Part shown: positions 1 through 48,526 of the stretch, piece after piece
Numbering within the stretch: the stretch's first letter is position 1
How the letters are laid out: each line of letters begins with the position of its first letter
DNA from: Lachnospiraceae bacterium
Lineage (GTDB): Bacteria > Bacillota > Clostridia > Lachnospirales > Lachnospiraceae
Assembly (NCBI GenBank): GCA_017623675.1
Contig: JAGAOO010000058.1
Span: forward strand, 1 to 48,526
Direction: 5' to 3'
Length of the DNA: 48,526 nucleotides
The notes under the pieces: model-generated
Seen by the model: the letters and a program-made list of their open reading frames with translations, nothing else
Told to the model about the DNA's origin: nothing
The model's database searches: none
Program-made: the position numbers and the translations under genes

Positions 1-1
1 G

Positions 2-316
2 GAATGGGATAAGTTAGAAAAGAACCTTGGCGGTATCAAGAACATGAAGAAGATTCCGGATGCAATCTTCGTTGTTGACCCTAAGAAGGAAAGAATCTGT
101 GTACAGGAAGCACATGCACTTGGTATTCCACTCATCGGTATCGCAGATACTAACTGTGATCCGGAAGAATTAGATTTCGTAATCCCAGGTAATGACGACG
201 CTATCCGTGCCGTTAAGTTAATCGTTGCTAAGATGGCAGACGCTGTTATCGAAGCTAACCAGGGTGAAGAGCTTGTTGATGCTCCTGTAGAAGCTACAGA
301 GGCTGATGCTGAGTAA
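2..316 (+). CDS. rpsB: 30S ribosomal protein S2, C-terminal part (5' truncated by window)
   Basis: The frame is open from base 2 and runs to a TAA at 314-316, so the gene starts before the window. The visible 104 residues begin [15 protein letters not shown] and contain the typical S2 stretches [13 protein letters not shown] and [23 protein letters not shown], followed by the [11 protein letters not shown] helix. The tail is acidic (EATEADAE), as in many Firmicutes S2 proteins. S2 is a small-subunit ribosomal protein needed for translation initiation. It lies 89 bp upstream of tsf in the classic rpsB-tsf order. Codon use is strongly biased, as expected of a highly expressed host gene and unlike the mobile DNA to the right. 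Confidence 0.97.
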
Positions 317-340
317 TTCCTAAGTTTGAACTGAAACTAA

Positions 341-367
341 AATCCTCTGCCCAAGCGGCAGAGGATT
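341..367 (+). terminator. rpsB-tsf intergenic hairpin (attenuator)
   Basis: A perfect 11-bp inverted repeat: AATCCTCTGCC (341-351) pairs with GGCAGAGGATT (357-367) around a 5-nt loop. Only a short T-poor tail follows, so it is more likely a partial terminator or attenuator that sets the rpsB:tsf ratio than a full stop. Confidence 0.6.
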
Positions 368-405
368 ATTGAGATTAAATCACAAAAAACAAGGAGGAAA
401 TTATT

Positions 406-1338
406 ATGGCAGAAGTATCCGCAAAGGACGCTATGAAGTTAAGACAGATGACAGGCGCTGGTGTTATGGACTGTAAGAAGGCTCTTGCAGAAGCTGACGG
501 CGATATGGATAAGGCAGTAGAAATATTAAGAGAAAAGGGTCTTGCAAAGGCAGCTAAGAAGGCTGACAGAATTGCAGCAGAAGGTATCTGTGCAACTAAC
601 GTTAGCGCAGACAACCAGGTTGCTTCCATCGTAGAAGTTAACTCCGAAACAGACTTCGTTGCAAAGAACGACAAGTTCCGTGGCTATGTTGCAGAAGTTG
701 CAGCTCAGGCAGCTAAGACAAACGCAACAGACATCGATGCATTCTTAGCAGAAGCTTGGGAGTTAGATCCATCCAAGACCGTTAAGGAAGAGCTCGCTGC
801 TCAGATCGCAGTTATCGGTGAAAACATGAACATCAGAAGATTCGAAAAGTTCGTTGCAGCAAACGGCTTTGTTGAATCCTACATCCATGCAAACGGCAGA
901 ATCGCTATCTTAGTTGAGATGGAAGGTGCTTGCACAGACGCTACTAAGACTTGCGCTAAGGACGTAGCAATGCAGATTGCAGCTATGAACCCTAAGTATG
1001 TTGATAAGTCTGAAGTTTCCGCAGATTACATCGAGCACGAAAAGGAAATCCTTAAGGCTCAGATTATGAACGATCCTAAGGAATCCCAGAAGCCAGAAAA
1101 GGTTATCGATGGCATGATTAACGGCCGTATCAACAAGCAGCTCAAGGAAATCTGCTTAGTTGACCAGGTATACGTTAAGGATGGCGAAATGACAGTTGGT
1201 CAGTACATTGCTTCCGTAGCAAAGGCTGAAGGCTGCACACTTGCTGTTAAGAGATTCGTTCGTTTCGAAACCGGCGAAGGTATCGAAAAGAAGGAAGAAA
1301 ACTTTGCAGAAGAAGTTGCAAAGCAGATGGGAATGTAA
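406..1338 (+). CDS. tsf: Elongation factor Ts
   Basis: A 310-residue protein with all EF-Ts hallmarks: an N-terminal UBA-like segment (KLRQMTGAGVMDCKKAL), the SETDFVAKN signature near residue 80 and the usual dimerisation and coiled-coil regions. EF-Ts is the cytoplasmic guanine nucleotide exchange factor that recycles EF-Tu-GDP. The ATG at 406 is preceded by AAGGAGG at a good distance. It is co-oriented with rpsB. The final codons (CAGATGGGAATG, then TAA) are the left copy of the direct repeat that bounds the integrated element, so the last residues come from the crossover region while the protein stays full length. Confidence 0.97.
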   Translation: MAEVSAKDAMKLRQMTGAGVMDCKKALAEADGDMDKAVEILREKGLAKAAKKADRIAAEGICATNVSADNQVASIVEVNSETDFVAKNDKFRGYVAEVAAQAAKTNATDIDAFLAEAWELDPSKTVKEELAAQIAVIGENMNIRRFEKFVAANGFVESYIHANGRIAILVEMEGACTDATKTCAKDVAMQIAAMNPKYVDKSEVSADYIEHEKEILKAQIMNDPKESQKPEKVIDGMINGRINKQLKEICLVDQVYVKDGEMTVGQYIASVAKAEGCTLAVKRFVRFETGEGIEKKEENFAEEVAKQMGM

Positions 1339-1349
1339 TGCGACTTTTG
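1324..1349 (+). repeat. attL: left copy of tsf-end direct repeat
   Basis: Starts CAGATGGGAATGTAATGCGA and ends CTTTTG. It differs from the right copy (16035-16060) at two positions (A/C and C/T). Weaker similarity extends upstream (AAGTT, GCA). It covers the last tsf codons and the stop codon. Confidence 0.8.
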
Positions 1350-1370
1350 AGTTAGTTTAAAAAGATATGT

Positions 1371-1417
1371 CAAAACCCTTGAAAGTGCCGATATTTCGGT
1401 ATTTTCAGGGGTTTTTT
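1371..1417 (+). terminator. Rho-independent terminator downstream of tsf
   Basis: AAAACCCTTGAAA and CCGA pair with TCGG and TTTTCAGGGGTTTT around a short loop, followed by a T-run. If the crossover is inside 1324-1349, this terminator belongs to the inserted element and replaces the original tsf terminator. Confidence 0.8.
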
Positions 1418-1472
1418 AGTGGAAAAAATGAGAGTCCATAAATTATCGTAAGTTATCATATTTATCGCCAGC

Positions 1473-1518
1473 TTTGGGGAAAAGTTGGGGAGTTATTTGG
1501 GGAAATTGAATTCCCCAA
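1473..1518 (+). repeat. Integrase arm-type repeats, left end
   Basis: Three contiguous near-copies: TTTGGGGAAAA (1473-1483), GTTGGGGAGTTA (1484-1495) and TTTGGGGAAATT (1496-1507). An inverted copy, AATTCCCCAA, follows (1509-1518). Matching GGGG motifs occur at the right end (15951-16016) and in the xis-int gap (14611-14629). This is the layout expected of arm-type binding sites for a lambda/Tn916-type integrase. Confidence 0.6.
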
Positions 1519-1534
1519 TGAGGTAGCGGAACTT

Positions 1535-1554
1535 TGCGTACTTCTTCGTACGCA
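1535..1554 (+). other. Short perfect hairpin near the left end
   Basis: TGCGTAC (1535-1541) pairs with GTACGCA (1548-1554) around a 6-nt loop, with no T-run after it. It may be a recombination or regulatory structure. Confidence 0.4.
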
Positions 1555-1657
1555 GTCAATCGGGAATGAAAACAAGGCAAAATATTTTTGATTTATATAG
1601 AGGTTCGGTCTAAGCTGTGATGCTGTCAAATAGTTCGGTCTTAGATTGATGTAATGG

Positions 1658-1703
1658 AAAAACTTGGAGTTATTGTGGTATTGCAATAGCTTCAAGTTTT
1701 TTT
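1658..1703 (+). terminator. Terminator in the left end of the element
   Basis: AAAACTTGGAG (1658-1668) pairs with CTTCAAGTTTT (1690-1700), with an inner TATTG/CAATA stem and a T-run to 1703. No gene precedes it inside the element. Upstream are two copies of GTTCGGTCT(A/T)AG (1603-1614, 1633-1644). It may end a short untranslated transcript or insulate the element from readthrough. Confidence 0.6.
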
Positions 1704-1720
1704 GTAGATTAAATATAAGA

Positions 1721-1826
1721 AATAATATATAATTGATTTAGGTAGTCGAAATCCCAAAATCCCAGCGGATTTGAAGATAGTAATAAAGAAAATAATATAT
1801 AAGTTGATTGAAATCCCAAAATCCCA
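1721..1826 (+). repeat. Two-copy composite direct repeat upstream of the first island gene
   Basis: Copy 1 is AATAATATATAATTGATT (1721-1738) plus GAAATCCCAAAATCCCA (1748-1764). Copy 2 is AATAATATATAAGTTGATT (1791-1809) plus the same 17-mer (1810-1826). The two are about 62-70 bp apart and end about 40 bp before the start at 1869. A duplicated promoter or operator is likely. Confidence 0.6.
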
Positions 1827-1868
1827 AGAATTTTGCATATAGAAATAAAAAACGGAGTTGGTAGAATT

Positions 1869-3350
1869 ATGTATAGTTATGCTGATATACAAAAAGATAT
1901 TGAAACTAATTTGGCAACTATGGGTATAGATGTTGTAGAGGGGGTAACAGAAGAGTGCCGACAGATTCTGCAGGTTAATATTGAAGAAGCAATTCCAAGA
2001 ATTAAAATTATCAGAAGTCAATATAAAAACACTCAGCCGTTACCGCTGTGGTTTAGAAAATTGGTATTTGAGGTTATCTATAATTATTTATGTTCTGGAG
2101 TTGTAAGCGAACAGTATAAAAATCAAACAGAAATATTAAAGAGAATGGGGCTGTCTGCAGATATATTTTCAAAGCATTGGAAGATGTATTCGCCTGATAT
2201 GAAGTATACTCAGGGAAAGTATGCATCTTTAGATTTAAGCTTATATCATGCGGAAGTAGAAGGAAACCCTATTTATAGAGCTATGCTTCAACACATAATA
2301 ACTTGCTCGGTAGTATACACCGATTGCTTCGTTGAATTATATGGGAAAGCAGGTATAGTGTCTGCGTTTTGTGCCAATGGTTATAAAAAGCGTGTAGTTT
2401 GTCTTGATGATAAAACAGTTTTACAGAATTATTTAAATGGGTTACTGAAAAAGAAGTCAGTATATAAAAAAATTAAAGAGCTTCAAAAAGCAATAGATGG
2501 GGCAGATACATGGGAAGAGAAGACTATCATAAATGAAAAGGAATATGAAAGATTTGCTTTAAGGAATAGATTAAACTTAATGCGTGCGGATATTGGCAAG
2601 CAGGACTTGGATATGTATGTTGCTCAATATTTTTTTCAAATGTGCATACAGCCAGAGTATTGGAAGGATTCAAATTTAATTAAAGATAAACAGGGAATTG
2701 CAACGAGCAGATTAAATGTAACTAAAATATCGCGTAAAAAAGTTCAGCGATTTCTTGATTTGGATGAGGCTACTTTTTTTGAATATTGTGATGCTATGAA
2801 AAAAGTAACTGTATTAGAATGCAATATTAAAGAAAGATTTGATAAACTAAAGGGTAGCAGAGAGTTGTTGTTTATTGATATTCCCAAATATGCGAGAGAG
2901 TACAAGCGATACAATTTTACTGAAAAGGAGCTAGAGGCTCTGCTTGATTTATTGCGAGAATATCAGGGCGATTGGATAATGTCTTGGAAAACATATGTAT
3001 ATACTATTGAAAAGAGAAGGGAGGAAGAGTTTATATATTCTTATAGAGATATATTGAGTGAACTGAACGAGATTTCTCAGGTAATAAAACCATTGTTTAC
3101 ATACCAATATTCTAGTCATGATAAGAATGAAATAAATAGTATAGTTTTTATTACAACGATAGATTTTGCGACTATAGACGAAGAAATGTTTCAGGAAAAA
3201 TATAAGGTAAGGTTCAGCGATAAAGCAAGTCTGACAAAGTGTAATTTTGTTGATTTTTGCCACACAGACTTTAAGTGGAAATCAGGAAGAAATTATGAAA
3301 CAATTAGAAAAGAAAAAGAAAGTAAAGCTAACAAAGAGACTGCCAAGTAG
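1869..3350 (+). CDS. Degenerate D12-class (Dam-like) methyltransferase-like protein
   Basis: A 493-residue protein of uncertain function. The ATG at 1869 was chosen because GGAG (1854-1857) lies 11 nt upstream; the frame is open further back, to a TTG at 1833. By eye it follows the D12 N6-adenine methyltransferase plan. CFVELYGKAG (about 153-162), then KRVVCLDDKTVLQNYLNGL, resembles motif I and the 'D..lvN' region. LLFIDIPKYAREYKRYNF (about 333-350) sits where these enzymes have DPPY and is followed by a helix like LEALLDLLREYQGDWIMSW. The catalytic motif reads DIPK instead of DPPY, and the motif I glycines are reduced, so catalysis is doubtful. It could be a dead or repurposed DNA-binding methylase. 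It is AT-rich compared with tsf, and a terminator overlaps its stop. Confidence 0.45.
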   Translation: MYSYADIQKDIETNLATMGIDVVEGVTEECRQILQVNIEEAIPRIKIIRSQYKNTQPLPLWFRKLVFEVIYNYLCSGVVSEQYKNQTEILKRMGLSADIFSKHWKMYSPDMKYTQGKYASLDLSLYHAEVEGNPIYRAMLQHIITCSVVYTDCFVELYGKAGIVSAFCANGYKKRVVCLDDKTVLQNYLNGLLKKKSVYKKIKELQKAIDGADTWEEKTIINEKEYERFALRNRLNLMRADIGKQDLDMYVAQYFFQMCIQPEYWKDSNLIKDKQGIATSRLNVTKISRKKVQRFLDLDEATFFEYCDAMKKVTVLECNIKERFDKLKGSRELLFIDIPKYAREYKRYNFTEKELEALLDLLREYQGDWIMSWKTYVYTIEKRREEEFIYSYRDILSELNEISQVIKPLFTYQYSSHDKNEINSIVFITTIDFATIDEEMFQEKYKVRFSDKASLTKCNFVDFCHTDFKWKSGRNYETIRKEKESKANKETAK

Positions 3351-3362
3351 GGCAGTTTTTTT
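3339..3362 (+). terminator. Terminator overlapping the stop codon of the 1869 gene
   Basis: ACTGCC (3339-3344) pairs with GGCAGT (3351-3356), followed by seven T. The TAG stop at 3348-3350 lies in the loop. Confidence 0.75.
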
Positions 3363-3562
3363 GTTGCAAACTAGACGATGAGAAAAATATTTTTTATGTA
3401 AGATGGCTTGTTTCGTGGAAAATAAAAAAATAATTTAAGCGTGTAGAGACGGATAAAGATATTTTTTATAATTAGTACAACGAAAGTTAATTAGTCGACA
3501 GAAATACTTCGTAAGTTACTATTTATATGTTGTTTAGATTTGGTAAGAAGGAGATTAAAAAC

Positions 3563-5560
3563 ATGAAAGAAAATTTAAATGTAACAGAAACAATGGAAGA
3601 AGTAATGGAAACACCAGTAACCGTAGATGTGTGCGAGAATGACCCACTTATGATGAACCCTAATGCAACTACTGAGGTTCTTCACATGGTGGGAGCTACT
3701 TATCAGGAGGCTAAGGAAGTAGACAAACTTGTGATGGTTCACGATAAGTATTATGAAACTAATAATGACACATTGACAGCAAAGTATTCCCACAGACTTG
3801 ATGGATTTAAGCCTGTGTCAACAGATTTTGAGGTCATTGGATTTGTTGGTAATACAGGAACTGGTGCAGGTGATGGCTTTGAGGTAATAATTGAATTATA
3901 CAATGCTTTTTTAGGTAAGTATGTCAGAGTACAGATTCCAAGAAATATTTCAGCGAAAAAGTTGGAGCAGGTGTTTTATAATAATGGAGCATTTGTTTCT
4001 GATGCTAAGGAGCTACGCAAGGCATTAAGAATAAAGGATACGGCTGCGATGAAGTTACTTCAGGCGAAAACATATTATAATATTACCAAGCCTGAAAAAT
4101 TACCTGACAGGGTAAAGGACGCAATAGATGGGGTAGGATTACCAGAAGTTAAGTATACGCATAATTGTATTGGGTGGAAAGAAACGGATGATGGAGAGTT
4201 ATCTTTCTTGGCTAGCAAAAGTATCAATACAGAGGGCGTAGACTCAGAATATCGTGGGGACTTTCAGATTCAGCCAAAGGGTTCTTGGGAATTATATCTT
4301 GAGATGGTTGCAAAGTATGTTTGTAATAATGTACATCTGTTAATGATGATGGCAATTGGTGTATCAGCTACGGTACTTGGGTATGTTAATCGGATGTTTG
4401 GGTTGAATATTCTTAATCCTGTTGTTCATCTTTTTGGTAACAGCACAACAGGAAAGACAACTGCAGCTCAGTTGGTAGCATCGTTGGGTGGTCTGCCTGA
4501 GACAGGGAGAAATGCATCTACATTTCTTACTTTCAATGGTACAATGAACGCTTTGATTAAAAAGCTGAATAGAAATAGTGGCTATCCCATTTGTGTGGAT
4601 GAATTTAGTATGAATACAACAAGAGATATCTCGCCTATGTTGTATGCGTTGGCAGATGGTATTGAGAAGGAGCGTTTGTCGCGAGATGGGAGTCAGTTGC
4701 AGGTAAGGTCAGAGTTTGAAACTGTAATTGTTACAAATGGAGAAGGCAGTATTTTAAGCTGTGCTAATGGTAATGAGGGACTCAGAACAAGAATTATTGA
4801 GCTTGCTATGATTCAATGGACGGAAGATGCTACGAGTGCAGATGCAATCAAGAGCGTTGTATCACAGAACTATGGGTTTGTTACACCTTTGGTAGCTAAA
4901 TACTTGTTAGGACTTAATAATAAGGCGAGCCGAAAGCTTGAGAAAAAGTTTAATCGTTGGTATAAATGCTTTGTGGCTAAGGCACATAAGGAACATACAT
5001 CAATTAATATAACAGATAGAGTATCAAAGATTTTAGCTCTGTTTATGATATCTCTGGAAATCTTGTTAGAGGTTCTTAAGGCTAATAACAGAAATGTTTT
5101 AATTAGCTTTGATGGAGCTATTTTAACTAAGGGATTTATATTCTTCTATGAACAGGTACTTGTTCCTTTGGCGGAAGAAGCTTCTATTGGTCTTAGAGCA
5201 TATAAATGTTTGAGTGATTACTTTGTTGCTAATAAGAAGAAGTTTTGGCATGATGGGATGGACATGAATGGAACTTATGAGGGGACTGTCTTGGATAATA
5301 AGACAACCGTGACTATTAATGGAAATACCTACGATAGGTCAGTATGTTTTCCTGTTAGTAAGGCAGAAGAATTGTTGGTTAAAAGTGGTAAATTCTCAGA
5401 TATTAAGGTGTGTATGAGGGAAATTCAGAAGTTAGGTTTGCTGATGACTCATGACAGTAAGCGTCTGGAGGCTAAGTTTCCTTTGGTAGATGAGCAATGT
5501 AAAGGCTATCGTATTCTGTTGGAACAGAGTGATTGGTTGAATTTGTTGTGGAATGCATAA
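3563..5560 (+). CDS. DUF927-family helicase-like ATPase (Cch-like)
   Basis: A 665-residue protein. The ATG at 3563 has AAGGAG 9 nt upstream; an in-frame ATG at 3527 lacks a ribosome binding site. The middle carries a P-loop, LFGNSTTGKTT (about 290-300), and then an ICVDEFS segment that fits Walker B. RDGSQLQ and VTNGE segments and an LRTRIIEL arginine-rich helix follow. This is the DUF927 architecture found in replication genes of integrative elements, such as Cch of SCCmec, which has a MCM-like helicase fold. The likely role is unwinding or replicating the excised element. The N-terminal 200 residues are less conserved and the C-terminal 150 may form a winged-helix tail. No primase motif is obvious. 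Transcription is probably separate from the previous gene because a terminator intervenes. Confidence 0.75.
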   Translation: MKENLNVTETMEEVMETPVTVDVCENDPLMMNPNATTEVLHMVGATYQEAKEVDKLVMVHDKYYETNNDTLTAKYSHRLDGFKPVSTDFEVIGFVGNTGTGAGDGFEVIIELYNAFLGKYVRVQIPRNISAKKLEQVFYNNGAFVSDAKELRKALRIKDTAAMKLLQAKTYYNITKPEKLPDRVKDAIDGVGLPEVKYTHNCIGWKETDDGELSFLASKSINTEGVDSEYRGDFQIQPKGSWELYLEMVAKYVCNNVHLLMMMAIGVSATVLGYVNRMFGLNILNPVVHLFGNSTTGKTTAAQLVASLGGLPETGRNASTFLTFNGTMNALIKKLNRNSGYPICVDEFSMNTTRDISPMLYALADGIEKERLSRDGSQLQVRSEFETVIVTNGEGSILSCANGNEGLRTRIIELAMIQWTEDATSADAIKSVVSQNYGFVTPLVAKYLLGLNNKASRKLEKKFNRWYKCFVAKAHKEHTSINITDRVSKILALFMISLEILLEVLKANNRNVLISFDGAILTKGFIFFYEQVLVPLAEEASIGLRAYKCLSDYFVANKKKFWHDGMDMNGTYEGTVLDNKTTVTINGNTYDRSVCFPVSKAEELLVKSGKFSDIKVCMREIQKLGLLMTHDSKRLEAKFPLVDEQCKGYRILLEQSDWLNLLWNA

Positions 5561-5707
5561 TACACATTAATTAAGTATTGGAGATTTCTAAATTTTGATA
5601 GATGATAGGAATTGATGAGAATTCATTTAGGTACTTCAATATTTTTCTAAAATAATGTAGATAAGAGAGAGTGAAACAAATCATTTCCTCTCAGTTGGTG
5701 GCAAAAT

Positions 5708-5851
5708 GCAGACCGCCAAGGCAGTCATTCATTGTCAGTACCGTTGTATCCTCTGATTGGCTGTCTGCATTTGCAGGATATAGTCGTATGTCCAGTCGGT
5801 GGGCGATACGCATGGGTGCAGGATATTCAGGCAGTACCCAGCGTACCGCCC
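5708..5851 (+). ncRNA. Candidate structured leader: two consecutive hairpins
   Basis: The 346 bp between 5560 and 5907 holds no convincing gene but does hold two strong inverted repeats. GCAGACCGCCAA (5708-5719) pairs with TTGGCTGTCTGC (5757-5768) with one mismatch. GGGCGATACGC (5801-5811) pairs with GCGTACCGCCC (5841-5851) with one mismatch. The G+C content is higher than around it. The region ends just before the ribosome binding site of the 5907 gene. It may be a cis-acting leader or a small RNA. Confidence 0.4.
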
Positions 5852-5906
5852 GTGGGCATACATATACTGATGTACCGCCAAGTAATATGCAAAGGAGACT
5901 ATATCT

Positions 5907-6500
5907 ATGTTATTATCACATTCTTTAATGGAGTATCTGAAGAAAGAAGCTGTTGAACACGGCAAAGTGGTGGCAGATTTTACGCATTCACTGGCTGTAT
6001 ATGAAGATTTCAAGCCTGACCAAGTTGAAGATGAAAAGACAGGGCTTGCTTATAGCAAAGCTGTGGAGAGTATGAAGGAATGGTTACGAAAGGCAATGCT
6101 GGTATATATGGCAGAAGCGCATACCTATACACAATCCAGCGTGAACCTGATATTACCAAGTGGGGAACTTTCACTTGAAGTTCTCGCCGATACCGCTAAG
6201 AGTCAACAGTATGGGGGCTATTATGAAGAAGCTGAAATGGTGATGACACCCATCGGTTACATGAATTATGCTGTCTATTCTTTCATAAGGGATGTAAAGG
6301 ATAATCCTGTGCGTATGTTCTATGAACATCTTGCAAAGTGCGTGAAAAATATGCACCATATCCTGATAATGAAGGGAGCGGATGAACTGTTTTTGAGTAA
6401 GGAATTATTGAAAGACAATTCCATTCAAGACCCTTTAGATATTCAGCGGATTGCTTTTCTGATGGAGGCTGTGCCGCAGTTTTTCGACGAAACAGTATAA
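5907..6500 (+). CDS. Hypothetical protein (197 aa)
   Basis: Starts at an ATG preceded by AAAGGAG. The protein is mixed alpha/beta, acidic and soluble, with no signal peptide or membrane segment. It contains a helical stretch AYSKAVESMKEWLRKAML (about 48-65) and a His-rich segment KNMHHILIM. No family was recognised. It is followed within 20 bp by another unknown gene in the same direction, so the two form a small operon behind the structured leader at 5708-5851. The position between a replication ATPase and further small genes is typical of island accessory genes. Confidence 0.65.
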   Translation: MLLSHSLMEYLKKEAVEHGKVVADFTHSLAVYEDFKPDQVEDEKTGLAYSKAVESMKEWLRKAMLVYMAEAHTYTQSSVNLILPSGELSLEVLADTAKSQQYGGYYEEAEMVMTPIGYMNYAVYSFIRDVKDNPVRMFYEHLAKCVKNMHHILIMKGADELFLSKELLKDNSIQDPLDIQRIAFLMEAVPQFFDETV

Positions 6501-6518
6501 GTGTGTGAGGTAGTTGCT

Positions 6519-6956
6519 ATGGCAGAATTATTAAATGGCAGGATTCGTGTATTAAAGCATTTTGAGTATAAGATAACAGGTGTCAATAGATATGGCTTCA
6601 AGCGAGAGGTCACGATAAGTCCAACCCACCAGATGGAGACATTCTCTTTCAGGGACACCAATTTCAGGTTCCAGATAGACAAGCAGTTGTATATCCTTAA
6701 TTTTAAGGATTTGGATATGACAAAGATTATTACACCGACACGATATATTCCAGAGCTGGCTAAACGCAGAGACAAACATATCCTGTTAGCCATCTATGAT
6801 TTGATTGCTGAGGTGTCCGTGTACAAGGCTGGCTTGTCGGAGGAGTTGGACTTGGAGGCATTGAAGAAGAGATATGGCAGCTGTTATGATAATGTCAATC
6901 TTGATGTAGTGGTAGCCAATATAGAAAGAGCAATCCAGCCTGTAGGGGTAAAATAG
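6519..6956 (+). CDS. Hypothetical protein (145 aa)
   Basis: The ATG at 6519 is favoured, with GTGAGG upstream; an in-frame GTG at 6501 directly abuts the previous stop. It is a basic, mostly beta protein in the first half (FEYKITGVNRYGFKREVTI, then FRDTNFRFQI) and helical in the second (LAKRRDKHILLAIYDLIAEV). No family was recognised. It is probably co-translated with the 5907 gene and ends before the terminator at 7011-7043. Confidence 0.65.
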   Translation: MAELLNGRIRVLKHFEYKITGVNRYGFKREVTISPTHQMETFSFRDTNFRFQIDKQLYILNFKDLDMTKIITPTRYIPELAKRRDKHILLAIYDLIAEVSVYKAGLSEELDLEALKKRYGSCYDNVNLDVVVANIERAIQPVGVK

Positions 6957-7010
6957 CAGGCAGATGTTTCTCCTGCCGAATGTGGCGAATTAAATATAGA
7001 TTTGGGAAAG

Positions 7011-7043
7011 AGAACTTGCAATCAGATTGTAGGTTCTTTTTTT
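7011..7043 (+). terminator. Terminator after the 5907-6956 operon
   Basis: AGAACTTGCAATC pairs with GATTGTAGGTTCT (with G-U pairs), followed by seven T. Confidence 0.75.
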
Positions 7044-7412
7044 CGTGGAAAAATGCAAGCTAGATTGTGTCTGCTTTAGGTTTCTTGGAAGTGCAGATGT
7101 AAAAATGGTATATGGCAGAAGAAATGCTGAGGTATATTACACAAGGTTTGAGCGACTCCATTCATGGGCGTAGTAAGAAAATATAAAGTCTTTAGCGAGT
7201 GCAGGAAATAGGTATAGTTGCGTGGGCTGAGATTTTTCAATGATTCGCAATGTTTAGGGTGTACGCCAAAGTCGGCAGTAGAATGCCGGTGCAGACGACA
7301 AAAATTTCGTGAGACAATTAAGAACTTAAGATACTTTTCAAGAAGCTATTGACCTATTGGAGAATGTATGTATAATTTGACAACGACAAAAAAGGAAAGG
7401 GGCGTGTAAATT
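7044..7412 (+). other. Gene-free stretch with a strong promoter
   Basis: No supported gene. It holds a small hairpin (CGGCA/TGCCG, about 7274-7289) and, at its end, the promoter at 7349-7376. Nothing else was recognised. Confidence 0.5.
7349..7376 (+). promoter_or_regulatory. Sigma-A-type promoter for the 7413 gene
   Basis: TTGACC (7349-7354), a 16-bp spacer, then a perfect TATAAT (7371-7376), 37 bp before the ATG at 7413. Confidence 0.75.
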
Positions 7413-7688
7413 ATGCCTACGCTGAAACAAATAACAAAGGCTCATCCAAACTGTTTTATTTTGATTGCTCCTAAACTCCGTGATGCAATCTCAAATAAGC
7501 CAAAATCTTTTAAAGTGTTACAGACAACACTTACCACGGATTCATGTGAAAAAGCTCTGGCTTATTACGAGGCGAATGGATTTGGCAATGTGGTAGCCCT
7601 GTCTAACTTTAGTGCCAGAGGCAGAGCGCCTGAGTTAGATGCTCGTCATGTGGCAAAGCTGTTCCGTGTGCTTTATGGCAGGGAGTAG
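7413..7688 (+). CDS. Hypothetical small protein (91 aa)
   Basis: The ATG is preceded by AAAGGAAAGGGG, and a good sigma-A promoter lies just upstream. It is a small basic protein with no signal peptide. It contains LTTDSCEKALAYYEANGFG, a helical segment, and ends in an ARHVAKLFRVLYG helix. No family was recognised. A terminator follows 15 bp after the stop, so it can be transcribed as a single-gene unit. Confidence 0.6.
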   Translation: MPTLKQITKAHPNCFILIAPKLRDAISNKPKSFKVLQTTLTTDSCEKALAYYEANGFGNVVALSNFSARGRAPELDARHVAKLFRVLYGRE

Positions 7689-7702
7689 TTTTAGGTGTCA
7701 TG

Positions 7703-7732
7703 GGACTCGTCAGCGTGGCGAGTCCTTTTCTC
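7703..7732 (+). terminator. Terminator after the 7413 gene
   Basis: GGACTCG (7703-7709) pairs with CGAGTCC (7719-7725), followed by TTTTCTCTT. Confidence 0.75.
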
Positions 7733-7755
7733 TTACTATGAAAGGTGGTGGTAGT

Positions 7756-8160
7756 GTGTCTATAAGTGATGCTTTATATATGGAGACACTTAACAAATTG
7801 GTAAAGGCAGTTAAGAAAAATCCATCTCGCGTGGATGAGTTAAAAGAAAGGTGCGTAAAAGAATTTGCTAACTTCGTCAGAAAGCGTCAACAGGAAGTGA
7901 TAATTACAATGCTGACACGACTGTATTCGTTTAATTACAATGCACTCAAAAGGGATGCAGCAATGATTTCCCTGATGGAGCTTAAGAAAGAAGCTTCAAG
8001 GGAAGAACGTCTGAGTTTGCTTACAGTATTATGGGGTGTAATAGGAATATATTTCAAGGATGATTACTCATTCCTGATAAACGAATGCCAGCGAGTGATT
8101 AATTTCCATGAAAGCTGTGGCGAGGGTGGCGAGGACTTAGAGGATTTACCGTTTGTATAG
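7756..8160 (+). CDS. Hypothetical helical protein (134 aa)
   Basis: The GTG at 7756 was chosen for AAAGGTGG 7 nt upstream; the open frame extends further back, but through the terminator of the previous gene. The protein is almost all helix (LNKLVKAVKKNPSRVDELKERC, then VIITMLTRLYSFNYNALK) with an acidic end (GEGGEDLEDLPF). No family was recognised. It lies between two terminator or promoter regions and upstream of the DUF262 operon. Confidence 0.6.
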   Translation: MSISDALYMETLNKLVKAVKKNPSRVDELKERCVKEFANFVRKRQQEVIITMLTRLYSFNYNALKRDAAMISLMELKKEASREERLSLLTVLWGVIGIYFKDDYSFLINECQRVINFHESCGEGGEDLEDLPFV

Positions 8161-8299
8161 GGCTTGGGGTATCGCTTACTCCTGCCTTTCTATGGCATTG
8201 GGGCTGTTCTTGCGTGTACCTGCTTTATATGGTGGCTGGCGAATTATTCCGTGGAATTTACTGTATTTATGGGGCTGAAAAACTTTTTAAAAAAAAGAT

Positions 8300-8328
8300 T
8301 TGACATTTTGGGTGTTTAGAGTGATAGA
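8300..8328 (+). promoter_or_regulatory. Possible promoter of the DUF262 operon
   Basis: A perfect TTGACA (8300-8305) with a weak -10, GATAGA (8323-8328), 17 bp away. A CACAGC/GCTGTG hairpin (8359-8393) lies in the leader before the start at 8413. Confidence 0.4.
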
Positions 8329-8412
8329 TAGACAGACCTATAAAAACAAATAAAAACGCACAGCTACTGAAATTCAGTAAAATCAAGGCTGTGTTGGATA
8401 AGGAGGTATTTT

Positions 8413-9708
8413 ATGACCCGTAGCAGTTTACCAATAGGCTTGTCCACCTTAAAGAAATGGTGGGAATCAGAAGATGGCATTTTAAAATGCACGTTACCCT
8501 TTCAGCGACACGGAGGAATGTGGAACAGCATCACGAAGTCCAATTTGGTTTGGAGTTTGTTAGCTGATTCTTATGTGCCACCGATTGTGTTGCTGAAGGA
8601 CAAGGCTGGTGTGGATTCCAAGGGCAAAGATATTTACAAGTATCAAATTGAAGATGGTCAGCAGAGATTAACAACCTTATTTGCTTTCATGAATGACGAA
8701 TATGAACTGCATGGTGCAACACCAGAGGTAGAGGTGGAAGGGACTGTCTATGATTTGGCTGGGTATAAATATTCTGAGCTTTCGGAGGAATGTCAGGACG
8801 CTATTAAAAATTACAGATTCTCTGTGCAGTGCTTGGAGAATTATACGATGGAAGAGGCAGAAGCCTTGTTCTTCAATATTAACTCTGGAGTAGCTCTTTC
8901 GAAGGTACAAGTTGCCAAGTCCAAAATGGGTTCAGACCTTATTACTTTCTTTAACGAATTGCTCAGCGGAAGATTTTTCACTCAGGCAATTAACATTACG
9001 GAAAAGCAGGCAAAAGCGGAAGATGATTTGCTTATGCTTTTGCAGGGCTGTCTGTTGCTTGATAATCGTCATGAAGGAAGAACTTACAAAAATATTGCAG
9101 CAGCTACCTGTTTAAGTTATGCAGAAAGTATCAAAGGTACTTTTGATAATGGCAAGAGGCAGATGGTGGCTGAAATCGTGGATTTCTTAAATCAGGCATT
9201 TGAAACCAAATGCAAGTTTATGCGTAAGAACAACACGCCAATCGTTTTTGTATGTGCCAAGATTGCCTTGGAACAGAGCATAGAACCACAGAATTTCAAA
9301 TCCTTTGTAGATGCCTTTGCGAATAATGTTTACCCTGCGTATGAAGAAGCAAGTAACAGTGGCAACATTAAAGCACCAAAAGTCCAGATGCGTCTGCGTG
9401 TGATGTTCCTTGCCATGTGTGATTTCTTTAAGTTAAATCCTGATGAGGTATTAAAGCCTTTCAGTGAGGAAATTCCGTTATATATTGAATCAGACAATTC
9501 CAACACCGGGGTAGTAGCTGATCAGTCAGAAGTAATTCTGGCAGAAGAGGCAGAAGCTGAGGCTTCTGTGGAAGGTGGCGATGAAGCCTTGGAAGAAGCA
9601 GAGGGTGCTGAAAACGCTGAGCTTATTGATGAGGGTGTAAGTTTTGGTGTGGTGGCTGAAACTACAGAGGAAATTTCCACAGATGAGGTGGAGTGCGATG
9701 CTGAATGA
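8413..9708 (+). CDS. DUF262 (ParB/GmrS-like) domain protein
   Basis: A 431-residue protein starting at an ATG with AAGGAGG upstream. The N-terminal half is a clear DUF262 domain: LPFQRHGGMWN (about 28-38), the signature QIEDGQQRLTTLF (78-90) and FFNINSGVALSKVQVAKSK (about 152-170). DUF262 has the ParB/Srx fold; in GmrS-type restriction proteins the DGQQR loop is linked to nucleotide hydrolysis. The HNH partner domain (DUF1524) of GmrSD enzymes is missing. Instead there is a helical middle and a strongly acidic, Glu/Ala-rich tail of about 70 residues, which could mimic DNA. It overlaps the next gene by 11 nt. Its role could be DNA modification sensing, defence or element maintenance; the sequence does not decide. 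Confidence 0.7.
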   Translation: MTRSSLPIGLSTLKKWWESEDGILKCTLPFQRHGGMWNSITKSNLVWSLLADSYVPPIVLLKDKAGVDSKGKDIYKYQIEDGQQRLTTLFAFMNDEYELHGATPEVEVEGTVYDLAGYKYSELSEECQDAIKNYRFSVQCLENYTMEEAEALFFNINSGVALSKVQVAKSKMGSDLITFFNELLSGRFFTQAINITEKQAKAEDDLLMLLQGCLLLDNRHEGRTYKNIAAATCLSYAESIKGTFDNGKRQMVAEIVDFLNQAFETKCKFMRKNNTPIVFVCAKIALEQSIEPQNFKSFVDAFANNVYPAYEEASNSGNIKAPKVQMRLRVMFLAMCDFFKLNPDEVLKPFSEEIPLYIESDNSNTGVVADQSEVILAEEAEAEASVEGGDEALEEAEGAENAELIDEGVSFGVVAETTEEISTDEVECDAE

Positions 9709-10123
9709 TAACTTTATACTTGCATATATTTTAAGAGTCAGCGACCAAGGTGTGCAGTATCAGGGTTACTTTGCAGAGGTTGAAAATTCCCTGAAGGCTG
9801 AACGGCAGTTAGTGGGTGGGCGTATTACCACCTATCCGCTAACTGCCGAGATGGACATTATTTCATGTGATGATGCTGTGGATAAGTGTATGAAGTTGAA
9901 TAGGGCATTGTATGATTTGCAGGGGAACTTCATAACTGCGTTTTTGGGAAATGTTATGGTAGTACGTCACGAAGGTGACAGCTTCACGAGTGTCAGATAC
10001 GAGGATAAGGAAATCATTGAAAAATGCCTGAAGCCAATTGAGCGTATCTTTGCAGGTCAGGTATTCCTTGCCGATGAAGCATCTTTGTTAAAGTGGAGGG
10101 GTAAATATGGCACTGCCAATTGA
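9698..10123 (+). CDS. Hypothetical protein coupled to the DUF262 gene (141 aa)
   Basis: The ATG at 9698 sits inside the end of the DUF262 gene (11-nt overlap) and has AGGTGGAG just upstream, so translation is likely coupled. The first residues are MLNDNFILAYILRVSDQG. It is a mixed alpha/beta protein without a membrane segment and no known family was recognised. It in turn overlaps the next gene by 17 nt. The tight three-gene arrangement suggests the products act together. Confidence 0.7.
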   Translation: MLNDNFILAYILRVSDQGVQYQGYFAEVENSLKAERQLVGGRITTYPLTAEMDIISCDDAVDKCMKLNRALYDLQGNFITAFLGNVMVVRHEGDSFTSVRYEDKEIIEKCLKPIERIFAGQVFLADEASLLKWRGKYGTAN

Positions 10124-10337
10124 TAAAAAGGCTTATTATTCTATGCGATATCCCCACGGAACTGTGGTAGAATTAACAGCACCGATTGAGGATACATATT
10201 CCCCTAAACCTGTCGGGGCTAGATTCAGGGTGGATTTTATTGACGATATGCTTCAATTACATGGGAAGTGGCTACCGCCTGAAAGCGGTAGTATTGCGAT
10301 TGCTATTGAATATGATAAATTCAAAATCGTGGAGTAA
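10107..10337 (+). CDS. DUF4314-like small protein (76 aa)
   Basis: The ATG at 10107 lies inside the previous gene, with GGAGGGG before it. The sequence YPHGTVVELTAPIEDTY, then PVGARFRVDFIDDMLQLHGKW, follows the DUF4314 pattern (pGt.VeL...dD.y.p.p.Gt.g.V..vDd.gqih..W), a small SH3-like barrel common in Firmicutes mobile elements. Its function is unknown. It is the last gene of the DUF262 operon, and a bidirectional terminator follows. Confidence 0.65.
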   Translation: MALPIDKKAYYSMRYPHGTVVELTAPIEDTYSPKPVGARFRVDFIDDMLQLHGKWLPPESGSIAIAIEYDKFKIVE

Positions 10338-10341
10338 CAAA

Positions 10342-10382
10342 AAAGTGGTTGATTCCTTGTTCGTTGGGAAATCAGCCACTTT
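10342..10382 (+). terminator. Bidirectional terminator between convergent genes
   Basis: AAAGTGGTTGATT (10342-10354) pairs with AATCAGCCACTTT (10370-10382), with A- and T-rich flanks. It serves the DUF262 operon on the plus strand and the XRE gene on the minus strand. Confidence 0.7.
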
Positions 10383-10620
10383 ATTGTTTAAAGAATTCGT
10401 CAAAGCCACAATTAAATATTTCCGTGAGTGCAATAAGCATATCTACGCTGGGATTGTTTCTTCCGTTTTCTACTTTTGAAAAAATACCAGTAGTTACATT
10501 AATTTCACGGAGTTGTAGTTGAGTGATAACATCAACAGCTTTCATTTTGCGTTCTTTACGAAGTCTGCGGATATTAGTGCCAATTATTGGATTATGTCTT
10601 TGGGTAATGCGTTCTGCCAT
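10381..10620 (-). CDS. XRE-family HTH transcriptional regulator (79 aa)
   Basis: The start is the ATG at 10620, preceded on the minus strand by AGGAGGTG; a longer frame back to 10674 would run through the divergent promoter. The protein is a single helix-turn-helix domain: IGTNIRRLRKERKMKAVDVITQL, then TTGIFSKVENGRNNPSVDML, which is the Cro/C1 pattern with the S-x-x-E-N-G recognition helix. It is divergent from the lipoprotein gene, and TGGACAC half-sites flank the promoter region, so it probably represses itself and that gene. It may be the master switch of the island, but no phage-type partner is seen. Confidence 0.8.
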   Translation of the reverse strand: MAERITQRHNPIIGTNIRRLRKERKMKAVDVITQLQLREINVTTGIFSKVENGRNNPSVDMLIALTEIFNCGFDEFFKQ

Positions 10621-10621
10621 T

Positions 10622-10696
10622 TTGGACACCTCCTGATAAAAGTTTATGCAAAAAAGCAAAAAAATAGTGTCCAATCTGGCAGTTTTGTGTTATAAT
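10622..10696 (+). promoter_or_regulatory. Divergent promoter region with inverted operator half-sites
   Basis: TTGGACAC (10622-10629) and its inverted copy GTGTCCAA (10668-10675) flank a 38-bp A-rich stretch. A perfect TATAAT (10691-10696) serves the lipoprotein gene, and the right half-site overlaps its -35 position. This is a natural operator for the XRE protein encoded alongside. Confidence 0.5.
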
Positions 10697-10740
10697 GCCA
10701 AAGACTATATATTTTATGCGAAACACAAAAGGAGATTATT

Positions 10741-12111
10741 ATGAGAAAGACAAAAGTTATTTATGCACTTATTGCAAGTGCTATGTTGAGCTTAGCAGTA
10801 ACTGGCTGTGGCTCAAGCGAAACGATTGACAATGACATGAGTGTTGAGTCTACAACACCAGCACCTACAAATGCTGTAGATTTGGGTGATGTAGTCGATT
10901 CTGATGATGTAACGCCAACTACAGAACCGACAGCGACAAGTACGCCAGAGCCTACGGCAACGAGTACGCCAGTACCAACGGAAACACCTACTCCTGAACC
11001 AACAGCGACAAGTACACCAGTTCCGACAGCAACACCAGAGCCTACCGAAGCTCCTAAGATGACCGATTGGTTTGAAGAGAATGGCTACAAGGTATCTGAG
11101 GCAGGTGACTACTCATACATGGGTTATGTAAATGAACATCATACAGATGGTTCTAAGGATACATTAGCTCAGGTTAGAACAGGTAAGTGTGAGTTCAGCG
11201 AGGTAGATAACGGTGATGGTACAAAGACAATCACAGCTCGTATTGAAGTTGATACTCATAAAACTGAAGAAGGTTCTTGGTGTGGACTTACAGGTGTTAC
11301 ATTCGTAGCAGACCGTTACACTGGTACAGCTTATACAGTATCTGATTACAAGCTTACTGAAAACTTTACAGTTACTCTTGAAGATGGTAGAGAAGTTACC
11401 ATTACAGTATATCAGGAGCAGGTATCAAGTTCAGGTGCTTCTAATGATTACGAGGTATTCACAATTACAGTTCCGTCCGATTATGATGGTATCGTGTGTG
11501 GTACAGCTCCTCACTTCAATTTCGAAGATTGGGGTAAGGTAATCAGTGTTAGTGATTTCGTGCTTTTCGATGATTCTTGCGAAATCTTTATGTGGGCAAA
11601 CGGTGCTGGCACAGCAATACTTGCTCCAGAGTCAAAGGAAACTCTTAAGACAAGTGATTGGATTACCGACAACAACATTACAATCAACGGAGAGGGAACT
11701 TATGTGTGTCAGGTAACTCGTTTATTATTGGATAATACAAGTAAAACAGATTCTGGCAGGATAGATGTTTCCATAGTGACTAGTAATAGGAGCGATGGAA
11801 AAACTGAATATTCTGCGGTTATATCTTCTACAGAAGTTTTGCCATATGTATATGTAGTTGATAAGTATACTGGTATAGAATTTAAAGAATTCAGCCCAGA
11901 TTCATTAGAAGAGGTTGCTTTATCTGACTCAAGTATAACTCTTGCAGATGGTACAGTAGTCAAATTTAATATTATGTGGAATAATGCTATAATTGATAAC
12001 GGAGATGGCACAGCAACAGACTATCGCTATCTATGGGTTATAGTTCCATCTGAATATGATGGCTTGTTATTTAAGGTAGATAGTGATGAACCTCTTTACT
12101 TTGCAAAATAA
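10741..12111 (+). CDS. Lipoprotein with duplicated domain and TP-rich linker
   Basis: A 456-residue protein starting after AAAGGAG. It has a signal peptide with the lipobox LAVTGC (Cys 23), so it is exported and lipid-anchored to the outer face of the membrane. Residues about 55-105 form a Thr/Pro/Glu-rich linker made of short repeats (EPTATSTP). Two related domains follow, each opening with a DW motif (MTDWFEENGYKV; TSDWITDNNITI) and containing 'VV/FVADRYTG' or 'VVDKYTG' segments. The fold is probably beta-sandwich. No enzyme motif was seen. On a mobile element it may act as a surface exclusion, adhesion or immunity factor; this is inference. Confidence 0.7.
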   Translation: MRKTKVIYALIASAMLSLAVTGCGSSETIDNDMSVESTTPAPTNAVDLGDVVDSDDVTPTTEPTATSTPEPTATSTPVPTETPTPEPTATSTPVPTATPEPTEAPKMTDWFEENGYKVSEAGDYSYMGYVNEHHTDGSKDTLAQVRTGKCEFSEVDNGDGTKTITARIEVDTHKTEEGSWCGLTGVTFVADRYTGTAYTVSDYKLTENFTVTLEDGREVTITVYQEQVSSSGASNDYEVFTITVPSDYDGIVCGTAPHFNFEDWGKVISVSDFVLFDDSCEIFMWANGAGTAILAPESKETLKTSDWITDNNITINGEGTYVCQVTRLLLDNTSKTDSGRIDVSIVTSNRSDGKTEYSAVISSTEVLPYVYVVDKYTGIEFKEFSPDSLEEVALSDSSITLADGTVVKFNIMWNNAIIDNGDGTATDYRYLWVIVPSEYDGLLFKVDSDEPLYFAK

Positions 12112-12239
12112 CCTGAAAATTTTGCGAATAATGGGTTTATGCCAATATACTTTTGGATAGAAAGAACAGTAATTTAAGGATTACGAAGGTGCAGGCACCG
12201 ATGATTCTGTAGAATACTAAGATTAAAAAGTTTTATGAA

Positions 12240-12277
12240 AGCTCTGTAGGTTCTTGACAGCCTGCGGAGCTTTTTCT
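12240..12277 (+). terminator. Terminator between the lipoprotein and 12296 genes
   Basis: AGCTCTGTAGG (12240-12250) pairs with CCTGCGGAGCT (12261-12271), then TTTTTCTC. Confidence 0.7.
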
Positions 12278-12295
12278 CTATGGGGAGGTGACATT

Positions 12296-12562
12296 GTGAA
12301 ATTAAAGGAATTGCTTCAAAGATTTTGTGAGGAGCATGGCAACTATAAATATTGCTACGCTGTTAATAAAGTTGTTTGTGATGATGTAGATTGCGTTGGT
12401 ATCGTTGTGAGCAAAGGTGCTTCTTATATGGAGATGTTGATGGAGCTTACGGTGTTTTTATCCACAGAGGGGTATACTGATTTTGCCTGCGAATTGGAAG
12501 GTGCTTCGGTGGCGAGTTGCGGAAAGGATAATGTCGTGATTTATCCTAACGTTGAAGCATAA
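12296..12562 (+). CDS. Hypothetical small protein (88 aa)
   Basis: The GTG at 12296 is preceded by GGGGAGGTG. The open frame extends back into the terminator, which argues for this start. It is a small, Cys-rich soluble protein: VKLKELLQRFCEEHGNYKYCYAVNK, then CDDVDCVGIVV, with a central helix GASYMEMLMELTVFL. No known family was recognised and no zinc-ribbon spacing is obvious. Confidence 0.55.
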   Translation: MKLKELLQRFCEEHGNYKYCYAVNKVVCDDVDCVGIVVSKGASYMEMLMELTVFLSTEGYTDFACELEGASVASCGKDNVVIYPNVEA

Positions 12563-13479
12563 TGTTCACTTATTTGTTATGAGTATCACATTATTTGTTG
12601 AAAGTGAAACTTGGGTTGTTGTGATATTTTCTGAAGGTGACTGGATAAAATCTATCCTTGTTGAAAGTGAAACTTGGGTTATTGAAAGCTATACTGGTGT
12701 TGTTGACAGGTACACTGAGGCTGTTTCTATCTAACCTGTGCTGTAGAAATATTTTCTTTGGTTGTTATTAGTGTCACTGCGGTTATTGTGACAAATTCTT
12801 CTGCGGTAAAAGTTGTGCTTGCATGGTGGCTTCAGAAGCAGTCCTAAGTTGTGCGCTTTTAATTTTGGCTTCAGCGGTGTGTTTGAAAATTGTGTGTGCT
12901 TTTTTCTGAAAATTGCAACGAAAAATACAAACGCTATTATAAAAATGCTTGTTTTAGCCTGAAAATGGGGGCTTTTGAAAAAAATAAATACTTGGTGGGT
13001 GTGTGCTTTTTTTCTGCCTTGGGGCTGTGGATGATTTATAAGCGTGGCGTTTCTTCGATTGTAGCACAACCACCAAATTTACTCCTGTAAATTCGTCGAT
13101 TTAGCCCTTGAATAGAGGTTGGCTGTATGGTATAAAACACCACAACCGTTCGTTAATGTATTAAAAAGTTCATTTGCCTGTAATTTGCCCATTTAGCCTT
13201 TGTATGGGACTTGTGGCAAATACCTTGGCTGGCTTCGGAAAAAGCCCGACACGGGGCTTCAGCGTTGTCACTCTTGGCTAGGTACTGGTTTCCGTCTTTT
13301 CATGTGGAACTACTGCTCGGTACTGTGGAGTTCGGAATACCATGCTTTTCGTGTCCATAGCTGTAGAGGGATAAAAGGCGTTCGGAAAAGCTTCATCTTG
13401 AAGTTCTGTGTGCGTTCAATAATGTTTGGGCTTTAACGAACGGTGTAAAAATTTATATTCATGGAAAGGTGGCGTTTTT
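12563..13479 (+). other. Gene-poor region of about 0.9 kb
   Basis: No convincing gene. The open frames here are short, Cys/Trp-rich and lack ribosome binding sites. Seen: a 27-bp direct repeat beginning TTGTTGAAAGTGAAACTTGG at 12595 and again at 12658 (63-bp period). T-rich tracts surround several GCTTTT(T) strings. The stretch 13200-13430 has a higher G+C content than its surroundings and no clear fold. It may be decayed coding sequence or a regulatory region. Confidence 0.4.
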
Positions 13480-14085
13480 ATGCAGAATAAGCAGTTTGGC
13501 TATGCCAGAGTTAGTAGCACTCATCAAAATACAGATAGGCAGATTGATGCCCTGTTGGAATATGGAATTCCTGAGAGGGATATTATTATTGACCATCAAT
13601 CAGGAAAAGATTTTAATCGAAAAGGCTTCTTGTCGCTAAAGGAAAATATTTTACGCACGGGGGATACCTTGGTTGTGAAAGAATTGGACAGACTTGGTAG
13701 AAATAAGCAGATGGTCAAAAGTGAATTGGAATATTTCAAAGCTCATGGTATTCGTGTGAAAATACTTAATGTTCCTACTACGCTTATTGATATGGAGGGG
13801 CAGACTTGGATAATGGATATGGTATCCAACATACTGATAGAAGTAATGGCATCTATTGCCGAAGAGGAAAGAGTAAAAAATCATCAAAGGCAGGCAGAGG
13901 GCATTGCAGCAGCACGTAGCAGAGGTGTGAAGCTGGGGCGTCCAAATGTGAAGAAACCTGAGAACTATGAGAATATAATGCAACGGGTAACCAGTGGAGA
14001 GATTACCGCTGTCCAAGCGATGAAACTTATGGGCATTCATAAAACTACATTTTATAAGTTGAAAAAGTTGTATTGGAATGCGTAA
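13480..14085 (+). CDS. Serine recombinase (resolvase/invertase family)
   Basis: A 201-residue protein. The ATG at 13480 has AAAGGTGG 7 nt upstream. The N-terminal catalytic domain reads FGYARVSSTHQNTDRQIDAL (Ser 12 is the nucleophile), with the downstream VVKELDRLGRNKQ arginine motif and an EEERVKNHQRQAEGI helix. A C-terminal resolvase-type helix-turn-helix follows (TAVQAMKLMGIHKTTFYKL). It is the size of Tn3 resolvases and DNA invertases and far shorter than large serine integrases. Its likely role is resolving dimers of the excised element or inverting a local segment; no inverted-repeat switch was found nearby. It is separate from the tyrosine integrase that defines the element ends. Confidence 0.88.
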   Translation: MQNKQFGYARVSSTHQNTDRQIDALLEYGIPERDIIIDHQSGKDFNRKGFLSLKENILRTGDTLVVKELDRLGRNKQMVKSELEYFKAHGIRVKILNVPTTLIDMEGQTWIMDMVSNILIEVMASIAEEERVKNHQRQAEGIAAARSRGVKLGRPNVKKPENYENIMQRVTSGEITAVQAMKLMGIHKTTFYKLKKLYWNA

Positions 14086-14378
14086 AGGATATTTATATTC
14101 ATTTTTGTGAAAATCGTTAGCTATATTTTTCTAACGCAAGGTTTCTTGGCGGGTATGAGAATAAAAGTTATTTTTCTTTATAATATTAAAAGACATCTTC
14201 ATCAGAGTATTCATTAAATGGATATTTCGGTGGTGGTGTTCTTTTTTTATGCAATTTTCTGATTTTCATAAACCATATTTTGGGGAGAAGTGTTTTGTTT
14301 TGCTGAGTATTAATCGGCGTGAATATACCCGTTGATGTGGGGCATTGAAAGTATCTTCAAACGAAAGGGGGTACTGTC

Positions 14379-14561
14379 GTGGAACTTGCACCAGCGTTAT
14401 TAAATGTTGCAGAGACCGCTGAATACCTTAATATCGGCAAAACAAAAACACGAGAACTTTTTAAATTATACGAAAAAGTTTTTGTTGTCCATATTGGTAA
14501 TCGCTCTTATGCACATAAAGGCCTGCTTGATAAATGGTTATTGGCGCAAGTGAGAAAGTAG
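14379..14561 (+). CDS. Excisionase (Tn916 Xis-like, MerR-type HTH)
   Basis: A 60-residue protein starting at a GTG with AAAGGGGG upstream. The sequence LLNVAETAEYLNIGKTKTRE, followed by a short wing (VVHIGNRSYAHKGLLDKWL), is the compact winged helix of Tn916-type excisionases. It sits 115 bp upstream of the integrase in the usual xis-int order. Xis bends the attachment region and biases the integrase towards excision. Confidence 0.85.
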   Translation: MELAPALLNVAETAEYLNIGKTKTRELFKLYEKVFVVHIGNRSYAHKGLLDKWLLAQVRK

Positions 14562-14610
14562 GCATCAAAAAAGGGACTTGAAAATAAGGAAGAGTTACGG
14601 TATAGTAACA

Positions 14611-14629
14611 GCACTTGGGGAAACCAAGT
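14611..14629 (+). other. Hairpin with a GGGG arm-like motif between xis and int
   Basis: CACTTGG and CCAAGTG form a 7-bp stem around GGAAA. The left side contains CTTGGGGAAA, the same motif as the presumed integrase arm sites, so it could be an integrase site, an attenuator for int, or both. Confidence 0.4.
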
Positions 14630-14676
14630 GATAAGCCTTGTTTTCATTTCTAATCTAAATTCAGGAGGTTAATGAA

Positions 14677-15927
14677 ATGGGAACACAAAATTTACCTAAA
14701 GGTGTTAGGTACAACAAGGGTAGTTATGAAGCTCGTAAGGTTGTAAACGGAGTCAGCATTTGTATGCATAATAAAGACTTGAATGTATTGCTTGAAGAGT
14801 TTGAGTCTGCTATAAAAGCAGCAATGAATAATGTTGATTACAGAATTAAGCATATAACCTTGGATGAGTGGTTCGATGAGTGGTTTGAAACAATCAAGAA
14901 GCATGATTTAAAGGAAACGAGTATACCTGTCAGAAAGCGTTTATACAAGAGAACATTTGGATTCTTTATTGGAAAGCACTTAGTTAGTGAGCTTATGCCA
15001 ATGGATATTCAGAAGGCAATCAATGCGATGATTACAGCGGAAATCGCAACTTCTTCTATTATGGACGCTAAGGGAATGTTGCATGAGTGTTTAGATGCGG
15101 CAATTGGTAACAGATTATTACCAACTAATCCTTGTCTGGGTGTAGTTGTACCAAAGGAGTATAAGGGTACTGCTGAAGAAATTTTTCTTCTGGAAGATGA
15201 GGAAGAATTGTTCCTTAAGGATATGGAAAACTCTTGGTATAGCGAATTGTTTCAATTTATGTTTCTTACAGGTGTAAGAGTCGGTGAACTGGGTGGTCTT
15301 ATGTGGTCTGACATCGATTTCAAGAACGAAATGATTCATATAAAACAGTCGCTTAGTTGTAATTATGGAGATGGCGAAAAGAATATGGGTATTGTACCAC
15401 CGAAGACAGCTTGCTCCGTTCGTGATATTCCTTTCATGGGTAATATGCGTGAAATCCTTTTGGCGCAGAAGGATAAGGTGGATGCGTTGAAGCGTCGCTT
15501 GGGTAAAAGATGGCGAGCTGTGGATATGCCTGATTTAGTCTTTGTTACAAGTATGGGTAGTCCATGTACCAGATATATTGTGGCTAAGGAGATTAATAAA
15601 GCTGTTAAACGTATTAATGAAGAGGCTGCGATTATCGCCATTCAGAATAATCAAACACCAGCAGAAGCTATTCGTAAATTTCATCCGCATAGCATTCGCC
15701 ATACCTTTGCTACACGCTGTGCTGAGAGTGGCATGGATATGAAGGTGGCTCAACTTTTGTTGGGGCATAGTAATATTTCTATAACATTGACAGTTTATAC
15801 TCATGTGAGTCAAAAGAAGATGCTTGCAGAAACTGCAAAGCTGTTCAGAAAGAATGTGGATGGTCAGGATGAGTCGACCCCAACTGCCGAGGTGGTTACC
15901 CCAATTACGGCGAAGAGTCACTTTTAA
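14677..15927 (+). CDS. Tyrosine recombinase / integrase
   Basis: A 416-residue protein. The ATG at 14677 has AGGAGG 8 nt upstream. The N-terminal part (GVRYNKGSYEARKVVNG, about 9-25) resembles the three-stranded arm-binding domain of Tn916/lambda integrases. A core-binding helical domain follows at about 60-160. The catalytic domain shows Arg 201 (TGVRVGELGG), Lys 243 (PPKTACSVRDIP), His 338 and Arg 341 (HPHSIRHTF), His 364 (LLGHSNISIT) and the nucleophile Tyr 374 (TVYTHV). All the usual active-site residues are present. It lies about 110 bp from attR, as expected of the enzyme that inserted this element at the end of tsf. Confidence 0.95.
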   Translation: MGTQNLPKGVRYNKGSYEARKVVNGVSICMHNKDLNVLLEEFESAIKAAMNNVDYRIKHITLDEWFDEWFETIKKHDLKETSIPVRKRLYKRTFGFFIGKHLVSELMPMDIQKAINAMITAEIATSSIMDAKGMLHECLDAAIGNRLLPTNPCLGVVVPKEYKGTAEEIFLLEDEEELFLKDMENSWYSELFQFMFLTGVRVGELGGLMWSDIDFKNEMIHIKQSLSCNYGDGEKNMGIVPPKTACSVRDIPFMGNMREILLAQKDKVDALKRRLGKRWRAVDMPDLVFVTSMGSPCTRYIVAKEINKAVKRINEEAAIIAIQNNQTPAEAIRKFHPHSIRHTFATRCAESGMDMKVAQLLLGHSNISITLTVYTHVSQKKMLAETAKLFRKNVDGQDESTPTAEVVTPITAKSHF

Positions 15928-15950
15928 AGGTTTTGGTATTATCGGAAACT

Positions 15951-16016
15951 AACCCCAACGAAAACTTGGGGAAATAAAAAACGAACCCCTCGGAAAGCCT
16001 TTAAAACTGGGGTTTC
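15951..16016 (+). repeat. Integrase arm-type repeats, right end
   Basis: AACCCCAAC (15951-15959), CTTGGGGAA (15965-15973), GAACCCC (15983-15989) and GGGGTTTC (16009-16016) form two nested inverted pairs. They match the TTGGGGA motifs at 1473-1518, so both arms of the element carry the same motif. Confidence 0.55.
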
Positions 16017-16034
16017 TGAAAAAAGTTCGCATAA

Positions 16035-16060
16035 CAGATGGGCATGTAATGCGATTTTTG
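16035..16060 (+). repeat. attR: right copy of tsf-end direct repeat
   Basis: Starts CAGATGGGCATGTAATGCGA and ends TTTTTG. It matches 1324-1349 at 24 of 26 positions. Confidence 0.8.
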
Positions 16061-16084
16061 CATTAAATTGAACATGACTTAAAT

Positions 16085-16152
16085 AAGAGGTTCTAAAACC
16101 CGGTAAATACAGTATTTATGCTGATTACGAGTGGTTTTAGGACCTCTTTTTT
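16085..16152 (+). terminator. Strong terminator after attR
   Basis: AAGAGGTTCTAAAACC pairs with GGTTTTAGGACCTCTT around a 30-nt loop, with a T-run ending at 16153. It is either the displaced host tsf terminator or the left-end terminator of the ICE. Its distance from the att core (about 25 bp) matches that of the terminator after attL. Confidence 0.8.
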
Positions 16153-16162
16153 TCAACATTAC

Positions 16163-16276
16163 GAACCTCGTAGAACCTCGCTGAAAATCGTTGAAACTGG
16201 GGTCAATTTGCACAAAAGTTGCACTGTGCAACTCTGAAAAATGCACAGCCGAATCTTCGGCGAAGTTGTGCAAATT
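16163..16276 (+). repeat. Direct repeats and nested inverted repeats at the ICE left end
   Basis: GAACCTCG occurs at 16163-16170 and 16173-16180 (10-bp period). A long-range pair, AATTTGCACAA (16205-16215) and TTGTGCAAATT (16266-16276), encloses two small hairpins: GTTGCAC/GTGCAAC (16218-16232) and GCCGAA/TTCGGC (16248-16261). This cloverleaf-like DNA could be an integrase arm region or a replication/transfer site. Confidence 0.5.
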
Positions 16277-16341
16277 TTATTTAGAAACATGATAAATAAA
16301 GCATTTGCAGAATGTTTTGATTTTGTTGAGATTGTATTTTT

Positions 16342-16373
16342 TTGAGCAGTTCCCCTCATTTTCCCTCTATACC
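16342..16373 (+). promoter_or_regulatory. ICE bipartite promoter motif, copy 1
   Basis: TTGAGC (16342-16347), 18 bp ending ATTTTCCC, then TCTATACC (16366-16373). It lies 54 bp before the surface protein start at 16428. Same spacing as the five other copies. Confidence 0.7.
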
Positions 16374-16427
16374 TTTGTGGATGTATTTTTGCATCAACAA
16401 ATTTAGAAGTATGGAGGATGAAGAAAA

Positions 16428-17315
16428 ATGAAGCAGAAAACAAATATCTTTGTGTGGTTGTTTTTGTCTTTAGTATTTCTAAGAGCATCAGGAAATATGA
16501 GGGCATATGCAGCGGAAGAAATTAAGACAGATAGTATCTATGTAAGAAGTGATTATGAGGTGACTCATACAGGTAGTGGCATATCAGAACTTGGTATTAT
16601 CGGAGAAGCGTATGACGAATATGACTTACTGATAAAAATTACAAAGAGTGGTGGATTGAAAGAAGGATACTTTCAGTGCTCTACCGACAAAGGAAAAACG
16701 TGGGGAGAGGAAAAACAAATACCGCTTTCCGGAATTTATATTTTAGGTAGTACCGGTCTTACCATAGAATTTTATTCAGTGGATGATATAGGATTTTTAA
16801 CAGGAGATACATACCATTGCTATATTCCTGATCCGACAAAGAAAATTGTGATAAAGCAGGAAATCGGAAGCAAAGTCAATATTACAGTGGAAAGTGATTC
16901 GGAAGACGTAAAAGCATTTGATGTTTTGGAAAATTCAGAGGCTGCTATAAGAATCAAGATTATTAAAGAGGGTACGATTGGTACGGCGGTTTGGAGATTG
17001 TCAACGGATGGCGGACTTACCTGGGGTGAGGAAGAATATGCCAAAGAAGAATTAGTATTTTCTTTTGGAAAAAATACTAATAGCCAGAGCGTAACCATTA
17101 AATTTTCTCCGGAACCGGGAACAGATGTAGAATTTCTAAGGAACGATGTAATAAGCATTTATGCAGAGCGGACGGAAAAGGATGGAACTGTAACGGCATT
17201 GGTTGTATTAGCTGCAATAGTAGCCTGTATTGGTGCTGGAGTATATTTTGGAAATAAGATACTAAAAAGTGCAATACCACCAGAAAGTGATTATGAATTA
17301 AGGGATGGGAACTGA
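16428..17315 (+). CDS. Secreted, membrane-anchored surface protein with two related domains
   Basis: A 295-residue protein starting at an ATG after GGAGGATGAAGAAAA. It has an N-terminal signal peptide (VWLFLSLVFLRASG, ending near AYAAE), then two related extracellular beta-rich domains, each with an STD-G-TWGEE motif (STDKGKTWGEE; STDGGLTWGEE). A C-terminal transmembrane helix (VTALVVLAAIVACIGAGVYFG) and a short polar tail follow. No LPXTG motif. The stop overlaps the start of a SipW-like signal peptidase gene (TGATG), suggesting that the peptidase processes this protein. It is the first gene under the ICE promoter motif and may contribute to the cell surface during mating; the function is inferred. 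Confidence 0.7.
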   Translation: MKQKTNIFVWLFLSLVFLRASGNMRAYAAEEIKTDSIYVRSDYEVTHTGSGISELGIIGEAYDEYDLLIKITKSGGLKEGYFQCSTDKGKTWGEEKQIPLSGIYILGSTGLTIEFYSVDDIGFLTGDTYHCYIPDPTKKIVIKQEIGSKVNITVESDSEDVKAFDVLENSEAAIRIKIIKEGTIGTAVWRLSTDGGLTWGEEEYAKEELVFSFGKNTNSQSVTIKFSPEPGTDVEFLRNDVISIYAERTEKDGTVTALVVLAAIVACIGAGVYFGNKILKSAIPPESDYELRDGN

Positions 17316-17704
17316 TGAAAAAGATAGGTAAGGCATTTGAAAGCGTATTACTTTGTCTGTTGCTTTTGTCAGTTGGTTCATTTGTAATTACATACATGAC
17401 AACCAGAGTGCCTACGATATTTGGCTATCGTTTATTTTTTGTAGTAACTGATTCTATGGAACCGGTATATACCAAAGGCACGGTATTGATTGCAGTTTCG
17501 GTAAAAGAAGACACTTTTATAGTAAATGAAATATATGCATATCGGGCAGGACAGAAAGATACCGGACTTAATCCGATAGTAGTTCACCGATTAGTAGATA
17601 TCTCCGAAGATAAATATATTTTTAAAGGGGATAATAATGCAGCTCCGGATAAAGCGGTTTGCAAGGAGCAGATATTGTATCGTATCATATATCCAAAACA
17701 GTAA
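17315..17704 (+). CDS. SipW-like (ER-type) signal peptidase I
   Basis: A 129-residue membrane protein overlapping the upstream surface protein gene by one base. An N-terminal membrane anchor (VLLCLLLLSVGSFVITYM) is followed by the catalytic box VVTDSMEPVYTKG (Ser 47), a VVHRLVDI segment with His 91 where the bacterial type has Lys, and FKGDNN with Asp 106. This Ser-His-Asp layout is that of SipW and archaeal/ER signal peptidases. SipW of Bacillus processes a few dedicated substrates (TasA, TapA). It is short but holds all the boxes. A terminator follows. Confidence 0.85.
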   Translation: MKKIGKAFESVLLCLLLLSVGSFVITYMTTRVPTIFGYRLFFVVTDSMEPVYTKGTVLIAVSVKEDTFIVNEIYAYRAGQKDTGLNPIVVHRLVDISEDKYIFKGDNNAAPDKAVCKEQILYRIIYPKQ

Positions 17705-17706
17705 AA

Positions 17707-17740
17707 GGAAGTGGCAGGGATGATTTTCTCTGCCACTTCC
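17707..17740 (+). terminator. Bidirectional terminator between convergent genes
   Basis: GGAAGTGGCAG (17707-17717) pairs with CTGCCACTTCC (17730-17740). It lies between sipW on the plus strand and the 17759 gene on the minus strand. Confidence 0.7.
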
Positions 17741-17758
17741 TACTTATAACGGTACGGA

Positions 17759-18790
17759 TTAGTCTAAATAACCCAACTCCTTTAATTTTTCAAGAAAAAG
17801 AAGCTTTGCATGGTCCCGGAGTCGTGGAATCTCATTATGACCGTCTTTGATGTTGTACTTCTTTTTCAGGTTCTCACGGGAAACTTTCTTATCTCCGTTA
17901 TAATTTGCTCTGACATATTCCAGCCAAATACGAACTGCCAGTTTGTCCTTATCAGAGGAGTGCGGTGCATCCAAAATGGAAGAAACAAAGGACATAAGGA
18001 GTTGATGCAGTTCCTTGGCGAGAATATCACTTTCTACCGGATTTTCTTCGTTATACAAATCCTGAACGGAATATAAGCTGACAAATTCCATATGTAACAA
18101 GGTGTATATTTCACCGGGAGCAATATTGTGTGCCTGTCTGCCACGTAGACAGCTTTTGATTTCAGTTACTGACATATCGGCAGCATTAGGATAGGTTCTA
18201 CGGAAACTGTCAAAGGCCTGATACTGGTCGGCAGTAAGGTTGAAATAGTGATTGTCCCCTCTGTCGGTGCGTTCATTCTTAAGAATCTTATTCTGTAATT
18301 TTCTTGCATCTGTACTTAAATATAATCTGCCACCGAAAATGATAGGAGTTGCTGCCAAAGTCTCAAGATATGTATGAATTATGATGCTCTTGACATAATC
18401 TTCTGTAACATCCATGCGGCGGCGTTTTAACATTTTCGTATAGCCGGAAAGAGAAAGGCTGTGGGCATCCAGTATTTTTTCGGATTCAATCTGGGTATGC
18501 CATAATTTATATCGAAGTGTCAGAATAATATCGGCTTCTAAAGTGACGGCATCACGTTCTTCCATGTTTTCTAAAACAAAAATTCCATCATAAATAACGT
18601 ATGTATCAGCATGCTCCTGTGAAACCGGAGGAAGAGGAAACAATGGACAATCCGAGCAGTTCATTCCTGCAGAATCCGCATGAATCAGTTCGATAAATAA
18701 ATCTTCGCTGATAAAGCCGTCGGTAGTGTTTGCTACTTCCCATGCAATAGCATGGAGGTCCAGACGAGGACCAAAGAATTTGTGTGTCAT
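17759..18790 (-). CDS. Hypothetical protein (343 aa) beside the mob genes
   Basis: The ATG at 18790 has AAAAAGGAG upstream on the minus strand. It is a soluble protein with an early cysteine pair (MNCSDCPLFPLPP, about 43-55) that could bind metal. A long helical middle follows, and a basic C-terminus (SRENLKKKYNIKDGHNEIPRL) could be a DNA-binding helix. No family was recognised. It lies 239 bp downstream of the relaxase gene in the same direction. Two imperfect copies of the ICE promoter motif occur in that gap, so it may be a separate unit of the same regulon. Confidence 0.65.
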   Translation of the reverse strand: MTHKFFGPRLDLHAIAWEVANTTDGFISEDLFIELIHADSAGMNCSDCPLFPLPPVSQEHADTYVIYDGIFVLENMEERDAVTLEADIILTLRYKLWHTQIESEKILDAHSLSLSGYTKMLKRRRMDVTEDYVKSIIIHTYLETLAATPIIFGGRLYLSTDARKLQNKILKNERTDRGDNHYFNLTADQYQAFDSFRRTYPNAADMSVTEIKSCLRGRQAHNIAPGEIYTLLHMEFVSLYSVQDLYNEENPVESDILAKELHQLLMSFVSSILDAPHSSDKDKLAVRIWLEYVRANYNGDKKVSRENLKKKYNIKDGHNEIPRLRDHAKLLFLEKLKELGYLD

Positions 18791-18937
18791 AATTTTTCTC
18801 CTTTTTGTAAATTGGTGCAGCCGTATAGGCTGCGGGGTGTATGGGTAATAGAAGGTTGAAGAACTTCAAATTTCACGGAAAAAAGAAGACTTCAGCCTTT
18901 GTTTTAAGGATGAGAGAGCAGTTTTTAATTTTTGGTT

Positions 18938-19000
18938 TCTATATGGGAAAATGTGATTTGATAAAATTTGTTGATTTGAATGATGTGGTATAGGGATTAA
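18938..19000 (-). promoter_or_regulatory. Two degenerate ICE promoter-like motifs
   Basis: On the minus strand, ATTTTCCCATATAGA (18952-18938) and TAATCCCTATACC (19000-18988) resemble TTTTCCCTCTATACC but lack one or two bases of the conserved spacing. No TTGAG half lies at the right distance. They face the 18790 gene. Weak evidence. Confidence 0.25.
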
Positions 19001-19029
19001 TAATTTAAAATACGGTGGACTTATATTAA

Positions 19030-21528
19030 TTAAATATCCATATCCGTATCGTGAGAAAAATGATGCGTTTTGGCAGGGATAAAGTCATGCTCTTTAGGAT
19101 TTGGCTGTTCCGTTTCTTCTACAGATACATTCGCTGAAAAGGCTTCTTGCCACTTTGAACCATAGGTAAACCGTTTATCCTCGGATAAAGTAATGAATAC
19201 ATCTAACTGTTTTAAGGTTTTGTATTCTTGCGCTTTTGCCTTTAGCTTACGTTCTTCGGAATAGATGCTGTCCAGTTGGGCTCGTACCATGGCAAGGACT
19301 TCCTTTGAATTGGAGGTGTCATAGCCAAGTTCATGTATAGCACGACAGACATTACGCCATTCGTAGGCTGCTTCACGAAGTTCATAATCCAGATCGGAGA
19401 GATTTGCTTCAAACGTGGCATCCAGTGATATACGGACACGCTCCGGAGGAATCATAGAAAGCACCAGATCACGAAACAAGGAAGCTGCATCTTCTTTGGA
19501 AAGCTGTTCTACCGGAATATTGATTTCTTTTCCCAAGTAGAGTAGTAGTTCCGAAAGCTGTTTGGCTTTTAGTTTGGTTACGAGCAGGGACAGATTCTTT
19601 GCCGGAACATAAGCCGGGTTCCATGGTTTATAATAAGCTGCAAGATGCACTGCTTCATGGAAGGTAAGTCCGGTCAGGTCAATACCGGGCTGCAGATTAT
19701 GAACATATTGCAGAAAGCGGTCAGATACAGACCGTCCCTGTGCGTTTTCTTTCAAAGCAGCCAGCATCTTATAGGCAATTGCCTGAAACTTAGCTTCTGC
19801 GTTGTCCGGTGGAGCATCCTTTGAAGTCAGCAGTTTTGGCATATTAGAGGAATTATCTTTTAGAAATTGAATGCATTCCTTGGCTTCTGAATAGGTCACA
19901 TGGTCGAACTTCCTTGTCAGTTGATATTGTGGAGCATCCTGTAAGGCAAGATATAGTTCCCTTCGTTGTGACGGTGTCATAGGAAACAGAAGTGCTTTCC
20001 TTGCGGAAATATCCTTTTCTGTGGCTGGCAATAGACAGGCATCAGTAATACCTACAGATTCCATTTCTTTTTGAAGTTCTTGAAAATCCACCAGCAGGTC
20101 TGCAATATGCTCCAAGCCGTCCTTGCTTTGTGCAATATCCTGATAATCCTTTCGTAAGTGGGAATATTCAGCACCAACAGTATTCAGCCGGTTCTTTAGC
20201 TCTTCCTTAGTAGCTATGCCATTGGCAGACAATATTCCAATCGTTTCAGAAAGTCGTGCCGTTTTCCATGAAGCGGATTTGCGAATCGGATTATTGCTGG
20301 AGTCAACATCTGCAAACTTATCCTTAAAATATTGGATGAGTTTTATTGCCTTTAACAATAGTATTTCCAGCTCGGTTCTTCGCCTGCCAGAGTTGGCAAA
20401 TTTGCTGACATATAACTTTATTGCGGGTGAACTATGCGTGGGAGGCAGTTCTATAGCTTCTGTGGGGTATACAAGCCGATGTTCCGGTTCCTTAAAAAAT
20501 TCAAGGATGGATGCTTTGGTATATTCTTTTCCAAGTCCTACATCACGACAGCGGTGGTCTTTCCTTGGTGTGTAGTAGGTAAGGCTCTTTTCTGTTTCCC
20601 TGACGGTATAACCGGATTGGTGCATTTTCAGAAGAAAATCTTCATAAGAACCGGCACGTTCCAAATTGTAGGCAATCTCGTTACGAATAGTCTGCTTCCA
20701 TGATTTCCCCTGTTGCACCAGCTTCCATTCCTCATGGCTCATGGATTTTGCATTTTCAGGAGATAAGATAATCGGCAAGTCATATTTTCTGGAAAGACGG
20801 TCAGAAATATCACGGGCTGCTTTTAATGTGTCCATGGTATCAAGATATTTATGGTGTCCATCTAAGGAAAAAGCAGACATAACAATGTGATTATGCCGGT
20901 GTTCTTTATCCGTGTGGGAGGCGATAATTGCCGGAAATTCTAAGCCTTGTGCTTGCTCTAACTCCTGCATAAATTCAATCCCAATCTGGTGGATGAGCCG
21001 GGCATCAATTTCGTAACCGCAGACAAAGGGCGGTGGAAATGACATAATCCACATATAGCAGCTTCGGGCTTTATTTATCCGTTCCTGCATAAATTCTACC
21101 GTATCGCCGTTTTCATCATGGTATATGGGTGCTTTTTCATCATGAATCAGATTACCGGAGGAATCCCTGATGGGATTCCCCATGGTATCCAGCTTTGCAC
21201 GAAGTAATGTTTTTACCCGGTAGTGTCGTCCTGCATTCTCATTGTGGCCGTTGTGGTGGTAAGTATCAGCAGTACGTAGAAAAGCCTCCTCTGCCATGTC
21301 CGGTGAGCAGTGATGTCCACTTACCAAAATTTCTGTGTGCCCATCTTCTGATATGTAGGTTGTTTTTGATTGGTTGGTAGCGTAGTGGACAGCATTCTGC
21401 ATCACCTCCCAACCTTTTGCATCCGGATTTTTCGGTGACATTCTTGTCTTTTTTTCTTCCATGACATAATCCACCGTATTTCGGACAGCAGAAGCAGAGT
21501 GATAAGCCTTAAGCTTCGTTACCGCCAT
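19030..21528 (-). CDS. Relaxase / mobilisation nuclease (MOBP-type)
   Basis: An 832-residue protein. The N-terminal relaxase domain opens AVTKLKAYHSASAVRNTVDYV, with Tyr residues available as nicking nucleophiles. It carries the metal-binding histidine motif HTDKEHRHNHIVMSAF (about 205-220), which is the H...HxH signature of relaxases. Relaxases nick oriT, stay covalently attached to the strand and pilot it through the T4SS. The long C-terminal half is helical and variable. The start overlaps the end of the MobC-like gene by 20 nt, so the two are translationally coupled, and a candidate oriT lies upstream of the pair. It is transcribed opposite to most of the ICE. Confidence 0.88.
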   Translation of the reverse strand: MAVTKLKAYHSASAVRNTVDYVMEEKKTRMSPKNPDAKGWEVMQNAVHYATNQSKTTYISEDGHTEILVSGHHCSPDMAEEAFLRTADTYHHNGHNENAGRHYRVKTLLRAKLDTMGNPIRDSSGNLIHDEKAPIYHDENGDTVEFMQERINKARSCYMWIMSFPPPFVCGYEIDARLIHQIGIEFMQELEQAQGLEFPAIIASHTDKEHRHNHIVMSAFSLDGHHKYLDTMDTLKAARDISDRLSRKYDLPIILSPENAKSMSHEEWKLVQQGKSWKQTIRNEIAYNLERAGSYEDFLLKMHQSGYTVRETEKSLTYYTPRKDHRCRDVGLGKEYTKASILEFFKEPEHRLVYPTEAIELPPTHSSPAIKLYVSKFANSGRRRTELEILLLKAIKLIQYFKDKFADVDSSNNPIRKSASWKTARLSETIGILSANGIATKEELKNRLNTVGAEYSHLRKDYQDIAQSKDGLEHIADLLVDFQELQKEMESVGITDACLLPATEKDISARKALLFPMTPSQRRELYLALQDAPQYQLTRKFDHVTYSEAKECIQFLKDNSSNMPKLLTSKDAPPDNAEAKFQAIAYKMLAALKENAQGRSVSDRFLQYVHNLQPGIDLTGLTFHEAVHLAAYYKPWNPAYVPAKNLSLLVTKLKAKQLSELLLYLGKEINIPVEQLSKEDAASLFRDLVLSMIPPERVRISLDATFEANLSDLDYELREAAYEWRNVCRAIHELGYDTSNSKEVLAMVRAQLDSIYSEERKLKAKAQEYKTLKQLDVFITLSEDKRFTYGSKWQEAFSANVSVEETEQPNPKEHDFIPAKTHHFSHDTDMDI

Positions 21529-21973
21529 TCATCTCTTCCTCCAGCTTATCCATCACTTTTATGTTATGGCGCTTGCTGTAACGATTATCCCGGATGGTCT
21601 GATACAGATATTTCCGCACAGAATCAAACATTTCCTGCCGCAGGGCAGTTACATAACGCCAGACATTATTTCCGGTTTCCTTTATCTGATTTAGCAGCTG
21701 CTTGATTAAGACAGCCTCCTGCTCATAGATTTTCCCGCTTCGATAAATCGTAGGGAGTACCGCATCAATTTTTTTTCTCAATTTTTCAATTTGTTCCACA
21801 TATTCATCAATATCAGCAAAATCAATCACAAGCTCTACACCTGACTGCTTGGATAGCAGGTCACGGAAATATTCCGAAAAATTCATTCCTTTTCTTGCAG
21901 AATCTTCCTTTACTTTGTAATAGAGCTCATCATCCAAATAGATTCCGATTTTGTGTAGTGAAATTAAAATCAC
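21509..21973 (-). CDS. MobC-like relaxosome accessory protein (ribbon-helix-helix)
   Basis: A 154-residue protein beginning with a GTG. The N-terminus (KIGIYLDDELYYKVKEDSARKG, then NFSEYFRDLLSKQ) is a ribbon-helix-helix DNA-binding unit, as in MobC/TraY-type relaxosome proteins. A long coiled-coil-like helix follows (DEYVEQIEKLRKKIDAVLP). It would bind oriT and help melt it for the relaxase encoded by the overlapping next gene. The start is less certain because the ribosome binding site (AAAGG) is close to the GTG. Confidence 0.75.
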   Translation of the reverse strand: MILISLHKIGIYLDDELYYKVKEDSARKGMNFSEYFRDLLSKQSGVELVIDFADIDEYVEQIEKLRKKIDAVLPTIYRSGKIYEQEAVLIKQLLNQIKETGNNVWRYVTALRQEMFDSVRKYLYQTIRDNRYSKRHNIKVMDKLEEEMNGGNEA

Positions 21974-22030
21974 CAGCCTTTCTTTTTTTTACGAGCGAAG
22001 CGAGTACCTATTTCGTGCAAAGCAGGAAAG

Positions 22031-22103
22031 GGTTTGGGTATCCCAACCAGGTGCAGGGCGGGAGCCTTGCGAACCGTGTGTGGGGAGGAACGCCCCATCA
22101 CAC
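22031..22103. other. Candidate origin of transfer (oriT)
   Basis: In the gap upstream of the mob operon, GGTTTGGG and CCCAACC (22031-22048) form a near-perfect hairpin. GTGTGTGGGG (22076-22085) pairs with CCCCATCACAC (22093-22103). An outer pair, AGCGAAGCGA near 21993 and TCGCTTCG near 22133, encloses both. The G+C content is higher than in the flanks. Hairpins next to a MobC/relaxase operon are the usual form of oriT; no nick site was identified. Confidence 0.45.
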
Positions 22104-22150
22104 TGTGGTTCAAAAAAAAATAAATGCAGTTTTTCGCTTCGTTCTAAAGA

Positions 22151-22182
22151 TGTATAGAGGGGGATTTTTGCGTTCTACTCAA
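22151..22182 (-). promoter_or_regulatory. ICE bipartite promoter motif, copy 2 (minus strand)
   Basis: Read on the minus strand: TTGAGT (22182-22177), 18 bp ending AAATCCCCC, then TCTATACA (22158-22151). It points at the MobC-relaxase operon. Same 18-bp spacing as the plus-strand copies. Confidence 0.7.
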
Positions 22183-22229
22183 AATTCAGAAGATTTTTTT
22201 AGAAATTTTTAAAAGAACATAAAAAAGGG

Positions 22230-22457
22230 TATAAGAAATACACATAAGGATTTTGCATAAGGTCATTTTTAAGATTTTCTCTTATGATTGTTTCATAAGC
22301 AGAATACTTAAGAAATTTCCTAAGGAATATGCATAAGCCAGATGCTAGAGTAAAATATTATAGATTTTCTCTCCCCAATACAACTTTCCTTATCATCTGT
22401 TTAGGCCGGAACCCTAAGTCAATAACAAAATAGGAATATTTTTGAAAATCACATAAG
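22230..22457 (+). repeat. CATAAG repeat array (candidate partition centromere)
   Basis: Exact CATAAG at 22243, 22256, 22294, 22332 and 22452, inverted CTTATG at 22281, and a near copy TATAAG at 22230. Several intervals are 38 bp. The array lies in an A+T-rich gap upstream of a ParR/ParM-like pair, where parC centromeres are found. Confidence 0.5.
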
Positions 22458-22472
22458 TTTTTTTCTAAAGAC

Positions 22473-22504
22473 ATGAGCAAAAGACATAATTTTCCCTCTA
22501 TAGA
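22473..22504 (+). promoter_or_regulatory. ICE bipartite promoter motif, copy 3
   Basis: ATGAGC (22473-22478), 18 bp ending ATTTTCCC, then TCTATAGA (22497-22504). It precedes the partition operon. Confidence 0.65.
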
Positions 22505-22549
22505 TTATTGTGTGGGGAACAAGAAATCACACGGAATCGGGGTGAAAAA

Positions 22550-23053
22550 GTGAAGAAAGTAATATATCTGAATTATGACTTGTCAAAGCCGGAGGATTTC
22601 ATGTGCTATAACTTTCTGTTAAGCCTCGGAAGGTCGAAAAAAAGCTTTGTCAATACAGTACTGCTTAGTACCCATCTGCCACAAAACTATGCAGTACCGG
22701 GAGTGTATTCGAATGTAGCAAAGGAACAGACGGAGAACAAAAGTCCGAAAGCTGTCGCAGAGAATATGGTACAGCCATTGGCAAAAGAAGATATATATGC
22801 TATGAAAAGTCCGCCGGAGGAAAGTATGATAGTAGATTGGAAGGAAGCAGAGGTAGTAGATGAAGTAGTACTAGAAACTTCTGATGTTGAAAATCCATAT
22901 CCTATGTTTACCACGGAGCAATTAGAGCGTATCCGGGAAAAGGGATTGGATTTGGAAGCTTTGACCGTAGGACAGCAGAAAGCTATGGCAAAGATGATGG
23001 AAGACTATATTCCTGTTGCAACGGCATATAGTCTGGCAGGATTCGAAAAATAA
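22550..23053 (+). CDS. ParR-like DNA-binding adaptor (167 aa)
   Basis: The GTG at 22550 follows CGGGGTG. The N-terminus (KKVIYLNYDLSKPEDFMCYN, then LLSLGRSKKSFVNTVLL) fits a ribbon-helix-helix domain of the ParR/StbB type, which binds centromere repeats. The rest is acidic and disordered (PPEESMIVDWKEAEVVDEVV), a layout that could contact the actin-like filament, and ends in a helix. It is directly upstream of a ParM-like gene (21-bp gap) and downstream of the CATAAG array. The gene order (adaptor first) is the reverse of plasmid R1 parMR. The assignment rests on context and the short N-terminal pattern. Confidence 0.55.
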   Translation: MKKVIYLNYDLSKPEDFMCYNFLLSLGRSKKSFVNTVLLSTHLPQNYAVPGVYSNVAKEQTENKSPKAVAENMVQPLAKEDIYAMKSPPEESMIVDWKEAEVVDEVVLETSDVENPYPMFTTEQLERIREKGLDLEALTVGQQKAMAKMMEDYIPVATAYSLAGFEK

Positions 23054-23074
23054 AAAGTAGTGAGGTAAAAGAAT

Positions 23075-24031
23075 ATGGATGAAATGCAGAAGATACCAAG
23101 AATTATTGCGGTGGATCCGGGAAAGTTTGCCACCAAGGCAGCAACGAACAGGGCGGATGGTACAGAACGGTTTCTTACATTCCGCACAAAGATGGAGGAA
23201 ACTTTGCGGACAGAAGCGCAGGGAAAAAGCTATGTGGTACAGTATGAAGGAAAGCGGTATTTGTTAGGGGAACAGGCAGAAGTAGGTTCTGCTAAGTCAA
23301 CCAAAGCGGAAGAAATACACAGGATTGCCACCTACACGGCACTGCATCAGTTGGCAAACGGAGAGGATAGCATTATCGTTGGTGTGGGTTGCCCGCTTTC
23401 TATTTATGAAAATGCTATCACGAAGGAAGCCTACAAGGAATTTCTGTTTCCGAACAGACAGATTGAAATTAAAGTAGATGGAACAACAAAACGGCTGAAT
23501 ATTTTGAGGGCAATTATTTTCCCGGAAAGCTCCGGTATTATCTATTTGGATAAAAGTAGATACGAAAATACCTCCGTGGGAATAGTAGATATCGGTGGAT
23601 TGAATGTAAATTGTTGTGTTTATAACAAGACAGTGCCGGTGTTATCTACTCTGTTTACAGAAAATCTGGGAAGCAATGTGCTTACCCAAAATTTGAAAAA
23701 CGCTTTGTCCACCAAGTACGGAGAGGACATACCGCAGTGGATGATGGACGATATTTTAAGAGACGGTTATGTAGTAGACAATATGACATCTACTGGCATT
23801 AGGGAAGGCTCCAAGGAGTTTATTGCAGATTTTAAGAAAAAGCACATCCAGAGCATCATCAAAAAGTGCGAGGCAAACGGCTGGAACCTTCGATTGACAA
23901 AATTAGTTTTTACCGGGGGAACCAGCGAACTGCTACGGGAGGAAATAAAAGAAGTAATACCGGGAGCGACCATTTGTGAGGAAGCTGAAAAAACTAATGT
24001 ACGTGGATTTTTAAAAGCATTAACGGAATAA
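23075..24031 (+). CDS. ParM/StbA-like actin-family partition ATPase
   Basis: A 318-residue protein. The actin-fold motifs are visible: phosphate 1, IIAVDPGKFATKAATN (about 9-24); phosphate 2, VGIVDIGGLNVNCCVYN (about 168-184); and the adenosine motif, LVFTGGTSELLREEI (about 281-295). ParM-type proteins form dynamic filaments that push plasmid copies apart. The length and motif spacing match plasmid ParM/Alp proteins rather than MreB or FtsA. With the preceding adaptor and the CATAAG array it forms a type II partition module, which implies that the excised ICE exists for some time as a replicating circle. Confidence 0.85.
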   Translation: MDEMQKIPRIIAVDPGKFATKAATNRADGTERFLTFRTKMEETLRTEAQGKSYVVQYEGKRYLLGEQAEVGSAKSTKAEEIHRIATYTALHQLANGEDSIIVGVGCPLSIYENAITKEAYKEFLFPNRQIEIKVDGTTKRLNILRAIIFPESSGIIYLDKSRYENTSVGIVDIGGLNVNCCVYNKTVPVLSTLFTENLGSNVLTQNLKNALSTKYGEDIPQWMMDDILRDGYVVDNMTSTGIREGSKEFIADFKKKHIQSIIKKCEANGWNLRLTKLVFTGGTSELLREEIKEVIPGATICEEAEKTNVRGFLKALTE

Positions 24032-24101
24032 AGAATCAAGTAGTGAACAGGGATTGTCAGTAATCAGACAAAAATGTTTCACTGCTTTTTCTTTGCCTTT
24101 T

Positions 24102-24133
24102 TTGATGATTTCCAATATTTTTCCCTCTATACC
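24102..24133 (+). promoter_or_regulatory. ICE bipartite promoter motif, copy 4
   Basis: TTGATG (24102-24107), 18 bp ending ATTTTTCCC, then TCTATACC (24126-24133), 30 bp before the polymerase start at 24164. Confidence 0.7.
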
Positions 24134-24163
24134 TGTTTGAACAATAACAACAGGAGGGCAGTT

Positions 24164-27157
24164 ATGGAATCATTGTTGCGGCCAAAGGAGCAGGAAGCGT
24201 TCCGGTCTACAGAATGGAAGCGGTATCAGGTGGATGGAAAGAGCAAAACAAAAAAAGGCTATGTTAATGGATTCGAAATCTATACCAGAGTGGTAGACAC
24301 ATCGGAGAAAGTTATGGGGGCAGAGCGGGGGCAAATGACTAGCCAAAACATTTCTTCTAGTCAAAAATCGCCCGGAAATTCTTTATTTATGCAGGGGGCG
24401 AAAGTACTCTATGGGAAGCCCATAGATTTCCCCCACCCCCTTGCCCCCAAAGAGCAATCAGGTATTATGTTCGAACAGCTTCCGAGCATACTAGCAGCAA
24501 GGAGAGATAATAAGAGGTTTAATATAGGATTTGACTGTGAGTATCAGTCAGTAGGAAAGAGAAAGAGGATTATATTGTCTTATCAGTTTGCTTTCTATCT
24601 GCCTGATAACATTCACATTATGGAAGTGGTATTTATAACAACGAATCCGACAGTGGAGAATAGATTATACCTCCGTACCTGCCTTGGTGTGATATTGGAG
24701 ATATGTGAATCTGACCATCTGGTAACTGCTATCTGTAAACAGTCCCGGAGGATGCAGTATGAGGCTGAAACGGAGAAACAATTGCCTGCTGTAATACAGA
24801 ATGGAGAGAATGAAGAAAATGCACTGGTGGTAATAGATAAATCAAATTGTAACAAGGAGGAGAATGAGGAAAAGCATGGTAAGTTGCACTTTAACATCAT
24901 CATGGTAAGTCATGCTGGGATAGTGGATTTGACAGCTTTTAAGAAGGATAAGACACTGTTTGATAAGGATGGCAGTCTGTTACCGTATTTAAAATCCGTA
25001 CAGGGTGGAATGGTAAGTATTTATGAATATGACTTGGACATCCCAAAACCAAGTCGGTACTGGTGCTATTATCCGGTGTGGCTTACCTTCCGGGATAGTA
25101 TGTGTTATGCCCCGGCATCCGGAAAAAGTCTGGAACAGTTAGGGGCAAGTATTCAGGTACCAAAAATCAAACTGCCGGATAATGTGATTGAAAATATGCT
25201 TCTCTTTATGCAAGAGCATCCGAAGGATTTTCTGGCGTATGCCGCACAGGATGCTTTAGTCACCATTATGTATGGTTCCAGACTTTGGGGGATTAACCGT
25301 GAGTGGTGCATAACGGCAACTGCCGGTTCTGCCTATGCTATCAAGAATACCATCTGCAATTATATGGGCATACGCAAAATGAAGAATGGAGAGTATGACA
25401 ACCGGGAATTTAACCGTATCTACCGTGGGCTGGAAATCGTAAGCAGGGGAAAGGTCAGTACACCTCGCGGATTGCGTACTGTGACGGAAACGGTATCTAT
25501 TAGCTATGAGAGAGAACAGCTTTATCGATTTGCTTCCGGAGCATATTGTGGGGGCTTTAATACCTCCTGTCGGATTGGGGTATACAAGGACTTGGTAACA
25601 TATGATTACGACCTGTGCGGAGCCTATTGTACTGCAATGTGTCTGATATTTGATATTGATTACGATAATCCTATTGAGCGGGAATTTAAGAATGAAGATT
25701 TAAGCCTACAGGCATTTCGTACTCCGGTGGATCCGTTGTTTGCACTGGTTGATTTTGAATTTCCAGAAGAGGTGATTTATCCGTGTATTCCTATCCATCA
25801 TGAAGGGAGCATTATCTTTCCAAGAAAAGGAGAAGAAGTCTATGCTTCCGGTCCGAGTCTGTTTCTTGCATTGAAGCTGGGAGCTACAGTACATATACGG
25901 TATGGATATATGGGCAGACTACGGTATCGAAATACGAAATCACCGACTGGATTTGGTGTGGTACTGGAACCATCTATGAGCCTTCGGGCTGCTATGAAGC
26001 AGTTGGCAGTAGACCGTGACACAGCAAAGCTTCTGTACGGCAAGGGCAGTATAGAGGAACAATTGTTAAAACTGTTCTCCAACGGCGGCTACGGTAAGAT
26101 TTCACAGAATGTTATAGAAAAGCACACATGGAACGGATGGACGGAGGAAATGGAGGACTTAGGGCTGTCCAGTATTACTTGCCCGGAAAAAGCTTGTCTG
26201 ATTACGGATATTATCCGGTGTACCCTGCTTGGAACCATGAACCAACTGGAACATTTGGGATATAAGAATTTTTCTGCCACCACAGACGGTTTTATTTCGG
26301 ATGTGCCATTATCTGTACTTCTGGAACAGGATGCATTTGGCTTTGTGCCACTTTTGTGTGAAGCACGGGGCTGGCTAGTAGGGGAAGCTGGTCATGCATG
26401 GGAGATAAAACATGCCCAGGACTTTTTAATAAATCCTACAACAAGGTGCAATACTGGCTTCGGATATGGCGGTTATGAAGGTGTAAATGCTCATGGTGGT
26501 TATGCAACCGGAGAAATAAAGGACAGCTTTGCAGACAGGCTTGCTATGTTTCGGGCAGTAACAGGACGGACAGGAAGATTAAAGTATAAGGTTACGGAGT
26601 TTATGAATGCCAAGAACATATCTAAGAAAAATTCGGATTTTTGTACTTATGAAGTAGAGAGAAACATCCGCATGGACTTTGATATGAAGCGTAGGCCGGT
26701 AAAAGACAGCTTTCAGAAAGTAAAGGATTACTATTTGGATATACCATACGAGTACATGAATTTTGAGACAGAACCCTTTGACAGCATAGAGGAATATGAA
26801 AAGTATCGTAAAACAAACAGTACTTTTCAGTGTTTGCGAACACAGCAGGAATGGAACCTGTTCTGGCTGAAACTAAGCGATAAGGAAACTGGAAAGGTGC
26901 GTCAGCTTGGAGATTTGGAATGGACGAAGCTATTTTCTGTAGTAATGGGACACCGACTTGGAATGTGGCATAGCAAGGAACTGGAGGAGTGCCAGACGGT
27001 AAAGGACAAGCTGGCTTATATCAATTCCCATAATCATTCTAGTCGGACATTTACGCTTGATAACTGGAAAGATTGTAGAAAGGAGCAGCGGAAAAATCAA
27101 ATGCTACCAAGGGAAATGCTGGAGGATGTACTAAAAGAGTTTGGGGTCAAGTATTAA
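24164..27157 (+). CDS. Family-B DNA polymerase with proofreading exonuclease domain
   Basis: A 997-residue protein. The ATG at 24164 has AGGAGGG upstream and lies downstream of the ICE promoter motif; the longer open frame would span that promoter. The exonuclease motifs are FDCEYQS (Exo I, about 123-129), SHAGIVDLTAF (Exo II-like) and YAAQDALVT (Exo III, Y...D). The polymerase motifs are YDYDLCGAY (motif A, about 480), KLFSNGGYGK (motif B, Kx3NSxYG-like, about 635-645) and ATTDGFISD (motif C, about 706-714), where the first Asp of DTD is replaced by Thr but the essential second Asp is kept. The closest class is the viral/organellar-plasmid PolB group, which includes protein-primed and primer-independent enzymes. 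It probably copies the transferred or excised ICE. Confidence 0.8.
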   Translation: MESLLRPKEQEAFRSTEWKRYQVDGKSKTKKGYVNGFEIYTRVVDTSEKVMGAERGQMTSQNISSSQKSPGNSLFMQGAKVLYGKPIDFPHPLAPKEQSGIMFEQLPSILAARRDNKRFNIGFDCEYQSVGKRKRIILSYQFAFYLPDNIHIMEVVFITTNPTVENRLYLRTCLGVILEICESDHLVTAICKQSRRMQYEAETEKQLPAVIQNGENEENALVVIDKSNCNKEENEEKHGKLHFNIIMVSHAGIVDLTAFKKDKTLFDKDGSLLPYLKSVQGGMVSIYEYDLDIPKPSRYWCYYPVWLTFRDSMCYAPASGKSLEQLGASIQVPKIKLPDNVIENMLLFMQEHPKDFLAYAAQDALVTIMYGSRLWGINREWCITATAGSAYAIKNTICNYMGIRKMKNGEYDNREFNRIYRGLEIVSRGKVSTPRGLRTVTETVSISYEREQLYRFASGAYCGGFNTSCRIGVYKDLVTYDYDLCGAYCTAMCLIFDIDYDNPIEREFKNEDLSLQAFRTPVDPLFALVDFEFPEEVIYPCIPIHHEGSIIFPRKGEEVYASGPSLFLALKLGATVHIRYGYMGRLRYRNTKSPTGFGVVLEPSMSLRAAMKQLAVDRDTAKLLYGKGSIEEQLLKLFSNGGYGKISQNVIEKHTWNGWTEEMEDLGLSSITCPEKACLITDIIRCTLLGTMNQLEHLGYKNFSATTDGFISDVPLSVLLEQDAFGFVPLLCEARGWLVGEAGHAWEIKHAQDFLINPTTRCNTGFGYGGYEGVNAHGGYATGEIKDSFADRLAMFRAVTGRTGRLKYKVTEFMNAKNISKKNSDFCTYEVERNIRMDFDMKRRPVKDSFQKVKDYYLDIPYEYMNFETEPFDSIEEYEKYRKTNSTFQCLRTQQEWNLFWLKLSDKETGKVRQLGDLEWTKLFSVVMGHRLGMWHSKELEECQTVKDKLAYINSHNHSSRTFTLDNWKDCRKEQRKNQMLPREMLEDVLKEFGVKY

Positions 27158-27285
27158 GATAAAAAGTTACAAAATCTGCAATGTTCGGGATTGTTGGAAT
27201 ACGGAAAATGTGTTAAGATAATCCAAGAGCAATCGTGTACAGAGTGGTAGCCTCCCGAACTAGCAATAGAGGGGAGGTGGTGCTA

Positions 27286-27381
27286 ATGGAAATATTTGAA
27301 ATTTTAAGCCTGTTATTTTTAGCGGGTACTTTTCTTTTAGCATTGCTTACCTACATAGATAGGAACAATAAGCGAAAATAA
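27286..27381 (+). CDS. Putative holin-like type I toxin peptide (31 aa)
   Basis: A one-helix hydrophobic peptide: MEIFEILSLLFLAGTF, then LLALLTYIDRNNKRK. This is the plan of Hol_Tox/Fst-type toxins: short N-terminus, one membrane span, charged tail. The ribosome binding site GGGGAGG (about 27270-27276) can pair with CCTCCC (about 27251-27256) in its own leader, so translation is probably blocked until the RNA is processed, as in known type I toxins. A convergent antisense RNA overlaps its 3' end (27381-27462, minus). When free, such peptides depolarise the membrane. Confidence 0.7.
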   Translation: MEIFEILSLLFLAGTFLLALLTYIDRNNKRK

Positions 27382-27462
27382 AAAAGCCACTCATGTCTTG
27401 GCCGGCTGAGTGACTTTTTGCCACAATGGAGGCTAACCACTTTGTGGGCGGTTGCTCTCTTT
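27381..27462 (-). ncRNA. Antitoxin RNA candidate for the 27286 toxin
   Basis: Minus-strand promoter: TTGAAA (27497-27492), 17 bp, TATAAT (27474-27469), giving a start near 27462. The transcript ends in a shared stem: TGAGTGACTTT (27407-27417) and AAAGCCACTCA (27383-27393), with T/A tracts. It contains TAGCCTCC, which can mask the toxin ribosome binding site. Its 5' part resembles the toxin leader in the same sense (AGAGCAA, AGTGG-TAGCCTCC). Confidence 0.6.
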
Positions 27463-27548
27463 GGTTTAATTATAATATACTCCATAAAAAGTTTCAAGTG
27501 CAAAATGAAAGAAGTCAGAGAATCGAGATCTTTGACAAGGGGGATTTT

Positions 27549-29051
27549 ATGAATACAGATGAAATAGAAAAGTGTTTTATTGAATATATAAATACCCATG
27601 GCGGTATTCACACGACTTTGGGTGAGTTGAAGTTTACCAATAGCAATAGAATAGGACAAGGTGGAAATGGTTTAGTATATTTAGCAACAATAAATGAAAA
27701 GGAAATTGCAATAAAATTTTTAATTTCCAATTCTGAAAGAAAACTCATGAGGTTTAAATCGGAATATTTTAATACGAATTATGCGAGAAATGAGTTGCGC
27801 AATATCGTTAATATGATACATTATGATGAACTTGAGATACAAGAAGGAATTCGTATTCCGTATATAATAATGACTCCATATTCAAAAAATCTTAAAAAAT
27901 ATAGAAGCGAAAAAGAAATTGGAGTAGAAGAGTTTACTAATTTGTTTAATTTTCTTCTCGTTACATTAAGGGATATTCACAGAAAAGGGATTATACATCG
28001 TGATATTAAGCCTGAAAATATTTTGGTAGATTTTGAAGAAAATTTTGTTTTGGCAGATTTTGGGATAGCTCATTATGAGAAAGAGGATTTTCCAATAGAT
28101 AATAAGACTAAAAAAGGTGAACGCCTTGCTAATGTGGAATTTTCGGCACCAGAACAGATTAGTAATGCATATGAGGTAACGCAGGCAGCAGATATATATT
28201 CGATGGCACAGATTATGTATTGGTTTGTTTTCGGAACGGTGAATCGTGGTACGGGTGCAGAGTATATTTCACAAAAGTATGATTGGGTTGATGCATACAT
28301 ATACGATAACATTATCAGTAGGTGTTTGAGAAATAATCCTGCGGAACGATTTCAATCAATAGATGAGATAATTCAGTTTTATAAGGATGAAAAGAGCAAA
28401 GCCAAAGAAATTGACCCATTTGATGATATGTTTAAATTTCATGATGCAGTATTACGTGTTATTCCAGAAGTATATAATCATGCATTTTCTATTACAGATA
28501 AAGAAGTTATGTGTGAATTATTCGAAAGTATTTTTGAGAAGAAATATAACAAAGCATTGGAATTTAACACAGGGATAGGAAATAATAAGGTATCTTCGAT
28601 TATACGACTGGAAAATAATGAGTTTTTAATGGGAGTAAGACAATTGAATATACGATGCATATGGGGATTATTTACAAGCGATGTATATGATGATATTTTA
28701 CTGATGGAAATAGATGATTCATCTCCGTATACGATTGACGGTAAAGAATATCATTCAGTGGCAGTTATCGAAAATGAAGATATTGTTCCTTACGATGCAA
28801 TTTCAAGTGGTTATATTAGATATAAAGGTAAGGTACATGAGATTTCAGAATTAGCAATTCAAGAACGTTTTGTTAGTAATAATTACAAAGTAATTGCACT
28901 TGCCCCATTTCATAACTGTACCATTATTAAAAAGAATGATGAACATATCGGAAGATTACAGGGTATCGGGAGATTAAGGGAAGAGGATATATACGAATTA
29001 AAAGAAAAAATACATATGAACAGAACCTGTGATATTTCGATAAGATTGTAA
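27549..29051 (+). CDS. Serine/threonine protein kinase with unknown C-terminal domain
   Basis: A 500-residue protein. The ATG at 27549 has AAGGGGG upstream; the longer frame overlaps the antitoxin RNA and is unlikely. Hanks motifs are complete: GQGGNG loop (36-41), EIAIKF Lys 56, HRDIKPEN (150-157), DFG (170-172) and FSAPEQ (198-203). The C-terminal 220 residues hold no PASTA or membrane segment, so this is a soluble kinase and not the PknB cell-wall type. The tail is mainly beta with segments such as DILLMEIDDSSPYTIDGKEYHS. Stand-alone kinases of this kind on mobile elements include phage-defence proteins such as Stk2. The substrate is unknown. It sits as cargo beside a type I toxin locus, and a terminator closes the unit. 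Confidence 0.85.
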   Translation: MNTDEIEKCFIEYINTHGGIHTTLGELKFTNSNRIGQGGNGLVYLATINEKEIAIKFLISNSERKLMRFKSEYFNTNYARNELRNIVNMIHYDELEIQEGIRIPYIIMTPYSKNLKKYRSEKEIGVEEFTNLFNFLLVTLRDIHRKGIIHRDIKPENILVDFEENFVLADFGIAHYEKEDFPIDNKTKKGERLANVEFSAPEQISNAYEVTQAADIYSMAQIMYWFVFGTVNRGTGAEYISQKYDWVDAYIYDNIISRCLRNNPAERFQSIDEIIQFYKDEKSKAKEIDPFDDMFKFHDAVLRVIPEVYNHAFSITDKEVMCELFESIFEKKYNKALEFNTGIGNNKVSSIIRLENNEFLMGVRQLNIRCIWGLFTSDVYDDILLMEIDDSSPYTIDGKEYHSVAVIENEDIVPYDAISSGYIRYKGKVHEISELAIQERFVSNNYKVIALAPFHNCTIIKKNDEHIGRLQGIGRLREEDIYELKEKIHMNRTCDISIRL

Positions 29052-29112
29052 GATGATTTATTCAATTACATTTATTTCAGGTACAATTTTGTGAATAAGG
29101 AACATAACTTAA

Positions 29113-29144
29113 AACCATTGTAGAGCAATCTACAGTGGTTTTTT
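29113..29144 (+). terminator. Terminator after the kinase gene
   Basis: AACCATTGTAGA (29113-29124) pairs with TCTACAGTGGTT (29129-29140), followed by T6. Confidence 0.85.
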
Positions 29145-29153
29145 GTGCGCATT

Positions 29154-29185
29154 TTGAGTAAACCACAAATTTTTCCCTCTATACC
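29154..29185 (+). promoter_or_regulatory. ICE bipartite promoter motif, copy 5
   Basis: TTGAGT (29154-29159), 18 bp ending ATTTTTCCC, then TCTATACC (29178-29185), 27 bp before the start at 29213. The TTGAGTAAA half is identical to that of copy 6. Confidence 0.75.
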
Positions 29186-29212
29186 ATGTTAAAGACATGG
29201 AAAGGAGCGTAT

Positions 29213-29818
29213 ATGAAGAAACTAAGATATTGCCTGCTTCTCAACTTTGTATTACTTGCCATATGGCTTGTTGCCTCTAAAACAAATAAAGAAAAACGGC
29301 TGTTAGAGCTGCCTATGCAGGTTACCGAGGATGTACCGGAGGAAATGTTGCAGGAAGTGAAAGCGGCATTTGAACTTTTTCCGGCAGAAGTTACGGAAGC
29401 CTTTATAGAGCATGGCTGGACGTTGGTTTTGCTTACGGAGCAAAGGGAGGATTTTGAGCAGGTCGGTTTGGATTCCTCTGTCACCGGTGCCATCAACTAT
29501 GCAGAAAAGGTACTGACAGTGTCCGGAAGTCCGAAGTATGACGGTGGAGTAAAACGACTGACCGTCCATGAAATCAGTCATTTCGTGGACTGGTTGCTTT
29601 CTTGGGAAAGTGTATCAGAAGAATTTGCCTTAGTCTACTGCTTATGCCGGGAACATAAGGAATTTCCTTATGACACTTCCACAAAGGAAGAATTATTTGC
29701 CGACACCTTATCTGCTTATATTCTGGAGCCGGAACATCTCTACAACCTATATCCTGAACTGTATGAGTATTTCCGATTGCTGTTTGTAAAGAAAGGATGG
29801 AAGCATGAAACAAATTGA
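29213..29818 (+). CDS. Membrane-anchored zinc metalloprotease, lethal-factor-like (ATLF) fold
   Basis: A 201-residue protein. The ATG at 29213 has AAAGGAG upstream. An uncleaved signal or anchor lies at about 6-22 (YCLLLNFVLLAIWLVAS). The catalytic segment is LTVHEISHFVDW with HExxH at 119-123, followed by KEELFADTLSAYI (Glu 159/160), where ATLF-type gluzincins have their third zinc ligand. Family members include anthrax lethal factor and Pro-Pro endopeptidases. It is predicted to act outside the membrane. It is the first gene of a four-gene ICE operon, with the next gene overlapping by 14 nt. It may trim surface proteins or cell wall-linked proteins during mating; this is inference. Confidence 0.7.
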   Translation: MKKLRYCLLLNFVLLAIWLVASKTNKEKRLLELPMQVTEDVPEEMLQEVKAAFELFPAEVTEAFIEHGWTLVLLTEQREDFEQVGLDSSVTGAINYAEKVLTVSGSPKYDGGVKRLTVHEISHFVDWLLSWESVSEEFALVYCLCREHKEFPYDTSTKEELFADTLSAYILEPEHLYNLYPELYEYFRLLFVKKGWKHETN

Positions 29819-30839
29819 TCCAAACATTCCTGCAGAATTGTTGGACAGGATACCGCCGGAGGAATTATGTGAAGATATGGCACTGTTTACAAACCTGTAT
29901 TTTTCGGAATACAGCTTTGTGAAGTACCTGTTTCTTGGCACAAATGGAGTATTTCTTCTGATACCCTGTAAGGATTCTCTTATGGAGAATGATGCGGAGC
30001 AGAAACGGTGTAAGACAGCGTTGCAGGAGTTAAAAGAGGCATTGGGCCTGTCACAGTATATCTATCCGATATTTGCAGGAGATGAAAGAAGCTACTATGC
30101 AGTAGACCCTTGCAATCCGATGGCATTAAATAACCTATATGGCTTCCTACACAAGTTGTATCTGCATACCAGCACAATCAAAACAAGACCGGAGCAGATA
30201 AGTGAAAATTTAGAAGAGGGAGAAGAAAAAGTTGCGGTACTGGATGAAAATACGATAGAACGACTAATACAGACGATTGTTCCATTGGAAGATAACGAGC
30301 GACCGGGAGGCAATGTCCGCACGGATGCAGATGGCACCGAGTATATCTTAAAGGATTCTGATTTGATGATAGGAAAAATCAATACCGGCTTAGTTGGAAA
30401 GAAAAAGTGGTTCCGGGTATCGGAATTACATACCCCATCCGTGCTTTACACAGCTGTATTTGGAGGATGTCTTGGGCTTCATAAGCTCATGACAATGGAG
30501 TATACCCAAGGTTTATTGTATGCACTGACCGGAGGCTTTGGAGGACTGCTCCCGGCTCTGGATGTGCTTGGGATGGTGTTAGGAAATTATCATTACTACG
30601 AAGTGACATATTATGAGGACGAAAGAGGAAAACTGACAAGAGAAAAGGAAGCAGTATATTTGAAACGGTATCAAGGGCTGTGGAGAGGTGTTATCTGTAT
30701 GGCGGTGGCGTTGCTTGTAGGAATGCTGTATACGAGGTTTATCTTTTCTAACCTGTTGGAACTGCTGATTACGGTTCTTGTAGAGCTTGGCACGGAAGTA
30801 GGAACAGTTGCATACGAGCAGGGATATATCCTGCAATAG
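29805..30839 (+). CDS. Membrane protein with TM2-like hairpin (344 aa)
   Basis: Overlaps the protease gene by 14 nt and is preceded by GAAAGGATGG. The first 190 residues are soluble and acidic. The C-terminal part has hydrophobic segments: VFGGCLGLHKLMTMEYTQGL, then ALTGGFGGLLPALDVLGMVLG, which resembles the glycine-rich TM2 domain. VICMAVALLVGMLYTRFIF and a final LLELLITVLVEL segment follow. The function is unknown. The operon context suggests a membrane-bound accessory of the conjugation machine. Confidence 0.65.
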   Translation: MKQIDPNIPAELLDRIPPEELCEDMALFTNLYFSEYSFVKYLFLGTNGVFLLIPCKDSLMENDAEQKRCKTALQELKEALGLSQYIYPIFAGDERSYYAVDPCNPMALNNLYGFLHKLYLHTSTIKTRPEQISENLEEGEEKVAVLDENTIERLIQTIVPLEDNERPGGNVRTDADGTEYILKDSDLMIGKINTGLVGKKKWFRVSELHTPSVLYTAVFGGCLGLHKLMTMEYTQGLLYALTGGFGGLLPALDVLGMVLGNYHYYEVTYYEDERGKLTREKEAVYLKRYQGLWRGVICMAVALLVGMLYTRFIFSNLLELLITVLVELGTEVGTVAYEQGYILQ

Positions 30840-30853
30840 AAAGGGTGTGAAAC

Positions 30854-32680
30854 ATGGCATTGGTAAGTGAAGGAATCGGTATGAAGGAAGCGGATGCGAC
30901 TTCCGTATTTATTAAGCAGTTAATGATTTTGCTTGCCCAGGCAATCCGGGATGAAAAAAAGCAGGGATACATTGACGAGCACATGAAAGGAGCAAAAACT
31001 ATCCTAAAGCATATCAGGAGCGGAGGGAAAACCGCCTATCAGACAGTGGATGCAGTGGATGCCGCTGTGTTTGAAAAGCTGCTTCAAAGTCAGAGAGTGA
31101 CTTATGTGCGTTTGCAGGAGATTGATGGGAAGGTAAGTTTCGTAACAAGGGACTGTGATAAAGCACAGATGGAAAAGGTGTGGGAACTGTTTGCGGCAGA
31201 ATTAAAAATTGCTTTTCAGGAACAGACACCGCATGAGTTTATTCACGATAACGCCAACCAGAATGTATGTCAGGCACTTGGTTATACCGAGGCAGAGGTA
31301 GAAGTATTCCGCAGGCAAGCAGTAGAAATCGGATTTACCTACTCTGTGGTAGCAGGGGAAGAACCGGGGCTTTTCGATATCCTGTATGCAGAAAGGGATA
31401 AAGATTTCGCAACAAAAGCACTAAAGGCTGTAGAATATGAGTTTTCCGGAGAAGCCGGGCAGGAATACAAAGAAAAACTGGAACAGTCTTTGGCAGTAAA
31501 AAATCAAGTGCTTGCACAGGCAAAACAGAAAAAGCCGGTGTATCTTGTAAATGCCCATAACCCCATGCAGTTTCTCCGGATTTCGGATGGAATGCTTACA
31601 AGACATACACTGTCACTGGAAGAAAGCAAAGGCCGTGACGGAGCCGTAGAGCATATCGTAAAGGATAAAACAGAACGTACTTATCCCTTTGGAAACCGGG
31701 AATTAACCCAGGCAATGAAAGCTTATGGCAAATGTAAGATGGTACCAAAGGAAGCTATGGACTTTATTAAAGGCTTTGACAGTGCTGGGAATGCCCTTGT
31801 TACCGATACTAAAGAACTGGAACAGGCATTAAAGGCAATCGACCAAATGACAGCGGTTCCGCTGTATGAAATTGATTTCGGACGAAAGGAAGCCTTATGG
31901 AAGGAACCCTTATGTACCCTTTCCGGCTTAGCGGTAACTGATCTTATGGAAGTAACAAAAGCACTGGATAAAGAAAGGATAGGCTATACCGTTGTCGGCA
32001 GGGATATGGCATATTCAGCAAAAGACCGGGCAAAGGTGGAGCAGATACTGAATAAAACTCTGTATCAAGATATGGATTATCTGGAACGGTTTCAGACTAT
32101 GGTGTACTACGAAAAACGAGGACCGGAGAAACTGGACTTGAAGAACAGGACGGAACCGGTATATATTGCATCCGCAGTAAATTCGGAATTTGTCCTAAAG
32201 CTTGATAAAGAAGGGTACACCCTCCTGCAGAACGGCGAACCTATCCTTGCAGTATCAGAAAAGGATCCTCAATTCAGCTCCAATCTGGAACAGATGCTTG
32301 ATTCCATGGAGGATATTGCGGTGTTGACCGCAAAAGAAGCAGAGCAGTCCCCGGAGGAGAGGGTACAGCTTATCGCAGAGCGGGCAGCTTTAAAAGAAAA
32401 TGCAGCATCCGGCCAGTACCGTGGAAGTTATGACGAGCAGAAAGAACGGTTTCTGTCTACGGATTATGAAGCTATGACACCGGAAGAAAAAGCACTGATG
32501 CATCAATACATGGCTCATGAAATCGTCACAACTAAGGTAGACCGTTCCTATCGGGAGCGAGTGGACGACAGAGAGTTTGGAAGCAGAATCAGGGAACAGA
32601 AGCAGGAGAAATCGAAAGACAATAGTAAAAAGAAAAATAAAACGAAAGAACGAGGTAAAGAAAATGACAGGTTATTATAA
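30854..32680 (+). CDS. ICE-associated hypothetical protein (608 aa), N-terminus possibly DUF3801/PcfB-like
   Basis: The ATG is preceded by AAAGGGTG, 14 bp after the previous stop. The N-terminal 120 residues (KTAYQTVDAVDAAVFEKLLQ, then SQRVTYVRLQEIDGKVSF) resemble the DUF3801/PcfB pattern, a small protein that normally accompanies VirD4 in Gram-positive conjugation systems; this match is weak. Repeated alpha/beta units follow, and then a very basic, disordered tail of about 40 residues (KQEKSKDNSKKKNKTKERGK). There is no membrane segment. The basic tail suggests nucleic-acid contact. It is co-transcribed with the genes on both sides and overlaps the next by 17 nt. Confidence 0.55.
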   Translation: MALVSEGIGMKEADATSVFIKQLMILLAQAIRDEKKQGYIDEHMKGAKTILKHIRSGGKTAYQTVDAVDAAVFEKLLQSQRVTYVRLQEIDGKVSFVTRDCDKAQMEKVWELFAAELKIAFQEQTPHEFIHDNANQNVCQALGYTEAEVEVFRRQAVEIGFTYSVVAGEEPGLFDILYAERDKDFATKALKAVEYEFSGEAGQEYKEKLEQSLAVKNQVLAQAKQKKPVYLVNAHNPMQFLRISDGMLTRHTLSLEESKGRDGAVEHIVKDKTERTYPFGNRELTQAMKAYGKCKMVPKEAMDFIKGFDSAGNALVTDTKELEQALKAIDQMTAVPLYEIDFGRKEALWKEPLCTLSGLAVTDLMEVTKALDKERIGYTVVGRDMAYSAKDRAKVEQILNKTLYQDMDYLERFQTMVYYEKRGPEKLDLKNRTEPVYIASAVNSEFVLKLDKEGYTLLQNGEPILAVSEKDPQFSSNLEQMLDSMEDIAVLTAKEAEQSPEERVQLIAERAALKENAASGQYRGSYDEQKERFLSTDYEAMTPEEKALMHQYMAHEIVTTKVDRSYRERVDDREFGSRIREQKQEKSKDNSKKKNKTKERGKENDRLL

Positions 32681-34082
32681 TAAGTTTGATATTGCAAAGG
32701 GGCTGTTATATACACCACAGGACACTTTGAAAGCAATCCAGAATGAAGAAAAGTACCGCAATAATGTGTGGCTTGGACGGATAATTAAACTGATGCTCCG
32801 AGGCTTCCGCAAATGGTCACGTATCGCCGTGGTGTCCGGATTGAAAGGTTTAAATCCTTTTACCAGTGATAAGGATGCGGTGGAGCATGGCTATTATGAC
32901 TACCGGAAAACCAAAGAATTTTCCATGTTCCGAAACATGGTTGCCACGGAGCTTGGCATCAATGAAGCATACTTCCGGGAGGATATTTTGAAAAAGTACG
33001 CAGTCATACAGGAGATGTACCGGGATAATCCAAAAGCATTGGAAGCTCTGGAACTGACGGTGGAAGGATTTTTCCATGATAACAGTACGAACCTTACCTT
33101 GGAAGTGTTAGGCAATGAGCAGATGAAAAAGCTTATAGAAGGCCTCAAGGAGCATCCGGAGTATGAGTCTCTTTTGAAGCAAGTTGTTTTGTATCAGGAT
33201 AAATTTGGTACCGCTGTAGTGGACGCCCACCATGCAATGATTCGCTCCTTCTTGGAAAAAGACTACCTTGGCAGAGGATTTACCGCCCCGGAGCAGAAAA
33301 AGGGCTCTGTGTTCCTTCTGCCGCCTCCAAAGCAGGGGGAATTTGTGGCAGTGTCTACAGAACAGGGACTTGTGCAGGTAGAAGTTAAAGAAAAAGATGG
33401 GTGGAAGTATTATCAGCTGCCCGGAGAAACAGAAGCAGTTTTGCATAGATACATCGGAACAGAAAAAAATCTTTCCCTCCCGACTTCTATTAACGGCATA
33501 CCGGTTCAAAGTATCGGTTCCGCTGCTCTGATGGATGCACCGGTTAATACCCTTACGATAGATGCAGCCTATTGGACAAAGGAACGCTTAAATCCTGCAC
33601 ATCTTAGGACATCCGGCGAACAGGCTTCGGCTATTCACTGGCTGAATTTATCCGAGCAACAAAAAAATCAGCTAAAAGAAAATAAGAACTGGGCAGAAGA
33701 AATTCAAGAGAAGATTGAGATGCAAAAGCAAGTGAAAAACATAGCAGAACTGACAGAAGCAGCTTACCACGGAAATCTTCCAAAGGAGCTTGCAGTCCGT
33801 ATTGGAAATGAATATGCAACTATCAAAGCAGAGGAAAATTATTATGCTTGCAGCATACTTGATGAAAATCTGAACATCGTTGCAACTGACAGTTATAATG
33901 ATATGAGTGTATCTATTTCTGTAGCCCTTGCAGATGTTTTGGAAGAAGCCGGTCTTTCCGGAAAACAGGCAGAATTAGTTGACTATGAAAAATTGCAGAA
34001 GAAAATGCAATTAGAAAAACAGAAAGAGATAACAAAAGAATCTCCTAAAAAAATCAATAAATCCCAAGAGATTGGCAGATAA
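32664..34082 (+). CDS. ICE-associated hypothetical protein (472 aa)
   Basis: The ATG at 32664 (GAGGT upstream) overlaps the previous gene by 17 nt; an in-frame start at 32577 is deeper in that gene. It has an N-terminal helical part with a hydrophobic but not clearly membrane segment (IIKLMLRGFRKWSRIAVVSG). A beta-rich middle (VAVSTEQGLVQVEVKEKDGW) and a SINGIPVQSIGSAALMDAPV stretch follow, then a Lys/Gln-rich coiled-coil tail. No family was recognised. It is the last gene of the protease operon and is followed by the structured RNA candidate. Confidence 0.6.
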   Translation: MTGYYNKFDIAKGLLYTPQDTLKAIQNEEKYRNNVWLGRIIKLMLRGFRKWSRIAVVSGLKGLNPFTSDKDAVEHGYYDYRKTKEFSMFRNMVATELGINEAYFREDILKKYAVIQEMYRDNPKALEALELTVEGFFHDNSTNLTLEVLGNEQMKKLIEGLKEHPEYESLLKQVVLYQDKFGTAVVDAHHAMIRSFLEKDYLGRGFTAPEQKKGSVFLLPPPKQGEFVAVSTEQGLVQVEVKEKDGWKYYQLPGETEAVLHRYIGTEKNLSLPTSINGIPVQSIGSAALMDAPVNTLTIDAAYWTKERLNPAHLRTSGEQASAIHWLNLSEQQKNQLKENKNWAEEIQEKIEMQKQVKNIAELTEAAYHGNLPKELAVRIGNEYATIKAEENYYACSILDENLNIVATDSYNDMSVSISVALADVLEEAGLSGKQAELVDYEKLQKKMQLEKQKEITKESPKKINKSQEIGR

Positions 34083-34142
34083 AAAACAAATAAAAATCAA
34101 CAGTTAAGAAGCAAATTCTATTTCCAGAGGCTACCGGGTGAA

Positions 34143-34376
34143 TTGCCCTGCACTCCAAGGGCAAGAGGGTGGGGCAAGCCACCCTGACACAGCGTAAATA
34201 GACGTACCTGGTATGGTAAACTTAGCAAGCCGACAGATGTGTAAAGTACCATTTGATTCTACTTCCTGTCGGCGCAGCTAATATTCCATACCAGGGGAAG
34301 GTGTCAATAGGAACGTGGAATACCGGAGCGAGTGTAGTTTACGAGTGAGGATATGCCGCGAAAGCCTATTGATACC
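34143..34376 (+). ncRNA. Structured RNA candidate with five helices
   Basis: About 234 nt of tightly packed helices in a 448-bp gene-free gap. TTGCCCT/AGGGCAA (34143-34164); AGGGTGG/CCACCCT (34166-34185); CCTGGTATGG (34207-34216) with CCATACCAGG (34286-34295), enclosing GCCGACAG/CTGTCGGC (34229-34236, 34266-34273); GGTGTCAATAGG (34300-34311) with CCTATTGATACC (34365-34376), including a G-U pair. The last helix encloses a G-rich internal region and a CGTGG/CCGCG extension. The G+C content is above that of the flanks. No match to a known class was recognised: not a group II intron domain V, and no reverse transcriptase nearby. Strand unproven, but co-directional with neighbours. Confidence 0.55.
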
Positions 34377-34530
34377 GCACAGTCAAAGAAAGATTCAAAA
34401 ATAATTCAATCAAATATCCCACTTATCAAAGAAAATAATTGGAAAATATATAGAAGAAATGACGACATCATGATATAATCTAATGTGTTAAAGAAATCGA
34501 AATGCTTGGATTTGTGGAGTTGATGAAGCA

Positions 34531-34986
34531 ATGGAAGTAATAGCATATGAAATGAACTACGCTAATAATAGTGTTGAAAAAAGTAATATTGTTTGTGTTC
34601 CTTTCGAATTGGAGTACTTTCAAGAATATATGAAAATATACAATGAATGTTTTTACGAAATGAGAAAAGCGCTTGATATTCAACCATATAATTTTTTGAA
34701 TGATTATAAACAAATTATTGAAAAGGTTAAGGATATCTATTTACTTATAAATCAAGGAGAAATCATCGGTTCTATTGCATGTTATGGTAATGAGATAGAT
34801 GATTTAATAGTGAATAAGAAATTCCAACATAGAGGATATGGCAAACAGCTTTTACTATGGGGGATGCAACGTATTAGGGAAAAAAACAATGAACCTATTA
34901 CCTTACACGTTGCAAAATGGAATAACGATGCCCTTATGTTGTACAAGAAAGTGGGATTTGAAATAACGAATGAGGTGTTAGTATGA
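34531..34986 (+). CDS. GNAT-family N-acetyltransferase
   Basis: A 151-residue protein with the GNAT acetyl-CoA motif: IDDLIVNKKFQHRGYGKQLL (about 89-108), the Q/RxxGxG/A loop, then the C-terminal NNDALMLYKKVGFEI strand-helix. The ATG is preceded by GGAG. The substrate is unknown; GNATs acetylate small molecules or protein amines. The stop overlaps the start of an epimerase gene (GTATGA), so the two are coupled. Together they look like metabolic or resistance cargo. Confidence 0.85.
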   Translation: MEVIAYEMNYANNSVEKSNIVCVPFELEYFQEYMKIYNECFYEMRKALDIQPYNFLNDYKQIIEKVKDIYLLINQGEIIGSIACYGNEIDDLIVNKKFQHRGYGKQLLLWGMQRIREKNNEPITLHVAKWNNDALMLYKKVGFEITNEVLV

Positions 34987-35849
34987 AAATCTTAGTAATC
35001 GGCGGCACACGTTTTTTTGGAATACATATGGTAAACGAGTTATTGGCCAACGGACATGATGTTACTATTGCGACGAGAGGAAAAGCTTCTGACCAGTATG
35101 GCGATAGTGTAAAGCGAATCGTTTTTGAAAGAACAGATGGCGAGAGTGTAAAAAACGCAATAAGCGGAACACACTATGATGTGGTAATTGATAAAATTGC
35201 GTACTGCTCAAACGATATAAAGTACATTATGGATGTTGTGGATTGTGACAAATACATTCATATGTCAAGTACATCGGTGTATAATCCTAAACACATAAAC
35301 ACAATCGAATCTGACTTTGATGGATTTTCAAAGGATTTTGTTTGGTGTGACAGATTCGCATTTCCATATGAGCAAATCAAGCGACAGGCAGAATACGCTT
35401 TATGGCAAAAATATTCTGATAGAAACTGGATTGCTGTAAGGTATCCGTTCGCAATAGGAAAAGATGATTATACAAAGAGGTTGCTGTTCTATGTTGAACA
35501 CATTATGAAATCTATTCCTATGAATATCGATAATTTAGATTATCAAATGAGCTTTATACGTTCCGATGAGGCTGGAAAGTTTATAGCATTTTTGGTTGAC
35601 AAAGAGGTCACAGGCGCAATTAACGGAAGTGCTGAGGGCACTATCTCTATAAAGGAAATAATTGATTATGTTGAGAAGAAAACAGGAGCAAGAGCAATTA
35701 TTGACAAGAATGGAGATAATGCCCCCTACAATGGAGAACCAGAATATAGCATAAACACAGAAAAAGCCAAAACAATGGGATTCCAGTTTTCGATACTTCG
35801 TGATTGGATATACGAACTATTAGATTATTATATTGAATTAATTCGGTAA
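34983..35849 (+). CDS. NAD(P)-dependent epimerase/dehydratase (extended SDR)
   Basis: A 288-residue protein overlapping the GNAT gene by 4 nt. The N-terminus MKILVIGGTRFFGIHMVNEL is the Rossmann nucleotide-binding motif of extended SDRs. The HMSSTSVY segment (about 92-99) carries the Ser/Thr of the active site. The catalytic Tyr-x3-Lys is not clean: FPYEQIKRQAE (about 127-137) holds Y with K at +4. It resembles small NAD-dependent epimerases in Firmicutes. The substrate is unknown, probably a nucleotide sugar or a small metabolite. Confidence 0.8.
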   Translation: MKILVIGGTRFFGIHMVNELLANGHDVTIATRGKASDQYGDSVKRIVFERTDGESVKNAISGTHYDVVIDKIAYCSNDIKYIMDVVDCDKYIHMSSTSVYNPKHINTIESDFDGFSKDFVWCDRFAFPYEQIKRQAEYALWQKYSDRNWIAVRYPFAIGKDDYTKRLLFYVEHIMKSIPMNIDNLDYQMSFIRSDEAGKFIAFLVDKEVTGAINGSAEGTISIKEIIDYVEKKTGARAIIDKNGDNAPYNGEPEYSINTEKAKTMGFQFSILRDWIYELLDYYIELIR

Positions 35850-35870
35850 ATTGGAGAGGAGTGTAATTAT

Positions 35871-36053
35871 ATGAAGAAGTTTGAATATAAGGTTGTTTCC
35901 ATTCCTACAAGCGTACCGCTTGGTGTAAAGGGATATGAAAAGATAGCAACCGAATTTGAAAACGCCCTCAACGAACTCGGTGCAGAGGGGTGGGAACTCA
36001 TCCAGCGTGCAGATGGTCTCTTTTTCTTCAAAAGAGAAATATATGTTGGGTAA
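35871..36053 (+). CDS. DUF4177 domain protein (60 aa)
   Basis: The ATG at 35871 has GGAGAGGAG upstream. The sequence MKKFEYKVVSIPTS, then ALNELGAEGWELIQRADGLFFFKR, is the DUF4177 pattern (yeykvv... lNelGaeGWElv), a small beta-alpha-beta fold of unknown function found widely in bacteria and on mobile elements. It lies 21 bp after the epimerase gene, probably in the same transcript. Confidence 0.75.
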   Translation: MKKFEYKVVSIPTSVPLGVKGYEKIATEFENALNELGAEGWELIQRADGLFFFKREIYVG

Positions 36054-36157
36054 ATTTTGCAATTTCCATAGAGGGCAAAATGCCTATTACATTTTCAAAA
36101 GCTTTCTTGACGGAATAATGGACGGCTGTCTGGTTCTTGTGTGTTACTTTATAGCAC

Positions 36158-36292
36158 ATGAGTATTTGTGGCGGAGAATTAGAGATAGAAGTACTAGAAA
36201 CAGGCCGGGGTTCCACGAATATTCTCTGCAAAGCTTGTTGTAAGATAGGGCACATTGATGGAAAAGTAGTCAGAAAAGAGGAAAAGGTATGA
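36158..36292 (+). CDS. Possible small Cys-rich protein (44 aa)
   Basis: A short open frame, MSICGGELEIEVLETG, ending CKACCKIGHIDGKVVRKEEKV, with cysteines at 4 and near 24-28 that could form a metal-binding knuckle. Its TGA overlaps the ATG of the next gene (ATGA), a common sign of translational coupling. There is no clear ribosome binding site at its own start, so it may instead be the end of a decayed gene. Confidence 0.35.
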   Translation: MSICGGELEIEVLETGRGSTNILCKACCKIGHIDGKVVRKEEKV

Positions 36293-37209
36293 GTGATTTA
36301 CAAAGCCAGATGCATGAAATGCGTGAAAAACATAAGGATTGGTACATGTTTAATTCAAATATCATTGCCATTTCTAATGTAATTGACCTAAATGTAATAG
36401 AAAAGATACTCTTCGAAGAAAAACTTGAGTCAACAAAGGTTCGTGTGAAGGGCTGGGAACTTATTGCCTACCCTTTCCTTGGTGACGGCACAATCGCTCT
36501 GATTTATGAATTGCATCATAAGAAAAATAAAGAAATCGTTAATGACTACAAAGTAATTATTATTGATCCGACAGAAAGCATGGAGCCGTTGATTTTAGGC
36601 GTCACTATGTACAACCAATGGGTTTCTGCAATGTGTGGAACCTATGTTAATCCATACTTTGTTGTACGTGATGAAGAAGAGGAAACTATGCTTTTTCGTG
36701 CAAATGATAATCCTGCATACCCAGAAGAGGTATATCTTGGCGAAAACGTAACAAGGGTTATTACTAAAGATAACGGAAATATTGTTGTGGGATATTCTTG
36801 TGATGCGGAAAATGCGATTATTAGAGAATATTCCGCTGGTGGTAAGTTTATAGGGCATATCGTCAATGCGGATGCAATCTCCTGTACCGATATCACTACG
36901 GATGATAACGATAAGGTATGGTATCATCTGTTTCCGTTTAACAAAATTTATTGCATGGATGATGGTATAAGTTTTGATATTGATGTGGTTGGGTTTGATG
37001 GATTTTTCTTCTGTAATGAAGGTAACTCTATGATAACAGCGTTTTCTACAGAGAAAGGTCAGGTATTATACCAGTTAGAAAAGCAAGATAATGGTTTCCG
37101 GAATCCTACGGTTATTTCTGTAAATACAGAAGATGAAGGATTTTCTACTCTTTGTGACCTTATTGCATGTCGTATGGAAAATTTACTGTTTATTGGTATT
37201 ATCAAATAA
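36289..37209 (+). CDS. Hypothetical protein (306 aa), possibly beta-propeller
   Basis: The ATG is preceded by AGAGGAAAAGG. After a helical N-terminus the protein is almost all beta, with repeated blades: NVTRVITKDNGNIVVGY, then IREYSAGGKFIGHIVNADAI, then TDDNDKVWYHLFPF. The pattern suggests a small beta-propeller. There is no signal peptide. The function is unknown. It lies 24 bp upstream of the next gene, probably one transcript. Confidence 0.65.
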   Translation: MSDLQSQMHEMREKHKDWYMFNSNIIAISNVIDLNVIEKILFEEKLESTKVRVKGWELIAYPFLGDGTIALIYELHHKKNKEIVNDYKVIIIDPTESMEPLILGVTMYNQWVSAMCGTYVNPYFVVRDEEEETMLFRANDNPAYPEEVYLGENVTRVITKDNGNIVVGYSCDAENAIIREYSAGGKFIGHIVNADAISCTDITTDDNDKVWYHLFPFNKIYCMDDGISFDIDVVGFDGFFFCNEGNSMITAFSTEKGQVLYQLEKQDNGFRNPTVISVNTEDEGFSTLCDLIACRMENLLFIGIIK

Positions 37210-37233
37210 TATGTTTCAAGGAGAAGGAAGCAG

Positions 37234-38367
37234 ATGAACAGAGAAAAATTTGATATGCTCATTAATAATTATATTGACAGGTATGAGACTATTAACCGGG
37301 AGCACGATGAAATCGATAAATGGATGGCAGTTTTAAAAGCGTATAATACATGGGAACTGGAAGCTGAAGATTTTTCAGCTATGCTTAAGGAAACGATGGG
37401 AAATACAGTTATCCTAGATAATGGCCATGTACAGCCAGTTTCCGGATTAGTTGCTTTGTGTAAACTTAGCACTGGTATACAGGAAGAAGTTAGAAGTGAA
37501 TTTAGAAAGTTATTTTCTTCGGATGGTGGTGATATTAAAGCTAGACAGCAAAAGACAATGACTTTTGTTGACAATATTAATAAACTGTTAGCAAGAGAAT
37601 TTCCGGGTAAATGGAGATATGAACAGCATATAAGGAACGCTATCGGTTATTTAACATTGATTTCTCCGGAGGATAATTATTTTTACAAACATAAAGAAGC
37701 AAAAGCCTATGCAGACTGTATTGAGTTTGGGGATGATATAGGAACCGGACAGGACTTTCGCTTAGACCATTACTATCGCATGTGTGATGAACTGGTTATG
37801 GAAATACAGGATAATGAAGAATTAATAAAGCTTCTTGATGGTTTATTAATTGAAGCAGCGGAAAACGATACTATTATAAATATGCCTGGCAAACTCAACA
37901 TTCTTGCCTATGATATCATGTATTGCGCTGATTCCTATAATCTTTATGATAATATACCAGTAATAAAGAAATCTAAGACTGCAACTGAAAAAAAACACGC
38001 TGAAAAGCAGCAACAGATTGAAGTGTTGAAAGAAAAGAAGTCTGGGTATGCCGTGGAATTACAGAAGATATTAGACGAATTAGATGCCATGGACTTACCG
38101 GATTTATGTAATGAGCAGGTGTCTTGTAATAAGTACGGTACAGGAAAGGTTATTAAACAGGGTGAATGCAATATAACCATTCAGTTTTCGAATGAAGAAA
38201 AGAAGTTTAAGTTACCAGATGCAGTGGTATCAGGATTTCTTAAGCTAGAAAATAAGCAGTATGTCGATACATGCTTTAAAATTGCCGGGTTACTTGAACA
38301 AAAAAAGGATATAGAGGGTATAATTAAGGAGATTGATAGAAAACTCTCTTTTCAATATTTTACTTGA
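37234..38367 (+). CDS. Hypothetical protein (377 aa) with C-terminal Tudor-like segment
   Basis: The ATG has AAGGAGAAGG upstream. It is a helical N-terminal domain of about 250 residues and a Lys/Glu-rich coiled coil (TEKKHAEKQQQIEVLKEKK). The segment CNKYGTGKVIKQGECNITIQ, then FSNEEKKFKLP, follows. That segment resembles the small Tudor/SH3 module found at the C-terminus of UvrD/PcrA and in bacterial proteins that bind nucleic acid or RNA polymerase; the match is by pattern only. It sits next to a type I toxin locus and upstream of an ApeA-like gene, so it may be defence cargo. Confidence 0.6.
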   Translation: MNREKFDMLINNYIDRYETINREHDEIDKWMAVLKAYNTWELEAEDFSAMLKETMGNTVILDNGHVQPVSGLVALCKLSTGIQEEVRSEFRKLFSSDGGDIKARQQKTMTFVDNINKLLAREFPGKWRYEQHIRNAIGYLTLISPEDNYFYKHKEAKAYADCIEFGDDIGTGQDFRLDHYYRMCDELVMEIQDNEELIKLLDGLLIEAAENDTIINMPGKLNILAYDIMYCADSYNLYDNIPVIKKSKTATEKKHAEKQQQIEVLKEKKSGYAVELQKILDELDAMDLPDLCNEQVSCNKYGTGKVIKQGECNITIQFSNEEKKFKLPDAVVSGFLKLENKQYVDTCFKIAGLLEQKKDIEGIIKEIDRKLSFQYFT

Positions 38368-38398
38368 AGTAATAAGAAAACTATGTTATATTATAGAA

Positions 38399-38482
38399 AA
38401 GGGAAACCGGAAGCGGTGTACCCTAGCTAATAATTGTTACCATGAACAACCGTCACTCTAGCACAGTGGCGGTTATTTCTTT
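38399..38482 (+). ncRNA. Antitoxin RNA candidate for the 38574 toxin
   Basis: Promoter: TTGAAG (38364-38369), 17 bp, TATATT (38387-38392). The terminator stem is AACCGTCACT (38448-38457) and AGTGGCGGTT (38465-38474), followed by TATTTCTTTC, and overlaps the 3' end of the convergent toxin gene. Its 5' end (AGGGAAACC, then GCGGTGTACC) resembles the toxin mRNA leader in the same sense, as at the 27 kb locus. Confidence 0.6.
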
Positions 38483-38574
38483 CTATCGCTTTTGTCCTTG
38501 AATACCTGATAGCACAGACCAACAAGGGCAACAATGAATAAACCTATCTGGATTAACTCCGAATATGTAACCAT
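38473..38574 (-). CDS. Putative holin-like type I toxin peptide (33 aa)
   Basis: A one-helix peptide on the minus strand: MVTYSELIQIGLFIVALV, then GLCYQVFKDKSDRKK. This is the Hol_Tox/Fst plan and is similar in layout to the peptide at 27286. The ribosome binding site AGGAGGG can pair with a CCCTCC in its leader, and an upstream GGAGGG can compete for it. Minus-strand promoter: TTGCCA, 17 bp, TAGAAT (about 38670-38700). A convergent plus-strand RNA overlaps the 3' end. It is a second, sequence-divergent type I toxin locus in the same ICE. Confidence 0.7.
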   Translation of the reverse strand: MVTYSELIQIGLFIVALVGLCYQVFKDKSDRKK

Positions 38575-38752
38575 TGGCAGCCCTCCTTTCTTTCGTCTGG
38601 AGGGCAAAGAAATATATTACCCTCCGAAGAAGGTACACCGCCTCGCTCTGATTTCCCTTGAGAAAAATTCTACCATAATTAGTTTCCTATGGCAAGAATT
38701 TCATCAATAAATATCAGAATTTCAATTCAGAAATATAATATTGGAAGTAGTC

Positions 38753-38781
38753 TTGACGAGAGGGAACACCAAAGATAAAAT
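38753..38781 (+). promoter_or_regulatory. Sigma-A-type promoter of the ApeA-like gene
   Basis: TTGACG (38753-38758), 17-bp spacer, TAAAAT (38776-38781), 25 bp before the ATG at 38806. It is not the ICE bipartite motif, so this gene is expressed independently of the transfer regulon. Confidence 0.7.
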
Positions 38782-38805
38782 GAAAGAAAAATGTAGGAGG
38801 CAGCT

Positions 38806-40287
38806 ATGAATATAGAACAATTTTTTAAAGAATATTCTTGGGAAGCATTAGAAAGTGAACGAAATTTTACCGGAGATATTACAGCAAAAAATACGATGTC
38901 TCCGGCCGCTATTGAACAAAATATAGAGTCGCTACAGGTGTACCGTGATGATAAATATAAGATATGGGTAAAAGCAGAAGGGATTATGCCGGAATATTCC
39001 TTTGAACAGGAAAAATTACCGGATGTACTTAGCGGGACACTACTTCAAGGCGGTGTAATAGAGTGTGATGCGATGTATAATGGTGTGATTACTATTAAAG
39101 ATTGTTTTCGAAGAACTCATACGATAGATTATAAATTATCAGATAGACCGGAAACGGCATTTCATGCTTTATATCAATCACACGAAGTAAATTGGAACAA
39201 GCGAATGCTTCTGCCGGAAAGTGAAACAGATACATTGATTGAATGGTATTTAAACGGTCCGGATAGTACGGTTTTATTTTGTGATGGAAGTAAAACAATT
39301 GATAAGGTGACACGGAGTGTTAAAAGAAATGGTGTAAAGATTGCCTCACAGGGATATACGACAGAGAATTGTTCTACAGATTGTTTGTATATTAAATATC
39401 TTGATACCGGTGTGTTGTTACGAAAAATACCATCAGATTATAAACCGGAATGGAGTAATAAAGTTGCTTTAGAATACCGTACTGCATATGGTCGTATTCC
39501 AGAAGCGGAAGAAAGAAAAAAAGTTGCAGAATTGCTTGGATTTCTCATGGGCAGGCATCTGATTTTAGTTGGTGATACCGCTTATCAGGGAGCCGTAATA
39601 TTGGAATCCAACATGTATAATCCTTGTGTGGATGCAGTTTCGGAATGTTCCAGTAACACATTGGAGGTTATTCCAGTACATAGTTATTACCATGACGAGC
39701 GTAATAATTTTCGTGAGTTTGCTCAAGCTTTATTGCCAACTTATCTGGAACTAAGTGATAAGTATGGTTTTGATTTGGTTTTTGCGAGGTACTGGCTTGC
39801 CAATACTATGCCAATTGGTGTAAGTATGCCGATTATAGCAGGAGCCATGGAATCCATTCAGAAGGTTTGGTTTAAGGGGCAAAAGTCCAAGACGAAAGCA
39901 GTCTATATGGATAAGGATGCTTATGAAGAAGCAATCAGTGAGTTTATGGAGCAACTGGAAGCAAAACTCGGAGAATGCGAAAACAAAGAAAAACTATTAC
40001 GGAAAATATCCGGTTGTTATCAGATGGGTGCAAACGAGAAATATTACACTTTTTTGGACGAATTAGGATTAGAACATGGTGATGCCGAAAGGGAGTGTAT
40101 AAAAGCAAGAAACAGCTTTACGCATGGAGATAACAACGATAACTATGAGGAAGTTATAAAGAATACAAAAACAATGTCTCTGCTTTTGTCAAGAAGTATA
40201 TTAAAATTACTTGGTTATAGTGGAATGTATATTGATACATCCGTTCTTGGACATCCAAGGAAGCATATTGATGAGAAAATTGGATAA
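38806..40287 (+). CDS. ApeA-like HEPN-domain protein (candidate abortive-infection defence)
   Basis: A 493-residue protein. The ATG has GTAGGAGG upstream. The N-terminal half is beta-rich (YKIWVKAEGIMPEYSFEQEK, then LPDVLSGTLLQGGVIECDAM) and resembles the ApeA N-terminal domain. The C-terminal half is helical and ends in the HEPN RNase signature RNSFTH (435-440, R-N-x3-H) within KARNSFTHGDNND. HEPN nucleases cleave RNA; ApeA is a single-gene anti-phage system. It has its own promoter and lies in the cargo block. The N-terminal match is by pattern only; the HEPN motif is clear. Confidence 0.7.
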   Translation: MNIEQFFKEYSWEALESERNFTGDITAKNTMSPAAIEQNIESLQVYRDDKYKIWVKAEGIMPEYSFEQEKLPDVLSGTLLQGGVIECDAMYNGVITIKDCFRRTHTIDYKLSDRPETAFHALYQSHEVNWNKRMLLPESETDTLIEWYLNGPDSTVLFCDGSKTIDKVTRSVKRNGVKIASQGYTTENCSTDCLYIKYLDTGVLLRKIPSDYKPEWSNKVALEYRTAYGRIPEAEERKKVAELLGFLMGRHLILVGDTAYQGAVILESNMYNPCVDAVSECSSNTLEVIPVHSYYHDERNNFREFAQALLPTYLELSDKYGFDLVFARYWLANTMPIGVSMPIIAGAMESIQKVWFKGQKSKTKAVYMDKDAYEEAISEFMEQLEAKLGECENKEKLLRKISGCYQMGANEKYYTFLDELGLEHGDAERECIKARNSFTHGDNNDNYEEVIKNTKTMSLLLSRSILKLLGYSGMYIDTSVLGHPRKHIDEKIG

Positions 40288-40972
40288 TACCTTATGTGAA
40301 TTACATTAGAAAATGCTTATGTAATATGCAGATGTAAAGCACAATGCAGTGCTTGGGATGGTGATTTCTTCGCACGAAGCAAGAACAGCTGGCAGGGGAA
40401 ACAGATGGCGTTTAGCAGGTCAAGAATAAAAAAATGGAAAAATTGGTGCTGACTCTCAAAGTCGAAGCCGATTTTTCCATTTTTTTATTCTTGATGTGCT
40501 GCCATCGGGTATTTTTCTCTGCCAGCGTAGCCCGCCCACCCGCCCTATGTGATACGTTTTGCTATTGTGAAAACACAGTAGCAAAATCGCATCTGAAAAC
40601 AATTGGCTTTGGTGCAATAGCAGCGTAGAAATTCTCAAAAATATGGTGCGAATGATGTCTTGAACTTTTAAGTCATCAGGCGCACCATATTTCTTTGAGA
40701 TTTTCGGAACTAAAAAGAAAAGTTATGAGGAGTGAAGAAACTATGCTGGTATGTACCTAATGCCAGAGATACACAGGAAACCGTGTACCGTAAGACAAAC
40801 ATATCTCCTATGTTTTTCTTACGGTATTGGGTTTCCGTCCGGGGCGCCACAGCCTGTCGCTTGATAAGTCCCCCTGGGAGGGGGCAGGGGGACGCGCCAA
40901 CGGCGCAGGGGTGGGAATGGTACCATAAGAAAAATTATACTTTCTAAATATTTTAAAGTTTTAATTCTGAAA
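40288..40972 (+). other. Gene-free region with four large hairpins
   Basis: No supported gene. Besides the long hairpin at 40388-40526 it contains GAAATTCTCAAA, then ATATGGTGCG (40628-40650), pairing with CGCACCATATTTC, then TTTGAGATTTTC (40681-40705). GGAAACC plus TACCGTAAGA (40774-40793) pair with TCTTACGGTA and GGTTTCC (to 40834). GTCCCCCT/AGGGGGAC (40868-40893) is followed by GCGCC/GGCGC (40894-40906). It ends at the promoter motif for virD4. Confidence 0.6.
40388..40526 (+). repeat. Long imperfect fold-back hairpin (139 nt)
   Basis: Left arm, in order: GCTGGCAG, GATGGC, AGCA, then TCAAGAATAAAAAAATGG followed by AAAAAT. Right arm, in reverse order: ATTTTT, CCATTTTTTTATTCTTGA, TGCT, GCCATC, CTGCCAGC. 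The inner 24 bp are perfectly paired, and a small GACT/AGTC stem closes the loop. It is too long for a simple terminator. It could be a single-strand replication origin, a small RNA or a MITE-like insertion. Confidence 0.6.
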
Positions 40973-41004
40973 TTGAGTAAATCTAAGATTTTTCCCTCTA
41001 TACC
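40973..41004 (+). promoter_or_regulatory. ICE bipartite promoter motif, copy 6
   Basis: TTGAGT (40973-40978), 18 bp ending ATTTTTCCC, then TCTATACC (40997-41004), upstream of virD4. Confidence 0.75.
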
Positions 41005-41056
41005 ATAGTGAAAAATGAATGCGCTATGTAAGAAACGGCAAAAGGCAGGTGATGAT

Positions 41057-43654
41057 GTGGCTTCAAAACGAAGCAGTAAACGAGATTTAAGACGGAAGTG
41101 CAAACGTGAGTTCCGAAATACAGTGCTGATAGAAACGATGGTTTGTGTTGTAACAGGACTATATTTGGGAGCAGCGTATGCACATCTTCCTCCAGAAGCA
41201 ATGATGGACCAAGTAAATTTCCAACCCACCATCATTGATGCGTTGTTTTATCTGATTCCTTATGTAATGGAATATCCCAAGGTGTTGTTTCCAAATGATT
41301 TGATTGGCATTGGTACAACCGGAATGCTTTGGGTGGTTCTGTTTATGATGAGCTATAACAAATTCATTCGGCGATATAACACCATGTATGAGAACGCCCA
41401 TGGTTCCGGTGGTTTTAATGAGGACTTGGAAGGATATTATCGGGAATATGTAGTTGACCCGAAGATTGCTGGAGGACGGACAGAGAAAAACAGCGAGGGA
41501 AAGACGGTAATAAAAAAGCGGATTCCGGTTGGGGAATATCATGGTTTTCCGAAAGGCTTAAATGTACTTTCTAAGAAAAAGCTGAATGAGTGCCTTGAGA
41601 ATGCACAGATTTATTCGAAAGATGTTTATCTGTCGCTGAATGCACGGTGGACAAGGCGGAACTTAAATGCGTTTTACCTTGGAGCCAGCGGCACCGGAAA
41701 ATCGAGGTTTGCGGTAAAGCCGAATCTGCTTTCTGCCAATAGCTCCTTTGTGGTAACCGATCCGTCGGCAGAAATTTTAAAGGACTGTGGAGGCTTTTTA
41801 AAGAGTATCGGTTATCACATCCGGGTTTTGAATCTGAAGGATTTGTTGCAGTCAAACCATTATAACCCTATGCGGTATCTGACAAAGGTATCGGATATTC
41901 CGGTGCTGACAAACTGCCTTATATCTAATCTGGAAGGACCAAAGACAGCTACCGGGAATGGAGATAATAAATTCTGGCGAGACAGTACTATGGCACTGAT
42001 TACAGCATGTACGGCATATCAGTTTGAGGTCTTTCATGAGGACAATGAGTTTTTGGAAGATGGAAGTCCGAATCCAAGATACAAGGGCAAGCGGAATTAT
42101 ATCAATGTCATGCGAATGCTCCGTATGCTGGAAATACATGAGGATGAGGGCGAGGCAATTTCTGATTTGGACAGGCTGTTTGCAGAACTGGCAGAGAAAA
42201 GTCCACGTTCCTATGCGGTCAAGATGTACCAGACCTTTAAGATGGCTCCGTCAAAAACAGCACTGAACATTGTGATATCCACGGCGGTTCAGCTTGGTAC
42301 ATTTTTTGATAACGATGATTTTGCCAATCTTGCCTACAAGGACGAAATGGATATTGAACTGATAGGCCGGGAGAAAACAGCGGTGTTTATCATTACACCG
42401 GAGGGCGAGACCACCTATAACTTCTTTGCGGCAATGTTTTATACCCAGTTGTTCCAAGTGCTTTATAAGCAGGGTGAGGACAATGCGACAAGGAGAGGTG
42501 GCGGTGATCCTGAACTGGATGTTCCTGTGCGTGTGTTCTTAGATGAAATGGCGAACATTGGTACCGTGCCACAGTTTAACATCAAGCTTTCCACTATGCG
42601 TAAGTACCGGATTTCTGCGGTTCCAATCTTTCAGTCGCTGGCACAGCTGAAAACGTGCTTTAAGGATGATTGGGAAGTAGTGATAGGAAATTGTGATGCC
42701 ATGGTTTTCCTTGGCGGTGCAGAGCCATCAGAGTGCGAAATGCTGTCAAAACGCCTTGGTAAGATGTCAGTAAAGACGTATTCCTATGGTACTTCCAAGA
42801 ACGGTTCTTCGGATAATGCACAGCAGATAGGCAGGGAAGTATTGACTGCGGATGAAATTGAACGTATGGCAAATAATGAACAGCTGGTATTTATCCGTGG
42901 TGTCCGTCCGTTCTGCACGGAAAAGTACACCTATGAAAACCATCCGAATTACAAATATACTGCCGGTTCCGGTAAGAAACAGGCGATACGCTTTGACATG
43001 AGTTCTCTGGATAAGGTGGTGGATTATGAAGCTATGGAGCAGACCTATGTATATGCCTATGGAATGGATGGGCATGTGGAACCAAAGCAGGATGAGAAGT
43101 TTGCCGGTGTTCCGTTGGCATTTGATAACTTTTCTATAAAGCTGGACAGAAGAACAAAGGTTATCACGGAAGGTCTGATGAGTAGCTGGCGGGATACGGT
43201 GCCAACACAGGACAGTTCCTTATTGCAGAGTCTGGATTTAGCTGCTCTCGTAGCCTGTGAGGGATTGTCACAGCAATCAGAACTGACACCATCTGCCAAG
43301 GATGTGATAGAGCAGATTGTCAGTCGGGCAGGAGATTTTCATCCGGTAAGTGCTGCGGACAAGGTGGAGATTGCAAGGAAGATAGAGGATATCACACAGA
43401 AACGCTGTGTCAATATGACAGAAGAACAGTATGTGGTATTCCTGAATATCAAGGATGCGGTTTCAAAAGCGGATTTGGAAGTATGGTGCAAGGAGAACCT
43501 GAAACTGCAAAGCAGCTTTACACCGGGATATGAATTTGACTCGGAAACGGATTTTTTGCTGGATGTAGAGCAAGCAGAACCGGAGGAAGCATTTGATTTG
43601 GAATTGTATTTTCCGGATTACAGCTTTGAATTGACGGAGGATAAGGCAGAGTGA
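41057..43654 (+). CDS. VirD4/TraG-type conjugative coupling ATPase
   Basis: About 865 residues from a GTG at 41057 with AGGTGA upstream. The ATG at 41015 lies only 10 nt from the promoter motif and has no ribosome binding site. Two N-terminal membrane segments (about TVLIETMVCVVTGLYLGAAY and GIGTTGMLWVVLFMMSY) precede the cytoplasmic ATPase. Walker A is LGASGTGKSRFAVKPN (about 208-222) and Walker B is VRVFLDEMANIG (about 490-500). The typical TraG segments FVVTDPSAEIL and RKYRISAVPIFQSLAQL are present. The coupling protein brings the relaxase-DNA complex to the T4SS channel. The C-terminal 150 residues are variable, acidic and element-specific. It is the first gene of the right-hand transfer operon. 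Confidence 0.93.
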   Translation: MASKRSSKRDLRRKCKREFRNTVLIETMVCVVTGLYLGAAYAHLPPEAMMDQVNFQPTIIDALFYLIPYVMEYPKVLFPNDLIGIGTTGMLWVVLFMMSYNKFIRRYNTMYENAHGSGGFNEDLEGYYREYVVDPKIAGGRTEKNSEGKTVIKKRIPVGEYHGFPKGLNVLSKKKLNECLENAQIYSKDVYLSLNARWTRRNLNAFYLGASGTGKSRFAVKPNLLSANSSFVVTDPSAEILKDCGGFLKSIGYHIRVLNLKDLLQSNHYNPMRYLTKVSDIPVLTNCLISNLEGPKTATGNGDNKFWRDSTMALITACTAYQFEVFHEDNEFLEDGSPNPRYKGKRNYINVMRMLRMLEIHEDEGEAISDLDRLFAELAEKSPRSYAVKMYQTFKMAPSKTALNIVISTAVQLGTFFDNDDFANLAYKDEMDIELIGREKTAVFIITPEGETTYNFFAAMFYTQLFQVLYKQGEDNATRRGGGDPELDVPVRVFLDEMANIGTVPQFNIKLSTMRKYRISAVPIFQSLAQLKTCFKDDWEVVIGNCDAMVFLGGAEPSECEMLSKRLGKMSVKTYSYGTSKNGSSDNAQQIGREVLTADEIERMANNEQLVFIRGVRPFCTEKYTYENHPNYKYTAGSGKKQAIRFDMSSLDKVVDYEAMEQTYVYAYGMDGHVEPKQDEKFAGVPLAFDNFSIKLDRRTKVITEGLMSSWRDTVPTQDSSLLQSLDLAALVACEGLSQQSELTPSAKDVIEQIVSRAGDFHPVSAADKVEIARKIEDITQKRCVNMTEEQYVVFLNIKDAVSKADLEVWCKENLKLQSSFTPGYEFDSETDFLLDVEQAEPEEAFDLELYFPDYSFELTEDKAE

Positions 43655-43670
43655 TAGGGAGGATTTTGTA

Positions 43671-44825
43671 ATGGAAATGAAATATGGGTATTCGCCATTT
43701 TATGAAGAGGTTTCCGAAACGGAGAAGATGGTGAAACACTTTATGGAGGAAATGAAGGGATTTTCCCCGGAGCAGATAACAAAGTATGTACGCTCCTGGC
43801 AGGTAAGGGCAGTGACGGACATGGCAAGGCGGTTTGATGTGATAAAGGAGAGCGGGCTTCTTAATAAAGGACAGGTGGATGCACTTGCAGAGGCATTATT
43901 TGAATATGGAGATTCCAGTGCAAAAGCGGAGCTTGCCCTGCATGAGGAATATAGCTTTGCCGGAAGACTGGATAAGTCCACACTGGAAAGTACTTATTTT
44001 CTAATGAGCGATTTAAATGAAATTTTTCCAATGGTAGAGGAAGTTATTAAGGAGCATCCGGAATTATTGGAACGGCCTGCCAAAGAGATGGAGCAGAAGT
44101 TGAATGAGGTAATAGAAAAGAATAAAGCGGCATTATATTCTTTTCCGTATGCAGTACGGCAGAGCTTAAAGCCGGAAAATTATGTACAGCAAAACATGGA
44201 AGGGGAATCTTTGTCTTATATAAGCAATGGGGCACATCTTCTGGCTGAATTTTTTGAAAGGTTAAATCCAAGGGATACGATGGATAAAACCGCATCAGTA
44301 GCAATCAATAAGCTTTATCATACGGAAAAACAGGACTTGGAATTTCATGCGTTTTATAAGGGAAATATGGGATATCAGTTCCGGCAGATATTTGATACGG
44401 CAAAGCGGTGTATCAAACCATGGGAGAATGCAATTATGGCATTGGAGGATATGACATATTTATCCCACAAAGCGTTACTGTATGAAAATAAGCTGGTAAA
44501 AGAAAACGTAGTAGATTATCATAACCATTCTGCAAAGGAAAGAGCAGAGTTTATAAAAACATATCTGCTAAGAATGCGTGACATATTGTCGGGAGAAATG
44601 TTTTCAAAATTGCGGATGGATGCGATTTGCGATAATTCCCCAGAAGTCAGGGCAGAAATGGTACGGCATGGATATGTGGAGGAAATGAAAAAAGATCCTT
44701 CTCCTGTGGTGCAGGAAGCATTGAAAGAATACTTAAAGGAGCATCCTTATATGACACAGGTGGCATATGATAAGGAGCCGGTATTTAAGATGCACAAATC
44801 CAAGGAGGCAGAACCGGGGAGGTAG
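43671..44825 (+). CDS. ICE-associated hypothetical helical protein (384 aa)
   Basis: The ATG has GGGAGGA upstream, 16 bp after virD4. It is entirely helical and soluble, with long amphipathic stretches (KEMEQKLNEVIEKNKAALYS; LLRMRDILSGEMFSKLRMD). The late segment CDNSPEVRAEMVRHGYVEEM, then DPSPVVQEALKE, looks like a HEAT/armadillo-type repeat. No family was recognised. The position between virD4 and a surface protein suggests a cytoplasmic accessory of the mating machine. Confidence 0.65.
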   Translation: MEMKYGYSPFYEEVSETEKMVKHFMEEMKGFSPEQITKYVRSWQVRAVTDMARRFDVIKESGLLNKGQVDALAEALFEYGDSSAKAELALHEEYSFAGRLDKSTLESTYFLMSDLNEIFPMVEEVIKEHPELLERPAKEMEQKLNEVIEKNKAALYSFPYAVRQSLKPENYVQQNMEGESLSYISNGAHLLAEFFERLNPRDTMDKTASVAINKLYHTEKQDLEFHAFYKGNMGYQFRQIFDTAKRCIKPWENAIMALEDMTYLSHKALLYENKLVKENVVDYHNHSAKERAEFIKTYLLRMRDILSGEMFSKLRMDAICDNSPEVRAEMVRHGYVEEMKKDPSPVVQEALKEYLKEHPYMTQVAYDKEPVFKMHKSKEAEPGR

Positions 44826-44828
44826 AAA

Positions 44829-47279
44829 ATGTGTAAGAAAATCAGTTTTGTAATGCTTGTGCTGTGTCTGGTGTTGCTTCACAACAGGGCAATAGATGTT
44901 ACTTTCGCCGAGGAAGAAATAAATCAGACGCAGGCGGCAAGCGGAAGTGCATTAACAATGCAAACGGCAACAGGTAGTGCGCTTGGTGTTGCAGTGATAT
45001 CCGAGGAATCTACGGATATTGCTTCCGGCACAAGTTATGGCATGGACTGGGTAATTGATGCGGAAGGAACGCTGACAATTACCGGAGTCTGTGATGAGAT
45101 AGGAAGTACCAGACCGGAATACGGATGGCAGGACTACTTGGAAGAAATCAAAAAAGTACATCTGGATGCGGCGGTAGGAACTGCATTTTACAGGGCATTT
45201 GCCAATGCGGTGAATCTTACGGAAGTTACCTATGGTCCAAACTTTGATTCTTCCGGTTTATGGGTCTACGAATCTGCAACCTTGGTTGATGTGTTCGGTA
45301 ATACCAGCTTGGAAACCATTGATTTTAGCATGTGGGATTTTTCTGAATTTGAAGACCTTGGTAATCTGTTTGGTTCCATGGCCTATCCGAATACCAAACA
45401 CGTTAGCTTTGCAGGCTGTGACTTTTCCAATGTTACAGATATGAGTGCCATGTTTTATGAAATGGATACGTTTGAAAGTGTAGATTTACGAGGCTGTACC
45501 TTGGGTAATCTGCAGACAGTACAGAACATGTTTAGTGCCTGTACCAACCTGAAAGAAGTATATCTGGATGATTTGGTAAGTTCTAATGTTACTAAGATAG
45601 TAGGAATGTTCCGTGATTGCTCTTCTTTGGAATATATCTCTATGAATGGCTGGGATACTTCCGGAGCAACATCCATGGATTATATGTTTAATAACTGTAC
45701 TTCCTTGGTAAGCTTGGATTTATCATTGTGGAATACCGATAATGTAACCTCTATGAATTTGATGTTTACCGGATGTTCCGGTTTAGAAAGCTTAAATGTT
45801 TCCGGATGGAATACCGCAGGTGTTACGCAGTTAGGACAGAAAACTAATTACGCTTCCTCATCTTACGGTATGTTCGAAGGTTGTTCAGCGTTAAAATATC
45901 TGGATTTGTCCAGTTGGGATGTATCGAATGTCACTTCCTTATATCGAATGGTTGCAAGATGTACTTCCTTAGAACGCATTGATATGTCCGGATGGAACAC
46001 AGCAAGTCTTAAAAATATGTATGAAGTGTTTGCAGGCTGTGCTTCTTTAGATGAAGTGGATATTTCACACTTTGATACAAGCCAGGTAACTACAATGGTA
46101 AGTTTATTTTCCAGTTGTACAAGCCTTAAAGATGTAGCGTTTGGAGCAATTGATACATCCGCTGTTACAGATATGAGCTATCTGTTTTCCGGCTGTACTT
46201 CACTGGAAACCGTAGATTTATCCGGTTTTGATACCTCTAATGTGGAGGATATGTACGGAATGTTTACCAATTGTACCGGAATGAGATATCTGGACATTTC
46301 TAACTTTGACATGGGAAATGTAGCATCTAATGACAGAAATGCTATGTTTTATCACTGCACTAGCATGGATGTATTGCTTCTCCCATCCGGTGATGCCAAT
46401 TATCCATCACAGAAGTATTACAAATTTTCCTTTAATGAGTGTTATCCGAACCGTATCTATATGCCAGCGTTAAGTAAGAGTCAGTTTCATTATGCTTCGG
46501 ATGGCACGGATGTCAGATATGGACTGTATGAGGATGATACCATGACAGTGGATTCGGACGGATATGCAGAAGGACTGTACAGTAAAATCCATCGGGTGTA
46601 TGTGACCGGAAATTACTTTGATGAGTACGGAAATCTGATTCATAGTATCGAGCCGAAAGTGGTATTACAGCAGGTGTTGTGCGAAACGGAGGATACTTAC
46701 AACAGAGAGATTGCTATTAACAATATTGACCTTTCTGCCTATGATTTCAACTATGAAACCGACGATTACAACTGGACTTTTAACGGAGAATTAACAGTGC
46801 TTCCGGCAGGAGTAGATTATGCCACTTACAACAATGAGGCAGATTCTGCAACAGAGAATATCCACCGAGTAAGTGATGAGTACAGCTATGTATATGCGTT
46901 AAAGTTCGATAGAACCAGTAAGGAAGTTAAGCCTTCTTATACGGTTGTTCTGCCAGCTTACATAGTGATGGAAGCAGAAAGTACAGAGCTTTTTGCAGAG
47001 GTTCCGTATAGTGTCAATTATGTACTTCCGGAAAATGCCGTTATAGTTATCAGTATTCCTATGGATTGCGTTATGGAAAATGAATATGGAGAAACACTTG
47101 GAATTATAGCGGATAAATATAGCGGCTCATGGGGAAGTGACACAGCAGGTATTACAGTGGAAGAGGACGGAACACTGACCGGAACGGATGTGTTCCGGTT
47201 GTCCGCTCCGATAAAAGCCGGAGCATGGGAAGGAAACCTTCAAGTAAAAATCGAAGTAGTTACAGGAGCAAATGAGTAA
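44829..47279 (+). CDS. BspA-like leucine-rich repeat surface protein
   Basis: An 816-residue protein starting 4 bp after the previous stop, with GGAGGTAG upstream. Signal peptide ISFVMLVLCLVLLHNRAID. Residues about 60-560 are tandem repeats of 23-25 residues of the BspA/DUF285 type, pattern MF..CTSL..(V/L)DLS.(W/F)DTS.VT.M. This is an extracellular LRR solenoid known for adhesion in oral and gut bacteria. The last 250 residues are beta-rich. No LPXTG or membrane anchor is seen, so it may be held non-covalently. Its place inside the T4SS operon suggests a dedicated adhesin for mating-pair contact, a role that protein adhesins take in other Gram-positive conjugation systems. Confidence 0.85.
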   Translation: MCKKISFVMLVLCLVLLHNRAIDVTFAEEEINQTQAASGSALTMQTATGSALGVAVISEESTDIASGTSYGMDWVIDAEGTLTITGVCDEIGSTRPEYGWQDYLEEIKKVHLDAAVGTAFYRAFANAVNLTEVTYGPNFDSSGLWVYESATLVDVFGNTSLETIDFSMWDFSEFEDLGNLFGSMAYPNTKHVSFAGCDFSNVTDMSAMFYEMDTFESVDLRGCTLGNLQTVQNMFSACTNLKEVYLDDLVSSNVTKIVGMFRDCSSLEYISMNGWDTSGATSMDYMFNNCTSLVSLDLSLWNTDNVTSMNLMFTGCSGLESLNVSGWNTAGVTQLGQKTNYASSSYGMFEGCSALKYLDLSSWDVSNVTSLYRMVARCTSLERIDMSGWNTASLKNMYEVFAGCASLDEVDISHFDTSQVTTMVSLFSSCTSLKDVAFGAIDTSAVTDMSYLFSGCTSLETVDLSGFDTSNVEDMYGMFTNCTGMRYLDISNFDMGNVASNDRNAMFYHCTSMDVLLLPSGDANYPSQKYYKFSFNECYPNRIYMPALSKSQFHYASDGTDVRYGLYEDDTMTVDSDGYAEGLYSKIHRVYVTGNYFDEYGNLIHSIEPKVVLQQVLCETEDTYNREIAINNIDLSAYDFNYETDDYNWTFNGELTVLPAGVDYATYNNEADSATENIHRVSDEYSYVYALKFDRTSKEVKPSYTVVLPAYIVMEAESTELFAEVPYSVNYVLPENAVIVISIPMDCVMENEYGETLGIIADKYSGSWGSDTAGITVEEDGTLTGTDVFRLSAPIKAGAWEGNLQVKIEVVTGANE

Positions 47280-47302
47280 ATTGAAAGGAACAGGTGAAGA
47301 AA

Positions 47303-47701
47303 ATGAAAAAGTGTATTGGTTTTTTATGGGATGCCATGTTGCAGGCAAAAGAGGCTGTGATGCGAAACAGGAGAAAGCTTGCCGGAGCATCGGCCTTGGT
47401 ACTATTGGGAAGTTCTATTGCTTTTTGTGCGAATGAGCTGGAAACACTGATTAACAAGGTGGGAACCTTGGCCTTTGGCGTTCTGGAACTGGTAGGAGCT
47501 GTCCTTCTGGTTCTTGGTATTGTTGCATTTGTAAAGACCATGACCGGTGATGATGACCATGGAACAGATCAGAATGCTACGTCCAAGGCGGTAAAGAAAG
47601 TAATCGGCGGTGCGCTTATGGTATTTGGTCCGATTATCGTGCTGAAATGGATTGGTGCAACCCCTACGACACTTGGAACAAAGTTCTTTGGCGGTTTATA
47701 A
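47303..47701 (+). CDS. Small two-helix membrane protein, VirB2/pilin-like (132 aa)
   Basis: The ATG at 47303 is preceded by AGGTGA; a GTG at 47294 is also possible. After a basic N-terminus come two hydrophobic helices: LAGASALVLLGSSIAFCAN, then LELVGAVLLVLGIVAFVKTM, and a third near VKKVIGGALMVFGPIIVL. The size and plan fit the VirB2/Maff2-type subunits in Gram-positive ICEs that sit just before a VirB6/TrbL gene. The assignment rests on topology and position. Confidence 0.6.
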   Translation: MKKCIGFLWDAMLQAKEAVMRNRRKLAGASALVLLGSSIAFCANELETLINKVGTLAFGVLELVGAVLLVLGIVAFVKTMTGDDDHGTDQNATSKAVKKVIGGALMVFGPIIVLKWIGATPTTLGTKFFGGL

Positions 47702-47721
47702 AATATGGTGGCGACAGTGAG

Positions 47722-47750
47722 GGGCAGTTGTGCAGTTGGCATAACTGCCC
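47722..47750 (+). other. Hairpin between the pilin-like and VirB6-like genes
   Basis: GGGCAGTT (47722-47729) pairs with AACTGCCC (47743-47750) around a 13-nt loop, with no T-run. It may set the relative levels of the two proteins. Confidence 0.5.
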
Positions 47751-47785
47751 ATACTAATAAGCGGGTAAGAAATCTTATTTGCGCC

Positions 47786-48526
47786 ATGCGTTACTACAAA
47801 AAGCGGTTGGGTGTAGTAATACTGGCAATGGCATTATTGTCTGGCATGGTGGTATTTTGTGCAAGCGATACATGGCAGAATGCGGATGGTATGACAAAGA
47901 ATGTCATGAAACAAATTGATGATATCTGTGATGTGGGCAGGGTGGAAAAGGTGGCGGAGCTACTGTCTGTGACATTCTCGGAAGATACCTTGTGTATTGC
48001 AGGACATACCATTAACAATACGAGAATGCTGCGTTCCATGAATGATATCCTGACCGGAATATCCTTCTGCTTTTGTGTGCTGACCTTTTTTGCCAGCTTT
48101 ATGAATATTCGGGAGCAGGACATGACTTCGGAACAGTTAGTATTAAAACTGGCTTTGTTTGGTGCCTGTATTGTGCTGATATTCAAGGCACAGGATATTT
48201 GCCTTGGGATTGCAAATATCGGTACCGGTCTTGCAATTAAAGCGGCGGGTCTGACAAGTAGTGATGCAGAAGCAGCAAGGGAGGCAGAGGTTCTTATCAG
48301 TGATGTAAAGCAGCTTGCCTATGAACAGTGCAGGTCAGAGGATGATGGTTTGTTTTCAGGACTGATGGAATTTATTGCCGCATTAGGTGTGTACTTGCAA
48401 CTAATGCTTCCATCCTTATCCATGTGGGCAGTCAGTATTGTTACTAACGTGATTTGCTGGTCCAGGGCATTTGAGATAGTGATTTTGTCTACATTTTCTC
48501 CGGTTGCCTTTGCGGATGCCACCGGA
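47786..48526 (+). CDS. VirB6/TrbL-like polytopic membrane protein (3' truncated by window)
   Basis: The frame is open to the window edge. The ATG at 47786 is preferred because MRYYKKRLGVVILAMALL forms a natural membrane start; an in-frame ATG at 47705 would place the hairpin inside the gene. At least four more hydrophobic segments follow (SFCFCVLTFFASF; LALFGACIVLIF; MEFIAALGVYLQLMLPSL; AFEIVILSTFSPVAFADA). The last, with its SPVAFAD segment, resembles the conserved helix of TrbL/VirB6 channel proteins. It follows the pilin-like gene, as in other Gram-positive T4SS operons. Confidence 0.65.
   Translation, partial: MRYYKKRLGVVILAMALLSGMVVFCASDTWQNADGMTKNVMKQIDDICDVGRVEKVAELLSVTFSEDTLCIAGHTINNTRMLRSMNDILTGISFCFCVLTFFASFMNIREQDMTSEQLVLKLALFGACIVLIFKAQDICLGIANIGTGLAIKAAGLTSSDAEAAREAEVLISDVKQLAYEQCRSEDDGLFSGLMEFIAALGVYLQLMLPSLSMWAVSIVTNVICWSRAFEIVILSTFSPVAFADATG

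Follow-up and report, generated by a model that had tools for sequence, protein, structure and literature searches.

A shared promoter-like site ahead of the core operons of a probable integrative and conjugative element, possibly read by a sigma factor of its own

In a probable integrative and conjugative element (ICE) from a Lachnospiraceae assembly, a shared promoter-like site stands ahead of every core operon that was delimited, with identical spacing and upstream of the first gene of the operon in 8/8 cases. On the strength of their layout, these sites are very probably promoters. The odds that their reader is a sigma factor are even, and the best reading (probability about 0.5) is a promoter class read by an alternative sigma factor specified by the element, with an activator as the main rival. 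A single regulator probably turns the core genes of the element on together. Of the original claim of one switch for the core operons, the shared site stands, while the regulator itself is plausible.

Two copies of the element are known, one on the contig that makes up the window (the whole analysed stretch of 48,526 nucleotides; assembly G000, 2.8 Mb) and one on contig C71 of the MAG G299, which extends beyond the end of the window and brings the assembled portion to roughly 62 kb. The far end was absent from both assemblies when the continuation past the first base of C71 was searched in both genomes. The copies are nearly identical, and comparing them therefore provides no evolutionary test of the motif. 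A relaxase, a coupling protein and a VirB4-type ATPase are all present, as expected of an ICE. A neighbouring element appears to have its right end in the Xis-Int region at 14379-15927. Binning of the window contig into its MAG is probably wrong, and G000 is probably not the true host.

The sequence-only reading had reported six sites within the window, and its coordinates, strands, 18-bp spacing and target operons were right in 6/6 (Table 1). The strings it gave were idealised: the literal pattern TTGAG...TCTATACC, found 0 times in 100 shuffles, is present at three of the six (16342, 29154 and 40973), the other three deviating in the first half (24102 and 22473; Table 1) or in the second (22473, and 22182 on the minus strand, which ends in TCTATACA), and ATTTTTCCC is exact in 3/6 (24102, 29154 and 40973). 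Two further sites with equal spacing lie past the window on C71, ahead of one surface-protein operon and one further transfer-type operon, for a total of eight. SD-preceded start codons were found 27-54 nt downstream at seven of the eight sites; site 2 is the exception, with some 178 nt between it and the GTG at 21973 and no long ORF with an SD-preceded start within 230 nt. All core operons carry a site (8/8) and all cargo units in the window lack one (4/4), the operons having been delimited by reading. The statement that cargo genes do not have the motif was thus borne out, and the neighbouring integrated element is also without it.

Table 1. Composite sites, core operons and cargo genes in the window.
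Feature	Position	Strand	Remarks
Composite site 1	16342..16373	+	putative start near 16379; 5' of surface protein/SipW operon
Surface protein/SipW operon	16428..17704	+	secreted-looking surface protein, 295 aa, no family hit
SipW/archaeal-type signal peptidase I	within 16428..17704	+	129 aa
Mobilisation operon	17759..21973	-	RHH protein, MobA/VirD2 relaxase (832 aa), 343-aa protein (no family assigned)
Composite site 2	22151..22182	-	putative start near 22145; 5' of RHH/relaxase/343-aa operon
Composite site 3	22473..22504	+	ATGAGC...TCTATAGA; putative start near 22510; 5' of par operon
Segregation pair	22508..24031	+	small protein (ParR by position only; no family hit), actin-like ParM (ALP_N)
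Composite site 4	24102..24133	+	TTGATG...TCTATACC; putative start near 24139; 30 nt to PolB start 24164
DNA polymerase B	24164..27157	+	DNA_pol_B_2, 25.9 bits vs cut-off 25.8
Protein kinase cargo gene	27426..29051	+	no site
Composite site 5	29154..29185	+	putative start near 29191; 27 nt to SD-preceded ATG 29213, protease-like operon
Protease-like operon	29213..34082	+	zinc-protease-like protein (ATLF-domain match below cut-off), TM2 match (also below cut-off), 608-aa protein, LPD16 protein
Cargo	34531..40287	+	GNAT, epimerase, 306-aa, 377-aa, ApeA-like HEPN (match just under cut-off); no site
Composite site 6	40973..41004	+	putative start near 41010; 52 nt to SD-preceded GTG 41057, VirD4 operon
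Transfer operon	41057..48526	+	VirD4 coupling protein, 384-aa protein, LRR/DUF285 protein, T4SS pilin; runs on in C71 with VirB6-like gene (name assigned here), PrgI, VirB4

Across the eight sites, the conserved columns are 1-6 and 10-30, from TGAG through CTATAC, and conservation reaches beyond the box first described to index 36, always T, and index 37, always a purine (8/8 each), placed 6-7 bases after CTATAC; upstream of the site it is close to chance (2/60 columns at p<0.02). Mean pairwise identity by column was 0.85 in columns 1-6, 0.44 in columns 7-16 and 0.93 in columns 17-30, so that the spacer, described earlier as being as conserved as both halves, is so in its 3' part but not in columns 7-16. 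Each site reads as a promoter covering about -36 to +1, and its -10 does not resemble that of sigma-A. Its layout would comprise a -35-like TGAG(T/C)A, a loose spacer ending T-rich and a -10-like CCCTCTATAC, with initiation predicted at the purine following the invariant T, and the eight sites would be the promoters of one element-wide regulon. We know of no sigma consensus that the boxes fit.

This pattern of conservation had been taken to suggest either a dedicated sigma factor or activator, both of which are plausible, or an operator, which is less supported because the sites contain no dyad or direct repeat, have a promoter-like layout with a T-purine step and, at the five scanned, show no sigma-70-type promoter. 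As an operator, each site would bind a repressor over its promoter, silencing the integrated element until release acted as the switch; a resident element would be expected to keep its core operons silent, and the whole promoter is indeed conserved. This is improbable, however, given that no dyad symmetry of the kind found in palindromic repressor operators was detected in the site (144/300 column shuffles were equally good), and a different ICE-like contig, G000:C4, does contain a palindromic operator-like repeat in three upstream regions. Nor was a direct repeat detected in the site (299/300 shuffles equally good). A sigma-70-type promoter that a repressor could cover was found at none of the five sites scanned (all but 16342 and the two beyond the window), an absence that is weak by itself since shuffles give 5.9, 0.8 and 1.6 by chance; the same five sites have no TTGACA-like box 16-18 nt from a TATAAT-like box with A2 and T6, as an ordinary sigma-A promoter would.

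The specificity of the motif was evaluated with a 36-column matrix built from all eight sites, which scored 39.5-50.2 (26.1-46.1 when held out), the next best place in the element scoring 8.8. The sequence-only reading would have failed had the motif been equally frequent outside ICEs, which was not the case in the genomes scanned. The exact 13-mer TTTTCCCTCTATA occurred five times in G000, always within the element (5/5), and eight times in G299, seven of them within it. All seven exact element sites have TGAG or TGAT upstream at equal distance, and the eighth (contig C40) is without it. With one mismatch allowed, TTTTCCCTCTATA totals (9 and 13) were not above reversed-pattern controls (26 and 17), so that discrimination requires either the exact word or the composite. 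Among 299 family genomes, the 16-mer TTTTTCCCTCTATACC matched in two, G000 (three places) and G064 (one place, within an ORF on the opposite strand). The composite with at most one mismatch matched in five of 295 order genomes, at five places in G000 and one in each of the four others, and the reversed-pattern control gave six hits; both genome sets are centred on G000, and the true host is probably another organism. In viral contigs, the 16-mer was found in 10 stretches, none scoring at least 12 on the matrix, and the composite in one, which lies in a phage-like contig within an ORF (score 16.7). Apart from G000 and G299, no genome scanned had more than one match, and across these genomes the regulon was confined to the element. 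The motif was also recovered by a test for repeated upstream words, with TTTCCCTCTATA in six upstream regions of the element (control maximum 3).

Two explanations that dispense with a common transcriptional regulator are very unlikely. In one, a CCCUC in the leader would pair with the ribosome-binding site and control translation. Its pairing probability is high in several leaders, yet the mean of 0.75 (seven sites with a called start codon) hardly differs from the 0.71 of the motif joined to unrelated SD-bearing leaders, 18/60 control sets pair equally high, the fixed TGAG spacing is not accounted for and there was no Rfam match in 14000-48526; an anti-SD role in the RNA was consequently not supported. 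The other, in which a single promoter segment was recently duplicated and the copies have no regulation in common, could draw on the likeness of two sites, 29154 and L034:1259- (82.7% over 52 bp), and on the inverted repeat of 32 nt (72%) that contains 22151 and 22473. Against it, columns 7-16 have drifted to 0.44 identity while columns 17-30 held, and no other site pair was reported when L034 and L037 were compared with the window and within-window pairs in part.

As to the reader of the sites, RNA polymerase with an element-specified alternative sigma factor of ECF-like type would be the most likely, and the gene for this factor would probably lie in the unseen far end. Once this factor was on, surface-protein, mobilisation, segregation, replication and transfer genes would be expressed together, leaving the cargo outside the switch. 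No sigma-factor gene was found in the assembled part of the element: a six-frame search for Sigma70_r2, which could miss a very divergent or region-4-only protein, gave 18 matches in G000 and 30 in G299, with none in the window or in the element part of C71, and Pfam scans agreed. The sole C71 match (82768) is chromosomal, beyond tsf, and this gene on the chromosomal side of rpsB/tsf would be of SigD type. Of the 51 element-region proteins tried, none had a relative encoded in seven G299 regions around some of the sigma genes.

This result counts in favour of the main rival, in which an element-encoded activator bound to TGAGYA and/or TTTTCCC would draw ordinary RNA polymerase with sigma-A to a -10 that is itself weak (TATACC/T). 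Such an activator is possible, with clearly lower odds than the sigma factor. Genes for a LytTR response regulator and its GHKL kinase are present in the distal part of the element, as is one of BlaI type, and TATAC(C/T) resembles a -10, although the possible TATAnn hexamer ends in T (TATACT) in just 2/8. LytTR proteins bind direct repeats, and neither a dyad nor a direct repeat, expected from most dimeric activators, is present. A precedent for one activator motif ahead of many ICE operons, including transfer, is SetCD of SXT/R391 ICEs (PMC4344509), whose back-to-back sites at divergent promoters are also similar. SetCD motifs, however, directly precede the -35 box and are interpreted as class II activation, whereas the box described here overlaps the -35 position and its conservation spans TTTTCCCTCTATAC, runs on through the poor -10 region and continues up to the presumed start; the SetCD family is, moreover, Gram-negative.

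The sigma-factor reading has its closest parallel in the SigN (ZpdN) regulon of Bacillus subtilis plasmid pBS32, where most listed promoters carry ATTTACGTTT ... CAGATATAAT and sigN is a known, autoregulated gene (PMC6751061). Both are mobile-element regulons, predominantly restricted to the element, in which one conserved -35/-10 pair at fixed spacing serves many operons. The boxes differ, the element part seen here has yielded no sigma gene, and the operons here are those of conjugation, segregation, replication and surface proteins. No description of an ICE-encoded sigma regulon was found in the open-licence literature at the level of titles and abstract openings. Tentatively, the element may be a Gram-positive ICE with its own promoter class and its own sigma factor, insulated from those of the host, with the cargo outside. 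For elements of uncultured gut bacteria, the core programme and its trigger are usually not established; the present signature marks the core regulon operon by operon, splits core from cargo and yields exact start-site predictions. If the sigma factor is real, the system would be the counterpart in an ICE of the SigN switch of pBS32 and a candidate for orthogonal expression.

The conjugation machinery is related to CD1110-type systems of Firmicutes, which we take to be linked to Tn1549/CTn elements: VirB4 was 31.9-36.3% identical to the best 20 of 1829 plasmid records, and 15/20 plasmid matches among those listed are annotated 'VirB4-like conjugal transfer ATPase, CD1110 family'. Unlike in the present element, the matrix detected the motif in 0/29 of the relative VirD4 loci fetched (best score 11.8). 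Counting its own genome, VirD4 relatives were present in 111/397 family genomes (E<=1e-60) and relaxase relatives in 3/397 (E<=1e-30), and PolB matched in 1/299, its own (E<=0.001). PolB, VirD4 and VirB4 had no relatives in viral contigs in pattern-led searches, which reach close relatives only. PolB shares 23-30% identity with proteins of Staphylococcus, Fusobacterium and Pseudosulfitobacter plasmids. For the 343-aa protein, which might be a regulator, modelling gave a structure of too low quality for use (mean pLDDT 44). Finally, repeated upstream words were searched in seven relative regions; four had nothing above shuffled controls, and the other three had CAGGCACC/GGTGCCTG words (G384:C68), an SD-type word (G395:C18) and the G000:C4 palindrome.

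The sequence-only reading had placed six copies of a promoter-like element before separate operons of the window, and all six were found where it put them, with 18 bp separating the two halves in each. The strict pattern it gave held at three of these sites, and was departed from at 22473 (ATGAGC and TATAGA), 24102 (TTGATG) and 22182 on the minus strand (TATACA). When the PolB protein was used as query in a genome-contig scan, a single relative was retrieved: contig JAGBCB010000018.1 of the Lachnospiraceae MAG RGIG8982 (G299:C71, 146 kb), which extends beyond the window's end. The two sequences agree at every base over 1-18237 and 38237-48526, and over 14164-37154 they differ by eight bases; these differences, seen over 22,991 bases against stretch L015, all fall inside 40 bases (32533-32572), near the overlap of two ORFs. 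The two copies may be non-independent samples. Past the window, the 13-mer TTTTCCCTCTATA alone located two further sites, both with TGAGCA or TGAGTA at the same upstream distance. With operon limits taken from our reading of strand and gaps, a site was present before 8/8 core operons seen and 0/4 cargo units in the window (Table).

Table. Sites and neighbouring features, in window coordinates unless stated; the names VirB4-like and VirB6-like are ours, from BLAST overlap with relatives and not from Pfam.
Feature	Location	Strand	Content
Putative neighbouring integrated element adjoining tsf	about 1333-16054		primase-like DUF927, GmrSD-type, resolvase, Xis-Int; two candidate boundary repeats
Repeat ATGTAATGCGA	1333; 16044		tsf 3' end; 3' of Xis-Int genes
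Repeat GAAATAAAAAACG	1842; 15971		longer but AT-rich match, same comparison
Xis-like and integrase genes	14379-15927
Site	16342-16373	+	surface protein/SipW operon
Site	22151-22182	-	RHH/relaxase/343-aa operon
Imperfect repeats with CATAAG words	22183-22472		between divergent mob and par sites
Site	22473-22504	+	par pair
Site	24102-24133	+	PolB
PolB	24164-27157		family-B DNA polymerase within conjugative element
Site	29154-29185	+	protease-like/LPD16 operon
Small zinc-protease-like protein	29213-29818		sub-threshold ATLF-domain match; opens a core operon
Site	40973-41004	+	VirD4-to-VirB4 operon
Site	C71, past window		LRR surface protein; small, apparently secreted proteins
Site	C71, past window		320-aa membrane-type protein, HD-domain protein, second VirB4-like protein
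Cargo without site	36289-38367
Cargo without site			kinase
Cargo without site			GNAT/epimerase
Cargo without site			ApeA-like
Distal genes without site	L033:6465-10275		adjacent LytTR response-regulator, GHKL kinase, BlaI-type and putative M56 peptidase genes

A matrix built from the eight sites scored them at 39.5-50.2 (26.1-46.1 on leave-one-out), and no other position of the element scored above 8.8. Elsewhere, over 955,184 bases including overlaps, no score of 12 or more was obtained apart from one phage-like coding sequence (16.7); the neighbouring element and the most distal 20 kb (L033) lacked the motif. In the window's own assembly (G000, 2.8 Mb), the five exact occurrences of the 13-mer and the four of the composite with up to three mismatches were all on the window contig, while the four one-mismatch 13-mers outside that contig are uninformative, because reversed-pattern controls gave 12 and 14 at this tolerance. 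The window contig is probably misbinned in G000, since tsf occurs twice in that assembly (in the window and on contig C22) and once in G299, as the window's gene, and since the pyrH regions of the two assemblies are 67% identical; over the tsf stretch, the window and G299 do not differ. The G299 scan is therefore the more relevant genome-wide test: up to one mismatch, it gave 13 places (controls, 8 and 9), eight of them exact, seven in the element and the remaining one, on contig C40, without the TGAG half. In related Firmicute transfer systems (29 VirD4 loci, own excluded, and larger stretches of G000:C4 and genomes G111, G135, G153, G384 and G395) the maximum score was 11.8; so far, the motif is specific to one element lineage. 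Another ICE-like contig (G000:C4:15000-34999) carries an operator-like palindrome, GTGTTCACGGTGAACAC, upstream of three ORFs.

From sequence anatomy in two near-identical MAG copies, we claim the eight sites as putative promoters. Columns 1-4 read TGAG (TGAT in one site) and column 6 A, followed by weaker C and A around columns 10-13, TTTT at 17-20, CCCTCTATA at 21-29 and C at 30 (G in one site); column 36 is T and column 37 a purine in 8/8. Upstream of the motif, conservation was about that expected by chance (2/60 columns at p<0.02). If transcription started at column 37, TGAG(T/C)A would span -36 to -31 and CTATAC -12 to -7, leaving 6 nt for the discriminator; initiation may also occur at column 38, which would place the -10 at TATACC. 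For the seven sites whose downstream start codon was called, predicted leaders measure about 22-49 nt; the relaxase site lies about 178 nt from its GTG. A dedicated sigma factor would fit best as reader of these sites, given the fixed spacing in 8/8, the asymmetric two-box layout, the step resembling a start site and a -10 expected to be poorly recognised by sigma-A. Among the five sites scanned (22182, 22473, 24102, 29154 and 40973) no sigma-70-type promoter was detected, and the motif contained no dyad or direct repeat. SigN of pBS32 is a precedent for an element-encoded sigma factor with one motif before many operons, its boxes, in Table 2 of that source, being unlike those found here (PMC6751061). 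Against the sigma-factor reading, no Sigma70_r2 match was obtained in the window or the element part of C71 by six-frame search of both assemblies, with which Pfam agreed; such a factor would need to be encoded in the missing far end, to have diverged strongly or to come from the host. A serious rival is an activator acting together with sigma-A. SetCD of SXT/R391 sets a precedent for an element-encoded activator with one motif before many operons, the comparison here being by motif position (PMC4344509). An RNA-level role of the motif was also tested, and the result gave no support.

Either repeat pair (1333/16044 or 1842/15971) points to a distinct integrated element, ~14-15 kb long, whose integrase lies at the right end. 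Behind this tsf-adjacent element, the element with the motif appears to follow in tandem and would then begin at about 16.0-16.1 kb. Its integrase and far end are predicted to be located past the first base of C71, and no continuation of C71 beyond that base was found in either assembly. Plasmid proteins from Pseudosulfitobacter, Staphylococcus and Fusobacterium (44 records) share 23-30% identity with PolB, which among family genomes was found in 1/299, its own. The repeats at 22183-22472 are possibly a ParR-binding centromere or oriT. In the distal stretch, a gene next to the LytTR/GHKL pair may encode an M56 peptidase, and a related ICE in genome G111 has an AgrB gene close to its LytTR/GHKL matches.
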